NCBI RefSeq assembly: GCF_949628215.1
Contig: NC_134276.1
Coordinates: 133,548,125 to 133,612,124, forward strand
Direction: 5' to 3'
Source: Phalacrocorax aristotelis
Lineage: Eukaryota; Chordata; Aves; Suliformes; Phalacrocoracidae
Length of the DNA: 64,000 nt
Below the pieces are notes generated by a model, which saw only the letters and a list, made by a program, of their open reading frames with translations, ran no database searches and was not told the DNA's origin. Below are positions 1-64,000 of the stretch, in pieces. The position numbers were made by a program, and so were the translations under genes. Numbering within the stretch: position 1 is the stretch's first letter; every line of letters begins with the position of its first letter.

Positions 1-240
1 AATAAATAGCATTTTACTAATAATGTATAGATATATAATACAATACAATATTATATAATGTTTATCTATATATATTTGAAAATTAATAAAATATATTGTT
101 ATAAATATAAATATATTATATATAATATGTTATAAGTGTAGTAATATGTTCATGTATAAGATATTATACATAATGAATAAATAAAATACTATTATATTAT
201 ATATAATATATTATTTATTATAAAAATACATAAAGTACCA
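1..240. repeat. AT-rich low-complexity tract
   Basis: Almost pure A/T with irregular TATA and ATATT repeats. No coding potential. It could be a decayed microsatellite. Confidence 0.8.
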
Positions 241-3100
241 AACACAGATGAACCAAAGGCACCCAGGGCATCACTAAAACATAAGGAAACTAAAGGGACC
301 TCAAGAAGAAGCAAAAACTTTGATTCATTATTTATGAGGAAAGAGAAAAATAAATCACTTAAGTATAACTGAAGAAAATGAAGATGAATTGGGAAGATGG
401 ATGTAACACAAATACTGCATATTAGTTTATGAAGCATGCATACACCACAGAAGAAAAACATCACTGGATGAAACTAAAAAGGAGACAATTCCAGGCTGAA
501 TGATCAGAAAACCCTTCTTTACAGAAAGAACTATCCAAGCACATAGCCCTGTTTGCCAGGAACAGAGTTGAAGACTACAGCCTGAGCCACCAAAAACAAG
601 ACTGGGTACACCAGAACCAAGCCTGCATGACTGCGCTACGTGGAGACATAAATACTAAGCATTTGCACTGCCAGTCAATCTATAACATTATAACATCTAA
701 AAGCCATTTTTTTAGGCCAGCCAACTCCTGAGAGATGGGGACTTTTAAACATTCATTTTGAAGGCAAATAAATGCAGAAACAGACATCAAATAAACTGAA
801 GAAAACTTTCATTTCAGTCAATGGGACTGCATTCATTTACAGAATGTTTGAAAACAGCCCACAATTCAGACTTTCTCAATGTCACATAACTTACAAGTGG
901 CAGAGAAGGAAAGAGAGCCCAAATATGCTCTGGCATCTCATGCTGCTGGATCCCAGGCCAAAGCCTTGCAATTACTAGGTAATATGTAAGGAGGAAATCA
1001 GTTTGCTGCCTACAAAAGAGTTATACCTAAAAAAACCTCTGCTACCAAGAAGCAGACACAAAATAATTTCTGGCTCGAACGAAACCAGTTGCTCTCCTTC
1101 CCTAGGGAGGACAACCAACCCTACCTGCATATCTCTCTTACAACATTAGTTCAGCTTACCCTGGTAGACCCTGTATCCCAGCAATGTTGCACTGCTCTTC
1201 ATAAGGCATCATACAGCCTTTGTCTGGGTTAGACTGGAAAATTATTTTTCCCTGAAATAAACTGTGGCTAAACCAAAAAGCTGATTTTGATTTAGCTGTT
1301 AAAAAAAGGTCAGTCTGATTTTTTTTTTAATTTTATTCTGCCTCTTCCACACCTCAATGAAAATTGCCTACTCCACAATGAAGGGTAGAGGACATTATGG
1401 AAGCATTTGAGTGACAGTAGGAGGGAAGTACTAGCCTCTCTGAATTAAAGAGTACCAAGCCCCTAAATTGCCAACCACTGCCCTGCCCTTTCCCCTAGCA
1501 CTTGATGCGCACAGAATTTGACTATACCCAAAGGCACTCATCTTTCATTCTTCAGTTCTCCTACTATTTCTTCCCTACACCAAACTACTTAAACAGCAAC
1601 CTCAAACCATCCCAACTTTTAAACCATCCTTTCCTCTTGTCCACACAAGCACTTTTCCATGGCCTTCTCAGTTTGTTACTTCTTCCAAAACCACTTTCAG
1701 ACAGATTACCTCTCCTTGCTACAGAATACACTATCCTCCATTCTCCTCCAAATCCAACTGCAAAGTAATACAACTTCCCTGCACAGGATCCTTCAACAAA
1801 CCTCCTTAAATACTCCTTCCCATCCTCTCTCTCTTCCAGCTACATAGAACTTGCCACGCAAGTACCGGCTGTCAATCCTCCTTATGCTAACCCTTCCATA
1901 AAGGATTGTAAACCATTTTGGGGCATACGTTTCCTTGGCTAGTGGAATGATCTCCAACGGGGACTGCTGTGTGCCCATCCTGTACCTAAACTGTGCCAAA
2001 CATGAAATAATAAATGCAGCCAGTGTCTCTGCATCAGTTTCCTTATGCAAATAAAGGATTCCCTCAAAGTTCAAGCATTGTCAATGACAAAACCTGAAGA
2101 GCCACAGGGCACTAATGTTACTAAACAAGCCAGCATTGATTCAAAATTCTCTTCTATCAGTGCATGTGTTTTTATCAGAAGGCAAGCAGATTTGCTCCTA
2201 GGTTTGTGTAGTCACTTATTTTAGAGTACTCCAATGGCATATATCTTGAGTCTTGATGGAGGTGGTCACACACATGACAAACCTAAGAGGTATCTCCTTA
2301 GAATGGACTGCTTTTTTTCTTCTGGCACTCAGAGACTGATCAAGAACAATGACAGCTAGATAAACTGTATTAACTCTCCACTGGCCACAGGTTCTGCTGG
2401 ACCTAAGCTTTAAAGAAAATCCCTTGCTTTCTAAACCTTTTGATTAGACCCATAAATCTTTAGACAGACCTTTGCTCAAGCATGTTCTAGCTTAGTATGC
2501 AGACAATATGTAGCCACAGATCAGGAAGTAATGCACATTGACCCTGTTCCCCTCTGACAAATATCACTTGCAGAACCTGGTATCAAATAGCAGTTAAGCA
2601 TTCATCTCAACCATGCGTCTGTCTGAGTTCTGCAGGAGTAATTTAGGCATGCCTTTAGGATTAAGAAAAAAACTAGGATTGTTCAGGCACTGCACAAGCC
2701 TCCTGGAGAAATGAGGGCCTGACAGGTTCTTCCTCTCCATGAATGGAATGTAGATGCTTCTTTGAGTCCTGTGAAATTAGAGCAAACCAGAGGCAGCAGG
2801 AAGAACTGCTAGTCCCATAGCCCCCAATTCCTACATGAGATCTAACATCAGTTGCCATATTCTATTCCCTAAAAGCTGACAGAAGCTTGATCCACTGCAG
2901 AGAGGATGCTCCATACTGCACTACTCTAATATTGGTCAAAGTATCTCATTCCCAGGATGCATAGAGGCAAATGGAAACAATGGGGCTTCAACCCAATATA
3001 AAAGCTGTCAGTTCTTAATCAAGAGTTCTTGACAGCCTTCCTTATTGGAAGAACACCTGTGTTTTTGAATGTGCTGTCAAGAGAATAACAATTCTTCATG
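241..3100. other. Non-coding DNA, no gene seen
   Basis: Only short chance frames without splice context. I recognise no exon, RNA gene or repeat family here. Confidence 0.5.
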
Positions 3101-3129
3101 CTTTAGTGCAAGCTACATTTCAAAACACA

Positions 3130-3560
3130 ATAAAGAACACTGAAGCAGACCAATGTCCATCTAATCCAAGTTTTCTCTGTGTCTCTAGTGCCAGGAAGAG
3201 GTGCTATTTGGAGACAGCATCCACAAACACAAGACTTGGGATGCTAAAGAGTGTACCCCCATCCATTCTCTTTAGTATCTCTTTATGAATTTTTCTAATC
3301 CCTGTTTTGAACTTGCAACAGATTTGAAAAGATATCTATCCCTGTGCAACAAAGTACTTTCATGTATTTTAAATTGTTCTAGTAATAGAAGCTGAAATTG
3401 TAACAATGCCAGATTTTTACTCTTTCTATTCTTCTAAACTGTCTCAAGAACTTTTCTAAATCATCTTGTTTCCTCCCACTGGAGAAACATTTCTTCCTTC
3501 TTCATTGTTAACTGACTCCTCTAAGCCTATTTCACAGTAGAAATCATTATAATGGTATAG
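3130..3560. mobile_element. Ancient CR1/L3-type LINE fragment (tentative)
   Basis: A stretch resembling the old CR1/L3 consensus: a 'ccatctaatccaag...' segment, then 'gtgccaggaagaggtgct', then a 'caacaaagtactttcatg' segment. It is strongly diverged and has no intact frame. The strand and exact edges are uncertain. Confidence 0.45.
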
Positions 3561-6500
3561 CTTCCCTCTGCTACACTTGATTCAACAGATTTCCCTCATA
3601 TTCATCATACTTCTTCCTCACACAAAGCATGTAGATGCAAAATAAATGCGCCTCAAAATTCTTCAGGGCAGAGAAAATGCTGTACCTTTGCAGGCAGTCT
3701 TCCCTCTTGCACGTTTTGCACTATGACTTATAACAGCTTAATATTTTCTCTCAGTGAGACGTGTTAAGGAGATAAATAAGCACAACATCTGGGAGAGCCA
3801 ATAAACTACTGTTCCAATTAATTTGTGCTGCACACTGATCCATCAAATTTAGGCAGGGTACAAAAAGTGGAATTAATACTTCTTCTTATTCATGATAAAT
3901 AGGGAGCCATGATAGTGTTATAAATCGAGCAAGAGGCCTTCCCCCCCTCTCTCCCACCATTTCTCTCCTACTATAATTGCTCTTTTGCCACTGACATGCC
4001 CTTTCAGCTATGGTCACGCATCTCACTGCAATAAATCTCACAATGCTGTCACAAAAAGCTGTCGCTTGTGCAACACTGAGTATGACATAATACTGCCTAC
4101 CTTCTTTCTAGACAATAATTACAATAACTGCTATTCACAGAAATCTTTCTACATGCCAAACAGGAAGTGAATGGGGGAGAGCAACATATAATTTATGGCT
4201 CAAGTTTTTAATATTGTGAAATTAATACATTTTTCTTCAAAAAAATTAACACTGGGGCACATATAGCAGCATAGAGACATGTTTAGTTAAATATATACAT
4301 CATTTCAATAGTTACTGTACATACTTTTATCCTCTGTTACTATTTGAGATTATTTTGAATGACTCCAAAATACTTTAAATAAATCTGAGAGGAGAGTGGA
4401 ATTTGTAACAAAGCCCTGTGGATTTTCTGTAGTCTGTTCAGTTTATTAATTTAATTTTCAGAGAAAGGGTGTAGGTGCTAATGCAAAACTAAGCTTAAAA
4501 AAATTCTTCCTCAACAACATACTTCATGAAAGATTTCCTCTAGCTGGCTTTGTCATTTGCTTCTTACAGATGATCTAAATGGGGTTGTGGCCATGTCTTC
4601 TGGAATTCTTTAAGTTTACAATAACAATCCAAAGGATGATTCTGAATGCTATCCAAACAAAGGGATTTATTTCCTTGTTTACCATGGAAACACCAGGAGT
4701 CCTGAAGCTGATCTTCCACACTCTATTCATACGCTTCCTAATGGGATCCAAGTTAAGAACTTCCATAGCCCTTAAAGGGAAGAGATGCTTATTTTCATGA
4801 ATTTTTATTAAGCCCTTGAGGCTTGAATAGAGTGCCCAAATTAAAAGCATAATCACCCAAATAACCTCTACAGTCAGTAGATTGAGCTCAGTTATCTTCA
4901 TTAGTTACCTAACATCTTCACTGATTAAAAAGGGAGCTATGGACAGCTGAACAGCCCCCTCCAGATGACTCTTTAGGTGCAACCTAAAGGTATCTGGGGA
5001 GATTCTGAGCCTCTGTCCTGTGTTCCAACCCATACAGGTGGCCATGTTAGCATTTCTTTAGATAACCGCAGTGCTTTCCTTTAAATCTCTGTTCTCTGCC
5101 ATGACACATATACTTGGCTTTGCTTGTGACCCTAGTTTATCTTCCTAGCCAAAATTCAGTCATTGCTGCCCTGTGTTTCCACAGACTCTCTCGATGCTTC
5201 CTCATTATGTTTCTGCTATGCCTAAGAAGATGGACACTGATGTCTTGAAATTAATGCAATTATTTTTTTCTTTAAATTAGAGAGACAGATTCTTTCTTCC
5301 ACTTGCTTATTAGGTATTTGAATTACATGCATATTAAGTACAACAAAGCTCCTGAATAAAATCTCTCTCCACCTCTCAAGATTTGACTTAGTTGACAATT
5401 TTTATAGTGGTTTGTGTACTTTTCAAAGAAACATTGGTAATTATACTCAGGTTTCTAACACTAACACCCGGAAGCAAAAACTCAGCTCTAAAATATTAGT
5501 AACCTTATAGAAAGAAAAAATGTTAAGAAATGTATTGTTCTATACGTTATCCATCACTTGCCTGATAGAAACTCTCCTAAAAAATAATACGAATTGGAGT
5601 GATATATAAATTACTCCCTTTGAATTTTCATACAGTAAATAAAAGAGACTGCAGAAGAAAGAGGAAGAAAAAGAATCAGCAGCTGCCTATAATATTTATC
5701 TCCTTTTATGGAAAGAGAACACAACAGCTGTACCTATTGGGTATGGTTTCACTGTGCTCTTATCAATTTTACTCTAATTTCTCAGGAAACTTCTCTCACT
5801 ACAACTGTGCACAGATCCTTGCAATGCACTTTTATCTATGTGGAAATATACATTACATTTTCAACTTCAGGTGTGATTTACCTTTAAAAAGTATACTTTT
5901 ATCTGTACAAAAGGAGGACATAAGGCTTCAGAGAGGAAAAAAATAGGTACTTTACAAGCTCTAGGGCACAGCAGCAAACCTTTCTCATGCACTGTGTAAA
6001 AGGTTGTATTTCTAAAATACTAAGTACAGAATTTTATGTTTAGGAGATTCCACTTAAGTACCCCTAAATTGGCCATTTTCTTAACTTTCAGGTGAAAAAA
6101 TTCTGTGGTAGTAAAAGTCGTTTGAAAACTGATATTTCCTCCTCCAGTACAACTGGCTATAGCTAAGTTTAAGTAAACACTTCAAACTTCACAGTAATTT
6201 TATGATAGAACAAGTTTGAAAACAACGAGAAAAAAGATGCATACTATTTTGGCATTAAAAAAGGGAAAAGAAATAAAACTTTTTCACAAACAGTATTTAA
6301 ACAAAGGACGTGGGACACAAAGGGTATCTCCCTCAAATCACGTTCTTGTCTACTCAGCAATGCTGATCTTGCTTCTTTTTCATCTGAAATAAAAGTTTTA
6401 TTATATATCAAGTTCTTATTGCTGATAGATGGGAAATGATAAAGAGGCCAAGCACAGTGTTAGCAACAGCTGGACAAGCAATGCCATTAATCAGACAAAT

Positions 6501-9500
6501 AACCTTAACATTTGCTGACCAAGTCTGTGAGAGCATCTGCAAACCTGCACGGACAAACCAATCACAGAGCTGCAAAAGGGCCTTAAAGGCACTCTTAAGA
6601 CACTATAAAAGAAATCAAGGGCCTGACGGGTTGGGAGGGGGGTGGAAGTGAGTGTGTCTTATAGAAGTAAGATATGGATAAGCCTAAGAAAATGGATATT
6701 TTATACTAAAGCCGTTTCCCATTTCAAATGAAGAATGTAGCCTTACATGGCATGTCTAGGAATACATGTATGGATATCTATGCACAAACACTCAAAAGAT
6801 ACAGTGGAGGGCAAACCCCAAACTTTTCTTAAAATGTTCTTTGTGGACAAAAGTTTGCAAAGCCCTTTAGTAAGGATCAAGATTTTCTTCAGCTGCAGTG
6901 AAGAATGCTAATTTTTTTTGTAAAAATATACTTACTGTCTTCATCTCTGATTTTGCTTTTGCTTTATGAGGGTTTTACAGTAAGGAATATTTAGCATAAG
7001 CAGAAAATGCATGCTATTCATATTCACAGTACCCAAACCTATGCTGTCCATTAGGAGACAGTGGCAGCACTGACAGTTAAAAGATAATGCTCCTCTTCTA
7101 TGGGAATTCCCTGCATTTTGAAATTGCCTTTCATTCCATGAGAAAAACTAACATTTCGAAACAGACTACAGACAGAACTAATAATATTAAAACATCTTCA
7201 TTTAAGTGCTCCTTTTTTTATTAACCTCCTTTCTGGCTTCAAGAAGGCAACTTGGGTTTTCAGAGAATGCGCTTCATTATTTAAGCTTTAATTATAACTA
7301 CTTTTTTCCATTTTAATCAGTTTCACAGCCTTGGGCTGTCATAGAGTTTCGTTCTCAAATTGCTGGCTGCATGCATTTGCAGATAGAGGCTACTTTTATT
7401 TTTAAAATTAATTATTAGCATTATTTATAATATCTGGTTTTATTCCTGTTAAGAGAAGCAAGGAAAGAATGCTTCTTTGTAAAACAAGGCAGAAAAGCAC
7501 TGAAGCATAATCACATTACTGACTTGTTAATTGCCTTGATCTTGCTGCCCAAGCCTCCTTCCCCAGCCCCACTCCATGCAGCTGATTACCAACTAGCTTC
7601 CATCCAATTACACCCACCACATCTACTGCAAATATCAGATTTCAGAATCATAATGTTGCCCTAACAGAGTCCTGTAACATAACATATTCCCTGAATGGAA
7701 GTGGGAATAAGAAATTATCTTCAGTCAAGTTAATTCCCTTAAATTTTGCTGACTGCACCAACAGGCTATACAATACACAAGCTTTAGATCCAGCATGTAA
7801 ATTAGTGTGTTTGATGTGGAAATACATGCACAAAACTAGGAAGCTATGAGGGAGAGAGAAAATGGCTCAGAGAAGAGTTCTACCACACAGTTTTCATCCT
7901 TACATGACCACTATTTGCCTAGATGGGAATTCTGTCTGTTCCACCATTAGTTTGAACATCACATTCTCATTGGGCACTAAAACACTACAAAATAATCCTG
8001 CACTGCACTGATCATACTCCACAGAACTGCACACCAACACTAACTACAGTCTGTCTATAACCATTTTTGCAGGAGGTGTTACTGCACTTGGTAGCAATCT
8101 CTCACAGCACAGTAAGAACACAGAGACAGGAACTATGACACCTATAATTTATTCTGGGAAAACTTTAAGAAAATAGATGATATCTCCAGTTTTGCCTCTT
8201 AAGTTCCAGTCTCCAAATCCATAATCTTCATTCAGAATCAGCCTCCTTCCTTCACAGTACCTTGGTCTCATTGTTAAAATGACAGGACAGAGCAACAAGA
8301 ACAGAGAATATAAGGGTCCTATTCAACTTCAGAAACAGCTGACATGGTCTTTAATGCTAATTTTCTTTTACCTTTTGTCAGTGATATATAAATATTTATT
8401 TAGGACAACATTAATAATTCATGCTGGTTCAAGGTTTAGACCAGGTTCTCACTTGGATTTTGGGAATCAGGCTGCCCAAAATTGGCTCGTCTAGGAGACA
8501 TTTGAGGGAGCAATGAGGCAGAAATGGCAACTTGAAGAAGAGATGTGAGATCAAGGCTGCAAAGAAGAGAGATGACCTGAAAGGGAATGACTGGGTGGAA
8601 CAATTAGCTGAGTTCAGTGAAGCATCATAGAGAGCTATGTGTAGTGAAAGCCGGTTAGAGCCCCACCAAAAATTTTAATTTGCCACTGGCAGAGCCTGCA
8701 GAGCAGCCAATTCCATTCTGAGGTCCTTCCCTCCTCCTCCTCCACCCTGCATTTCCAGTTTGCTATTTCCACCCTCAGGAAGTAGGAACATTATGTGCCA
8801 CTAATACTTCCGCAGTAGAGAAGTCTTAAGATGAAAAAGGAAGGCCAAGCAGGTTACAGGAGAAAGATATTTCAGGCTCACAGCATCTCTTTCTAATGCA
8901 TGTTTGCATTGTTTTTTGTGGCAGAGATTAATGCAATAACATATAAATCTCAGAGCTCACCCCGCCTCCTCTGCGTCTCAAAGGCTTATTTACATTTGTT
9001 TTAGCGTAGATCCTGGGGCACACTGCTCTTGTTACTGCTATGTCCAACTTCAAAACCAAAGGATTACACCTAAAATGGAGCAAGTACAACACACCCTTTC
9101 CTTGGATACCAACCTGTCTTCGTTCTAACACAGCAGATCCAAGGTGCATTTTCTGTCAGGAAGGCAGTCGCTCCCCCAGCTGCAGATGAGACTGTAATAA
9201 TAGAAATGAAAAGAGGGGGATGGGCATCTTTATTTAGACAACATCTGGCCTACAGTTCCCAGTCAACTGCAGAAGTTTTGTCTATATATTCCTTTAAGCT
9301 TTCCTAGTTATGTTATTACATTACATAAGCAATGGGGCTTCTATGACTTCCTACAAACTACTTAGACCCTTGCTGGTAAAAAACATGCCTTAATACTGAA
9401 CCTGAAATCATCTACTTTCAGCAGTCTGAGCCAGCCCTTTTACCTTAGCCACACTGTCTAGGATCCTGTCAACAGTCTTCCTGGTACTATAGACACTACA

Positions 9501-12500
9501 GAGCAATGCTTTTTCAGTCATCATTAAGCTAGTTCTTTTTAATAGCATGTAAAAAATTCTGTAAAGTCTCCTAATCACTTCTGTTGCTCTTCACTGAGCT
9601 CCCAGACCACCAGTGCCATGGCAGAGAAGTTCACACAGTCAAATACAAATGGCCCATGTGCATTTGCATTAGAGCCATGAAGTCAGGGGCTGTCCAATTT
9701 CAACACCACAGGTTCAAGAGGCACAAGAGAAAATACAGTAGAAAACACTGGGCTGATCTGCTATGATCTGGGGGGAAAAGAAAGCAGAGCCTTTTTGAAA
9801 AGAATAATCTAAAAATAATTTTCAAAGAATTTTCTGAGGTTTTAAGGCAAGTTCTCCCTTCCCACTCTGACTTCTATCCACACAACTTTTTGTAACACAG
9901 ACATAGTAGACTGGTACAGACTATCAGTCAAGAGAAGCAAGACAGGCACAACGATTTAATGAACCTATTCTGATCCTTTCAATTAAAGAGTTGTCCAGTA
10001 GGTGTTATTTACCAAAGAGAGTAAAACTTGCTTTAGCTTAATTCTTTTAAAGTATTGAACATTTTTATTTTTACTCTGTTTCCAAAGACTGATTTTTTTT
10101 CTTTACACCTTGTCAACATACACACTGTTTTGGAGCAATTCATTAGACAGAATCAAAATAATCTATTTAGGAAACAACTTTTAAAGCCATTCTATTAGTG
10201 ATCTAGTCACTAATTTGATTTCCTTAGCTGCAGGAACATGCAGCTCTGAGACCATCCAGAGCCACTTCTAATTCAAGACAGGTAAAATTATCCATGAGAA
10301 ACATGCAATTCTTCCAGTCAGTGTTGGGAGGGCTTTGACTGAAACAAGGAGCACAAGTCATGCATCATTTGCATTACATTACTTCACAAAATGTCCTTCT
10401 GGTGCTTAGCCTGGAGCCCTGAGCAAAAAGGTGCTACAGTGAGCCTCTATCTTCCTTCTAGATTTTAACATTTATACTCAGGTCAGTGCAATCTGTTCTC
10501 AAATCATGTTGTCTTGCACGTTTACCAATTTCTAACATGCTTAGATACTGGAGAAGGCCAATGAGATCATACTCTGCACTAATAATTAAATGAACTTCCC
10601 TCAACAGAACTATTCCATTCCTGATACCATATGATGGCAGTGATAACTGCTGATATGGTGTCCCCTTTATGAACAACACACACATCAAATGGGATTAGCA
10701 GACTCACTGAAAAGTGAAAATGCCAGTACATATTTGCATTCCTATTGCTGTTGGCACCAGCTCAAAGCCTGCTGACGTCAGCAAGGGAAGGAACCATCAG
10801 GGAGACAACTGCAGGCAAGCATCCCAGTCCAGCTGTGCTTCCAGCAGCTTCTTCCTGGCTCAAAATGAATGTGAATGAAACTTACTACTTAGAAATTCAA
10901 ACGGTTTATAAACAATCCAATTTGAATTTCCAAATCAAAATTATTCAAAACCTGCCTAGAAATCTCTGCAACAATATCCCTCTTGTGACATCCCACCCTC
11001 TTCTTAAAGAACAGTTAGGAAGATAAGAGATTTCTGCTGAGGAACCCTGCTCCAATTTGTAGACATCCTCAGGATCTGAGAGAACCTGTGGTAAGCCTGA
11101 TATTAAAGGCCTCCACACAGGCATCTGTATCCTACACACTGCCTCTGAAGTGGTCAGCTCTGCCAAATAGATTTGTATCATGTGAGTGTTTTACAGTAAG
11201 TGGGAGAGAGATTAGGTCATTTAGGGAGCTTTGAAAGCTTTACAGTAACTTAGAGGAACATCAGTACGCTAAAACAGAAATAAGTTACAAAGAGTCAGTA
11301 GTCCTCAGTCTCTAGCTTCTAGGTTTTAATTACATGATTTAGACACATCGGATATTTTCCAGACATGGCACAGAGGAAAAAAAAGCACTTGGAAACTGCA
11401 GAATCAGCATAAGAATCGTTTACTTGGCAAGCTTGGGAAGAAAAAAAAAAAAACAACAAACCTGTCTGAAAATGAAGTCATGTATGTTTCAATATGCAGG
11501 TCTGGGCTGGTAACAATTTCCATCCTAAGGTGAGCCAAGACCTTAAGGATCCAGCCTTTATTTGTAAGGCTGTAGTTTGCAGGCTGGATAGGCTGTGTTC
11601 TCATAGTGTACAGCACCTTCTCTACTCCCAGGATAGCACATTTTTTCTCCTCTTTAACGGTTGTTGTGTGCATGTATGCATGCATATGGGCGGGTGTGTG
11701 TGTATGTAAAACATTTGAACAAAAATTTCATTGACAAGCAAGCCCTGAGTAGCAGAATACACAGGGGCCTCTGAAGGCATGGAAACTTGAAACTAGTGAC
11801 TAGAAGAGCTTGACTTCCAAAGTTGGTGCTTTTCTCAGAAGTAGTCTCAAGAATGATCTTTAAGTAGCACTTCAGCGACACGAGCATCAGCCTGCTCCAC
11901 GGCGACATTTAAGAGACAACATAGTGCCTTCCGTATACAGCATTGTGCCAGTACCTCCATAAAGTACGCACTTTTAAATTTTTTTTAAACACCACATATA
12001 TTAATAGCACACTTGAAATACTACTCCCGGTGGCAGAGGAATATTTCTTGAAAGTACAACACATGCTTCTGAGTAGAAAATACTAGTGTAGCTCTTCTCT
12101 TTTTTACATTTAAAACTCCTTGTATAAATCAAACGCAAGAGTGACAACACAAAATGGCATTTTCTTACTGAGCAGATTTGCTGCTCACACGTCAGAGTAA
12201 TGTGATTGACATGAGTAATTAAGGAGTTTTTATCCTTTTTGGGGTCTGTTTACATAGCACAGTTGGCACCACTCGAGACAGAGAGCTAGCTTGCTGCTGT
12301 ACAACATCCCAAAAATTTACAAAATCCACTTAAATTATACTTGTGAACACCCCCTGAAGTCTATGACACTGCATGGTTGCCAAAGAGAGCAAATATAGAG
12401 AGAAGAGGGATGTCCAGCCCAAGACTTAACAGGTAGAAGCTAAATTATATGGTTGCAAAGAGTTGGAAAACTGATGGATTTGTGGAGTCAGTAGCTGGAA

Positions 12501-12997
12501 GAAGTATGTTGAATGTATTTCTGTAAGATGATATAAAACTTCCTAACAAAATACAAATTTTTTGGTTTTTTTTAAACAGTAAAATATAATAGTGATATAA
12601 TATTAAAAGAGGTTTAAGAAAAAATATGAGAAAATAATGACAAAATTATAGGAGGCTCATCAGTTTCCTCCTAAAGCTTTAATCAACTTTTCTCTTCACA
12701 GAAATCAGTCTTTTACCTTTTTTGAAAAAAATCATTATATGTTTATGTCCAAGAACAGCCGATCTGGAATATTCTTAACAAAGACTTTTTCACAACAGTG
12801 CTCTTTTTGGGTGACACTGCCATCCTGTTTTGGTGGCTAAACCACTTCATAAAGATCTAGCTTGACTATACATATGAGTTTCTACTTCTTCCATCTTCTA
12901 CTGTTAGTGTGTGCAGTAAGCACACAATATGGCCACAGAAATGAGAAATAAACCCTGTAACCTTAAATATGCTCTAAAAGTACTTAGATGCACTCAC
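3561..12997. other. Non-coding DNA, possibly intron
   Basis: No supported exon. If the CpG island at 15.1-16.2 kb drives a minus-strand gene, this stretch would be its intron DNA. AT-rich blocks near 6.9-7.5 kb and 12.1-12.3 kb contain TAATTA-type motifs and look like conserved non-coding DNA, but that is only an impression. A short frame near 9.10-9.15 kb on the minus strand has weak splice-like edges and is not called. Confidence 0.45.
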
Positions 12998-13104
12998 CTG
13001 TAGGGACTTTAGTAGAACCTTCTGCACAGGGGCTGCTGAGGGATAATATGGATAACGAGGAAAAGCAGGTTTTAGGGGGAACAGACCTATAGAGGGAAGC
13101 ATTC
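12998..13104 (-). CDS. Candidate internal exon of an unidentified minus-strand gene
   Basis: Read on the minus strand, a good polypyrimidine tract and acceptor (TTTTCCTCTTCAG) precede a 107-nt open segment that ends in a near-consensus donor (CAG/GTGAGTG). One frame is open throughout and encodes a proline- and tyrosine-rich peptide (begins MLPSIGLFPLKP, contains RYPYYPSA). The length is not a multiple of three. The exon lies about 2.8 kb downstream, in minus-strand direction, of a CpG island, which fits an early exon of the gene using that promoter. In mammals the gene next to the 3' end of TRB is EPHB6, on the same strand as the constant regions. Position and strand agree with that, but the peptide is not one I recognise as EphB6. 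It could be a 5' UTR exon or a chance pair of splice sites. Confidence 0.35.
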
Positions 13105-15100
13105 CTGAAGAGGAAAAGCATGCATAAATCTCATAACAGTACAGGTATCCAAGGAAAAAGAATTGACCACAAAGCAACTCTATCTGAATGGAGGCACAAA
13201 AGTAAGGGGTGAGAAACTATACTGATCTCTTACATGATTCTCTGCATATAGCACATGCAGTATCAAAGGGGAGAAGGAGAAGCCATCTGTACCTGGTCAC
13301 AAAGAAGAATGTACACAGTGAATTTGTATAGGAATAAAGAAGACAATTCTCATGGATTGAGGCATCAGCTCTCTTGTCAGACACATCTGCTGACAGCCTA
13401 TGGGAGCATGCTGGAGAATAAGCAGCTGTCTCCTTGGAGCCACCAGCTGCCTTTCCCCCAAAAATCATTTACACCATGTCATTGGTCGGCCTGCAAGTCA
13501 AATACGGACGGTGAAGACAGTAGCAGCCTTGGGCAAAAGAAAAGAGAGGAGATATCTCTCCCCCAACCCCCTCCAAAATCAGTTTCTATAAAACCCTAGC
13601 TGTTCTTGCCACAAATAAATAGCTTGGAAGAGAGGAGAACTTCAGAACAAAGCAAGAAACACCTTTCTGCAGGGTTTCAGTGATTAGAAAGGATACAGTC
13701 CTGCTTCACACAAGCTCCAATGCCCCAAAGTAATGGTATTGCCAAGTACCAAAACACATGGTCATACAAACAATTCCATGCACCTCAGTGTAAGTGCAAT
13801 AAAGTCAGATAGGAGAGAACTCAAAAGACAAGAAAAAACATTCAGTGACTACAGGGGCACACATACATTTCAAGGAATTAAAAATTGCACGTGCTATTTG
13901 GCTAAGAGGACATACATGCAAAAGGCAGTAAAGGAACATAGATGTACATAGAAGCACATAGATGGGATAACATCAAAGAAAAAGGACGATTAGATTGTGG
14001 ATTATCTCTTCCTTTCCTGCTCCCAAAGGAACCTCAGCATTGCAATTATTTCAAACTGGGAATGAAGAAAGACCCAAAAATAGTCACTAAATCTTGTATT
14101 ACTGGCTCGGGTCAGGTAGATCAGCTGTGACTAAACAAGAGGTGCACCCACATCCAGTTTCCATGTTTCTGATTAGAACCTACATAATAAAGAAGGTGGC
14201 AGCCTCCCTTGCTCATCCCAGATGAAGCTGCAGATCTGTCTCTGTAACAGGTGTGTCTGGTAGCAGCTACTTTTCCCACTGTCTTCAATTTGTTGTTTCC
14301 ATTTGCCCTCTCTCCTTCTTCATCCGTCTGCACCACTTTATATCACTGCTAATGAAGGATGTCCCCTGGAAGATTTGCTTTCCCATCTTTACTCTTATAT
14401 CCAGAACTTGTGGGGGAGGCAGGTGATATTCACTCTTCTCCCGAACCAAATTAATGTGGTAATAGCAAGAGAAACTTCAGAGTAAGTGAAATCATCTCAG
14501 TGGATCCATGAAAGGCAAATTTAAAATTACACATCACAACAGTCCCTCCCACAATCACGTATTTATTTAGCATGAGTAGTAGTAACTTGCATCATCTCCT
14601 TGAAAAATAGGTTAACATGGCTCTTCTCTGCCACAAGCACTCATACAGCCATGTGTCCCCCCACAAGAGCATTAAACAACGCTACCCACAGAGAAGGCCA
14701 CAAAGTCTTCCTTGTATCCTTCCTCGAGGCTCAGGGACCTATACGAGCATATATTTACCCCGGCCTTCCTGCTTCAGAGACTTCCAAAAGCAGCATCTAA
14801 CTACGGCTTCAATGAGCTAGAGAAAGAAAAACAACACGCATAGGAGCAGGCCAAACACACCATGCATGTTTGGAAGATATCTAGTTTTGATAGTAATTTC
14901 TGTGAGCAAAGAAACCATGACCCGATTTCATACAGCTTTTCTCTCCATGCGGCATCTGACAGGAGATGGGCGCTTAGGGGAGGGTCTTTCCGGGCACTCG
15001 GAGTCCCAGTAACAGCCTTTAAACAGCAGACAGCAGGAAAGGAGAAAAACCCCACAACCTTAGGAGTTTTAATGCCTTTCAGAAGTAGTATTCGTGTGTT
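13105..15100. other. Non-coding DNA between candidate exon and CpG island
   Basis: Several short frames occur on both strands, but none has support as a gene. Confidence 0.45.
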
Positions 15101-16250
15101 CTGTGTCTCCCCGTCTCACACCCTCACCCCCCATTCCCCCTCCCCCTGCTCCGGATGGCAGAGACCCGAGGATAGCCTCAACCATGGCTCTCTTCCTCAG
15201 ATCTCTTCGGCCAGGCTCACAATGCCGTTACCCGCCGGCCCCCGCTCGCCCGCCACAATACCTTTTTTAGGACTCCAGCAACAGCCCCTTCACTTCCCAG
15301 CATTACTCAAGCAGCTTTCGCAGGAGCTCTTCCCGCTAGAGCCGTGCCGACCTGCTTCCCGGCATCAGAAAAGTTGGACAAAGACCATTTTCACGCTCTA
15401 AGTTACACCATCTCGATGGGCTGGCGCCGGGTCCCTCTCGCTCTGTGCCCACTGCCGCTTTGTCCCCCAGACCTGGGAACAGCCTTGGGCCCTCGATCGA
15501 TCTCTTCAACAAGTCGGATGCTTGGAAGCAGTCTCGATCCCTGCGCTCTTTCTCCAGGCCCTTCTCTGCGAACGCTTCCTCTCCTCTCCCCGCCCACGGT
15601 TCCTCTCCTACAGGAGTCTCTCTTCTACCCGCTTCCTAGGATGTGCCTTGTCCCTTTCTCTGGGCTCTTCTCTTTCGCCCGCTCTCTCCCTCCTCCCTCC
15701 TCTCCTTGCTGTGCCCCTCCTCCTCTCTCTAGCCCCCCCCTTCTCCCCCTCCCCCCCGACCTGATTTCCTATACAGAGGGCTCAGCCTAGCGCAGCGAAA
15801 CGCGACGGCAAATGGGAATGGGGGCGCTGCGAGATCCCACACTCTGAGGCGGCGGCAGCCACTCCTGTCACTTCCGTGGTGGTCACCATCCTCCCTCGCC
15901 TCCATCCACCACCCCGCGCCGGCTCCCTCGGCCCCCGCCGCCGCGGACACGGACAGCTCTACCGGCTGCCGCAGCCGAGGGGGGGGGCAGGCATGGTGCG
16001 GGGCGCGGAGCCGCCTCCTCCCCTCATAGCTGCTCCACTGGGCGGGCTACTGGGAGGCACCGGCTTCCGTCCTCGACTCAGGTCTTTGGTGTTCAGGCTC
16101 TCTCCCACTTCCCCTACCCAGCGTGTTCCAGAAGGGGATTTTCCGAGTGTATCTTCCCTCGCCACAGCATCAGAACTGCGGGCCTGGCCTGTGTCTTTTC
16201 CGCCACTCTGTCTCGCTGCAGCCAGGCTTTCTGTGGGGATGCCCTAGTGT
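15100..16250. promoter_or_regulatory. CpG island, probable promoter and first exon
   Basis: An abrupt rise in GC content and CpG density compared with the AT-rich flanks, with the densest part at about 15.75-16.05 kb (GCGGCGG, CCGCCGCCGCGG). A CT-rich tract lies at about 15.58-15.78 kb. A CACTTCCG element near 15.87 kb fits an ETS site. I see no TATA box, so it looks like a housekeeping or developmental promoter that may fire both ways. On the minus strand an ATG in good context lies within it near 15.89 kb, but its peptide matches nothing I know. The target gene is unknown. The minus strand is favoured because a well-spliced candidate exon lies at 13.0-13.1 kb and because EPHB6 flanks TRB in mammals. 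Confidence 0.75.
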
Positions 16251-18013
16251 GACTGCAGCTGTGTGTGCCCCATGCCAGAAGGTACAGTGTGGCAGTACAG
16301 GAGTAACAGTACTCCCATAGTCAGTCTCTCTTGACGTTGCTGAAATCCATGCTGCTGTATGGCATCTGCTGTTGTTCTGTGGCAACCTAGCTTAAACTTA
16401 GCATGTATGTGCTTACTTGCACTCCACTCCCAAATGCTCAAGATCGAATGTCACAGAGTCTGGGTGCTCCCTTGATTCTAGGTACTAAAAAAGCTCACCT
16501 CAACTGGCAATGGTGTGGATGAATCAGCCGGGGTTCCTCAGTTCTCCCAAAGGAGAACCTCAGCTTCCAGTGTAGAAACAAAGGATTGGAAACATCTTCC
16601 TGGGTTGCTCCTGTCTCCTGCTAGTGCAAGAACAAGAGGCTACCTACTCAATCTGCAAACATCACTGGGCTGAGCGTAGAGAAATGCTGGAGGATGAAAC
16701 ATGCTGCATAACCCTCTGATTGTACCTACCGTTCAGTGAGTTACACAGTCAAGTGGCTGAAAATGAGGGTGCTGTGAGCTATGGTGCAAGCAGAGTGTGC
16801 CCTTTAGGACTGAACAGAAATTCAAGGGCTTACAATTCACAAATACTTCTGTGATAACACAGAGCAGAATTCTGGGCTTCTGCTGCCAAACTTCCTTTGG
16901 TTTGAAGTATGAGCTTCACATTACATACAATATAAAGTGACTGTGATTCCCTTCAATGTAAACCACTGGTATGCATACCGGTGGTTTACATTGAAAGCAC
17001 AAATGCACATTAGACACCTCACTGCATGATAAAATGTATAAACTTCTGCTTAAAAGAAGTAGTACCAGCAGATAGTGCCATATCTCAGAGTTCAAAAAGC
17101 TAGGGCTAGTTTCCACACAGCACAGCCTTTTCTAGCAGTTCTGTATATATGCAGAAAAACACAAATACCTGCATCTTCCCAGACAACATAGTTTCTTTCT
17201 TAATCCTCTCTGTGGGGGTTTCTAGACAGCAATTACAACAGACGTCTTTCCTTCCAACTCCCTCCTGCCCTTCCCCCCCCACTCCCCACCCACCTCCCGC
17301 CGGCCTGATTCCAAAAGAAATTGACTTTAGGAGAAACTGCAAGTACGCAGGTCCTCTTCAAATCTGGTCCTTACTCAGTTCGGTGGTAAATTTTTGTACA
17401 TTTGTTTTCCTTTCTTCGTCGTTTTAGTACTATGAGGAGCATCTGCCCCTTAGAAAGGAGCAGTGGGACTGTACCATTGCACCGGGTTTGGGAAAGAGGT
17501 TAACTAGCTGCTTTGTTCAACAGCTGCAGAAACACTTCCTCCCTTTTATAGTAATGGAATATTCCCCCCAAAACCTCTTCCCCCTCCTCCTTGTGGAATG
17601 AAAGCCAAGCATGAGCGAGCTGCTTCTCTGAATTGGACATGCAACATCCAAACCCTGTTTATAGTCTCCCTTGGTGGAAGGCAAGGCAACAGTCAATCCT
17701 TTACTAGGGATTTATTTTAAGACAATGCTTAAATGTTATTTCTTCAATGCTGCAGCACTTTGCAATGCATGCATTTATGTCTTAAAAAACTTTTCCACGT
17801 TCTGAAACCTGCCTTTACTAGGCAGATTATCACATCATACCAGAAAAACTCACCTCTCTCAAAATGTAAACAATCAAAGCCCAGACATGACAGAAACAGA
17901 GAAACAAAAGCTCTCCATCCCTAACTACCATGAATGGATCAGATTCTCAGGTCAATCTTAAATGTGACAAAGCCAGCATCCCTTATGCAACAGTGTGGCT
18001 GCATGATATAGAT
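16251..18013. other. Non-coding DNA
   Basis: No supported exon. It contains the palindrome described separately. Confidence 0.45.
16952..16995. repeat. 44-bp near-perfect palindrome
   Basis: Two 22-nt arms (16,952-16,973 and 16,974-16,995) are reverse complements with one mismatch and no spacer. The centre reads GGTATGCATACC. It would extrude as a cruciform, or fold as a hairpin with almost no loop. No transposon-like flanks or target duplication were seen. Confidence 0.95.
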
Positions 18014-18207
18014 CAGTGATCTTCAAAGTAGGGTGTATGCACTCCAAGGGGTGTGCAAGATGACCCATTGGGGTGCAGGAAGAAAATATTAGAACTTCAG
18101 TAGTATATTTATATAATTTATTAAAAAGTAAATATACATATATTCAGGGTATATGCTAAAATTTTTTACTGATGGGGTGCATGATCAAAAAAGTTTGGAG
18201 ACCACTG
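18014..18207. mobile_element. Non-autonomous hAT-like DNA transposon
   Basis: About 194 bp bounded by imperfect terminal inverted repeats: CAGTGATCTTCAAAG at the left, and at the right the complement of CAGTGGTCTCCAAAC. The CAGTGGTCT start is typical of Charlie/hAT miniature elements. The flanking 8-mers match at only about five of eight positions, so the target duplication is decayed. No coding capacity. Confidence 0.6.
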
Positions 18208-18409
18208 AAATACAGTCATGTGCTCCAACTTACATAGACATTCATTTTGTAGACGCAGAATTCCATATAATAGTGAGTTGCAAATATCCAGACATACAAA
18301 CAAATCCCATAATATTTAAAGCTAAAGAAGAAGGTGCAGACAATGTTCAGAATAGCAAAGTGTAAATCTTTTCATAAATAATCGCCTCACTGTGTGAAAC
18401 ATGTTAGGT

Positions 18410-18720
18410 CTTGAAGAAAAAAAAGAGTTGGAATGTGCAGGGCAGACCACAAAAACCAAAGAGAAGAAAACCACCCATGAGAGAATAGCTGAGGAGAATA
18501 AAAAGGAGGGATGAGGCTAAGGCAAGGGGAATAGTTTCAAAGGAAAAGAGACAAAAAGAAGGGTGAGAGTGAGTGAGGTGGGAGACAGAGGTAGAGAAAG
18601 CAAGATACACACAGAGCAACTATAAAGGACAGAAAAGGAAAGAAAGGGAAGCGAAGAAGAAAAGGAGGAGCTGGGAATAGTAAATGGAATGGCAGGCAGA
18701 GGAAAGAGTAAGAAGGGTGC
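18410..18720. repeat. Purine-rich (GA) tract
   Basis: The plus strand is dominated by G and A (GAAAAGGAAAGAAAGGGAAG and similar), so it is low complexity. The open frames on its complement are artefacts of this bias. Confidence 0.7.
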
Positions 18721-19589
18721 TATTTATACGTGAGAGAACATGTTTGACAAGCAGTTTTGAAGCAGAACTATTTTCAGTGAATAAAATTTTCAAGGGCAGA
18801 TTTATCTTTTCAAAGTCTAAAATAGCACTTTTTCCTTCCCAGATTTCTGAAAAATAATCATACAAATCAATGAATTAAAACCTTATAATAACCTTCTAGA
18901 TACCATATAGTATGGTCTTGTTTTGTTTGTTGATGTGTTTAGTGAAGTACAAAGGTATTTTCTCCCTAAGAAAGCCCAGCATAGAAAGAGGAGAAGCTTA
19001 GAGAAAATTACTAAGAGTTAACTGAAGAGAATTTAGGGAAGCTCAGAAGTGCAAAAGGACTGAGGGGCAGCCCAAGATGGAGTGTGAAATACCAGACCCT
19101 GCAGCTTCATAGTCTCTACACTGGCTCTTGGCAGCCATTAGTATAGAGTCATGCATTTTTTTATTATTTTTTAATCTTTATTACAAATAATGAGATTTTT
19201 CTACAAGCAAGGGGGCTTCTTAGAGGTGTCAGTTGTCCCTTGAAATAAGCAGTGTGCTTCTGCTTACAGAGCAGACTTCTCTGCTATGTTCCTTTTCTGC
19301 CATCACTCACTTCTGCTTAGAGCTTTGTTCCCTGAGCTTTAATGGAAATAAATCTAAACCAGAGAGGAGAAAACCCCCATCTACATTAGATGGATATGCA
19401 CCCACCTGTATTTCTAATGACTATTATTGTTAAGTATGTGTATCAGTTGTTATGAAAATTCCCTTCCTTATCAGTCTTTATATTATGACACTGTATTAAC
19501 TTTAATATATATATTAGTTCACATTATACACTGTATTGTCATGAGATCGTGAAATTTTACTGGAAACATTAGTATTGTTCCTGCTCAAG

Positions 19590-20040
19590 TAAAAGAAACT
19601 GAAGGACAGCCCAGCCCTGGAAATAAAGACTTTGCTTCTTGAGAGCTTAGAGCTGTCCATGAAGCATAAAGGATACACCTGGACAGCCAAGATAAATCCA
19701 GCATCCTAACCCATGTCTTTGAAACTCTCCCAGCATCATCTGGTATCATAGATAAGTAACTAGAGCAAGACTGATTCCAGGGATGTCTGGATCAATAGAC
19801 AAGCAGCAAGAATGCTGCAAAAAATATAGTTGCTTTGCAGAGATTTACTATGATTAGTCAAATTGTATAGTACCTGAAGGTTTGAAGGGTATAAGAACTG
19901 TGTGTAAAACCACATTCGGGTTGCCCCAATTTGGCTGTGACACCTCATGCACATGAATAAATATTTACCCTTGTAATTCTATACTTTGCATCCTAACATC
20001 TCTGCTCAGTTGGCATGGGCCAGGGGCAAATTTTCATGAC
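19590..20040 (+). mobile_element. Possible retroviral solo LTR
   Basis: A TATA-like GGGTATAAGAAC near 19,889 is followed about 65 bp later by AATAAA (19,956-19,961) and then a T-rich stretch, the order expected of a short U3-R-U5 unit. The ends are estimated and no target duplication was found. It could also be a chance arrangement. Confidence 0.35.
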
Positions 20041-22512
20041 AGCCTCAAAGGTGAAGAAACAGCTAGGCTGGTGCCAGTTCACTGGAGCTACAATCTAAAT
20101 CTCTGTTTGTCTATCCATTTGCTAGCAGTCTACCTATGTAATCAAGCATTTTGACACACTCATCACACAGACTGAGTTCTGGTGTTCATAACGTTAACAC
20201 CCAGAAGGAAAACCAGCCATTTGTGCTGTCGATCAGGATTTGGCAAATATTTGAAAGGAGAAGTGCTGTCTGGGAATTTGACTGGTTTTACAATAAGCCT
20301 AGTTCCATGCTAGGACTGGGCACTTTGGGTATATTTAGTCAATTCTGCTTAGACCTGTAGTCCAGCTGGGTTATGCTCAATACTGGCTGCTAGCTTTTTG
20401 CCTGAATGCCCAGAACTAGTAAATTAATTTGAAGCTTACTGGATCATGAGACACTATAGGGTTTCTGAAGTTCCAAAGATGGAAAATAAAATTCATGAGC
20501 CCCACAGACATGGCGTAGGAAGAGAAGTGTACAGCCATAAGTGAGAGAGATGTATATTTATCTTGTGCATGTTGTTACTAAAGTCCTATGAACTTCCTAG
20601 AAAGTATGAATGTCATGAGATTTCTAACTTCTGCTGGATTTGTGAACAACAGGAACTGCAAACTCTTGTTGGAACAATATAGGAAAAGTGCTATTGTACT
20701 TTTTTCTCTATTGTCTGTTTGACTTGGAAGGAAGAGGGCCTCCAATAAACTGCAATTATCCCAGTGTTTTGTTGCTTCAATAAGAGTGTGTGGAAGTATT
20801 CCATGCTTAGATCAGATCTGTGCTATATTCAGGTGGCGTGCTCATCTGAAGAATGACTCCAGAAAGCTGCATAAGATTTCAAAAAGCTTTATTTTCTGTT
20901 GCATGCTTACGCTCAGGCGGAGCAAAGAGGCCAATAGTTATGTATATGGGAGCAGAAGTTACATTTCCTAAGTGCCCTGGGTTTTAAGCAAAATTACCCT
21001 GCTAAAAAGATCCCAACACCTACAACTTGTCCAGTAGAAAGTCCAGCAGAAAAATAAGGACAGTAAGACTCGAGTTGAAAGGCAGAGCTGTGAAGGTTAA
21101 ATACCCTCAAGAAGCTGAAAGGGAATAGAGCTGAGATTCCGTAGAAGAATGTAGGGTACCAAAAGACTGTTTCTCTTTGGCTCCCAAACTGGGCAGCTTG
21201 CGCCACCTTATGTCAAAGTACAGTATCTCTGAGCTCGAGGTTATAGAAATGACTGAAGTTTCAGTTTAGCTGAAAAATGAGTAGAAAAGGAAACCTACAA
21301 ATTTAGTTTGAATTAGAATAAAATTACTTATTTTCTTTCTGAGAGAAGAAGAACGTGGGAAATGTTAAAACAATTTTTTTTAGTGTGAAACACTCCACTT
21401 AATTATTTCATGTGCTCTTCAGAGAAGGAAATGAATGGCTAGATACATAAAGCTGGTAGCAGAAGAAGTGTTTCATGAACAGAACAGGTCTATAGCCTGG
21501 TAGTTCCTGGGTCCCAGTCTATAGCCTGGGTGCCAGTTTCTTCCCCAGGGAATGCTTAATTACTTGTAAGACATCTCAACAGGAAACATTATTTCTCCTT
21601 TCAATCATTCCATCTCCCATGCACAGACTGGCATGCTGAGGAACCTGGTGGTAACAATATATTTGTCGTAGAAAACAGTTCAAAATCACTGTAGTGCAAC
21701 ATAGGAACTGTTTCTAAGGCTGTGGTGCCACAAACATTTGAACCCCACAGGGATACAAACCTCTACCAGGATCGATAATTTTACTCTCTTTTTTCTCTGC
21801 CCAGAGTTTTATGTCCTCATCACCTTTCCTGTAGTGGCAACAAAGATTTGTGCAGTGACCTGGATCAAGGAACTGATCGGGCTGAAAACTAATTCAGCAA
21901 AAATTATATGTAAAATTTTGGAGTACATGTAAGAGACTTTATGGACTTTATGGAGCTGTATAAATGCTACAGCTGGAAGACGGATGGGAAGGGAGAGGAT
22001 GTGCAGGCTGGGGAGGGACAGGAAAGACTTCCCCTTTTAGCAGCAACCCAACTGATGTATGTTAAAAGTGGACATATGCCATTCCCCAGAGTATGAGGCC
22101 TTTAACAATGAGTATCCCATAGTAGGGATGGGTTTTTGCTACCCTTGCTCTTGCAGTCTGTGACTGAAGCTGTTCTCTCACCAAGCATAAAGGTGGAAAA
22201 AGAAAGAAAATCCTTCAGAAACTATGCAGGAAACTAAAGCTAAACTTGAAAATGCCTCCAGAAATTGTTGAAATGCAGTTGTTCAGTAAATCTGCTAGAC
22301 ACTGGGGGTGTGGGGTGGGAAATCACCCAGATTTAACCACAGCGTAACACAAAAATCATATAACTCCTACGTATTAGACAGCACTCCTGCGGAAGGTGCG
22401 TAAGCACCTTGAAGGTAACAGTAGCAATGAACAACGGCTTCTGTTTGTCATGTTGGGGGATGATCTATTGTAATCATCTCAGCTTTTTTGCTTATCTTCC
22501 TGAGTGTTTATT
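20041..22512. other. Non-coding DNA
   Basis: No gene, RNA or recognisable repeat identified. Confidence 0.45.
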
Positions 22513-23230
22513 AGAATCATAGAATCATAGAATGTCTCAAGTTGGAAGGAACCCGTAAGTGTCACTGAGTCCAACTCTGTGCTTCTTGCAGGACCACCTG
22601 AAACTAAATCATATGACTAAGAGTGTTGCCCAGATGCTCCTTGAATGCTGACAGGCTTGGTGCCGTGACCACTTCCCTGGGGAGCCTGTTCCAGTGAATG
22701 ACCACCCTCTCAGTGAAGAACCTTTTCCAAATGTCCAATCTGAATGTCCGCTGATGCAGCTTCATTCCATTTCCTCATGTCCTGTTGCTGGTCACCAGAG
22801 AGAGGAGATCAGCACTTCCCCCTCCACTGCCCGCCTTAAGGAAGTTATAAACTTCAATGAGGTCACCCCTCAGCCGCCTCTTCTCTAAGCTGAACAAACC
22901 AAGTGACCTCTTGTTCTCAAGACCTTTCACCACCTTGGTTGCCATTCTCTGGACACACTCTAAGAGTTTGATGTTATAGAAAGGCACCCAAAACAGCACA
23001 CAATACTCGAGGTGGGGCCACACCAGTGCAGTGTAGACTGGGACAATCACCTCCCTCAGCTGGCTAGGTGTGCTGTGCTTGAGGTACCCCAGGACAAAGT
23101 TGTGCCTTTTGCCTGCCAGGGCACACTGTTGACTCATAATCAACTTTCCATCAGCCCGAACCCACAGATCTCTTTCTGCAGGGATGTCCTCCAGCCTCTC
23201 GTCCCCCAGTTTGTATGTTTTAGAGTCCAG
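22513..23230 (-). mobile_element. CR1 LINE, 5'-truncated
   Basis: The plus strand begins with the doubled ATCATAGAATCATAGAAT end that marks the CR1 3' terminus, so the element is on the minus strand. The minus-strand frame keeps the C-terminal part of ORF2 (for example LREVIVPVYTALVWPHLEYC, ECVQRMATKVVKGL and [20 protein letters not shown]), all typical of the CR1 reverse transcriptase tail. It is truncated at the 5' end near 23,230, as most CR1 copies are. The remaining frame is fairly long, so the insertion is not among the oldest here. Confidence 0.93.
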
Positions 23231-26200
23231 GATGTGAACAGAGAGGATAAGATCTATGAAAAAGATAGGAAAAAGAACTTGGAGAAGGGAGTGTACTTTT
23301 GAACTGGATCTCAAGAGAATAGAGAGGTGTTTGAGTAATAAAATTTTATTTGAGCTGAAACCTGCCTACAGGTTCAGAGGCTGAAGATAACATGTGGATG
23401 GTCTAGCGTTTCTCTACTTCTTTCAAGAGAGCACGGAATTTTAGTTCGCTGTGGGTGTAAAATCACATAAAGCATGTGATTTAGGAGTGCCTCTTTCAAA
23501 AAACACATGCTGGGGCCAGAGGACACCACTTTACATTTCTGTAATTGAACAGTACCACCCAGCAGACAGAAGTGGTATTGTTAACTAACAGAACAGGATG
23601 CTGCTTAACATCCAAGCATCCCAAAGCACAAACATGCCGGTATGGGAGTCAGCCACCGCTGACCCCCAGCTGATGCTTCACATGAATACCATTTACTAGA
23701 AGACTAGGTATAAAAGCATTGTGTATAAAAATTGTAGAAGGTCTAGGAGAAAAAAAAGCTTGGAAAGTACTGACCCTCTCTCATTAAGGGTACTTAGTAG
23801 CACTGCACAGTTCAGAGTAGGTTTATTTACTTCAACCAACTGAACTCAGTAAAGAAAGGATTTTGAAACTACCTTTCATGTCACTAGCATTACAGGGATA
23901 GTCATGAATTCTAAGCGACTGTGATTAGTCATTAACTACTACCCTGCTGGTCTTCTCTGTGCTACAGAATGTATCTTGAAGCAATGGTGCGCTCTGTTTA
24001 AAGTCAGCATTATCCTGGTGATGCAGTGTGATGCTGCACTGTGAAAAATTAAGCTAGTTTTCAAAAAAGTCTTTTTTTTCTATGAGTCTATGATTTCCTC
24101 TGTGATGGTTGTTGAAGCTGTACTCTTTTCACCAAGACAGTCAGGGTCCTGAGTGCACCAGTAAGCCTTAATTTCCCTGAACACCCTCACCTGCACACTC
24201 CAACAACACAGTCCCTGTCCATTGCCCCAAGGAGCTTTAAAGCTCAAATTTGAGCTCAAACCTAGGCACATATTCTCTGTCTAAGCTATTTCGTAGGTAG
24301 TGCCTAGTCTTTACCTCTGTTGTTTCTGGCTTGTTGATTTGGTTCATGGATGGAATATGGACTTGACTTGTCACTCTATTTATCTGATGATCAGTTGATG
24401 GAACCTCTCATTGTCACCAACCCTGCTTGGGTACTGTGGGACTGTGGCCTCATTAGTGAGGATTCTGCCTGTCTTTTGGACTAACTTTGCTTTTCATGTG
24501 GGAAGAAATGGCCTTCCTCCCTTGCTCTTATTTCTCCCTGAAAAACTCAACATTAATGTCCTTATCACTAGGTTTCTAAAGTTGTTGTCATATTTTTTCT
24601 TAAAGCTAATATTGGTGGTAAATTCTGGTACAATAACTACATTTTTGTCTGTAAGTGCAATTCCTTTCCTAGGACAGCTCTGTGGGTTTTACACACTGGA
24701 AAATTGTGGCTGCAACTGGTCAAATAATAATCTCGGAACATTAAAACACAACAGCCAGTTTTTCTTTAGTGAATGAAGTTGCTGTAAAGAAATGTCATCC
24801 TGATCAATTTCATCTGGACTATCTAAGGTGAGTTTAGACTAAGTCAGGGTGGTCTTGCATAAATGCCACCAGAGCAACAACCCCCAACCTTTTAGAAGAC
24901 TTTTATTGATTAATATGTAGTTTGTTTTGATCAGCCGGTCAGAACCATAGAAAAGAATAATCTCAAAGCTCATTTTGAGAATTCGACTTCAGGTGAAAAC
25001 AAATGTAACAACATGATACTATAAGTTTTTTGCCTTTTGTGCTAACTAACTGGTGTACAAATGCATACAGGAAGATGTGGAGAACCCTAGACTAAGCACT
25101 TTAAAAAACAAGGGATATAGGACTAGAAATCTATTCAAAGTTATGTGCCTCTGCCACATGATAGACAGACCCTTCAGCTAGTAACATTGTCTTTTTGCAG
25201 ATAATAAAAAAGCCGAAACGGGCAGCAGAGGGCAGCAGGGATTCCACATCCAGAGCCAGTAGTTAGTTAGGAGAGGCACCTTTAAAAAAAAAATAATAAT
25301 GACGTGTGCAAAAGGAAGGCGATGCTGAATTCCGAAGCAAAACTAGGGTGAAATGCGGCTCAGTCTAGGCATTAATGAGTGAGGCATTTTTATTCGAGTG
25401 AGTTGTAGTGCACAGGTCTGTATCGGCAACATTGCAGTCTCCTTGCAGTGACAGTGTTCATTCAGTTACTAGGGAGGCAGTGCAAGTTGCTTGCCTGGGA
25501 GGTACTTTTTGTTGTGTTGCTGGGTGAGATGCACTACTGCTCTGCAGATTCTGCTTTGCATTTGTTGTTAGAAAAAGTGCTAGTGATATTTCATGGAACA
25601 TATTTACAAATTGATTGTTCTCATTTCAACAGTCTCCTGCTAGCTCATCTAAAGGCTTTCTCTCCTACTTAGTGAGTACTGGATTGGTGCAAAAAGGCTT
25701 TTGGGAGCATTTTAAAGGCAGAGTGTCATTCAGGAAAGGCCAGCTCAAGGTCTTTGCCAATCACACAAGGCTACCTTACTTTGCCAAAATACAGACATTG
25801 ATTGGACCCCCTCTCAGATCCCATTAGCATTACTAAGACAATAATTCAGTCCTTGTACAGAGAAGAGCAGGGAGATGTCATCCTAGAAATACAGTAGATT
25901 TTATGGGAAATGTCATTGAGCTACTTCTGCAAGGTATAGACTTTGCATGCCTCTAAGGACCGTACATAGTTGGATCTCACCTGCATCTGTTCATTAGGTT
26001 CCAACGTGCCAGGCAGAGAGAACAACTGGCATGGCTGTAATCTAGCTTTTAATGCCGTCTTCAACTTTCATTTAATTTACTTCTGAAAATGCCATTGATC
26101 TATTAATAAAAATACTATGTTTAAGCTTCTATTTACACCTCAGCAAAGCAAAGAAAGAAACTCTAATGCTGCTGATACAGAATCATGCACTGCAGCTCAC

Positions 26201-28049
26201 TTCCTGCATAAAAGGAGTAACAGTTTTCACAAAGTATAATTAAGTGAACAATAAACAGCTGTAGAAAAGGAAGCAAAAATGGTGAACTTGTTCCTGTACT
26301 TCTCAGCAAGATTGTACAGGGCACTCAAATATATATGTGTGTGTCTATATATGTATATGACTTGTTCATGCAAAATACACGGTACAGCTGTTGCACCCTT
26401 AGAGTTGATTTTGTGGCTGCTTGGAGAGAAGGACATAGCAGACACTTGTCTGTGCACAAAATACAGATGAGGGAAAGGATACATCTCCTACAGTAGCTAA
26501 TGTAGCCTGCTTGCAGTGAGGTGTTTTCTGGTTTCACAATCAACAATATGAACATGGATGTGGTTGAAAGATTTCTGTCTGCAACTGCAACAGTTTGCAT
26601 CCTTGACTGAGTATTCTCTGGCTCAGAGGAAAAACTACCTTCAACTGCAACTTCAGATAAACACAAGACTGTTCTTGAGACAAATGTGAAAGTTTAGAAA
26701 CCTTGTGGTGAGGTCAAGGACCAAGCTGACATGGCACCTTTGATCTATTTAACTATGTAGTGGAACAGCTTAGCAACTGTCTTGAGTATCTAAACAGGAG
26801 TTCCAGAACAAGATAAATCCTCTTTAAGGAACAGTCCAAGGCCTCTGTAGGCAGGCAGTAAGCTGGGTTCTGGGCTAGGGAGTGGTGTTGGTTTTCAGAC
26901 CTCACTCAATGGTAAGCAGAACAGGTGTTTGTTGTGCTCATGGCTAGCTATGAAGCTTTTGTGATAATAATGGAATGCTCAGAGACAATTTTAATGGTCT
27001 TTCTGCAAGAATGGCACATGAATTCATTAAACATACCATGATGGAGGGAAAAATTCTATCTTGTTGGGGAGTTTTCAAGCTCAGGAGCAAAAGAGAAAGG
27101 TGAGAATTCCAAAACCATTTTCCACAACCAATGCAAACTAACGGATTAATATATGGTCCCTAGCCTGATAGGCTAATAGGCAGTCACTCTGTGCAATCTG
27201 CCTTGATAGGAACTCTATGTTGCAGGCAGCCCTGGCCTCCTTGTCTCTGCTGTGGTCCATTCTACCTCAGACATATTGTGTCTGCATTACCATGTTACCT
27301 GGTGGTGGGCTCTGAGCCAGATGACTGCTCATCAGCACACTTTGGGATGCTATGCTATGTGAACCCTTACCAGGAGTGCTTGGGAGAAACTTCATCATGG
27401 TCTGGCCTTTGCATCATTGTCTAGTGCTCTCCTACAGCTATTCTGGATGATCATGCACACAGTTATGAGCAGAGAGTCAGTCTGATGGACCAGCAGTCTT
27501 CCCTTTCTTGTTGGATGGTGCGCCAGGCAATCCAAACTTGCACAGGAAACCAGAGGCTGGGACTAAGTGTGGTGGTTCTCAGCAATACTCTACATGTCTA
27601 TGGTTTGTGTTGGAGTTCAGAGAGTCTGGTAACAACTGAAATCACTGTTCCTTATGCTCAGCATGTTCTAAGTCTGAGAACATGGTCTTTGCAGATCCTG
27701 CCTGGACCATCTCCAAAGCTAGCTCCTCCAAAGTCCAGCCTTCCTTGCAGTCCAGTTAGGCTGCAAACCAGAATCTTGGGAAGACCTTGCTGGCCTGGTC
27801 ACCAGTGACAGGCCTATCAGTCCAGAGAAGTGTTTGAGCGTGCTTGGCTGTTTCCGCTATAGGCCAAGCTTGCCCTGCGTTGCTTCCCTCCAGGCCAGTT
27901 CCTTGTATATCTTAGCAGACAGCCCTTGAGAGAGGAGCTGGCAGGCTGGAAAGACTGTGATCTTTGGTGGGGTTTGTGAAAGGCAAGGCACTAACTACAA
28001 TATGACTTGCTTAGAAGAATGAACACTACCTGGTACTATGAGCTTTTAC
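23231..28049. other. Non-coding DNA
   Basis: No supported gene. A short TG/TA microsatellite lies at about 26,327-26,360. The longest frames (for example 24,411-24,776 on the plus strand) have no splice context or recognisable domain. Confidence 0.45.
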
Positions 28050-28560
28050 TTCAGTGTTGACATGACCTGAAGAACCAACCCAAGCCAGCTCCTACCAGCT
28101 AAGAACATGCCATACCAACAATAAAATAGTAGATTTTACTAAGAAACCAGGCATATAACCATGGCCAGAACAGAAACTGACCAGAATCCAGTGTAAAACC
28201 ACTCTACCTGCACAGGAACATTGGTTTAGAACAGTGAAGATTAACACACACCACTGACCATATGTCTACACCACCTGCATTAGACAAGCACATATCGATC
28301 CTGCATGGGACAAGCACATACTGATTATGCAAGCAATAGTAACCAATTTGCCTGCCCCTTAACATGAGCAATTTGATTGTTCTAAACAACTGTATTGTAA
28401 GATATATAAACCCTGCTTTCCTGACTATCAAAAGTCCTTTACGCAGGCACCAGACAGCTAATATGAGAGAATAAATTCCCTTGGTAATTCTATTCTATAT
28501 TAAGTGTCCTTGCTCCCTGCTCTTCTGGTGAAGAACTGACTTCTCCAGATTCTTGCTTAT
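28050..28560 (+). mobile_element. Possible retroviral solo LTR
   Basis: A TATA box (ATATATAAA, 28,402-28,410) is followed 60-70 bp later by AATAAA (28,470-28,475) and then a T-rich segment, resembling U3-R-U5. The ends are estimated. No internal retroviral sequence was seen next to it. Confidence 0.45.
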
Positions 28561-31476
28561 CAGGTTATTTTTTAATATTTTTCATCTGGAACAGAGTACA
28601 GTGGCTTCTCTTAAGGAGTCTGACCTTAGGAAGGCTAAAGGAGGCTAGGAAGGGAGGCTTCTCTTGACATTTTTGTCCCCTCTGGAGCCTTTTCTTTGAG
28701 ACCCTGGCAGCCTAGGTTTTATTCCCATTGGGTGTTCAGTTTCAGATTATTCCCAGGTGGGCTAAGATTATTCCCTGCCGGCTTGTGTGGCTTCTGGATC
28801 ACTACAGGGCATTGAGGCTCTGGGAGCACTGATCTCTGTGTCCTAGCTATGAAGGTTGTTTGACAGTGGCCTGTATAAGGAAAGTAAAGCTATTTTGTCC
28901 ACAGTAAAGTGGGTTTGCTTTTTTCCCCCTAAATAAATGAGTCTTATGTCTTGCCTTCTACCTCAGTGTCCTAGGGACAGGCCTCAATCCCAAATTATCT
29001 TTCTTTTGCTTTCTACAAATCCATTTCTTCTCTCGCCCTCACCTTTATCCTAGAAGGCAGCCTGTGTCGATCTGCTGACCTTACAGTGATATTAAGTCTA
29101 TGATAGTCTAATATTCTATTTACTGACTTTCTGTCATCCCCTTGATCTGAAAGTGCCTTTTAGTGAGCAGTGAACTGCTGAAATTCCAAATTTTCCTGGG
29201 CTTTGAGTTACTGCCTGAGCAAGACCACCAAATCAATAATTGTTTTGAGCAAATCCTTTCAGAGGAGAGGTAGTTGCCTTATGCAAAGAGGTTCATGGCT
29301 GACTATTAAAGAAGCTACAACTCTACAACTCTACCTAGTCAGTTCAGGGTATCAGCATCCTATACTCTGCCATTATCAGATCTTTTTCAAATAAAAATTC
29401 TATGACAACACAAGTCTGTAACAGCTGGCTTACAGACAAGAGTATGTAACTTCTCATGTAAAATGTCCTTGATACCTATGACTGGAAGCTGGCAAATGTG
29501 TCACTAATTTTTAAATAAATTGGAGAAATCTAGACAAAAAAAAGGTCATGTTTTCTACATTTCATCATGGCTTTTTTTCCTGACAGGATGATAGTTAGGG
29601 GATTCAAACAAATTTACTTTTTTTCACAAAAAGCAATATTTTTGCTGAACATTTTTTATTGTAGGTGTAATACTGTCTTTTTTTTTCTTTAAAAACATAT
29701 TTGTATTTACTGAAGCAATTCTCAGCATGTTTTGTTATTGTAAATATTAACCTAGCTAATAATATTTTTTCCACATTTTGCAATTTCAGAGTAACACAAA
29801 TCCCAAAATAGCTGTCTAAAAGGATATTCATGTCATTTGTGGGGAATGGTGCAGTTATGGGATATGGCTGTAAATGTGTTCGTATGTCTCCTACGTACAT
29901 AGGGCATACAATATCTGAATATGCTGGTCCAGCTTTGTATAATAGCCTGTTAGGATGTAGCAATGCTCCATGGTCTGGTCTCACAGATAGTAGTACTGCA
30001 TTTTTTCAAAAAAATTGCCTTATACGCCCTCAGATGTAGCTTTCATATGTTCCTGGATACCAAACTCATGAAGCCCATGTCACAGATAATCATTCCCACC
30101 GAGAAGAAAGTAAGCCTATCACAGCAGTGAACTGATGATTGCCTGGGTCATATTATGCTCAAAGCCTCAGCAGGACATTTTGATACCTTTATTTTTACAA
30201 CTTCATCAGGATCCTTCTGACTCAATACACCCTCATGGATCTTATATTTCTTTTTCTGTGACATCAGTATATTTGTCTCCATTTGATATCCCCTTTCTAG
30301 ATCTCCACTCCAGGTAAGGTCAAGAAGAGACAATAAACTGGGTGTCATAGCTTCTGAGTGGATTCACAGGAGGTAGATTCACAAAGGGATATAAATGCTT
30401 AATTGATTTTTCAAGTACCCAAGGCAAATTTGAGCAATCATTAAGATGCTTAGAACTTTGTGCTTTCACATTATTACTGGTAAGATGATCCTGACAAATA
30501 TGTTTCTGCTAATATCCATGTTCAGAATAGTCTAAACCTTAAGAATGATAAGCAGCTTGGTGCCTAAAGTCTTGACTAGATTTGTTCTGTAGGTGTTTAC
30601 CAGTCAAATTTCTCAGGTGTGCATAGGAAGTCCAACCTCCCAATAAACCCACTGCCAGGATTAGGTGGTGAAGTCTCTCCCTCCAACTTCCCACACTTAG
30701 AAGTCCTAGAAGTAAAATACTCAGCTGGAAATTAGCAGACTAGATTTTATCCCTCTACTTGCTTGCTTTGGCCTTGACTTAACCACTTGTGTATAAAAGG
30801 ATGTTGTGGGTCAGATTTTCTTTCCTCTTGAAATTATTTTGCTTTGTATTAAATATTTATTGGTCAGACAGAATCTGTCCCATGTGAAAGGTCTAGGCTA
30901 TAAATTTGTATTTTTTTATACAGCCGAAGAACATTAATCACTTTGAGATACCTTACGACACAGTACAATAGAGAGTTGGTTTGCCTAGATTCAGACACTG
31001 GCTTGAAACAATGACAACAAAGGATTTGAATCTAGATATTGCCCTTGAATGTTTACCTATTATATTGCTGTTGAGCACTCCTCTGTCCCCATCCCATGTG
31101 TTTACAGAGGAAAACTCTGTGTTCTGTGTGAAAGCAGGTTTCTCTTTCCACGCCATTTACCTGGACCTTAGGACAACTTTTACAGCATATCTATGTCACT
31201 AGTTAGGTACCTTGTCAGCTACTTCACACATTAGTTCCTTCCCTTACCTGCATTTTGTTGGCTTTCTGAAATCCCATTCTTAATATCAGCTCTGAGATCT
31301 TTCTCCTAAACATGAAGAATTTTTGTATTTCTGAGTCAACACTTCCAATTCAGTTTTCCACAGTCACCAGTTTAATGACTGACATACATATCTCTGGTGC
31401 ATTAGTTCCAGTCCCCTTTCCATGCAGTTCTGCCAATGCAAAAATAGACAGCTGTGGGAAATACAGCCCCTAAGGA
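28561..31476. other. Non-coding DNA
   Basis: Nothing recognised on either strand. Confidence 0.45.
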
Positions 31477-31686
31477 TCACTGTAAACACTGATTGATTCG
31501 CCCAGATGGTACCCTTTCACTTAAATAAGAAAGAATAGTTTCAGTAGCACAAATTAGGTTGTTTGATTTTGAAGTTGGTCTCCGGGGCCTCATTTCAAAG
31601 CTATAAATGGCAAATATGACTGCTGTGATGGTTCCCACTATGCATCCAAAATACCATGGTAGGACAGTGACCAGTCTTCTTAACAC
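31477..31686 (-). CDS. Unrecognised 69-codon frame with one predicted membrane helix
   Basis: The frame starts MLRRLVTVLPWYFG and has a hydrophobic stretch at about residues 12-29 (GCIVGTITAVIFAIYSF), followed by a basic segment (MRPRRPTSK), the pattern of a single-pass protein. It lies antisense to, and about 0.7 kb from, the inverted Vbeta pseudogene. I see no convincing splice sites or initiation context and recognise no family. A lone exon of an unknown gene or a chance frame are both possible, and chance is more likely. Confidence 0.15.
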   Translation of the reverse strand: MLRRLVTVLPWYFGCIVGTITAVIFAIYSFEMRPRRPTSKSNNLICATETILSYLSERVPSGRINQCLQ

Positions 31687-31710
31687 AGGTTAAAAGGCTG
31701 TGTCAGAGAC

Positions 31711-31720
31711 AGTGATATCA
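31711..31720. promoter_or_regulatory. Match to the Vbeta promoter decamer
   Basis: AGTGATATCA is an exact match to the conserved Vbeta promoter decamer AGTGATRTCA. It is part of a 12-bp palindrome, so it reads on both strands. It sits about 640 bp upstream of the inverted V leader, farther than the usual 100 bp or so, and may be coincidental. Confidence 0.3.
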
Positions 31721-32303
31721 CTCTGAATCCTGGAAGCTGGGTTTATAATTAGTACAGGTGCTACTAGGACAACTAAGGGAAAAATAAGTGGTTAGACGTT
31801 TGCTTCAGGAACAACCCATTTCCTTCACTTTTGGTGTGTGCTAAGGCTACAACAGAGTCCCATATAAAGCTTTTCCCAAAACAAGATCATGAATGCTGGC
31901 TCTGACAGGTGAAGAAAGAAAAATAGTTAAGGTCTGAGCATATGTATTATATTTGCATTTTTTCCAGAAAGAAAAATTCCAGCAGTCACAGATACAAACC
32001 CACCCCACTTTGCTTGGTTACACTAAACATTTTCTGTTGTAGTCTGGAAACAAAATATCAAGAGGTAAAAGAAAAGATACAAGGGTAAATAAAAAGACAA
32101 TTGTCATATATGTCAGTATCATGTCTGATAAAATCTGAAAAACTTCCACCTGAATAATTTTGAAACTTTCTATGTATTTTCAACAGGTACACTCAAAAAA
32201 AGTGTTTGCTTGAAATTTCTTGCAGGAAAGAGCTTGGTTTTCAACATAGATTTAGCTGTAACAGAGATCTCTGCTATTGGTTTAAGAGGAACACGTGAAA
32301 CAG

Positions 32304-32313
32304 ACTTATATAA
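32304..32313 (+). promoter_or_regulatory. TATA-like element upstream of the inverted V leader
   Basis: CTTATATAAG lies about 45 bp upstream of the leader ATG at 32,353, a plausible remnant of the V promoter. Confidence 0.35.
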
Positions 32314-32352
32314 GTCCCTATAAGAGCATGTTCACTGACTACTGAGGCAGAA

Positions 32353-32775
32353 ATGAGGATGTGAACTGCTTGGTGTGTGGCCATGTACTTCTTTGGAGCA
32401 AGTAAGGCATCAGCAGAGCCATGATACCTGCTCTGTTCTGGGACAATGTAGCTTACTTGTTTTACTGTGTTTTTGTTTTGTTTGTCTTATAGGAGCTAAA
32501 ATCATCCAAATCTCAAGTCTTGTACTGAAAGAAGATAAGAAAGCTTCTCTGACATGCAGTCAAAATGATAATCAAACTCTATCTTCTGGTATCTGCAGCA
32601 TCCAGGGAAGGGGCTGCAATTGCTTTATTATTCCTTTGGTGAAAATCAGGAGCAAGCGGGTGACATTTGCAGTCGATACAAAGCTAAACAGTTAAAGCTG
32701 GAAGACTTCTATTTGGATATTTTATCTGTGAAGATGAATGATTCATCTGTCTATTTCTTTGCCAGCAGTTTGGAC
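32353..32775 (+). pseudogene. Inverted TCR Vbeta pseudogene downstream of the constant regions (TRBV30 position)
   Basis: Leader exon 32,353-32,401 ends in a GTAAGG donor. An intron of about 90 bp runs to an acceptor at 32,491-32,492, and the V exon starts at 32,493. The V domain keeps KEDKKASLTCSQN with the first cysteine, the FWYLQHPGKGLQLLYYSFG core with the conserved tryptophan, and the end DSSVYFFASSLD. Three lesions kill it. The leader has a TGA stop at its fourth codon. A frameshift in the CDR1 region (about 32,580-32,590) separates the first cysteine from the tryptophan. The second conserved cysteine is phenylalanine (YFFASS where YFCASS is expected). The recombination signal after the V end is degenerate: no CACAGTG adjoins it. 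It points opposite to the D, J and C segments and lies 3' of both clusters, exactly like mammalian TRBV30, so any rearrangement would have been by inversion. Confidence 0.93.
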
Positions 32776-33578
32776 AAAACACTTCAAAGTCACTTGCTTT
32801 CTTTACATAAATTTCTCTCCTTTCCAGCACCTTCCCTCAGAAGGGAGCCACTCTCAGCACAGGAAAAGGGTACGTAGGCCTATTGACAAACCAGATGTTG
32901 CTGAGGAGTTGGAAAAAGAGAGACAGAAGAGGTCTTTGAAGTGCAAGTTAATTGCTGAACTCCTCTTTCCTGATCAGCTATTTATTTTCTATCTCATCAG
33001 AACAATCAGTAAAGATTGTTAATCAAATGCAGACATAAAATAAAGGAAATGGAAACTGCAGTCCACACAGCCACAAGTTACTGTCCCCTAAGCCATTTTC
33101 TTACCTGACACAGAACAGTTATTTGAAATATACGTATGTTTAAGTTTGAAATACTTTAGAGATAGTGAACTGTATGTGTACTCTCATTCCTCTATGAATA
33201 TTATCAAGCAGTGAAAACCCCAGTGCTTTTCACTGTGCTTGGGAAGGTTACCCTAATCACAAGAAATCTGTAGAGCTAAGATTGTCAAAAGAAATAAGGA
33301 GCCTGAACAGAAGATGATATAATAATAGAAGCTAAACAGAACTAACATGCCACAGACTGGATTAAAATGAAAAAAGAGCAGCCATTACCATGGTCTGCAA
33401 ATATATAGACACAGTCCTGAAAAGTTACATGTGTATGAGGATATAAAGAAAAAAGGGAGATAGTACAATGTAGTATGCATCTCAATAACGTTCAAGAAAA
33501 ATAACATGTAGAATTCCATTTATTCAGAAATTGTTCTGACTATTCAGTTTACTTCTGGCTACATAGCGAAGCACATGC

Positions 33579-34120
33579 TGATACAAAAATTCGCGGATAC
33601 TATCCTTCAAAGTCCGAACCTCCCCGTAAGAGGAAGCAGAGTATCCAGAAAGTTCCTGAAATAAAACTCAATAGCAACAAAGTCACTATTAAGCAGTCAT
33701 TCTTTATTGCAGCGCCGGGTGGCACTGGGGATTGCTCCACCATGAGTGCTCCAGTGATTCGGTAAACTTCCAAAGATTATATGCTATGAAGTCATACATA
33801 GTCATAAGGTTCCCGAGGATTCATTAACATATGTAAAAGTTCAATCTGCATGCATAGTTGCCTTTTTAGTGGTCTTCGGGGGTCCTCCAGTGGTCTCCGA
33901 TGGTCTTCCTCACCTGTCCGATGGTTGAATTTTGGGTTTCCTTTGCCTATATATAGTCATTGAATTAGCTCATCAGTCCTTTGGCCTTGGACTATCACAA
34001 GAGGCTGATGCTTATCTCAGCGCTGATGTCCCGAGTCTATGTTAACAATGAATTTACGAGCTTATTCAAGATCTTTTCAATCCTATCAGGCACCAAGTGG
34101 CATTCTTCAAATACCTAACA
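33579..34120 (-). mobile_element. Retroviral LTR (probably solo), minus orientation
   Basis: Read on the minus strand it has a plausible TG start (TGTTAGG at 34,120), a TATA motif (complement of 33,949-33,957), a poly(A) signal AATAAAG (complement of 33,702-33,708) and a CA end near 33,579. It is GC-richer than its flanks, with CpG-containing segments. No internal gag, pol or env sequence was seen on either side. The ends are estimates because no target-site duplication was found. Confidence 0.5.
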
Positions 34121-34134
34121 CTGTCTTTGCAAGG

Positions 34135-34146
34135 GAGGAAACCACA
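34135..34146. promoter_or_regulatory. Composite ETS/RUNX-type motif
   Basis: GAGGAAACCACA joins an ETS core (GGAA) with a RUNX site (AACCACA), the kind of pairing that drives the mammalian TRB enhancer, which lies between the last C gene and the inverted V. It is positioned correctly here, but one motif is weak evidence. Confidence 0.2.
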
Positions 34147-34689
34147 AGACAACAAGGATGCTTACAATTAGGTCTGAGTCAGGGACTGTCAGGGGTTTAG
34201 TCCTTTCAATGCCACTATGTGTGTCACACACCTCTCTCACAGCCTAATAAGCAGCAACACGGTCTATATAAATCTGGTTTATCCCTTCTTTCTGTGGATG
34301 AGCTCTGAGTTTGTTTGTTTTTTTGTTTTTTTTTATTCTCCCAGGCAACTTCATAATGTTCCTCATTCAAAATATTGTAGTTCTCTCTGACTTTGAGCTA
34401 AGCCCTAATATGAACACTGCTCCAGAGACCATCCATATTTTGAAGACAAAAATGTAGAGGGATGAACAAGCAGGATGTGACTGTAATTTTATTTACTATA
34501 TAATCTCTCCCTGATGGAATATTTCAGACTTGGCATGAAGAGTCTTGCGTCTCACACACAAAGACCTACCAGGGTCTTTCCAGCACCACCATTCTCTCAG
34601 GCAGTGTCACTGATGCAGTGGAATTAGTCATAGCATGAGGTAGTCTTTGGTGTAAGCATTCATGATGATAACATTGTGGTGGTGCAGCC

Positions 34690-34930
34690 TCCTGCCCCAG
34701 GCCACTCGGGGTCCCAGAATGAGCCCTATTGTGTTGTTATCTTAGTCAGGACTTGGGCGCCAGGCAGTCTCTGTCCACACTTGAGCCATCTGCTGCCTGA
34801 ATGGTATATCAGGACCACCCTGAGATCTCGGGATATGCCCTATCTTGCTGTTATCTTGGTTATAACGACTTGGGTGCCAGGCAACCTCTGTCCACCCCAT
34901 GGCCATCTGCTCCCTGATTTGTGTACCAGA
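34690..34930. repeat. Imperfect tandem duplication, unit about 115 bp
   Basis: Two copies share blocks such as GCCCTAT-TTG-TGTTATCTT, ACTTGGG-GCCAGGCA and CTCTGTCCAC-CCATCTGCT. The repeat directly abuts the LTR at 34,933 and may be 3' internal sequence of that retroelement. Confidence 0.7.
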
Positions 34931-34932
34931 AT

Positions 34933-35694
34933 TGTGGCGAAAATGTAAAATATTGACCAAAACCAATCATCTCGATTCTATAAATAGTGATCCAAGAGGA
35001 CCCTTTGAGCTCTCCAGGACTGCAGCGGGCTGTGTGACTCTGTATCTCCCCCTGGGCTGGGACGCCTCTCAGCATGGATTTCACGAGGATTGAAAGATCA
35101 TGTGCTGACGATTTCGCGATGACTCAAAGGCCTGATTTTGCAAGGTTTGCCGGCCGTGCGCTGACGAAGGCCAGCACAAAAAAGTGAGTAATTTATGAAA
35201 CTCACGAAAAAGGAAATTTTATTCACGGTTTAACCTTGGTGTGTGTGTGCAATTTGACTATTTTATCTCTCTATATATATATTATTCCTATTCACATAAA
35301 CCGTTGGCCAAGTCTGAGACTAAGATCGGACCTAGCTGCACCTAGACTTCTCTCTGAAAGAAGTTTAGAAAGCAAGGGAGTCTATTCTGAACCTCGTGAC
35401 TCAACAGGAGGGTCGTCCTTATCCCCTGCATCCACAATCCCTCTGAATCATTCTAACTCGAGTATACATCAATTTTCCTTTGTGCACTTATTCTCTGTAA
35501 GTAATAGAGTGAACCTTGCCATTCTCAAATCTTTAACTAAGTCGCTGTTGATTGTAAAGCCTTCCATCAAATTGCTGTTTAAAATTGGCTGATGTTGTTA
35601 AGAATTATACAATCTAAATCTGTGATCTACCTCAAAAATATTAATAAATCTTAGATTGCTAACTGAAGCTGTGTAACAAATCATATTCCTGACA
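34933..35694 (+). mobile_element. Retroviral LTR, plus orientation, with primer-binding-site-like sequence after it
   Basis: TGTGGCG start, TATA box CTATAAATAG (34,978-34,987), GC-rich R/U5-like body, AATAAA at 35,643-35,648 and a terminal ...CTGACA. It is followed by TTTGGTGTAGCTGGCAGGAT, which looks like the primer-binding region of avian class III-type elements. About 760 bp. No coding region follows, so this is an LTR with only a few tens of bases of internal sequence, or a recombined provirus remnant. Confidence 0.7.
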
Positions 35695-35800
35695 ATTTGG
35701 TGTAGCTGGCAGGATACACAAGGTTGTATTTGTGACAGTTTGGTGTAGTCAGCCATATCCACAAACCTGCATTTGTGACAAACATAACAAATTGTCCTAA
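35684..35800. repeat. Tandem duplication of the LTR/primer-site junction
   Basis: The junction unit of about 48 bp (CTGACAATTTGGTGTAG..., then TTGTATTTGTGACA) is followed by a second, diverged copy (GTGACAGTTTGGTGTAG..., then TGCATTTGTGACA). Confidence 0.75.
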
Positions 35801-36283
35801 ATTGTCCTACAGCAGGAAAGCACTAAGGATGTCTAGTGATGTCTAGAAGTGACCTGCAAAATTTTCTACTTCTGAAATAAATAAGAATAATAATCTGTTT
35901 CCAAACAGTTTCGGAAAGGTTTAAAGAAAGCATGTAGAATGGGACCATTCCATAATTATAGACACTGCACCCACATTCTGAGATAATTCTTATCCCAATC
36001 TGAATTATGTCAAATTATATTGTAAATGCTGTAGGGCAAAATAGTATTCATATTACCATATATGCAGGATAAGCATACTGAATTTATAGGGAAAAATTCA
36101 GTTTGTAGTTATTATGCAGCACTTCTTCATTGGAAAAGCAGTTACTGGATTAGAGGCACATATCCTGGGGAATAAGTGAAAGAACCTTTATCTGAGTCAT
36201 TTAAGTATCAACTGACTGGCTAGGGAGCAGCTTTGCAGAAAAGCAATTTGAATATGAGTAAGCAGCAAGTCCTTTCAGCAGTG

Positions 36284-36840
36284 AAGGCTAATTACGTTTT
36301 TGGTTGCATTAGCAAGAATGCAGTTAGCATGGTGAAGCACTTGTGAGGCTATATTTGGAATACTACCTCTATTGTCCACACATTCCTCCACCAGGCCCCA
36401 GAGTCAGTACAACAGAGATATCAACAAATTGTAGAGAGTCCAGCAGAGGGTCGCTAAGATGACCAGGAGACTGGAACAAGAACATAAGAGGAGAGGCTGA
36501 GGGAACTGATTTTGTTCCTCTTGGAAAGGAGCAGGCTAAAGGATGGCTATTTGCATGACTCCAACCGCCTAAACAGAGTCGGAGTCTCAGAGTGGCACAG
36601 TGGAAGCCAGTGGGAACAAGCTGCAGTAAGATAAATGCTGATTAGATGTAACAAAAAAATGCTTCCTCTTGAGGGTGCTTCAGCACTGGAACAGATTTCT
36701 CAGACAGCTTGTAAAATCTCTGTCCTTGATGATATTCAGAATGATGACCAACATGATCTAGCTTTGGAGTTAGCCTTGTTTTGAACAGGAATTTGGGTTG
36801 AGAGATCTCCAGAAGTCCCCTCCCATCAAAATATTTCTAC
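36284..36840 (+). mobile_element. Old, diverged CR1 fragment
   Basis: Fragments resemble the CR1 3' ORF2 region in sense orientation: 'gtagagagtccagcagagggtcgctaagatg', 'gaggctgagggaactg', 'cactggaacagatttctcagacagcttgtaaaatctctgtccttgatgatattcag'. Many substitutions and no open frame. Confidence 0.75.
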
Positions 36841-39198
36841 CAGTATATGATTTTTATCATCTTGTTTTGCTGTTTTTAAATACCTAGAAAAAGCATGGGG
36901 GTTTTTTAATTTGTAAAAGCAGGTCAACATCTCCCCCAAACCCACAAGTCTTTCGGTTTTTGTATGTTGCACAACAGAAACAGCAGCTGTACATGTAAAA
37001 CCCATCTGCAGACTTCAGTAACAAGAAGATCGTGTGATAACATGAGGCAAAAAACCCACCAGCTTTCATAAGGCCTGTATGTGTGACTATTTCTGTCCAA
37101 CTGTAATATGGTGAACAGAGAGCTGCACCCTGTGCCTCATTCTGAGAGGCTGGGGTGGTGTTGTGGTAAGAGGCTGATGCATTATCAAAAGGGGTTTTTT
37201 GAGTAAATGTCAAACCGCATCCTGTTTTGGCTAAAATTCAACTGCTGTTCCCTTAAAGACATATTTTCAAGCACATTTTGGCACATCATCTGCGCTGATT
37301 CTGAGGTACCATTTCCTGCTTCTGTTGAAGGCTCTGGTTATGGCAGACAGAAGCTCCCTTCAGGTTCTCCACCCCATGCCTCCTACTCCTTCTGCCTTGC
37401 TATTGCATTCCCAGATGTTCTGCTTCCAAAACGCCACAGCACTCCTCTGTCTTGACCTGTGCTACTCCTACTTCTATTTACCATCTATACATAAAAGTTA
37501 TGAGATGCAAAGTAGATAAAAGATCTCCAGAAACACTCTCCAGGATTAGTAACCGCTTAGTTTTACAGTTTATGCTGCACAGAAATGGTGCCCAGAAACA
37601 CAGCTTTAAAGAACCACTACCTGATTCCCCTTACTCCTCCCCCACAGATTAGATTATTTTCCTTTTTTCTGAGTTGCATCCTTTTTTTCTTCCTTCGCTT
37701 TTCTTTGTCTTATTTTCTTATTCTTCCTAATTTTCCTTTTTACTCTTTTCCTTAAAAAGACCACACATTTTGAATATATTTCATTCATTGTCTTGAGCAA
37801 TATCTCCTTGGAGTTCTTACCCTCTTTTTTTGTCTAAAACCCTCCCCTTCATTCTCACTAGCTTGTTGTCTTGAAAGTTATGAAAGACACAATATAACTG
37901 TAGAGAAGTGGATTTCTATAAATATGACATTTAAAACATAATTTTGTGCAAAGTGGTCTCCTGTACAGATAGAATGACCTAGGACAAATGTGTATAGAAT
38001 AGAACTCTCTCCCTCTTCTTGGACCAGCCCCATCACAAATATCCCATACAAAATGCTCTTGAAAATGAGCATGATGCATACAAACTTCCCAGCTGTAGCA
38101 CTTCTCTGATGGTGTTACCTATGGTAAGGGAGAAAGCAATTGATAAAAACCAACAGAAAAAACCAAACATTTCTTTAGAAAACTTTCCTAGACAAGGGCT
38201 TTTTTTAATTCTGCTGATTAGGAGAACGTGTTCAGTGCTCATTTGTATGAATTATAACTTGGCTGCCCTTAGCTGGAATATGTTAACTAGTAATTGTATT
38301 AGACTTTTCACATTCACATTGGTATGACTGATTAGGAATTGGGCTGAAGAATGAGAAGTTGGGGCATCACATGAAACTGGATTTGGAGTCTTTCTTATGG
38401 GAATATAATTTATTCTAATTCCGCAGTATAATTAAGGAGGTAATGTACTATAGTATGTGGAGTCAGTGACTAACTGCTTGCTAGAATATCAACATACGTC
38501 TTTATGCTACAGCTAGGTCTGCTGCTTTAAGTGGTATTTTTATCATGAAATATTGCGTTCTAGCAGCCAGTCTCATGAAAGTTTTCATGACAGTAGACAG
38601 AATTTGGATGTTCACATCCATACATGTGTATTCAACAGGAAGATGAATGCGCGTGTCTGCACATGTACGATCTTGCACCCATGCATAGAGGCATGAATGG
38701 CTGTGCCTGCCAACAAGTGGAAACCCAGGACATGTTGAGACACATACACACAAGACATCTTTTTTTTGCATACACAGGTGTATGTATAGATAGACTTACT
38801 GTCTAGATATATCTATGTATCTTTATTTATAAACTTACTGTCAAGTGAGGAGAAAATTAATGATTTAAGTTACCTTCAAAGATACTACAGTCTAAAAACA
38901 GAAGAAAAGAAACGGATAATATTTGAGCCCAGATACGAACCAGCATCTCTTGTAAAGTGCTCTGTTTGCGCAATCACTTGTATAATAGAGGGTGGATGTG
39001 GGAATGAGAATTACATGGCTTGTAGCATGTTTGGAGAACAGGATTGGATTCCTGTGCTTGGTCTCAATTTCCTGGGTACTGACAGATCTGAGTTAAGTGT
39101 AGTAGACTGGCACGAAGCATGCCTACAGTAATGACTGCTTATTCTAGATATAGGAGCCTACAGAGGATGACCCCCATACCCACATATATTTTGCTCAC
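36841..39198. other. Non-coding DNA 3' of the Cbeta pseudogene
   Basis: Exons 2-4 of a second Cbeta would lie here on the minus strand. I looked for the short CAFTE exon and the YAVLVS transmembrane exon and found neither, so they appear deleted or unrecognisable. A pyrimidine-rich stretch lies at about 37,660-37,745. Confidence 0.5.
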
Positions 39199-39533
39199 CA
39201 GCAACACTGTAGATGAATTTGTGTATCAATTCCAGGGTTCCATTCTTTAAAAATTGGCAACATACTCAAAACAATTCAAAGGGTTGAACCATTCCTGGGC
39301 TGAGATCCTCAGTCAGCTGGTCAAGGAGTAGGTACTCCCATTCTGCGTGGAAAACTCATCAGTCCCCACACCTTCTGTCCTCTTAGCACCATTCACCTTC
39401 CAGACCAGATTCAGGTGGTCGGGGTAGAAACCAGAGGCCAGGCATACCAGCGTGGCCTTGCTTTTCTGTTGGATCTCTTGCTTTGATGGGGAAAAGATGG
39501 CCACAGCTGGAGGTATGATTTAATTGTTTTTCC
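39199..39533 (-). pseudogene. TCR Cbeta exon 1 pseudogene (second constant region)
   Basis: A second copy of the Ig-like Cbeta domain, complete from acceptor (TTTCAG, 39,534-39,539) to donor (GTGAGC), but 335 nt against 336 in the intact copy. Codon 5 is a stop (GAA to TAA, base 39,522). Codon 74 is a stop (CGA to TGA, base 39,315). A one-base deletion in the run that encodes NFLNN shifts the frame near codon 96. The rest of the coding frame, including C31 and W45, is unchanged. The 3' 75 bp and both flanking introns are clearly diverged from the intact gene, while the central part is almost identical, so the copy is old but was overwritten by conversion. Exons 2-4 were not found. No functional receptor chain can be made from it. 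Confidence 0.97.
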
Positions 39534-39547
39534 CTGAAACAGAAAGC

Positions 39548-40250
39548 AATATGGCCTAGAGCCTTCACACTCATACATCTAAATATCAGATCATGCCTTT
39601 TTTTTGTAGAAATATGTGTGTTGTAGACTGCATGCTGAATTCAAAATCTAGTGTGATCTATATTGCTGAGCATGCAGGATCACAATCTTCAGTCTAAGAG
39701 ACAATTATATTTACACTAAATTTTAATTGTCTTTCCAACATAGTATGTGTTAAATATGCCGTGCTGTCTATGCCATTTAAATAAAAATAAATAGGTTATT
39801 TGGACAGAATGTAGCTCCAGGATTTAAAATATAAAGGTGCAGAGCAAGTACAAAACTTTTTCTCTGGATACTGACCAAATACCTGAGCTTACTAAAGCTA
39901 AGATACTAACTGAAAAGAATTTAATTCTCTGGTTTGTTGTGCTAAGCTCTACAGTGAGCAGAGGGCAAACTGATCCTCTGCATTCATTCGCCATTTTCTT
40001 TATCTCTTTCTCTGTATGTCAGTCTCCTCAGGACCTGAGTCAAGATTTTTCTGAAATTTCTTGGCTTTTTTCACCTCAATCTCTCCTTCTCCTTATCTTA
40101 CAGTTTTAGAGATAAAAATAAACAAGCAAATTAATTGACCCCCCCAACCTGTAACCTGCAAATTTTTTTAACCTACAAAGTTTCCTAAAACAACCAAGAG
40201 GGAATGAGTTTTGTTATTTAGCAAAGAAATAGTAGGCCTTGTTTTCTTAC
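39548..40250. other. J-C intron DNA of the second cluster
   Basis: No further J segment recognised. A short FGQYPE-like frame near 39,880 has no splice donor. Confidence 0.5.
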
Positions 40251-40300
40251 CTAAGTCAGTAAACTTAGTTCCTGTCACAAAATATTGCTCATATCCAGGG
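40251..40300 (-). pseudogene. TCR Jbeta segment, second cluster, probably non-functional
   Basis: Fifty nt between a heptamer (CTTTGTG, complement of 40,301-40,307) and a good donor (TTAG/GTAAG). It encodes PGYEQYFVTGTKFTDL, close to mammalian Jbeta segments of the YEQYFGPGT type. The first glycine of the FGxGT bulge is valine. A 12-nt spacer leads to a nonamer at 40,320-40,328 that matches the consensus at about five of nine positions. There is no stop codon, so it could still rearrange, but the motif change and weak signal suggest decay. It is the J nearest the Cbeta pseudogene, 0.7 kb away. Confidence 0.8.
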
Positions 40301-40329
40301 CACAAAGAGCTAATCGAGTGATAAATCCC

Positions 40330-43300
40330 ACACCCCACACATCTATTGAGCAAAACAAGGATTTAAATTGTGAAGGTTTGATTCTGCACTGCTAATACCA
40401 TTTCCACTCTGCTTCAGGAAAAATAAGCACACTAGATCCTTGGTGTCTTCTCCTGGTGCCAAAAAGGACACAAAGTACAAGTTTATCAGACTATGAAAAG
40501 AAGCAACTGGTACTGCAACAGTGTTTCTCATGTCAGTGTCACAGGACTTGTCAGCTCCATCATTTTTATTAAAACTATCTCCTATTTTTTCCTTGCATAA
40601 ACTCACAGCAATGCAGAAAGGATTGAGATTAGAAAAAAAACAGAGTTAAATGCTAGACACTAGTTGCTCTTGCCAAAAGTCTGTCTGTGTCTAAAGATAT
40701 GAATGCTTGAGTTTTGTGGTTCTGTGTGTGCATTATGTATGACTATTTCCCCTGCTACAGAAATGTTCTGTGATACATCCTCTTTAATTCAGATTCTTCC
40801 CATTTAGCTTTTCTTACATCCTCATTGGATGACTTTACAGAATTATCTCCCATATCAGCATTTATAGTTCTTCCTGATTTTCTTTCTCAGACTCATTTGA
40901 CCATCTCCTTCTCCACTTTTTCCCTAGCTGTCTGCTAAGAATCCAGTGTATACACCTGAAATCTGAATGTGTGGTAAACAACTTAGAGATGTCATGGTAA
41001 AAATAATCTTAATGACTCTAAATAGTTGCATAAGAAACCAGACTGAAACTAAAAATGTAGGGTGAAATTTTCTCTCTAATGAAATTAGTGGAAGCTTTAT
41101 CAATCATTTCAATGAAAGTAGCATTTTAACATTTGGTTTTCTATTTTTGTATCCTGGATCCAGTGTTTTAGTTCAGGGTCAGCACTAGGTTGTCTGCACC
41201 TAACTTGAGAAAAATTATGTTTTCCCAGTTTTCATGTAGCTGGACATGCAGGTCGTTTCTCTTTCTCTTAAAATGGTATCTGGATCCTATCTTCTGAAAG
41301 CATAAATGCTGTCAGTTAGGAAATGCATAGATGATATTACACTATCTACAACTGCAAACTGATTTTCTTCAGCAATATATCAGTTTTCACCAGAGCCGGA
41401 TCACAGTAGGTTTGTTCACTCATGCACAAATGCACTTTGGCACTACAATTTCCATTTACTTACCTGTTTTTAATCATGCTGTGGTGCCTACCACTTTTCT
41501 CTCTATCTTCTCCTAGAGAATCCCAGTGAGGATCACCAGATTCTACTGATTTAGGTGCCATCAAAAAATCCCTTTCTTTTTATTCTAGAATCTTAAAGGA
41601 ACTCACTGGTATTTGCTGTATTTCTTTCTTACATAGAACTGTTTAGTTTTGTCACTCCTCCAAAATGTAGTTTGTCTCCTCCAAAACACCTATCCTAAAG
41701 TCTCTCCCCCATTCACTTTAACCAAGCTCTGCCATAACCACTCTGAAAGGCTATGTGTGAGAAGACGACTGATCAGGATTTTTTTTGATAGGCTTGATAA
41801 ATGCAGCCATTTTTACCAAATATCCTTATAGATTATATTCATTTTAATGTGCTCCAGAAAGATCTGGAATTATTTTTTATATTCCATTCTGCTGTGGTCT
41901 AGTCTACTATAGAGCATGAATAATGAGGTATTTTGGGAAAAGAACGCATCACCTGAATCCAAAGACTTCCCTCTATGTTTACCCTAGTCACACTCCCAGA
42001 ATCTCACCCCTTGCACAACCTAATACACTTCTCATGATTCCCACTTGCCCAGAACCGCTACTTTTGTTCCTTCTCCAAAATACTGGATATTGGCAGAGCA
42101 CAGCTCAGAGTGTAAAATCAAAACTATCACACCTGTCCTGGGCTGCTGTCTAGTGATAACCATGTTAAACATTCAAATACCTTTTTTTTGCAGAGAGTAG
42201 CCAAAGGTGTGCTGAAAAGAAGGTATATCAATTTATCTAAGTGGTAATTTGTTATTAAATAATCTGCATTGTTTTCTAATGATGATTTGGATCACAGCAA
42301 AAAGACTTCATTTCTCTGTCGTTAGTAAAGCACTTTATTGCCTGGTGCCGTAGTTTGACATCAATATAGGAGTCATGATATATATTGTAAGATCCAGTCT
42401 CTTTCATTTGCACACACTCTCGCTTTCTTTCCCTCCAGCTTCCAAATCTTTTGCCCATTCCTTATGAATACCTGTACATCCTTCCCAGTCCTACTTCTTC
42501 TCCCTTTTTCTTTTTCATGGACTCACATTCCATTTGAATATGACAGTGGCATATAGTGTGAATAAGAGGGAATCATAACAATTAGTTCATTCTGTAGGCA
42601 ACTTAATTCTGGGGAAAAGACTTGGTCAGTCACACAGTTAATTTCTGGTAGAATAGAACGAGTAGATCAGCGAACACTGAGTAGAGTCTCTGGAAATTCT
42701 GCACTGTAGAGGTCATATATATTCTTCCACAATACATTTATCTGACTTGAGGTCTCTTCTTCTTTGGTCTTGTCTCATCCTTCTCACTCCCTTCAGTTTA
42801 TTCCATTAAGCTTGCTTGCTTATTAGCTTTCTCCACAGTTTTATTAATTTGACAAATTAACACCAAACTGTTGTATTCACAGGGCAAATTTAATAACAAT
42901 AATTCAATTGGTTAATTTGTCCCCTTCTTCACAGTCCCTACTATCTCCCTTTGTTTTGACCTGTCTTTCCTGAAACACAGTCTTTAGCCTTAGTGAAGCT
43001 TAGCTGACTCAGACCCTTCCACTGCCCTTTTTTTTCTTGCCTAGAACATTGAGCCACATTCCTTTTTAAAAATACAGTATTACTGCTGACTTCATATAAA
43101 AATTCTCTGAGGAGTTTGTTCTCTCTTCCTCTTCCTTATTGCCACAAAATTTCTATTTCCTAATCTACCATACCCAAAAAAGCCACTCCTGAAAGATTCT
43201 CCACTGCTAAAAGAGCTGTACTAGCCCCTGGAGATGCAGTATGCTTCTTTACATAAGCAATGTCTACTGCATTGAAATAACAGGACCACAGGGAAGATCC

Positions 43301-45492
43301 TATTTATCCTTCCCTTGCTGTCCCACACTCTTTTTACTTCCCTTTCAAGCTTAATAAAAAATATTTTCATTTAATCTGTTTTGACGTTAAACATCTTCTT
43401 GCCCATGAACTTACAAATACTGCTTTCAGGCATGCATCCTGACTGTTAAGTGTCTCAGACAATGACTGTTTTTCAGGCCACTCGTTGTCATATATCCTAC
43501 CATTTCACAGCCCAGCAGACTGAAGTGTAATCACACAGCCTGACATTTGCCCTTACCCCTTACTTAATTCTGCAGAATTCTGAATCACCTAATTGGAAAT
43601 CCCTTACTCATGTACCATCCTTCCTGTAATTCATACAATGGTAAGGTGCTTAACCCACAAAATCTGTTTTCTCCTCTCCCATAATTAATGTTCTGCCTGC
43701 TTCAAGTGATGAGAGACCCAAAACCAGATGTCCTTTTCAAGGTAAAGTTTTATCATAACCACCAGAAAGAATCCCTACTATACACATTTCTTGGGAGATA
43801 TTGCTTCAGGTATAAAAATGCTGGCTCCCACAGGAAGGTCAGTACCTCTGGCATGTGCTAACACAAACGCTTGTCAAGGAGGGTGAAAGAGAATTGACAA
43901 ATGCACTCAGTTTTGCTGTCAGCCTCTACTTGTCACTCAGTGTAGTCACTGAGGTCTGTTGTCTGAACTTGAGAGGAAAACCGTAAGAAAACAGTACATA
44001 TCTGTTGTAACAGTGTTACGGTTTTGAAGAGTCGAGGACAAAGAAGCCTCCATCAACTCCTGTTTTCTCTCTGTCCCCTCCCCACCTCCTGTGATCTAGG
44101 AAATTTTGGACACAGGAGATCACCAAATGGGAGGAGTGGGAAGCTGTTTATTTTCTGTTCTCAGGACCCTGGGACCCTGGCTTGTGCCAACAGATAATAG
44201 TCCCCTATTCCATGTCAACTTTGGACAGAACCTGCTCACCAGACTTCTGTGCTTCCTCCATTTCAGATTATGTCCTCCTGGCTTTCTGTTTCAAATGCTG
44301 TTTCTCAAGTATATTAGCCCTTTGCTTGGATTTTCAGCCAGCAGTCCTTTGTCATCAATCCTCCTCCTCCTCCTAAAATACATAATTAGAGCTCTAGTTT
44401 GCCTTTTAACTTATCTTTCAATTTCTGAACAGTGTTTGTGCCTTGAGCTGCAAGTTATCTTCAGCTTATGAGTTCTACTTCAAGAATCAAAACATCATCT
44501 TCTTCCTTCTAGGAGCTCCCCTACTCATGCACTTTCTGTGTTTCTCTTTGTTGTTTGTTTCTTTTGTTTTTTTTTTTCCTCCTTCTGTATCTTTGTCTAA
44601 TTCCTTGAACCTTTCAAAAGTGAAAATGACCTAGAGGGTCTTTTGCAACGATCAGGGCAAATGTGACAAAAGTTATTTATGAAAATAACAATTACAACTG
44701 TAGGACAGATCACGTCTCTCACTGATACACAGAGTAGCTTAAACATGACTTGACTAAAATAGAAAATATAGGTATAAAAAGAAATAATTGAAAGACAAAA
44801 TTCTTTCTGGGTTTCCTTTGTTTTATTTCAAACATACTTTGTAAACAACGTTTTCTAAATTGTAACAGTCATCTTGGTTCCTCCTCCAAACTGTAGTGGC
44901 TCTTTGTAAGCTCAGCTAAAAATTATTGCTAAGATTACCAAAATATTGCTGATAGAAGTCCAAATGGCTAAGACTGTTACTCTGGGATGTCTGAGTTTGG
45001 GTAAAGGAGAAATCCACTCAACTTTCCTCCCTTAGTGGGGAAGAAAATGCTAAGACTTTATGTAAATTATTGAGGGACATTACACTGTTTAGTTAAGGAT
45101 ATCAAAAAGTGCTCCTTCTGTGTTCATGCCTTGTGAATTTGAGAACCATAACCGCATTTTTGTAAAAAGTAGTCTTTCAGAAGACAGTTCTTTTTGTTTG
45201 AAACAGCCATGAGACTACATAAGTAATAGTTGTAATCTCTTTGTTCAATATGATATTTTATCCTGTTCTGAAGTGTTTTGAGGAGATTAAAGAAGTGACA
45301 AGCACAGAGAAGAAAAAATGACTCAGTTTTATGGGATTATACCCATTTGTCCTCTAGCACTATGATATACTTTTTTCTGACAATAACATTAAAAATTAAA
45401 TGCCTGGTTCCCGTCAAATCTATCACCAGATCCTTTTCAAACAAACAAATATATGAACTGACAGGTGACTCTTAATCTATTCACTGAATTTT
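40330..45492. other. Non-coding DNA between J segments of the second cluster
   Basis: Contains two faint J-like stretches (about 41,465-41,510 and 41,535-41,575, minus strand) too decayed to call. No other gene or strong repeat. Confidence 0.45.
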
Positions 45493-45499
45493 TCTTTAC

Positions 45500-45545
45500 T
45501 ACCACTATGAGCCTGGTGCCATCACCAAGCTAATCTTGGTAAGAA
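45500..45545 (-). pseudogene. TCR Jbeta pseudosegment with a perfect heptamer
   Basis: A consensus CACTGTG heptamer (complement of 45,546-45,552) precedes a J whose 3' part reads LGDGTRLIVV, matching FGDGTKLTVM of the 62.3 kb J with Phe changed to Leu. A TAG stop lies 5' of the motif. The base before the donor seems lost (GTA/GTAAAG), which would shift the splice phase. No good nonamer is seen at 12-nt spacing. It is clearly a J, but disabled. Confidence 0.75.
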
Positions 45546-46284
45546 CACAGTGAGAGGAAAAAGCAGCTACCATGCCACTCCTGAAAGGGTGTAACTTCTC
45601 ATCTGGCTAGTGTTCTGTTCCCTTCTCTACCACCCTTGAACTCAGCATCTATTTTGGCTAGAAATTGGCCTACTTTTTATTAGTCGGTATGTGAGGATTT
45701 TCTTAGATGACAGGTACCAGAAATGAAAGAGAGCTGTTCTCATCAGTCACACATGTAAATATAATGGAATATGTTCTAAAGCTTTACCATTTCCTGATTT
45801 TGCTATACTTACTTTAAATAGGAATGCAAAATTGTTAGAATAGCTGTGTTGGTCATACTGAAAGGTGCTGCTGGAGTAACAGAATATGAAGAGTGAATGC
45901 CAAGCAAAGACTGCAAGACTGATGAAGGCATGTAGTGGTTACTTTCCTAAAATATTCATTTATCTCCAATGCATTTAAGTTCAGGGATCACAGTAAAACT
46001 GAAGAATCCTTTATAGTTTTGTCCTACTTTTCTGATCTCAGATTGAATCCAGATAAACATCTAGTTTAGAAATGTGTTTAGTAATAGAGACTTCTTTTCC
46101 TCCTTTACATCAGTAGGCATGGATTTAACAATTATTCTAATCTGCCTTTTGTCAAGATAATAAGTCATTTTAACACTGTTTCCTAAATCAACCCTTTAGC
46201 ACATTTTACTGGTTGTGTCAGCATTTTATTCTGTAATGAATTAATATTCTACAGTAAGAAACAGAAATGCCTAAGGAAACACAC

Positions 46285-46332
46285 CAAGTATTGTCAGCTA
46301 GGTGCCCTGTCCAACGTACAGTGGTGAGTTTG
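46285..46332 (-). pseudogene. TCR Jbeta pseudosegment
   Basis: Forty-eight nt after a TATTGTG heptamer (complement of 46,333-46,339). It reads NSPLYVGQGT, stop, LTIL, then a G/GTGTGT donor. Apart from Phe to Val and one TAG stop it is a textbook J resembling the mammalian NSPLHFGNGT type. No convincing nonamer. Confidence 0.75.
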
Positions 46333-46840
46333 CACAATATTTTGAAGAACTAGCAGAATGTCTGCCACTAGAAGCTCACAACTGCACATAAAGCCTGTTC
46401 AATATCATACTGTATCTTACCTTTCATGAGGTCACAAACAGAGGGAACATTTATGCTCTTATCTGTGTTAGAAAATACTGTGCTTTTGCAGAAGAATATG
46501 CTGAAACAGATAGCATATTCCTCCAAGAGGTAGTGTATGTAGTGTATCCAGCCTACCTAGGAAATAGCTCTTTCTATCTCTATCTGTCCTGTTCTGAGTC
46601 ATTGTTTCAGAATTCAATCTGACACACCATCTGTAAACAAAAGCAGAAACAGTATCTCTCCTCCCTTTCCGCCATCACTACGCAGTGCTAAATAAGAGTT
46701 GAATTTCTGGAACTCACCCATCCTGCACCTATTTCCCCTGACTTCCCTCTTGCTCAGTTTTCATACAAAGGGTTTCTTTTTTTCTTTAAAAAATTTCCAG
46801 TGTCATGTATTTGTTAAAAATGTAGGCTTCCTTTCCTTAC

Positions 46841-46886
46841 CTAATATTGTTACCTGGTTCCCAGAACCAAACTGCAGAATATATAT
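46841..46886 (-). CDS. TCR Jbeta segment, intact, second cluster
   Basis: A TACTGTG heptamer (complement of 46,887-46,893, one mismatch) precedes 46 nt ending in TTAG/GTAAGG. The frame is open: IYILQFGSGNQVTIL, with the F-G-x-G motif intact and the usual Thr replaced by Asn. The nonamer at 12-nt spacing (46,906-46,914) is poor. Heptamer and spacer resemble those of the J at 59.64 kb (CACAG..., then ACAGACTA against CAGAGACTA on the plus strand), suggesting paralogy. It lies 0.85 kb 3' of the relic D. It is the only undamaged J in this cluster. Joined to the Cbeta pseudogene downstream it cannot give a receptor. Confidence 0.85.
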
Positions 46887-46893
46887 CACAGTA

Positions 46894-47731
46894 CTACAGA
46901 GACTATCTCAAAATATACCCCTCCCCATAACAAAAATGGGAGGGAGCAATATGAACATTCCATGTGAAAAATTCAGGAAAGAAATGTGTCATCTTGAGAG
47001 ACATTCCCAGCGACTGATGCTCACAGAAGACACTGCAGGAATGCTACTATTGCTAACAAGTAGGCCACAGAATCCTCTTCCCAAAAAGAAGTGATGTAAA
47101 TGCTGTTTTAGAGCAAACTCGAAACTAGCCTGGACAACATCCTAAGGAGTATCCTATTGGGTATGGTGTCAAAAGGATAATGTGGGGTGGGAGGGTAGAT
47201 ACAGTAAACTTTCCTGTAGCCTCCTTCCTAGAAGTCACTTACCTGATGGGTGCTTTCTCCTAGCAAGAAGAGTGTAAACGTGTTGAAATTACTATTTTTT
47301 CTTATGATCCCTCAACCAGACAGAGTCTTCCAAGGCCACATGTGCGAGAAGAAAAACATTGCATGAAGCAATATGGTTGGCATGTGGCTGCTTATTAATG
47401 ACTACAAACCTGCTGATTTCTGTTCAGAGGATGTCCTGCTTGAGACTGTCCCATAATGGTGGAAATATATATAGAATGGTAATGGGCTAAGCAAAAAGTT
47501 TTTTCTACACGCACAATCTGCAATGAAATCTAGACTAGAAACCCTTGATATGAAGACAAACAAGAATGCTGCCAGGATTTTGTTACAAGACAAAAAGATT
47601 TTTTTATGTGGGTGACTTCTTGGTATTGGGAGGGAAAGGATTCTCTATGTTTTGTCCACCTGTTCATGCTGGGCATACTCCTCAGAAGTATGAACTCAGA
47701 GAAAGCTTTAGAGTTTATCCCTTTTCAGAGA
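46894..47731. other. Non-coding DNA between relic D and its J segments
   Basis: A faint J-like stretch near 47,240-47,275 (LGEST, donor GTAAGT, minus strand) is too short and decayed to call. Confidence 0.4.
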
Positions 47732-47812
47732 GTTTTTTTGTAAAGGTCTCCCAAAGGAATGCATCACTGTTTCACCAGTGTTCCCACAATGGTTGAGCTT
47801 GATGCAAAGCCA
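47732..47812 (-). pseudogene. Relic Dbeta segment of the second cluster
   Basis: On the plus strand: nonamer-like GTTTTTTTG (47,732-47,740), a 23/24-nt spacer, heptamer CACTGTT (47,765-47,771), a 13-nt core (47,772-47,784), heptamer CACAATG (47,785-47,791), a 12-nt spacer and nonamer-like GCAAAGCCA (47,804-47,812). The arrangement, core length and 23-side sequence (TTTTTGTAAAGG, then GGAATG.AT before the heptamer) match the D at 63.49 kb, so this is a diverged duplicate, not a chance pair. The core, read on the minus strand as GGAACACTGGTGA, has lost the G-run typical of Dbeta. Signals on both sides still approach consensus, so recombination at low efficiency cannot be excluded. Confidence 0.72.
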
Positions 47813-49159
47813 ATGCTTCCTTCAGCTCTGCCACCAGTGGCTGAAGACAAACTTTTGGAAATGCAAAAGTCTGTGCTTATACACAATGAACTTTAGAAAA
47901 CAGATGGTCTTGGCTATGTTGCATGTCTCCGTATTGCAGAGACATCTGGAAAAATAGAAGGGCTCCTATACTGTACCTCTATATGCAGAGTTGTGCTGTG
48001 TTGTCTCCTGTGACCCACTACCACTCACCAAGACAATCTTGTATTTATATCTGATAAGAAACAGGAAGGGGAGATGGCTGTGATAGGCTGAAAACTAAAG
48101 AGACACTGACATGGGTATGAGCACATAATACAGATGCTAAATACCAGTAGAAGGCTAAACAGTACAGGTGCACTAATAAGGGAGAGTGCAGAGTTTTTGT
48201 CATGGGTTGATTTAGGGGTGAGGTAGTCACAAGAAGAAAACACCATTCAATGACATAGAATTTAAAATATATTTTCTGAGTGGGCTGGGTATAGTGGATG
48301 GGTAGCAATTTCTGTTCTAAGATTTGTGGCATGTGCACACAAACACACACACTTTGTACAGCGAACACATCAATCAAAGCCCCCAGGGCAGCTGTGGCCA
48401 GCACCCTGAACTCAGGTGAAAAGGACACTCACTCCAACTGGTTGAGGTGCCTAAGTCCAGGCTGGTCACCTGGATTTTAATGTGGACCTCAGGTTCAGTC
48501 TTCTACAGTATTGGGCATTCATTAATGTGTTTGTCTGGAGGAGCTCTTGTCTCAGAAATTTCTCTATCTTAGATGGTTGTCATAAGTCAACATTGGCCTT
48601 CCTAGTCATGCCACACCAGGCTGATCTCTGACTTTCTTCATATCTGAAGCCAATTAAATTTTATTACCTGGGTGAAAATCACATTCTAGCCTACCACTAT
48701 GCATGTAATAAGGATGTAAAGTTTGGTGGATGTAGACTGAAAGTCTCAGGTAGGCGTCCCCAATAACAGTCATCTGTGCTTTGTTACTCAGCACATCCTG
48801 GAATAGCCTAATTGAGTGGCAACAGGACAGATGAAGTGAAAGTCTCATTCTGAGTGGCACTTTCAGGCAATGAGCACACTGTGATACTTTCTGTCAGGGC
48901 CTGAGTGTGCCACCCTCATCAGGGACCTCCACCCTCTGCCCATGGGCCCAGAATCTCCATTTAAGCTTAGACCTAGACCCTCCATTCTTCCCTGATCTAT
49001 GTTGTAGGTGTACCTGTATCCAGCCCTGTCTCTGTTATTTCCTCCTGAATGGACCTTGTACCTATGTTATAGGTAGCTTGTCTTCTGGATGGACTCCTCA
49101 TATGCAGATTGTAGCTTTCCCTCCTGTAGCTTGGAAAGACTCTGAACCATGAGTCCATG
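47813..49159. other. Non-coding DNA between the two clusters
   Basis: No gene or recognisable repeat family called. Confidence 0.45.
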
Positions 49160-50362
49160 TGCCAGCAATGTCTCCTTGTGGCAAAGAAAGCTAATGGTGT
49201 CCAGGGCTGCATTAGAAGGAGTGTTGCCAGCAGGTCAGAGAGGTGATCCTTCCCTTCTCCTTAGCTTTGGTGGGGTCACACCTGGATTCCTGTGTCCAGT
49301 TCTGGGCTTCCCAGTACAAGACAGTTATGGACATACTGGAGAGAATCCAGCAAAGGGCCACAAAGATGATTAACGGACTGGAGCATCCCTCATATGAGGA
49401 GAGGCTGAAAGAGCTGGGACTGTTTAGCCTGGAGAAGAGAAGGCTTGCAGGGATCTCCTCAGTGTGCACAAATACTTGAAGGGGAGATGCAGAGAGGACA
49501 GAGACAGGCTCTTTTCAGTGTTGCCCAGCGCCAAGGCAAGGGGCAATGAGTGCAAACTGACACAACAGGAGGTTCCCTGTGAACACAAGGGAACACTTTT
49601 TTGCTATGGGGGTGACTAAGGACTGGAGCAGGTTACCCAGAGAGCTTGTGAAGTCTCTATCCTTGTAGTCATGGTTTAGCACCAGTCAGCAACTAAGCAC
49701 CAGGCAGCCGCTCGCTCACTCCCGCCCTGGTGGGATGGGGGAGAGAATCAGAAAAGGAAAAGTGAGGAAACTCATGGGTTGAGATAAAGACAGTTTAATA
49801 GGTAAAGCAAAAGTTGCACACAGAAGCAAAGCAAAACAAGGAATTCAATCCTACTTCCCATGGGCAGGCTGGCGTTCAGCCATCCCCAGGAAAGCAGGGC
49901 TCCATCATGCATAACGGTTACTCGGGAAGACAATTGCCATAACTCCAAACGTCCCCCCCCTTCCTTCTTCTTCTCCCAGCTTTATATACCGATCACAATG
50001 TCATGCTATGGAATATCCCTTTGGTCAGTTTAGGTCAGCTGTCCTGGCTGTGTCCCCTCCCATTTTCTTGTGCACCCGGTAGAGCATGGGGAGCTGAAAA
50101 AGTCCTTGACCAGTGTAAGTGCTACTTAGCAACAACTAAAACATCTCCACATTATCACCACCCTTTCCAGCACAAATCCTAACATACCCCCCTAGTAGCT
50201 ACTATGAAGAAAATTAACTCTACCTCAGCTGAAACCAGGACAATAATTAAAACCACCTGGTTCCTGGGCAATTGGCTCTGGGTGGACCTGCTTAAGCAGG
50301 TTGGGTGGACAAGAGGACCTCCAGAGATCTGTTGCATCTCAACTATTCTGTGATTCTGTGAA
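49160..50362 (+). mobile_element. CR1 LINE split by an LTR insertion
   Basis: The 5' part (49,160-49,665) keeps CR1 ORF2 sequence ([31 protein letters not shown]). The 3' part (50,243-50,362) ends in the CR1 terminal ATTCTGTGATTCTGTGA. The two halves are collinear with one CR1 copy and are separated by the LTR annotated at 49,666-50,242. The insertion is therefore younger than this CR1. Confidence 0.92.
49666..50242 (-). mobile_element. Solo retroviral LTR nested in a CR1
   Basis: On the minus strand it starts TGTCCTGGTTTCAGCTGAGG and continues TAGAGTTAATTTTCTTC, the well-known start of a common avian ERV LTR family. It ends near 49,666 in the middle of a CR1. About 577 bp, with no internal retroviral genes. 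A C-run and a TATATA motif lie at about 49,950-49,990. The target duplication could not be fixed. Confidence 0.85.
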
Positions 50363-53360
50363 TCCACATTGTAGTCTTCTTTCCACTCCTGTCTCTGGAC
50401 TACAGTCCGGTCCAGTATTCTTTTGCTCCTGACTGGACTTCCTAAATGTATCCTGGACCTAGTTCACTGCTTGCTTGCCTTGGGACTGTTGATGGACCAT
50501 GCACCCTACTCTGCTGTGTCCAGGTGCTATGGGACTGTGCCACGGTTAGTGAATGTACTTGAGCTGTGGTCACCCTTGGTTCCTGGTTTGCCTTCCCCAC
50601 TGACCCTTGCTGCTTCTTGTCATGTTTCTCAGCAGTATATATATAACCAATAATGCCTAGACATTCATACAGTGTCTCCCCATAGCAGTCTTCAGGTGAA
50701 AGAAATAGAAGCCAAACCTACAGAATGATGAGTGGCTTCAGCAGGGAATGGAGTCCATCAGGATCACTTAGCAGGCATGCTGGAGAAGTGACTCAGTATA
50801 AGCTTCAAGCATTATCTATAGCAAGAATGATTTATGCAGGCCTTGGATGCAAAATCAAGCAAAAGAGTGTTAAGTCAAGGAAAGTTCTTTTACAGTGCAA
50901 GAGCACAGTAACCTAGCTGGGAAGAGCATAACATGAACTAATGTCTGGAAGCTGAAATCAAATATCTCCTGACTGAAATAAGGCAGAATTACTCAAGGGT
51001 AAAGGTGCTCAACTACTGCAAAAAATTACCAAGAAAGGAGGTGGTTTCTTCACTTCTTGAAGTTTCCCCATCATTACTGCGTGCTTTAGGTGCATACAAA
51101 CTTTATATACTTATTATCTCAATGCAAAGTAAAATTAATTATATGAAAATTTTGGTATGCAATATGCAAGATATCAAGATGATAATTTAATGGTCCCTTC
51201 TGGCCTTTTGATGGATGCATGAAATCAAGAAAATTGTATCTTTAAACTTTCCAAACTGGTTTTGTTATAGGCCTTGGCTTGTTGATGCCAGCTGCTGGCA
51301 GCCTGACATCTGGCTCATGGTTTATCTTTTCCAAGAAAAGGGGGCATTCATCCAGTTTATTCTTTTGCAAGACTCCATTGGTTAGAAAGAATGAAGGAGT
51401 GATGCACTTTCATACATGTGTAGCTATTCTCTAATCTGTAGTGGTTGGGTCATCTTCAACACTGCAAAGACTGACCTAAATTATGTACAGGTCATTCTCA
51501 GCAATTAACGTAGGGTATAGTCAAAGGTCAGCAGCTGTCTTCACGTGGTCATTCTTCTTCTCAGGAGTGTTTCTGACATGACCTAGGGACTGAAGCAATT
51601 CTTTTCAGGCCAGATCCACCAGTCTGGACAACCTTATTGTCACTATAAATATATCACAAGATGGGAATGGACAATGTGAATACTTCGGCAATGTGAATAC
51701 TTCTTCCTCCCTTGCTTTTTGAGCTCCGTTTGGCAATAGCTCTGGTCTGTTCCTTTCAGTCTTTTTCCCAGGGTTACATTTTTGATAGTAGTCAAACTTT
51801 CCTTTTCACAGCCTTCCTGCATCTCTAACATGATACCAACATCCCAAATCCTTCTCCAGTGCTGGATGCAGTAGAACAGTCTGTTTATCTTCTAGCAATA
51901 CAAAACCACCAGCATCACCCCAACCACATTATCAGAGTGGGTGTGAGCAAAGGTACAGGAGGACATTCTGGAGAGCCTTATGACTGTTAAACTGGATTAT
52001 GCAACAGGCAGAATGCTGTTCACACATGTCTTACCAGTGTTTCTTTTTGTATAGGAGTTTAAAAATATGTTTGCTATTTTTCTTTTATTCCCGCTCTGAA
52101 ATATATAAATTCTCTTTTGTCCAAATAAGTGTCTAAACTTCATCTATTTGTGCTTACCCTTATTTTAACTTCTGTACTATAGGCAAATGAGCAATTCAGC
52201 CTTTATGGCCTATTTAGTACTTGGTTTCTTTGATGAGAAAGGCAGCAGTGAGGCCCTTCTATAACAGCAGTAGGGACTACAGTTCCTAATGAATGGGGGA
52301 GCTGTACTGGTGCGTAGCTGCTTCCGTACTTCCCAGCTTCCAACATGCATGATATTGCATCCAATATCAAAAAAGACTAAAGACTTATAGTTTTTTCCTT
52401 CCTCTGCCCCCAGTAAATTTATGACTGTAAAACCAGAGGATGACCCCTTCTGCCCTCCACCCCCATTCTTCTTTTGTTCATTTAGTCTAAGATTGGATCC
52501 ATCTTCCTAGAGTCTGAACTGCTGTGGCACAAAAACTACTGATAGGATCAGGATGAAACACAGGAAGCCTATTTTTCCTAATGCTGACAAAATGTACCAC
52601 TCTCCATCTAAATAACGCTGTGCAGTGAGTGTGGGTTGGCTGATGTCCTAAATACTCTAAGATGGCTAGAAGTGAATGGTAAGTTCTATTTTATTTGGGG
52701 TTACTGAATCCAATAACCCAATAGTGGTGAGGCTTCTGCAGCTCCCTTTCCCTAGGTCCACCCACTCAGCAAGGCTGAGTGTGTATTCCCAATAGACATA
52801 CAAACTCATACACAATACAAATATATGTATACACACAGCCACCCACACAAATCAATACGACAGAAACACTCATGCAAACACAGATGGCGCTAACAGACCT
52901 GGCTGTATGAGCCCCTGAGTCCTGCAGTCCCATACCACTTCCTGGTACAGACCCCTTCTTTCACAGATAAAACTCTAATGCACTCCTTTGCACACACATG
53001 TGCACACACAGAGAGGCTGCATCCCAGTAACTGGCCCTGAACTCCCCAGTCCTCCATTTACTTCACACACTCACATGCTCACTGGGACCCACGCTTATGC
53101 ATTATGGATATTCCAGAAACTAGCCTTGGACATGCAGTCGGCTTGCTAGCTGGCCCTGGATGCTCACTCTCCCAGTCACTGGTACTGGAGTGTGCAAGCC
53201 TCTGAAGCCTGAAGGCCCACTCCAGTTGTTGGTACACAGTGTAAGTACTGGATGAACCTTCTACTGTACTTATAACTGATAAGATGCTCCTAAAAGCATT
53301 GTCAATGAATGTTCTTTAATGTGAATTCCTCATAATACTATACATTACTGGAATTTGTGT
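50363..53360. other. Non-coding DNA
   Basis: No gene recognised. CA-rich low complexity at about 52,780-53,090. Confidence 0.45.
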
Positions 53361-53760
53361 TGTAGGACGTTATTGCTGCAAAAGAACAAATCAAAACACA
53401 ACGATTCATACTTCTTCGATGGAAAAGAAGCTAAAACTTTATTCCTAATTCAAGGAGCTGGGTCGTCAGCTTGAGCATTAAGGGGTTAACTTGAAGATAT
53501 GATACGATATAGTACAATACAATATGAAACAATATGATATGGAAGTACAGAGAAAACCCAGCAGTGATTATAACAAAGTGGAGGAACAGGAGAGGGACAG
53601 AGAGCCACCAAGAAATAATACTCAGAAGTTCTTGGACAGAAGTGTAGATCCTCTGCTATGAAAAGTTAGAAACCATGATTTGCTGTGCTCCTGCTGATGT
53701 GAAGAGGGCTGTTCATTTATTCTCTATACAACTTGCCACCAGCCTAATTGGAAAAAACCC
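53361..53760 (-). mobile_element. Possible retroviral LTR, minus orientation
   Basis: On the minus strand an AATAAAG (complement of about 53,437-53,443) is followed by about 80 bp ending CCTACA at 53,361, like an R-U5 end. The upstream edge is unclear and includes an AT-rich quasi-repeat (about 53,497-53,545). Confidence 0.35.
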
Positions 53761-53998
53761 AGAATAAACAAATTAAAAAAAAAAAACAGGCAAAAGGCAC
53801 AAATACAAATACAAATCTAGGAAATAATTGACCATGTTTATCAGTGTCCCAGGTGTTGTGTCTCCTGAGAGTGTTAATGGAAATTACCATGTATCTCCAT
53901 GCTTTCTCCTCTTTTTGTACCAGGGAAGTATCTTAACCTGTACAAATTATTTACTTTCATATTGAACTAATGTCTTTACACACAGCTTTTTGTATTAG

Positions 53999-55194
53999 AT
54001 GACTAATCTGGTGGCCTTCTGTAATGGAAGGCCTGCATCAGTGACTGCATCAGTGGACAAGGGAAGAGCTACGGACATCATCTACCTGGATTTTTGTAAG
54101 GCCTTTTTTATGGTCCCCCACAATATTCTTACCACTAAATTAGAGAGATATGGTTTTGATGGATGGACTGTTAGAGGGATAAGGAATTGGCTGGATGACT
54201 GTGCCCAAATGGCTCAATGTCCAAGTGGAAACCAGTAACAAGTGGTTTCCCACAAGGGTCCATACTCGGACCAATACCATTTAATACCTTCATCAATGCG
54301 TTATTGATAGTGGGATTGAGTGCATCCTCATCAATTTTGTGGATGACACCAACCTGAGTGGTAGAGTTGATATGCTTGATGGGACCTGGACAGATCTGAG
54401 GAGTGGGCCCATGTGAACATCATAAAGTTCAACAAGTGCTAGGTCCTACACCTGGATTGGGGCAATCACCAGGATCAGTACAGACTGGGGGATGAACAGC
54501 CTGAGAGCAGACCTGTGGAGAAGGATTTGGATATACTGGTGGATGAAAAATTGTGTGTCAGCTGGCCATGTGTACTTCCAGCCCAGACAGCCAATTGTAT
54601 CCTGGGTTGCATAAAAAGAAGAGTGGCCAGCAGGTCCAGGGAGGTGATTCTGCCCCTCTGCTCTGGTGAGACTTCACCTGGAGTACTGCTTCCAGCTCTG
54701 GGGCACCCAGTACAAGAATGACATGAACATGATGGACTGGGTCCAGAAGAGGGCCACAAAAATGCTCAGAGGGATGGAACACCTCTCCTATGAAGAAAGG
54801 CTGAGAGAGTTGGTGTTGTTCAGCCTGGAGAAGAGAAGTCTCTGGGGCAACTGTCTTGCAGCCTTTCAGTATACAAGGGGGCTTATAAGAAAGATAGAGA
54901 CTTTTTACCAAGGCCTCTAGTGACAGGACTAGGGACAATGGTTTTAAATTGGAAAAGGGTAGGTTTAGACTGGCTATAAGGAAGAAATTTTTTACAATAA
55001 GGGTGGTGAGACACTGGAACAAGTAGCCCAGAGAAGTTGTGGATGCCTGCCCTATCACTGGAAGTATTCAACTGGAAGGTTGGACAGGCCTTTGGGCAAG
55101 CTGATGCAGTGAGAGATTTCCCTGTTCATGGCAGGGGTGTTGGACCAGATGATTTTAAAGGTCCCTTCTGACCCAAACCATTCTGTGATTCCGT
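53999..55194 (+). mobile_element. CR1 LINE fragment with reverse-transcriptase remnant
   Basis: The sense frame contains [20 protein letters not shown] and then [20 protein letters not shown], the CR1 reverse-transcriptase core, followed by frameshifted RT and C-terminal parts (RATKMLRGMEHLSYEERL, LVLFSLEKRSL). It ends with CCATTCTGTGATTCCGTT, the CR1 3' end. About 1.2 kb, with several frameshifts. It lies just 3' of the intact Cbeta gene. Confidence 0.94.
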
Positions 55195-55425
55195 TATTTT
55201 GATCCACCAAAGTACAAACCTACTCCCTCTAGTATCCTTGAAAAAAGGACAGAACAACATAATTGAGATTGTGTTCATACTCACTGTCAACTCTACCAGG
55301 TCACTTTTCAAATATATCTCCCTGTCCTGCTGAGGCTTCCACTACTCTTACTGGGTATATCTTTCAGCCATATGAGAAATTTACTGATAAAAAGTATTTC
55401 CTGGTAGTTAGTTAAATGTCTCCCA

Positions 55426-55431
55426 TTTATT
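55426..55431 (-). terminator. Candidate poly(A) signal of the intact Cbeta gene
   Basis: AATAAA on the minus strand, about 112 nt after the tentative stop codon in exon 4 and before the CR1 at 55,194. Confidence 0.4.
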
Positions 55432-55542
55432 CAGATTTATCCCATTGTTCTTTATAATCTTTGTAAATCTTTGTTCAGAGTTATTCCACTTATCTCCTCA
55501 AAAACCCTGCTTATTACTTTCACTTCAGTCCTGAGTCCTTTT

Positions 55543-55593
55543 TCAATGCTTACATGAAAGTATGACATATCTGATACTTCCCTTCTTTACTTT
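55543..55593 (-). CDS. TRBC: TRBC exon 4 candidate: cytoplasmic tail
   Basis: After a modest acceptor (CTTCTCCAG), in the phase required by exon 3, the frame reads KVKKGSIRYVILSCKH and stops. VKKGS resembles the VKRKDS/VKRKNS tail start of other TRBC genes. The rest is longer than the usual tail of about 5-8 residues, so the true exon may differ. Confidence 0.4.
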   Translation of the reverse strand, partial: KVKKGSIRYVILSCKH

Positions 55594-57728
55594 CTGGAGA
55601 AGTTGTCCTTAATTCTAATATTTTCCTGTATGTTTAAAGAGTATTTTGACAAGGAATTGCTCTGCTAGATAGCATTGATTTTATCTGAGTTCTGGAAAAA
55701 CAATAATAGAAAACTCATCACTTGTGATTTTTCAAACTAGCCTGCACAAAGCATGGCAGAGCACATGGAGAACAACCCCACAGCTGAGAATAGATTTAGC
55801 CTGTATCCACTCATCCTTGTAATAGTGAGTAAGCTCAATCTTCAAGTGGCATACTAGCCTACCTTGGCTGTCCACACCAGAGTGCTCACCAAAACTGCAT
55901 AAAGCAAGGCTTTGCCAAAGAGGATGAGGTAAGTGAGCTTCAGAGAATTTCCATACCGCAAGTAGGACTCTGCAAATCAAACATCATTTTTGTATTGAAT
56001 TATCATCATCATGAGCAACTAGATCTAATGTAGCTTGAATCAAATAAGAACACTTGAAATCTTTATCTAAGTGACACAAAGGAACTAGAGCCAAATGAAT
56101 GGCTCTGTTGACACAACATCACAGGGGATGGGAAAGAACACTGATTCATAGTGTTTACACTCTGAATACACTGTTCACAAAATACACAAAAGAACAAAAA
56201 GAGAAAGTGAGTCTAGGGAAGGCAGAGGTTGGCTTTATTCTAAGAAACTAGGTCCTATTTGGGAATGTTTAACCATTCTGTTGCCACACCTACTGAAAAT
56301 CCAAGTTGTTCATGTGAATCCTCTCATAGGAACTCAAGTTAAGCTGAATCACAAGATATGATTTTTTTCACTTGTTATTGTCGGTGATCTTGTGAGTGCT
56401 GCTGATATAGCAAGGAACTTCTACATAGCCCAGAATAACATGGTAGCTAGAACTTTTATTCTTATAGATTTTTCACTCCTAAGAAATTACAGTACTATTA
56501 AGACACCAGTCTGATTTTGGTTCAGCCTAAAGATTCCTGAAGCATTAAAGACGTTGGTGGAAAACAAGAGTATAAATATGTATACATAAAGGAATGAAAC
56601 ATAATTTTTAATATGAGTATCCTCCAGTTTTGAGGGCAATGTGACTTGTAATGAGAAGTAATCTGAATTTTTTACTAAGAAATATTCAGAATTCCGGATT
56701 TTGAATCTTGGTGTCATAATGACTTGGCTAAGTATCATTTTTCTCTTTCATGGCTGAGCAAGCAGCTTCCCAGCAGAAGGCAGTGTTAAAAACTGGAGGA
56801 TATGATAAAAAGAGCCAATTACACTCTATAGGAAGGTTCCACAATTTTTTTTTTTTAAATCTAAATACAAACCACTTAGATGAGGAAGTACAAGTTATTT
56901 ATTCTTGCAGTAGAAATCTCACACACCTTGTACTTAGTACCAGTAAAACTGGAATTAAAATACATACAGATATTCGCCTGTGAGAAGACACACATACCTT
57001 CTGTGAATGCACAACCTGAAAGACAAAAATGAACTGAATGTCATGTTTCTCTTCAATGCAAACAGAACGTAAATTTTAGAAGTTTCAGTTTACAATATAC
57101 TGCCTGATTCATTTTACTAAACTACAAATTTTACTACATTACAAAGATTTGTCAGTGAAAGTCTGAAGAAGCCTTTGAAAAACTATAGATGTATAATGAT
57201 AATGCAGATACAGAGGCCCAGGAATATGAAGACACATATGCAAATACCTACCTATTTACATATATATTTGTGCCATAACAACACCCTGTATGTATAGAAG
57301 TTGTATATAGATGTGTTTCGGATCATAATCCACACCCTTTTGATTTGTGATTTCTAGTTTGTACAGCATGGTGATACACATTTTATACGCACCAGCATCA
57401 CCATAGATGAATTTGTGTATCGATTCCTTTGTTTCATTATTTAAAAAATTGGCAACACACTCAAAACGATTCAAAGGGTTGAACCATTCCTGGGCTGAGA
57501 TCCTCAGTCGGCTGGTCAAGGAGTAGGTACTCCCATTCTGCGTGGAAAACTCATCAGTCCCCACACCTTCTGTCCTCTTAGCACCATTCACCTTCCAGAC
57601 CAGATTCAGGTGGTCGGGGTAGAAACCAGAGGCCAGGCATACCAGCGTGGCCTTGCTTTTCTGTTGGATCTCTTGCTTTGATGGGGAAAAGATGGCCACA
57701 GCTGGAGGTATGATTTCATTGTTTTTCC
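55543..57728 (-). CDS. TRBC: TCR beta constant region gene, intact
   Basis: Four-exon gene for the membrane-proximal part of the TCR beta chain, which pairs with the alpha chain and the CD3 subunits on T cells. Exon 1 encodes the Ig C1 domain, exon 2 (18 nt) the connecting peptide, exon 3 the transmembrane segment, and exon 4 (tentative) the cytoplasmic tail. All exon junctions found are phase-consistent: J ends with one base of a codon, exon 1 begins with two and ends with one, exon 2 ends with one and exon 3 begins with two. This is the same plan as mammalian TRBC, including the 18-nt second exon. No lesion is seen. It is served by the J segments at 59.6-62.3 kb. Confidence 0.95.
55863..55969 (-). 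CDS. TRBC: TRBC exon 3: transmembrane exon
   Basis: 107 nt between acceptor TTTGCAG and donor AAG/GTAGGC. It encodes ESYLRYGNSLKLTY, then LILFGKALLYAVLVSTLVW, then TAK. The lysine in FGKALLYAVLVS is the conserved membrane charge that pairs with CD3 acidic residues, and the tyrosine five residues later (CART-type motif) is kept. It aligns along its length with the mammalian exon. Confidence 0.96.
56998..57015 (-). CDS. TRBC: TRBC exon 2: 18-nt connecting-peptide exon
   Basis: Between acceptor CTTTCAG and donor G/GTATGT. Spliced, it encodes (G)CAFTE with the cysteine that makes the interchain disulphide to the alpha chain. The length equals the 18-nt exon 2 of mammalian TRBC, where the sequence is CGFTS. 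Confidence 0.93.
57016..57392 (-). other. TRBC intron 1
   Basis: About 377 bp between exon 1 donor and exon 2 acceptor. No other feature. Confidence 0.9.
57393..57728 (-). CDS. TRBC: TRBC exon 1: Ig C1 domain
   Basis: 336 nt between acceptor TTCTGTTTCAG and donor G/GTGCGT. It encodes about 112 residues starting GKNNEIIPPAVAIFSPSKQE. C31 (TLVCLASGFYP) and C91 (RFECVANF) form the domain disulphide, and W45 is the core tryptophan. GVGTDEFSTQNGSTYSLTSR and LRISAQEWFNPLNRFEC are the conserved strands shared with chicken Cbeta. N-glycosylation sequons are at NGS (65-67) and NET (98-100). It ends YGDAG across the junction with exon 2. Confidence 0.98.
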
Positions 57729-57741
57729 CTGAAACAGAAAG

Positions 57742-59457
57742 TAATGTTGCCCTGAGCCTTCATTACTGTCTCCAAGCAGAAACCCCTTAAAATTGTACTG
57801 TATTTATGCTGTGTGACTCCTGATATATCTGGCCTTTTAACAGCTGTCTATTAAACAATATCTATTAGATAAGCAGACACCAGGAAACTGAAAGCACTTG
57901 TCTTCACTCATTACACAGAAACATAAAAGGTCTGGCTATAGAAATTCATGAGTGCTTGAATTTCTAGTATTGTCTCATGTCAGAAGAATAGGAAAGCTGA
58001 AAGAAGCTGAGCAAACAGGTGGGTGGAAAAGGCCTGTATTTGTAATATTGTACTAACAGATAAAAGTCTGTGTTATAAGGCACAAGAATCTTCAACTGAC
58101 TCTCTTACATTCCTGGAGGTGTAGTAAGACATGATGGTTACTGCAGTGTTCAAAATTATACTACCATGTAATACCCTACTTGGATGCTCCTGCCCACCCC
58201 CATCTAAGGAAGGAGCTCATTTTTTTCACTGCCTCAAGTTTTTTAAAGTGAGATTACTCACTTTAGGTAAGTAATCTGAATCTGCCTGGGACAAGCTTTG
58301 CTTTAGGTCTTAACTTCCCATCCATTTTAAGACTATAAAATATCTCTTTATATTTTTTATTATTTAGGTTATCCCAGGTATGAGAAGCCCTCATCCTAGA
58401 CTACACATCTTCCCAAAATGATGCAAGATTCTATACACTCAGAAACCAAAAGATGTCCCCTGTGCTAAAGTGTTTAATACCTACATATAAGACTAAAGAC
58501 AATAGACTTCTACACTCAAAACAGTGTACAAGGCAACAATGAGACATTATTCAGAAGGTAGCCAGTGACCCCAAAAGCCACCTTTTTTTCCCCCCCACAT
58601 ACATATATTCTATTAGAGTGCCTTTTTTACTCATCTAGTATCACAAAACCACCAGGTCTGCAGAATGCACATAGAAACAGAAATGCAGAGAACTATGGAG
58701 CCAAAGAAAAAACTTTTACTTTTTTTCAGTGTGAAGCACTATAAATGGTAGATGTTCTTCCTGATCACTCCCTCCTTTCTAGAGTGGAGAGAATTAGAAT
58801 TAGCAGAAACATATCTTGCATAGATCTTGATCCCTAATCCCTAGTGTTTGCTTTCAGCTGTTAGTGTTAATCAGCATTGTCAGTTCTTACTCTACAAAAA
58901 TCCCTGGGGTGCTTCTGTGAAAACATGATCTTGTACAGACTTTAGAGGTAACTAGATAGTAATGGAGATAACTCCATAGAAGGTTTTGCACTGCTCTGCT
59001 TTCCTTCCAGTGGACACGAGGAGAGGATGATCACTTTTACTGCTACATGGTTTTATGATTTTTTTTCCCTATCCTAAAAGTATCTCTGACCTAAGTTCAT
59101 TGGTTCATAGCCTAAATGGCTAATGACTGAAGGCATGGAAACAGATAGGGAGGACACAAAAGAAAAATAAGAGGCACTTAACAGACTAAAACAAAAAAAA
59201 AAGACAAAGAAGAAGGCAGGTGAAAAAGGCAGGCAGAAAGAATAATAAAACTCCTGGAATGCCAAAGCTAGAGAATGAGCATGCTTGAAAATGAATAAGG
59301 AGACTGGTACAAGCAAGAGCAGAGACAAACAGAAAAAAGTGTTATCAACAGCCCATTCAGTTCTGATCTTCCACAGTGTTCATGGCAGACACTGGCACAA
59401 TGCTTAATCACATCCATGCATAAACTCAAGCATTCTTGTCACGCATTCTTCACTCAC
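57742..59457. other. J-C intron of the intact cluster
   Basis: No J segment, gene or strong repeat recognised. Confidence 0.5.
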
Positions 59458-59505
59458 CTAAAAGTATCACAGTTCTTCCATTCCCACCATGGCAAGGTCA
59501 GTTTC
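59458..59505 (-). pseudogene. Possible degenerate Jbeta segment
   Basis: A strong donor (TTTTAG/GTGAGTG) is preceded, in J phase, by HGGNGRTVILL, which aligns with FGxGTxLTVL if the phenylalanine is lost. No heptamer or nonamer is visible. Position, 180 bp from a good J, supports a decayed J, but chance is possible. Confidence 0.3.
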
Positions 59506-59636
59506 ATGATTTCTTGTTATCTTTCAGTCCTACTCTCATTTTAAAATGATCTGTGTATATGTTACATATCATTAATGCAAGTGAAATTTTCAAGTGTCCT
59601 CCACATTGAGCACTTGGGTTAATCACAGCTACTTAC

Positions 59637-59689
59637 CTATAACTCTGAGCACAGTGCCAACTCCAAAGATAAGTAGCAAATTTAAAAAG
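59637..59689 (-). CDS. TCR Jbeta segment
   Basis: A heptamer AGCTGTG (complement of 59,690-59,696, two mismatches) precedes 53 nt ending ATAG/GTAAG. It encodes FLNLLLIFGVGTVLRVI with the FGxGT motif intact. The nonamer at 12-nt spacing is poor. The J body itself contains a perfect CACTGTG, inside the codons for GTVL. The Leu-rich N-terminal half is unusual for a J. Probably functional, but its recombination signal is weaker than those of the 60.5 and 62.3 kb segments. Confidence 0.85.
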
Positions 59690-60516
59690 CACAGCTGTAC
59701 ACAGACTATAACTATCAGTGTTGTTATGCTCCTCTTGCCCACCACTTAGTTCCTTAAAATGGTACTATTTAAAGGAGCAAGCACCAATGTGCATTTCTAC
59801 AGTTTGCTATCAGATGTGGCAGCGGCAGATGGAAAAAGTTATTTTTCCCTGTGATTCCAAAATGCCTTGATATAGGTGATGTTAAATCCTTTCCTAGCAG
59901 GGGAGAAGGCAAGCAAAGCAAATAGTGAAAAAGAGAAAGAATAGAGGAGAAGTGCACTGAGAGAAAATACAGACCTTTTTGAGAATTAGAAGTCATGAAA
60001 AGGACTGTTAGAGGAAGCCAGTGTCCTAAAGGAACTTTAGGCAGCCTGCCCACCATCTATGGAGGAGGGGAGCAAAGTACCAGCAAGACTACTTTCCCTG
60101 CCTGATTCAGCAGACAAAAGAATCCGGACTCTACATCTGAAATGTTGCTTTTGACAGTTACATAGATGAATTGCAAAAGCTTGCAGACCAAAGAAGGATT
60201 TTTCATTCCCAACCTCTATGTTTTCATGGAAAATAGGAGGAAACAGAATCATTTCTTCCTTTCTTTCTTCATGAAGTTCCCAGGAAGGGAAGACTGAGCC
60301 AATGGACACAAGCATCTAAAAATTTGTGCCTGCAAAACCTACACTTCCATATTAGTACATCTCATTTTAATAAGCAACCAATAAAGCATTAATCCTGTCC
60401 TCATGGCTTTATGAACATTATTAAGAATTAAGATCATTGTTCTGCTGCTAATTAAGAATGCTCTTGTCCCCTAAACCAGTATCACATAGAGCATGGAGAT
60501 CTGACTTCTGTCTTAC

Positions 60517-60565
60517 CTAGGACTGTGAGTTTTGTCCCACTACCAAAGTACAGTCTTCCATTATT
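60517..60565 (-). CDS. TCR Jbeta segment
   Basis: Heptamer CTATGTG (complement of 60,566-60,572), 12-nt spacer, nonamer GATTTTCCT (six of nine to consensus). 49 nt encode NNGRLYFGSGTKLTVL followed by G/GTAAG. Canonical and complete. Confidence 0.93.
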
Positions 60566-60599
60566 CACATAGTTTTGCAGCTGCAGGAAAATCTCTCCT

Positions 60600-62112
60600 C
60601 TGCTCAGTCCCCTGAGCCAAACCTATGGTCTAACCCTCCCCTCAAGTGGTACCAGCAAAAGAAGAAACACAAAGTACATTAATTTATGGTCCCCTAAAAA
60701 AAAGAAATGTCTGTAAGGAAACACTGCCACACCTGTGTGTCTGACCAGGTGAGATCAGAAATATCTCTTTCAGGCTTAGGTGAATCAGTTGTTGCAACTT
60801 CCACAGTTTCTTTAGAGGACATTTTTCTGTTTATCTAGGTGTACTATTAGAAACTATTTCCCATATGTAGAGAGAGTAATTTTCTTTCCTTATTTTCAAC
60901 TAAACAGCCTCATTTCCTTTCCTTAATTTCCTCATTTCCTTTCAACATCATGAAAATTCTTCTCTTCTAAAATAAATGTCTGTCTTTTTTTTTTTAATTT
61001 ACAAAATAACTTGTAATATATAACACAGGACCCTGGTCCATTATCCCCATCACAGCAATCCCTAAACATCTTTCCCTTTCTCCTTCCCTAAAAGGAAGTC
61101 TCTGCTTTTATTCTCTCTGTTCTCTTAGCTATTATTATTCAAGTTAGCTGCATAGTTGACTATGTCAATGAGGGATCAGCATACTGTTTTTCATCAGCTC
61201 AGACACCTCACATTCACAGTGGATTTCAAAAAACGTGCTGATCACTGACTTTTTCCTATGGAGATTGAATTTTGTCACTTGTAATCATTTTACTCTGCAG
61301 TGAACAGTGCAGTACCAAAGCCTGAGGCATCAATTCTCTGACTCTAGGAGCAATACAACAGCAAGAAGAGACATCATTGTTTATCAAAGTCTTAGAAGCA
61401 ACCTTGTTTTCCCCTGGATTTGGAGAAAGTCCAAATCCAGACGTGTGGCCAGACAGAAGCATTCCCTGAGAGATACTGTTATTTGAAATGAACAACATAT
61501 TCTGTTTCTGTGGCCTTTTAGTATCTACTCTGAAGAGTAAGAGCATTGTCCTAAGATATCTTTTTGTCACCATCCTGATAAGCCTGTTTTGTGGAGAGAA
61601 CTATGCTGTGCTATGGAGAGTTGTTTTCTGTAACAACTTGTTACACCTGCAGAAAGCTGTTAGTATTGCTTATGATGAAGTTGAGTATTTATTTGTGGCT
61701 TCTATTTTGTCAGCTAAAAATGCTAGTACGCTCATTTGTCTTTCCCAGATATCTGAAATGAGACATGCTTTAGTTTACCCTGAGAAGATCCAAAGTAGTT
61801 GAAGTTAGTAGAGTCTTGATTTTGTTTTCTAGACCTGTCCAAAGTGTAGCTGTAACTCAGTTCTTTCCAGACAGATAGCCTTTCATTGACTTGTTCTTAT
61901 TCACCTGTAGCCCTAGGAGAACTCTCATTATGGAGAATAGTTATATTTTTGAGGAATAATGATTTTTGCAGATGTTGATTTATTAAGATAATATATTTAT
62001 GATATGCACATATTCTTTAACCCATTCCTCATCCTAATTGTTTTTATGGACAGCTTTTTATTCATTAAAAATGCATTAATTCAGTTCTCCAAAGTGAATC
62101 ATGTGTCCTTAC
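60600..62112. other. Non-coding DNA between J segments
   Basis: No further J or gene recognised. The open frame at 61,488-61,802 has no domain or splice context. Confidence 0.5.
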
Positions 62113-62160
62113 CTGGAGTACTAAACTTAGTCTATTCTCCAAAGTAGATTGGGTTACTAG
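62113..62160 (-). pseudogene. TCR Jbeta segment with an in-frame stop
   Basis: TGATGTG heptamer-like sequence (complement of 62,161-62,167), 48 nt, then CCAG/GTAAGG. It reads SNPIYFGE, stop, TKFSTP: the second glycine codon of the FGxGT motif is TAG. An A/T-rich nonamer-like TTTAAAAAC lies at 62,180-62,188. It is non-functional unless the stop is a sequencing error. Confidence 0.78.
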
Positions 62161-62278
62161 CACATCAGGAAAACACCAGTTTAAAAACTAAAGGGAGGAG
62201 AAGGTTGAAGGGAAGTTGTCTATAAAGAGAAGACCTGGGATTTAAACTGATTTAAAAGAGAAAACAGAAATTTCTTAC

Positions 62279-62327
62279 CCATTACTGTAAGTTTTGTGCC
62301 ATCGCCGAAAACCAGGTTATTGGTGGT
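62279..62327 (-). CDS. TCR Jbeta segment, first after D
   Basis: Perfect heptamer CACTGTG (complement of 62,328-62,334), 49 nt encoding TTNNLVFGDGTKLTVM, then G/GTAAG. The nonamer at 12-nt spacing (62,347-62,355) is weak. It lies 1.1 kb 3' of the D segment. Confidence 0.93.
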
Positions 62328-62355
62328 CACAGTGACAAAGTGTTGTATCATAAGC

Positions 62356-63457
62356 TAAGAAAAGGGATGCACTTCAGTTGACTTTAGCAAGCAGAAGCTT
62401 AAGCCATGTTTACTGTATCTGGAATTCCAACGATCCTTCAATCTCTGTCTGAAGGGATTTGGCAGAAAACCAGTTTGAAATCCTATTGTGTATCTGTAGC
62501 TTTTACAAAAGCATTTCCCAGAGTTCTTCGATACTTATTTTTATTGTCTACATTTCACCTCAAGATGGTTTACAACCTTACTTTAATCTCCTTTTTATAG
62601 CAGATGTAGAAACCATGCAGATGTACCCAAAAAGTAATTGTCTAGAAATAGAATACCTCTACAACTACAGCTTCCTTGCTGTCAGTCTTGTACTCTAAGC
62701 ACTGTGAAGCCTTCCTTTCTGTAACTTGTGGAGTTAATAATCAAATAATACTTGATCTGTGGTTGTCATAATCGCCTGCCTTTCATGTAGGTGTTCGCCT
62801 TTGTGGCACTGAACTAAAACAAATCCATTCATTTTCACTTCAATGGCAGGCCAGTCATCTTGAATAGTCTTTCAGGATCCCATTCAAATTTCTGATAGGT
62901 TAAAAGTAATCCATGCAAGGAGAGTCCAGAAGAATCAGTTGGCTGGTCTCAGGCAAACCCTTGGTATCCATTAGGAAGAACTGCAGTGAGGCAGCATGGA
63001 GATGATTAGAGAAAAGTTTTGTCCTGAGAGGCATGAGTCAGTCAGTGGACACTGGAGATTTATTTAAGAGAGAAAACCCCAATACATTTTATATAGTGCT
63101 TCTGAGATACCTGCTACATATCAGAATTTTTTGTTTAACACTTTTATCACATCAAGAAAGAACCATTTTGTGGTCTATTGCAAACACTATCACACCAGAA
63201 AAGAAAACCCTAATTCTCTGCTTCATATACTCTGATAGGTTTTAGGTGCATCTGCAGTCAATCTGGTTTGCTGAAAATTATTTCAATGTCTCAGAATCTC
63301 TTGGTTTGTTTTCCAGAGAGGGCAGGCTCAGTTCTCAGATGGTGAAAGTAAGTCCCAGCATACTAGGTCTGTCAAGAAAAACCAAGACAAAACCTGCCTG
63401 CTGTGCTACAGACTTCTCTGCAGCTCTCTTTCTTACACTCTCCCACAAGGCACATAT
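62356..63457. other. D-J intergenic DNA
   Basis: No further D or J segment recognised. Confidence 0.5.
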
Positions 63458-63537
63458 GGGTTTTTGTAAAGGCTTTGTGGGGAATGTATCATTGTGGATC
63501 CCCTGTCCCCACAATGATACAACCTCATACAAAAACA
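63458..63537 (-). CDS. TRBD: TCR Dbeta segment with both recombination signals
   Basis: On the minus strand: nonamer TGTTTTTGT, 12-nt spacer, heptamer CATTGTG, core GGGACAGGGGATC (63,497-63,509), heptamer CACAATG, exactly 23-nt spacer, nonamer CAAAAACCC (63,458-63,466). The 12-signal faces V and the 23-signal faces J, as the 12/23 and beyond-12/23 rules require for Dbeta. The core matches the near-invariant vertebrate GGGACAGGGGG type. Both heptamers are CACAATG rather than CACAGTG. Confidence 0.95.
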
Positions 63538-64000
63538 ATCCCACCCATGGCTCCGCCCTCCAATTTTTGTCACCCAGTCACCATGAAAGATTGCCATGGG
63601 AACCACAGGCCGCAATCCTTCCTCTGCCACTGCTGCTTCCAATTACCTCTTAGTGTATCTATTATCCCTGACTTTGTAATCCCAACATTTTTTCCTATAG
63701 ACAAAAAGTAATACTTTTTTTCTTCTATTAGCTGGTTTTAAGTGCAGTTATTTTTCACTTGGTAACTTCATGACAGTGTTAATACTGCTGTCCTTCCCAC
63801 TCTTTTTTTCTTCTGCCCCAGGATGATAAACACCTCAAGCCCACAGTAACTGGTTTGCATTGAGAGCAATTTGCTTACTACAGACTGGTGCTACTGTTTG
63901 TAGCCTGGCTTGATTGTGAATATCCTCTTTGGTCTATGCTGAATTTGTCACAGTTACTCTGAAAGGGAGGGAAGTAGGATGCTGAGCTCTTAAGTTTGTA
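63538..64000. other. DNA 5' of Dbeta
   Basis: Expected to carry the germline D promoter, but no motif is clear. No V gene or trypsinogen exon is seen before the window ends. Confidence 0.4.

Follow-up and report, generated by a model that had tools for sequence, protein, structure and literature searches.

Work on avian T-cell genetics usually takes the chicken as its reference. Its TRB locus is given, in the accessible text of PMC10972964, as one D, four J and one C gene with an inverted V. A bird with two C genes and a second J-C cluster is already published: in the open portions of PMC5278385, the duck locus has the order Db-(Jb)2-Cb1-(Jb)4-Cb2 followed by an inverted Vb4, and the conversion contrast between exon 1 and the rest of its C genes is already known. 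Among squamates, the skink is reported to have a single TRBC, and TRE, regarded there as a squamate-only duplicate of TRB that forms a separate locus, was absent from the non-squamate reptiles examined (PMC11754216, accessible text).

We analyzed a window of 64,000 nucleotides from Phalacrocorax aristotelis (NC_134276.1, positions 133,548,125 to 133,612,124), in which the minus strand carries, in order, D1, four J-like segments, C1, a D2 relic, eight J-like segments and psi-C2, followed by a pseudo-V on the plus strand. This is the D-J-C-D-J-C order with inverted V of mammalian TRB, and the sequence-only reading of the locus as mammal-like was right as far as architecture goes. Like the duck, P. 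aristotelis combines a near-identical exon 1 with divergent exons 2 to 4 in its two C genes, a C1 exon 4 of 8 aa, a C2 exon 2 of 6 aa, a C2 Tm-Ct in exon 3 and an inverted V at the 3' end; the two differ in that duck Cb1 exon 2 encodes 14 aa and its counterpart here 6, and in that, for the duck, six J are given as functional, Cb2 is expressed and a second D is not reported, whereas C2 is dead in our bird, which has eight J2-like segments and a relic of D2 (PMC5278385, open portions). Conversion between C genes is shared with mammals, whose C genes resemble each other throughout their coding region, whereas the likeness here is confined to exon 1 (PMC5278385, same portions). The D2 relic shows an intermediate state unreported in duck or chicken, and no earlier report of such a relic in a bird was met in the accessible parts of the literature searched, which was mostly non-subscription.

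Two cassettes of unequal condition

The window contains no N and belongs to a 219-Mb sequence in a genome of 1.279 Gb and 352 contigs. Searched as DNA, this entire genome yielded two copies of TRBC exon 1, both in the window. All parts of the two-cassette plan and the inverted V were located (Table 1), but the J counts, the number of open J, the edge of psi-C2 and the state of the V depart from the sequence-only reading. It had counted four J in each cassette, where the J profile scan gave three open segments plus a relic in cassette 1 and eight J-like segments (one borderline) in cassette 2. Two cassette-2 segments, J2a and J2f (46883; 42091, with a GC splice donor), rather than one have open frames, and psi-C2, which had been placed within 39199..63537, extends beyond that edge to 37979.

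Table 1. Features of the TRB locus of P. aristotelis (positions in the window)
Feature	Position	Strand	Description
TRBD1	63459..63537	-	5' 12-RSS, 3' 23-type RSS; coding 63509-63497 (GGGACAGGGGATC)
TRBJ1a	62279..62327	-	open, NNLVFGDGTKLTVM; heptamer CACTGTG; donor GTAAG; matches chicken SNMIFGDGTKLTVI
J1 relic	62113..62160	-	NPIYFGE*TKFSTP; donor retained
TRBJ1b	60517..60565	-	open, NNGRLYFGSGTKLTVL; donor GTAAG; matches chicken NERLIFGTGTKLTVL
TRBJ1c	59637..59689	-	open, LLLIFGVGTVLRVI; donor GTAAGT
TRBC1 exon 1	57393..57728	-	Ig domain, intact
TRBC1 exon 2	56998..57015	-	6 codons
TRBC1 exon 3	55863..55969	-	C1-type transmembrane segment
TRBC1 exon 4	55665..55691	-	8-aa tail NSDKINAI and stop
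TRBD2 relic	47733..47812	-	coding 47784-47772; 3' heptamer AACAGTG; 5' nonamer weak
J2a	46841..46886	-	open, YILQFGSGNQVTIL; FGXGN replaces FGXGT; donor GTAAG
J2b relic	46285..46332	-	ANSPLYVGQGT*LTIL; best yet weak match of chicken NTPLNFGQGTRLTVL
J2c relic	45500..45545	-	LGDGTRLIVV; stop immediately upstream
J2d relic	44860..44910	-	EPLQFGGGTKMTVT; heptamer poor; no splice donor
J2e borderline relic	43042..43090	-	score 3.8 (scan position 43083)
J2f	42049..42098	-	open, SANIQYFGEGTKVAVL; GC donor; 13/14 residues as chicken NIQYFGEGTKVTVL
J2g relic	41640..41690	-	DKLHFGGVTKLNSS
J2h relic	40251..40300	-	GYEQYFVTGTKFTDL; donor retained; best window match of softshell turtle C2-linked YEQHFGTGTKLTVL
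psi-TRBC2 exon 1	39199..39533	-	conversion tract 39533-39264
psi-TRBC2 exon 2	38874..38891	-	6 codons, DCSIFE
psi-TRBC2 exon 3	37979..38118	-	C2-type transmembrane and cytoplasmic segment to stop; two frame changes
Inverted TRBV pseudogene	32491..32800	+	3' of psi-C2; frame break near CDR1; Phe for second Cys

The J profile, built from 26 J peptides of database proteins and no sequence of the window, returned 12 matches of at least 3.8, all on the minus strand and all inside the two cassettes; the best plus-strand score was 0.4 and the best minus-strand score outside the cassettes 2.0. Recombination signals did not separate live from dead J: RSS scores overlap between the cassettes (13-15 for J1 and 9-14 for J2, with 13 reached by 7% of random places) and were therefore not used to call J segments dead.

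P. aristotelis keeps an intact, putatively working cassette 1, with a 12/23-RSS D, FGXG J segments followed by a splice donor (their nonamers being weak) and a C1 gene (57728-55665) whose four exons have canonical splice sites and read open over 162 aa. Cassette 2 is decayed, as had been proposed: the D2 3' heptamer is altered, six of the eight J are broken, and psi-C2 carries stops and frame changes, including two in-frame stops in exon 1, a one-base deletion there that leads to a third, and a Tyr for the second intradomain Cys. The D2 relic keeps a 13-nt core like that of D1 and 12/23-type spacers, and its 3' heptamer starts with A, not C. Its homology to the intact D is borne out by sliding the D1 element over both strands of the window with 400 bp around D1 excluded, which scored 57 at D2 against 33 or less at every other place. 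In a cruder control, which did not exclude D1 and D2, the D1-D2 score of 61 was reached by 4 of 1000 random window stretches; the top random score of 210 means that D1 itself was drawn. Between the cassettes, by eye, lie an LTR-like end (53380-53760, minus strand) and a CR1-like element (54000-55200, minus strand). Flanking genes are of the Eph receptor family, and positions 14001-18000 are GC-rich (53% and 47% in two 2-kb steps), which may reflect a flanking-gene CpG island.

The inverted V lacks both an open frame and the full pair of Cys, and no RSS was recognised at it by eye. Of 15 V queries run by tblastn, the V of chicken P0028 matched it best (40% identity). Two open V on the minus strand (L021 and L022; G000:C1:133635128-133635406 and 133637956-133638234) lie approximately 23-26 kb upstream of D1 and are 84% and 49% identical to loon V; with the 15 V queries at E 1e-4, a search that more distant V could escape, no other V was found in 140 kb upstream. 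Three V-like open frames at G000:C23:595767-646400 (L023-L025), of equal weak score and 30% identity, possibly represent another receptor locus. Two further V families were noted.

Gene conversion in exon 1

At the DNA level, exon 1 of C1 and of psi-C2 are 97% identical. Aligned by blastn, the two cassettes match strongly in exon 1 (387 bp, 93.8%) and weakly in the D element (E 0.36) and are otherwise unalike, the remaining matches being short, scattered and of E 0.36 and above. Similarity between cassettes in the introns adjoining exon 1, exon 2 and exon 3 was not above that of random stretches, except for approximately 33 bp before exon 1 (10 of 500 random stretches as high). Within exon 1, an identical run of 206 bp was matched in 5 of 200000 permutations, and differences number 3/270 in the first part versus 11/66 in the last (p = 1.8e-6). 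Between the C1 and C2 proteins of the same species, the Ig domain is 97-100% identical in goose, golden pheasant and turkey and 90% identical in P. aristotelis (X counted as mismatch for psi-C2), and identity in the tail region is 20-33% across the four (30-33% in the first three). Two turtles lack this contrast, with 66-68% in the Ig domain and 39-43% in the tail region.

On these patterns of identity, the likeness of the two exons is the mark of recent gene conversion and not of a young duplication. Since the conversion tract reaches into what is now a pseudogene, conversion would have continued up to or beyond the loss of that gene, and we infer that C1 was copied over C2.

Two constant-region isotypes

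We built a tree of the tail region from 51 named, tail-bearing rows hand-picked from 212 distinct proteins (drawn from the best 120 of 212, the best 120 of 197 and the best 120 of 735 protein matches), with 51 columns, long branches and several weak forks. Window C1, which has a C1-type tail and a coding exon 4, fell inside bird C1 (96/86), and psi-C2, a pseudogene whose C2-type membrane segment and tail lie in exon 3, fell inside bird C2 (96/81); by eye, the psi-C2 tail resembles loon and duck C2 as far as the stop. The C1 group (100/97) holds 12 bird, 4 turtle, 1 tuatara and 2 mammal rows, the turtle rows not forming one group, and one salamander row stands beside it (95/87). The C2 group (93/80, just under the level starred by the tree tool) holds 8 bird, 5 turtle, 1 crocodile and 7 squamate rows. 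Reptile rows and most bird rows other than chicken are gene models, some of them chimeric. In the loon Gavia stellata, model P0147 seems by eye to fuse a C1-type exon 2 with a C2-type exon 3; the annotation may be chimeric in a bird that carries both C genes. In the snapping turtle, both types occur as gene models with consecutive numbers on a single 71-kb contig (P0117, P0154).

The predicted proteins show C1 and C2 to be different isotypes in the connecting peptide, membrane segment and tail exons, and their split looks older than birds. A bird-only origin of C1/C2 was rejected (AU p = 0.0005; the taxa are natural, tested after the tree was seen), as was an archelosaur-only origin (p = 0.0076, also tested after the tree was seen); neither an origin confined to sauropsids (p = 0.197) nor a single amniote group (p = 0.338) was rejected. 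The squamate rows, which group with the C2 type, may be TRB or TRB-derived TRE; because TRE is regarded as a squamate-only duplicate of TRB (PMC11754216, accessible text), a C2-type gene would have existed in the squamate line in either case. We infer a duplication before the lepidosaur-archelosaur separation, after which lines lost one C or the other.

The mammal tail sits in the C1 group, on a long branch and at an odd place inside it, and taken at face value it would place the split before amniotes. We tentatively entertain, as a possibility that we consider rather doubtful, that C1/C2 and two D-J-C clusters predate the mammal-sauropsid split, that mammals kept a C1-type tail and homogenised both C genes, and that in sauropsids C1 or C2 was lost repeatedly and reciprocally, chicken and P. 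aristotelis forming one pair of this kind. Single J matches between mammals and sauropsids look striking (NEKL-FGSGT, NIQYFG). Label permutation gave orthology of these J no support: the score sum for sauropsid against human J1/J2 was reached in 112/1716 label permutations, and same-cluster best matches, 9.5/18, in 811/1716. Of the turtle, crocodile and tuatara J compared with the window, one C1-linked turtle J prefers cassette 2, the C2-linked crocodile J slightly prefers cassette 1, and the tuatara J ties between the cassettes.

The chicken locus reconsidered

Among the matches listed, which came mainly from a chicken C2 query, the chicken C tail is C2-type in 27/27 chicken rows, and with a C1 query 4/4 chicken rows among the matches listed are likewise C2-type. 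The single C reported for the chicken (PMC10972964, accessible text) is thus of the isotype that is dead in P. aristotelis. Chicken J match both cassettes of our bird: one chicken J scores 60 against J1a (34 for the best of the other cassette), another 52 against J1b (40), a third 67 against J2f (44), and chicken J3 weakly prefers J2b (46 versus 40), the reading through the signal, YCAN, agreeing by eye as well. J1-type segments were seen joined to C2-type C in chicken proteins. The chicken J set therefore seems to draw on both cassettes and, given its C2-type C, the "1 D, 4 J, 1 C" locus looks like a two-cassette one that has collapsed. The chicken locus, which the sequence-only reading had implicitly taken as the base state, may itself be a reduced form of an older two-cassette plan, P. 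aristotelis having lost the opposite C.

C1-type models are present in turkey (P0013), golden pheasant (P0012) and ptarmigan (P0145). Among named Neoaves in the matches listed, 16 species are C1-type, and loon and potoo are C2-type, absence from these lists not amounting to loss. Orthology of C1 and C2 across sauropsids and reciprocal loss in birds are not stated in the accessible parts of the literature searched, mostly non-subscription and including PMC5278385, PMC11754216, PMC10972964, PMC13128417, PMC12698447, PMC7349638 and PMC12529555.

Probable origin of the locus and a proposed unequal loss

The locus, known from one assembly, is very probably the remnant of an old D-J-C1-D-J-C2 arrangement. 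A recent tandem D-J-C duplication private to this lineage and followed by decay would account for the 97% identity of the exon 1 copies, but we regard it as highly unlikely: the two cassettes share little at the DNA level beyond exon 1 and a weak D match, their introns are no more alike than random stretches apart from the short run before exon 1, C2-type tails are present in other birds and reptiles, and a bird-only origin is rejected by the AU test. Neither the long intron homology nor the lack of C2-type relatives that would go with a young duplication was seen. Of the earlier account of a duplication followed by decay, the two cassettes and the decay are supported; a recent and private origin, which its wording allowed, is not, the likeness of exon 1 being due to conversion and the split looking older than birds. 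A stray copy of C1 exon 1, landed in unrelated sequence as psi-C2 exon 1, would explain why this exon is the sole strong DNA match between cassettes; such an origin is scarcely credible for an exon flanked by D2, J2 and C2-type exons 2-3 in the correct order.

Separate C1/C2 splits in several sauropsid lines, with tails that are convergent or drawn together by long branches, are improbable, though less so than a young duplication. The tree has only 51 columns, several of its forks are weak and the mammals nest oddly, but the C1 group is firm (100/97), the psi-C2 tail follows loon and duck C2 up to the stop, and an archelosaur-only origin is rejected. Extremely remote is an artefact of assembly, either an uncollapsed haplotype or a chimera: the locus was judged from assembled sequence, yet the two cassettes differ along most of their extent, the window is free of N, and the order agrees with that of the duck (PMC5278385, open portions).

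Starting from an old two-cassette arrangement, we propose that cassette order gave the loss of C1 and the loss of C2 different consequences. D1 would join J1, and the product would be spliced to C1. Any join to J2 would delete C1 and, with only psi-C2 left, give no chain. Once C2 broke, J2 and D2 would therefore have become dead ends, lost their use and decayed. Loss of C1, as in the chicken, would carry no such cost, because J1 transcripts could splice on to C2, as the J1-type segments joined to C2-type C in chicken proteins suggest. Such unequal loss would fit both the chicken, with J of both cassettes, and P. aristotelis, with J1 kept and J2 decayed.

If chicken Cb is the C2 isotype with a two-cassette J set, "Cb" is a different gene in the chicken and in P. 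aristotelis, and it probably differs from that of the chicken in many other birds too, their Ig domains having been kept alike by conversion. As C1 and C2 differ in the connecting peptide, membrane segment and tail, where contacts with CD3 are expected, birds may differ in receptor assembly.
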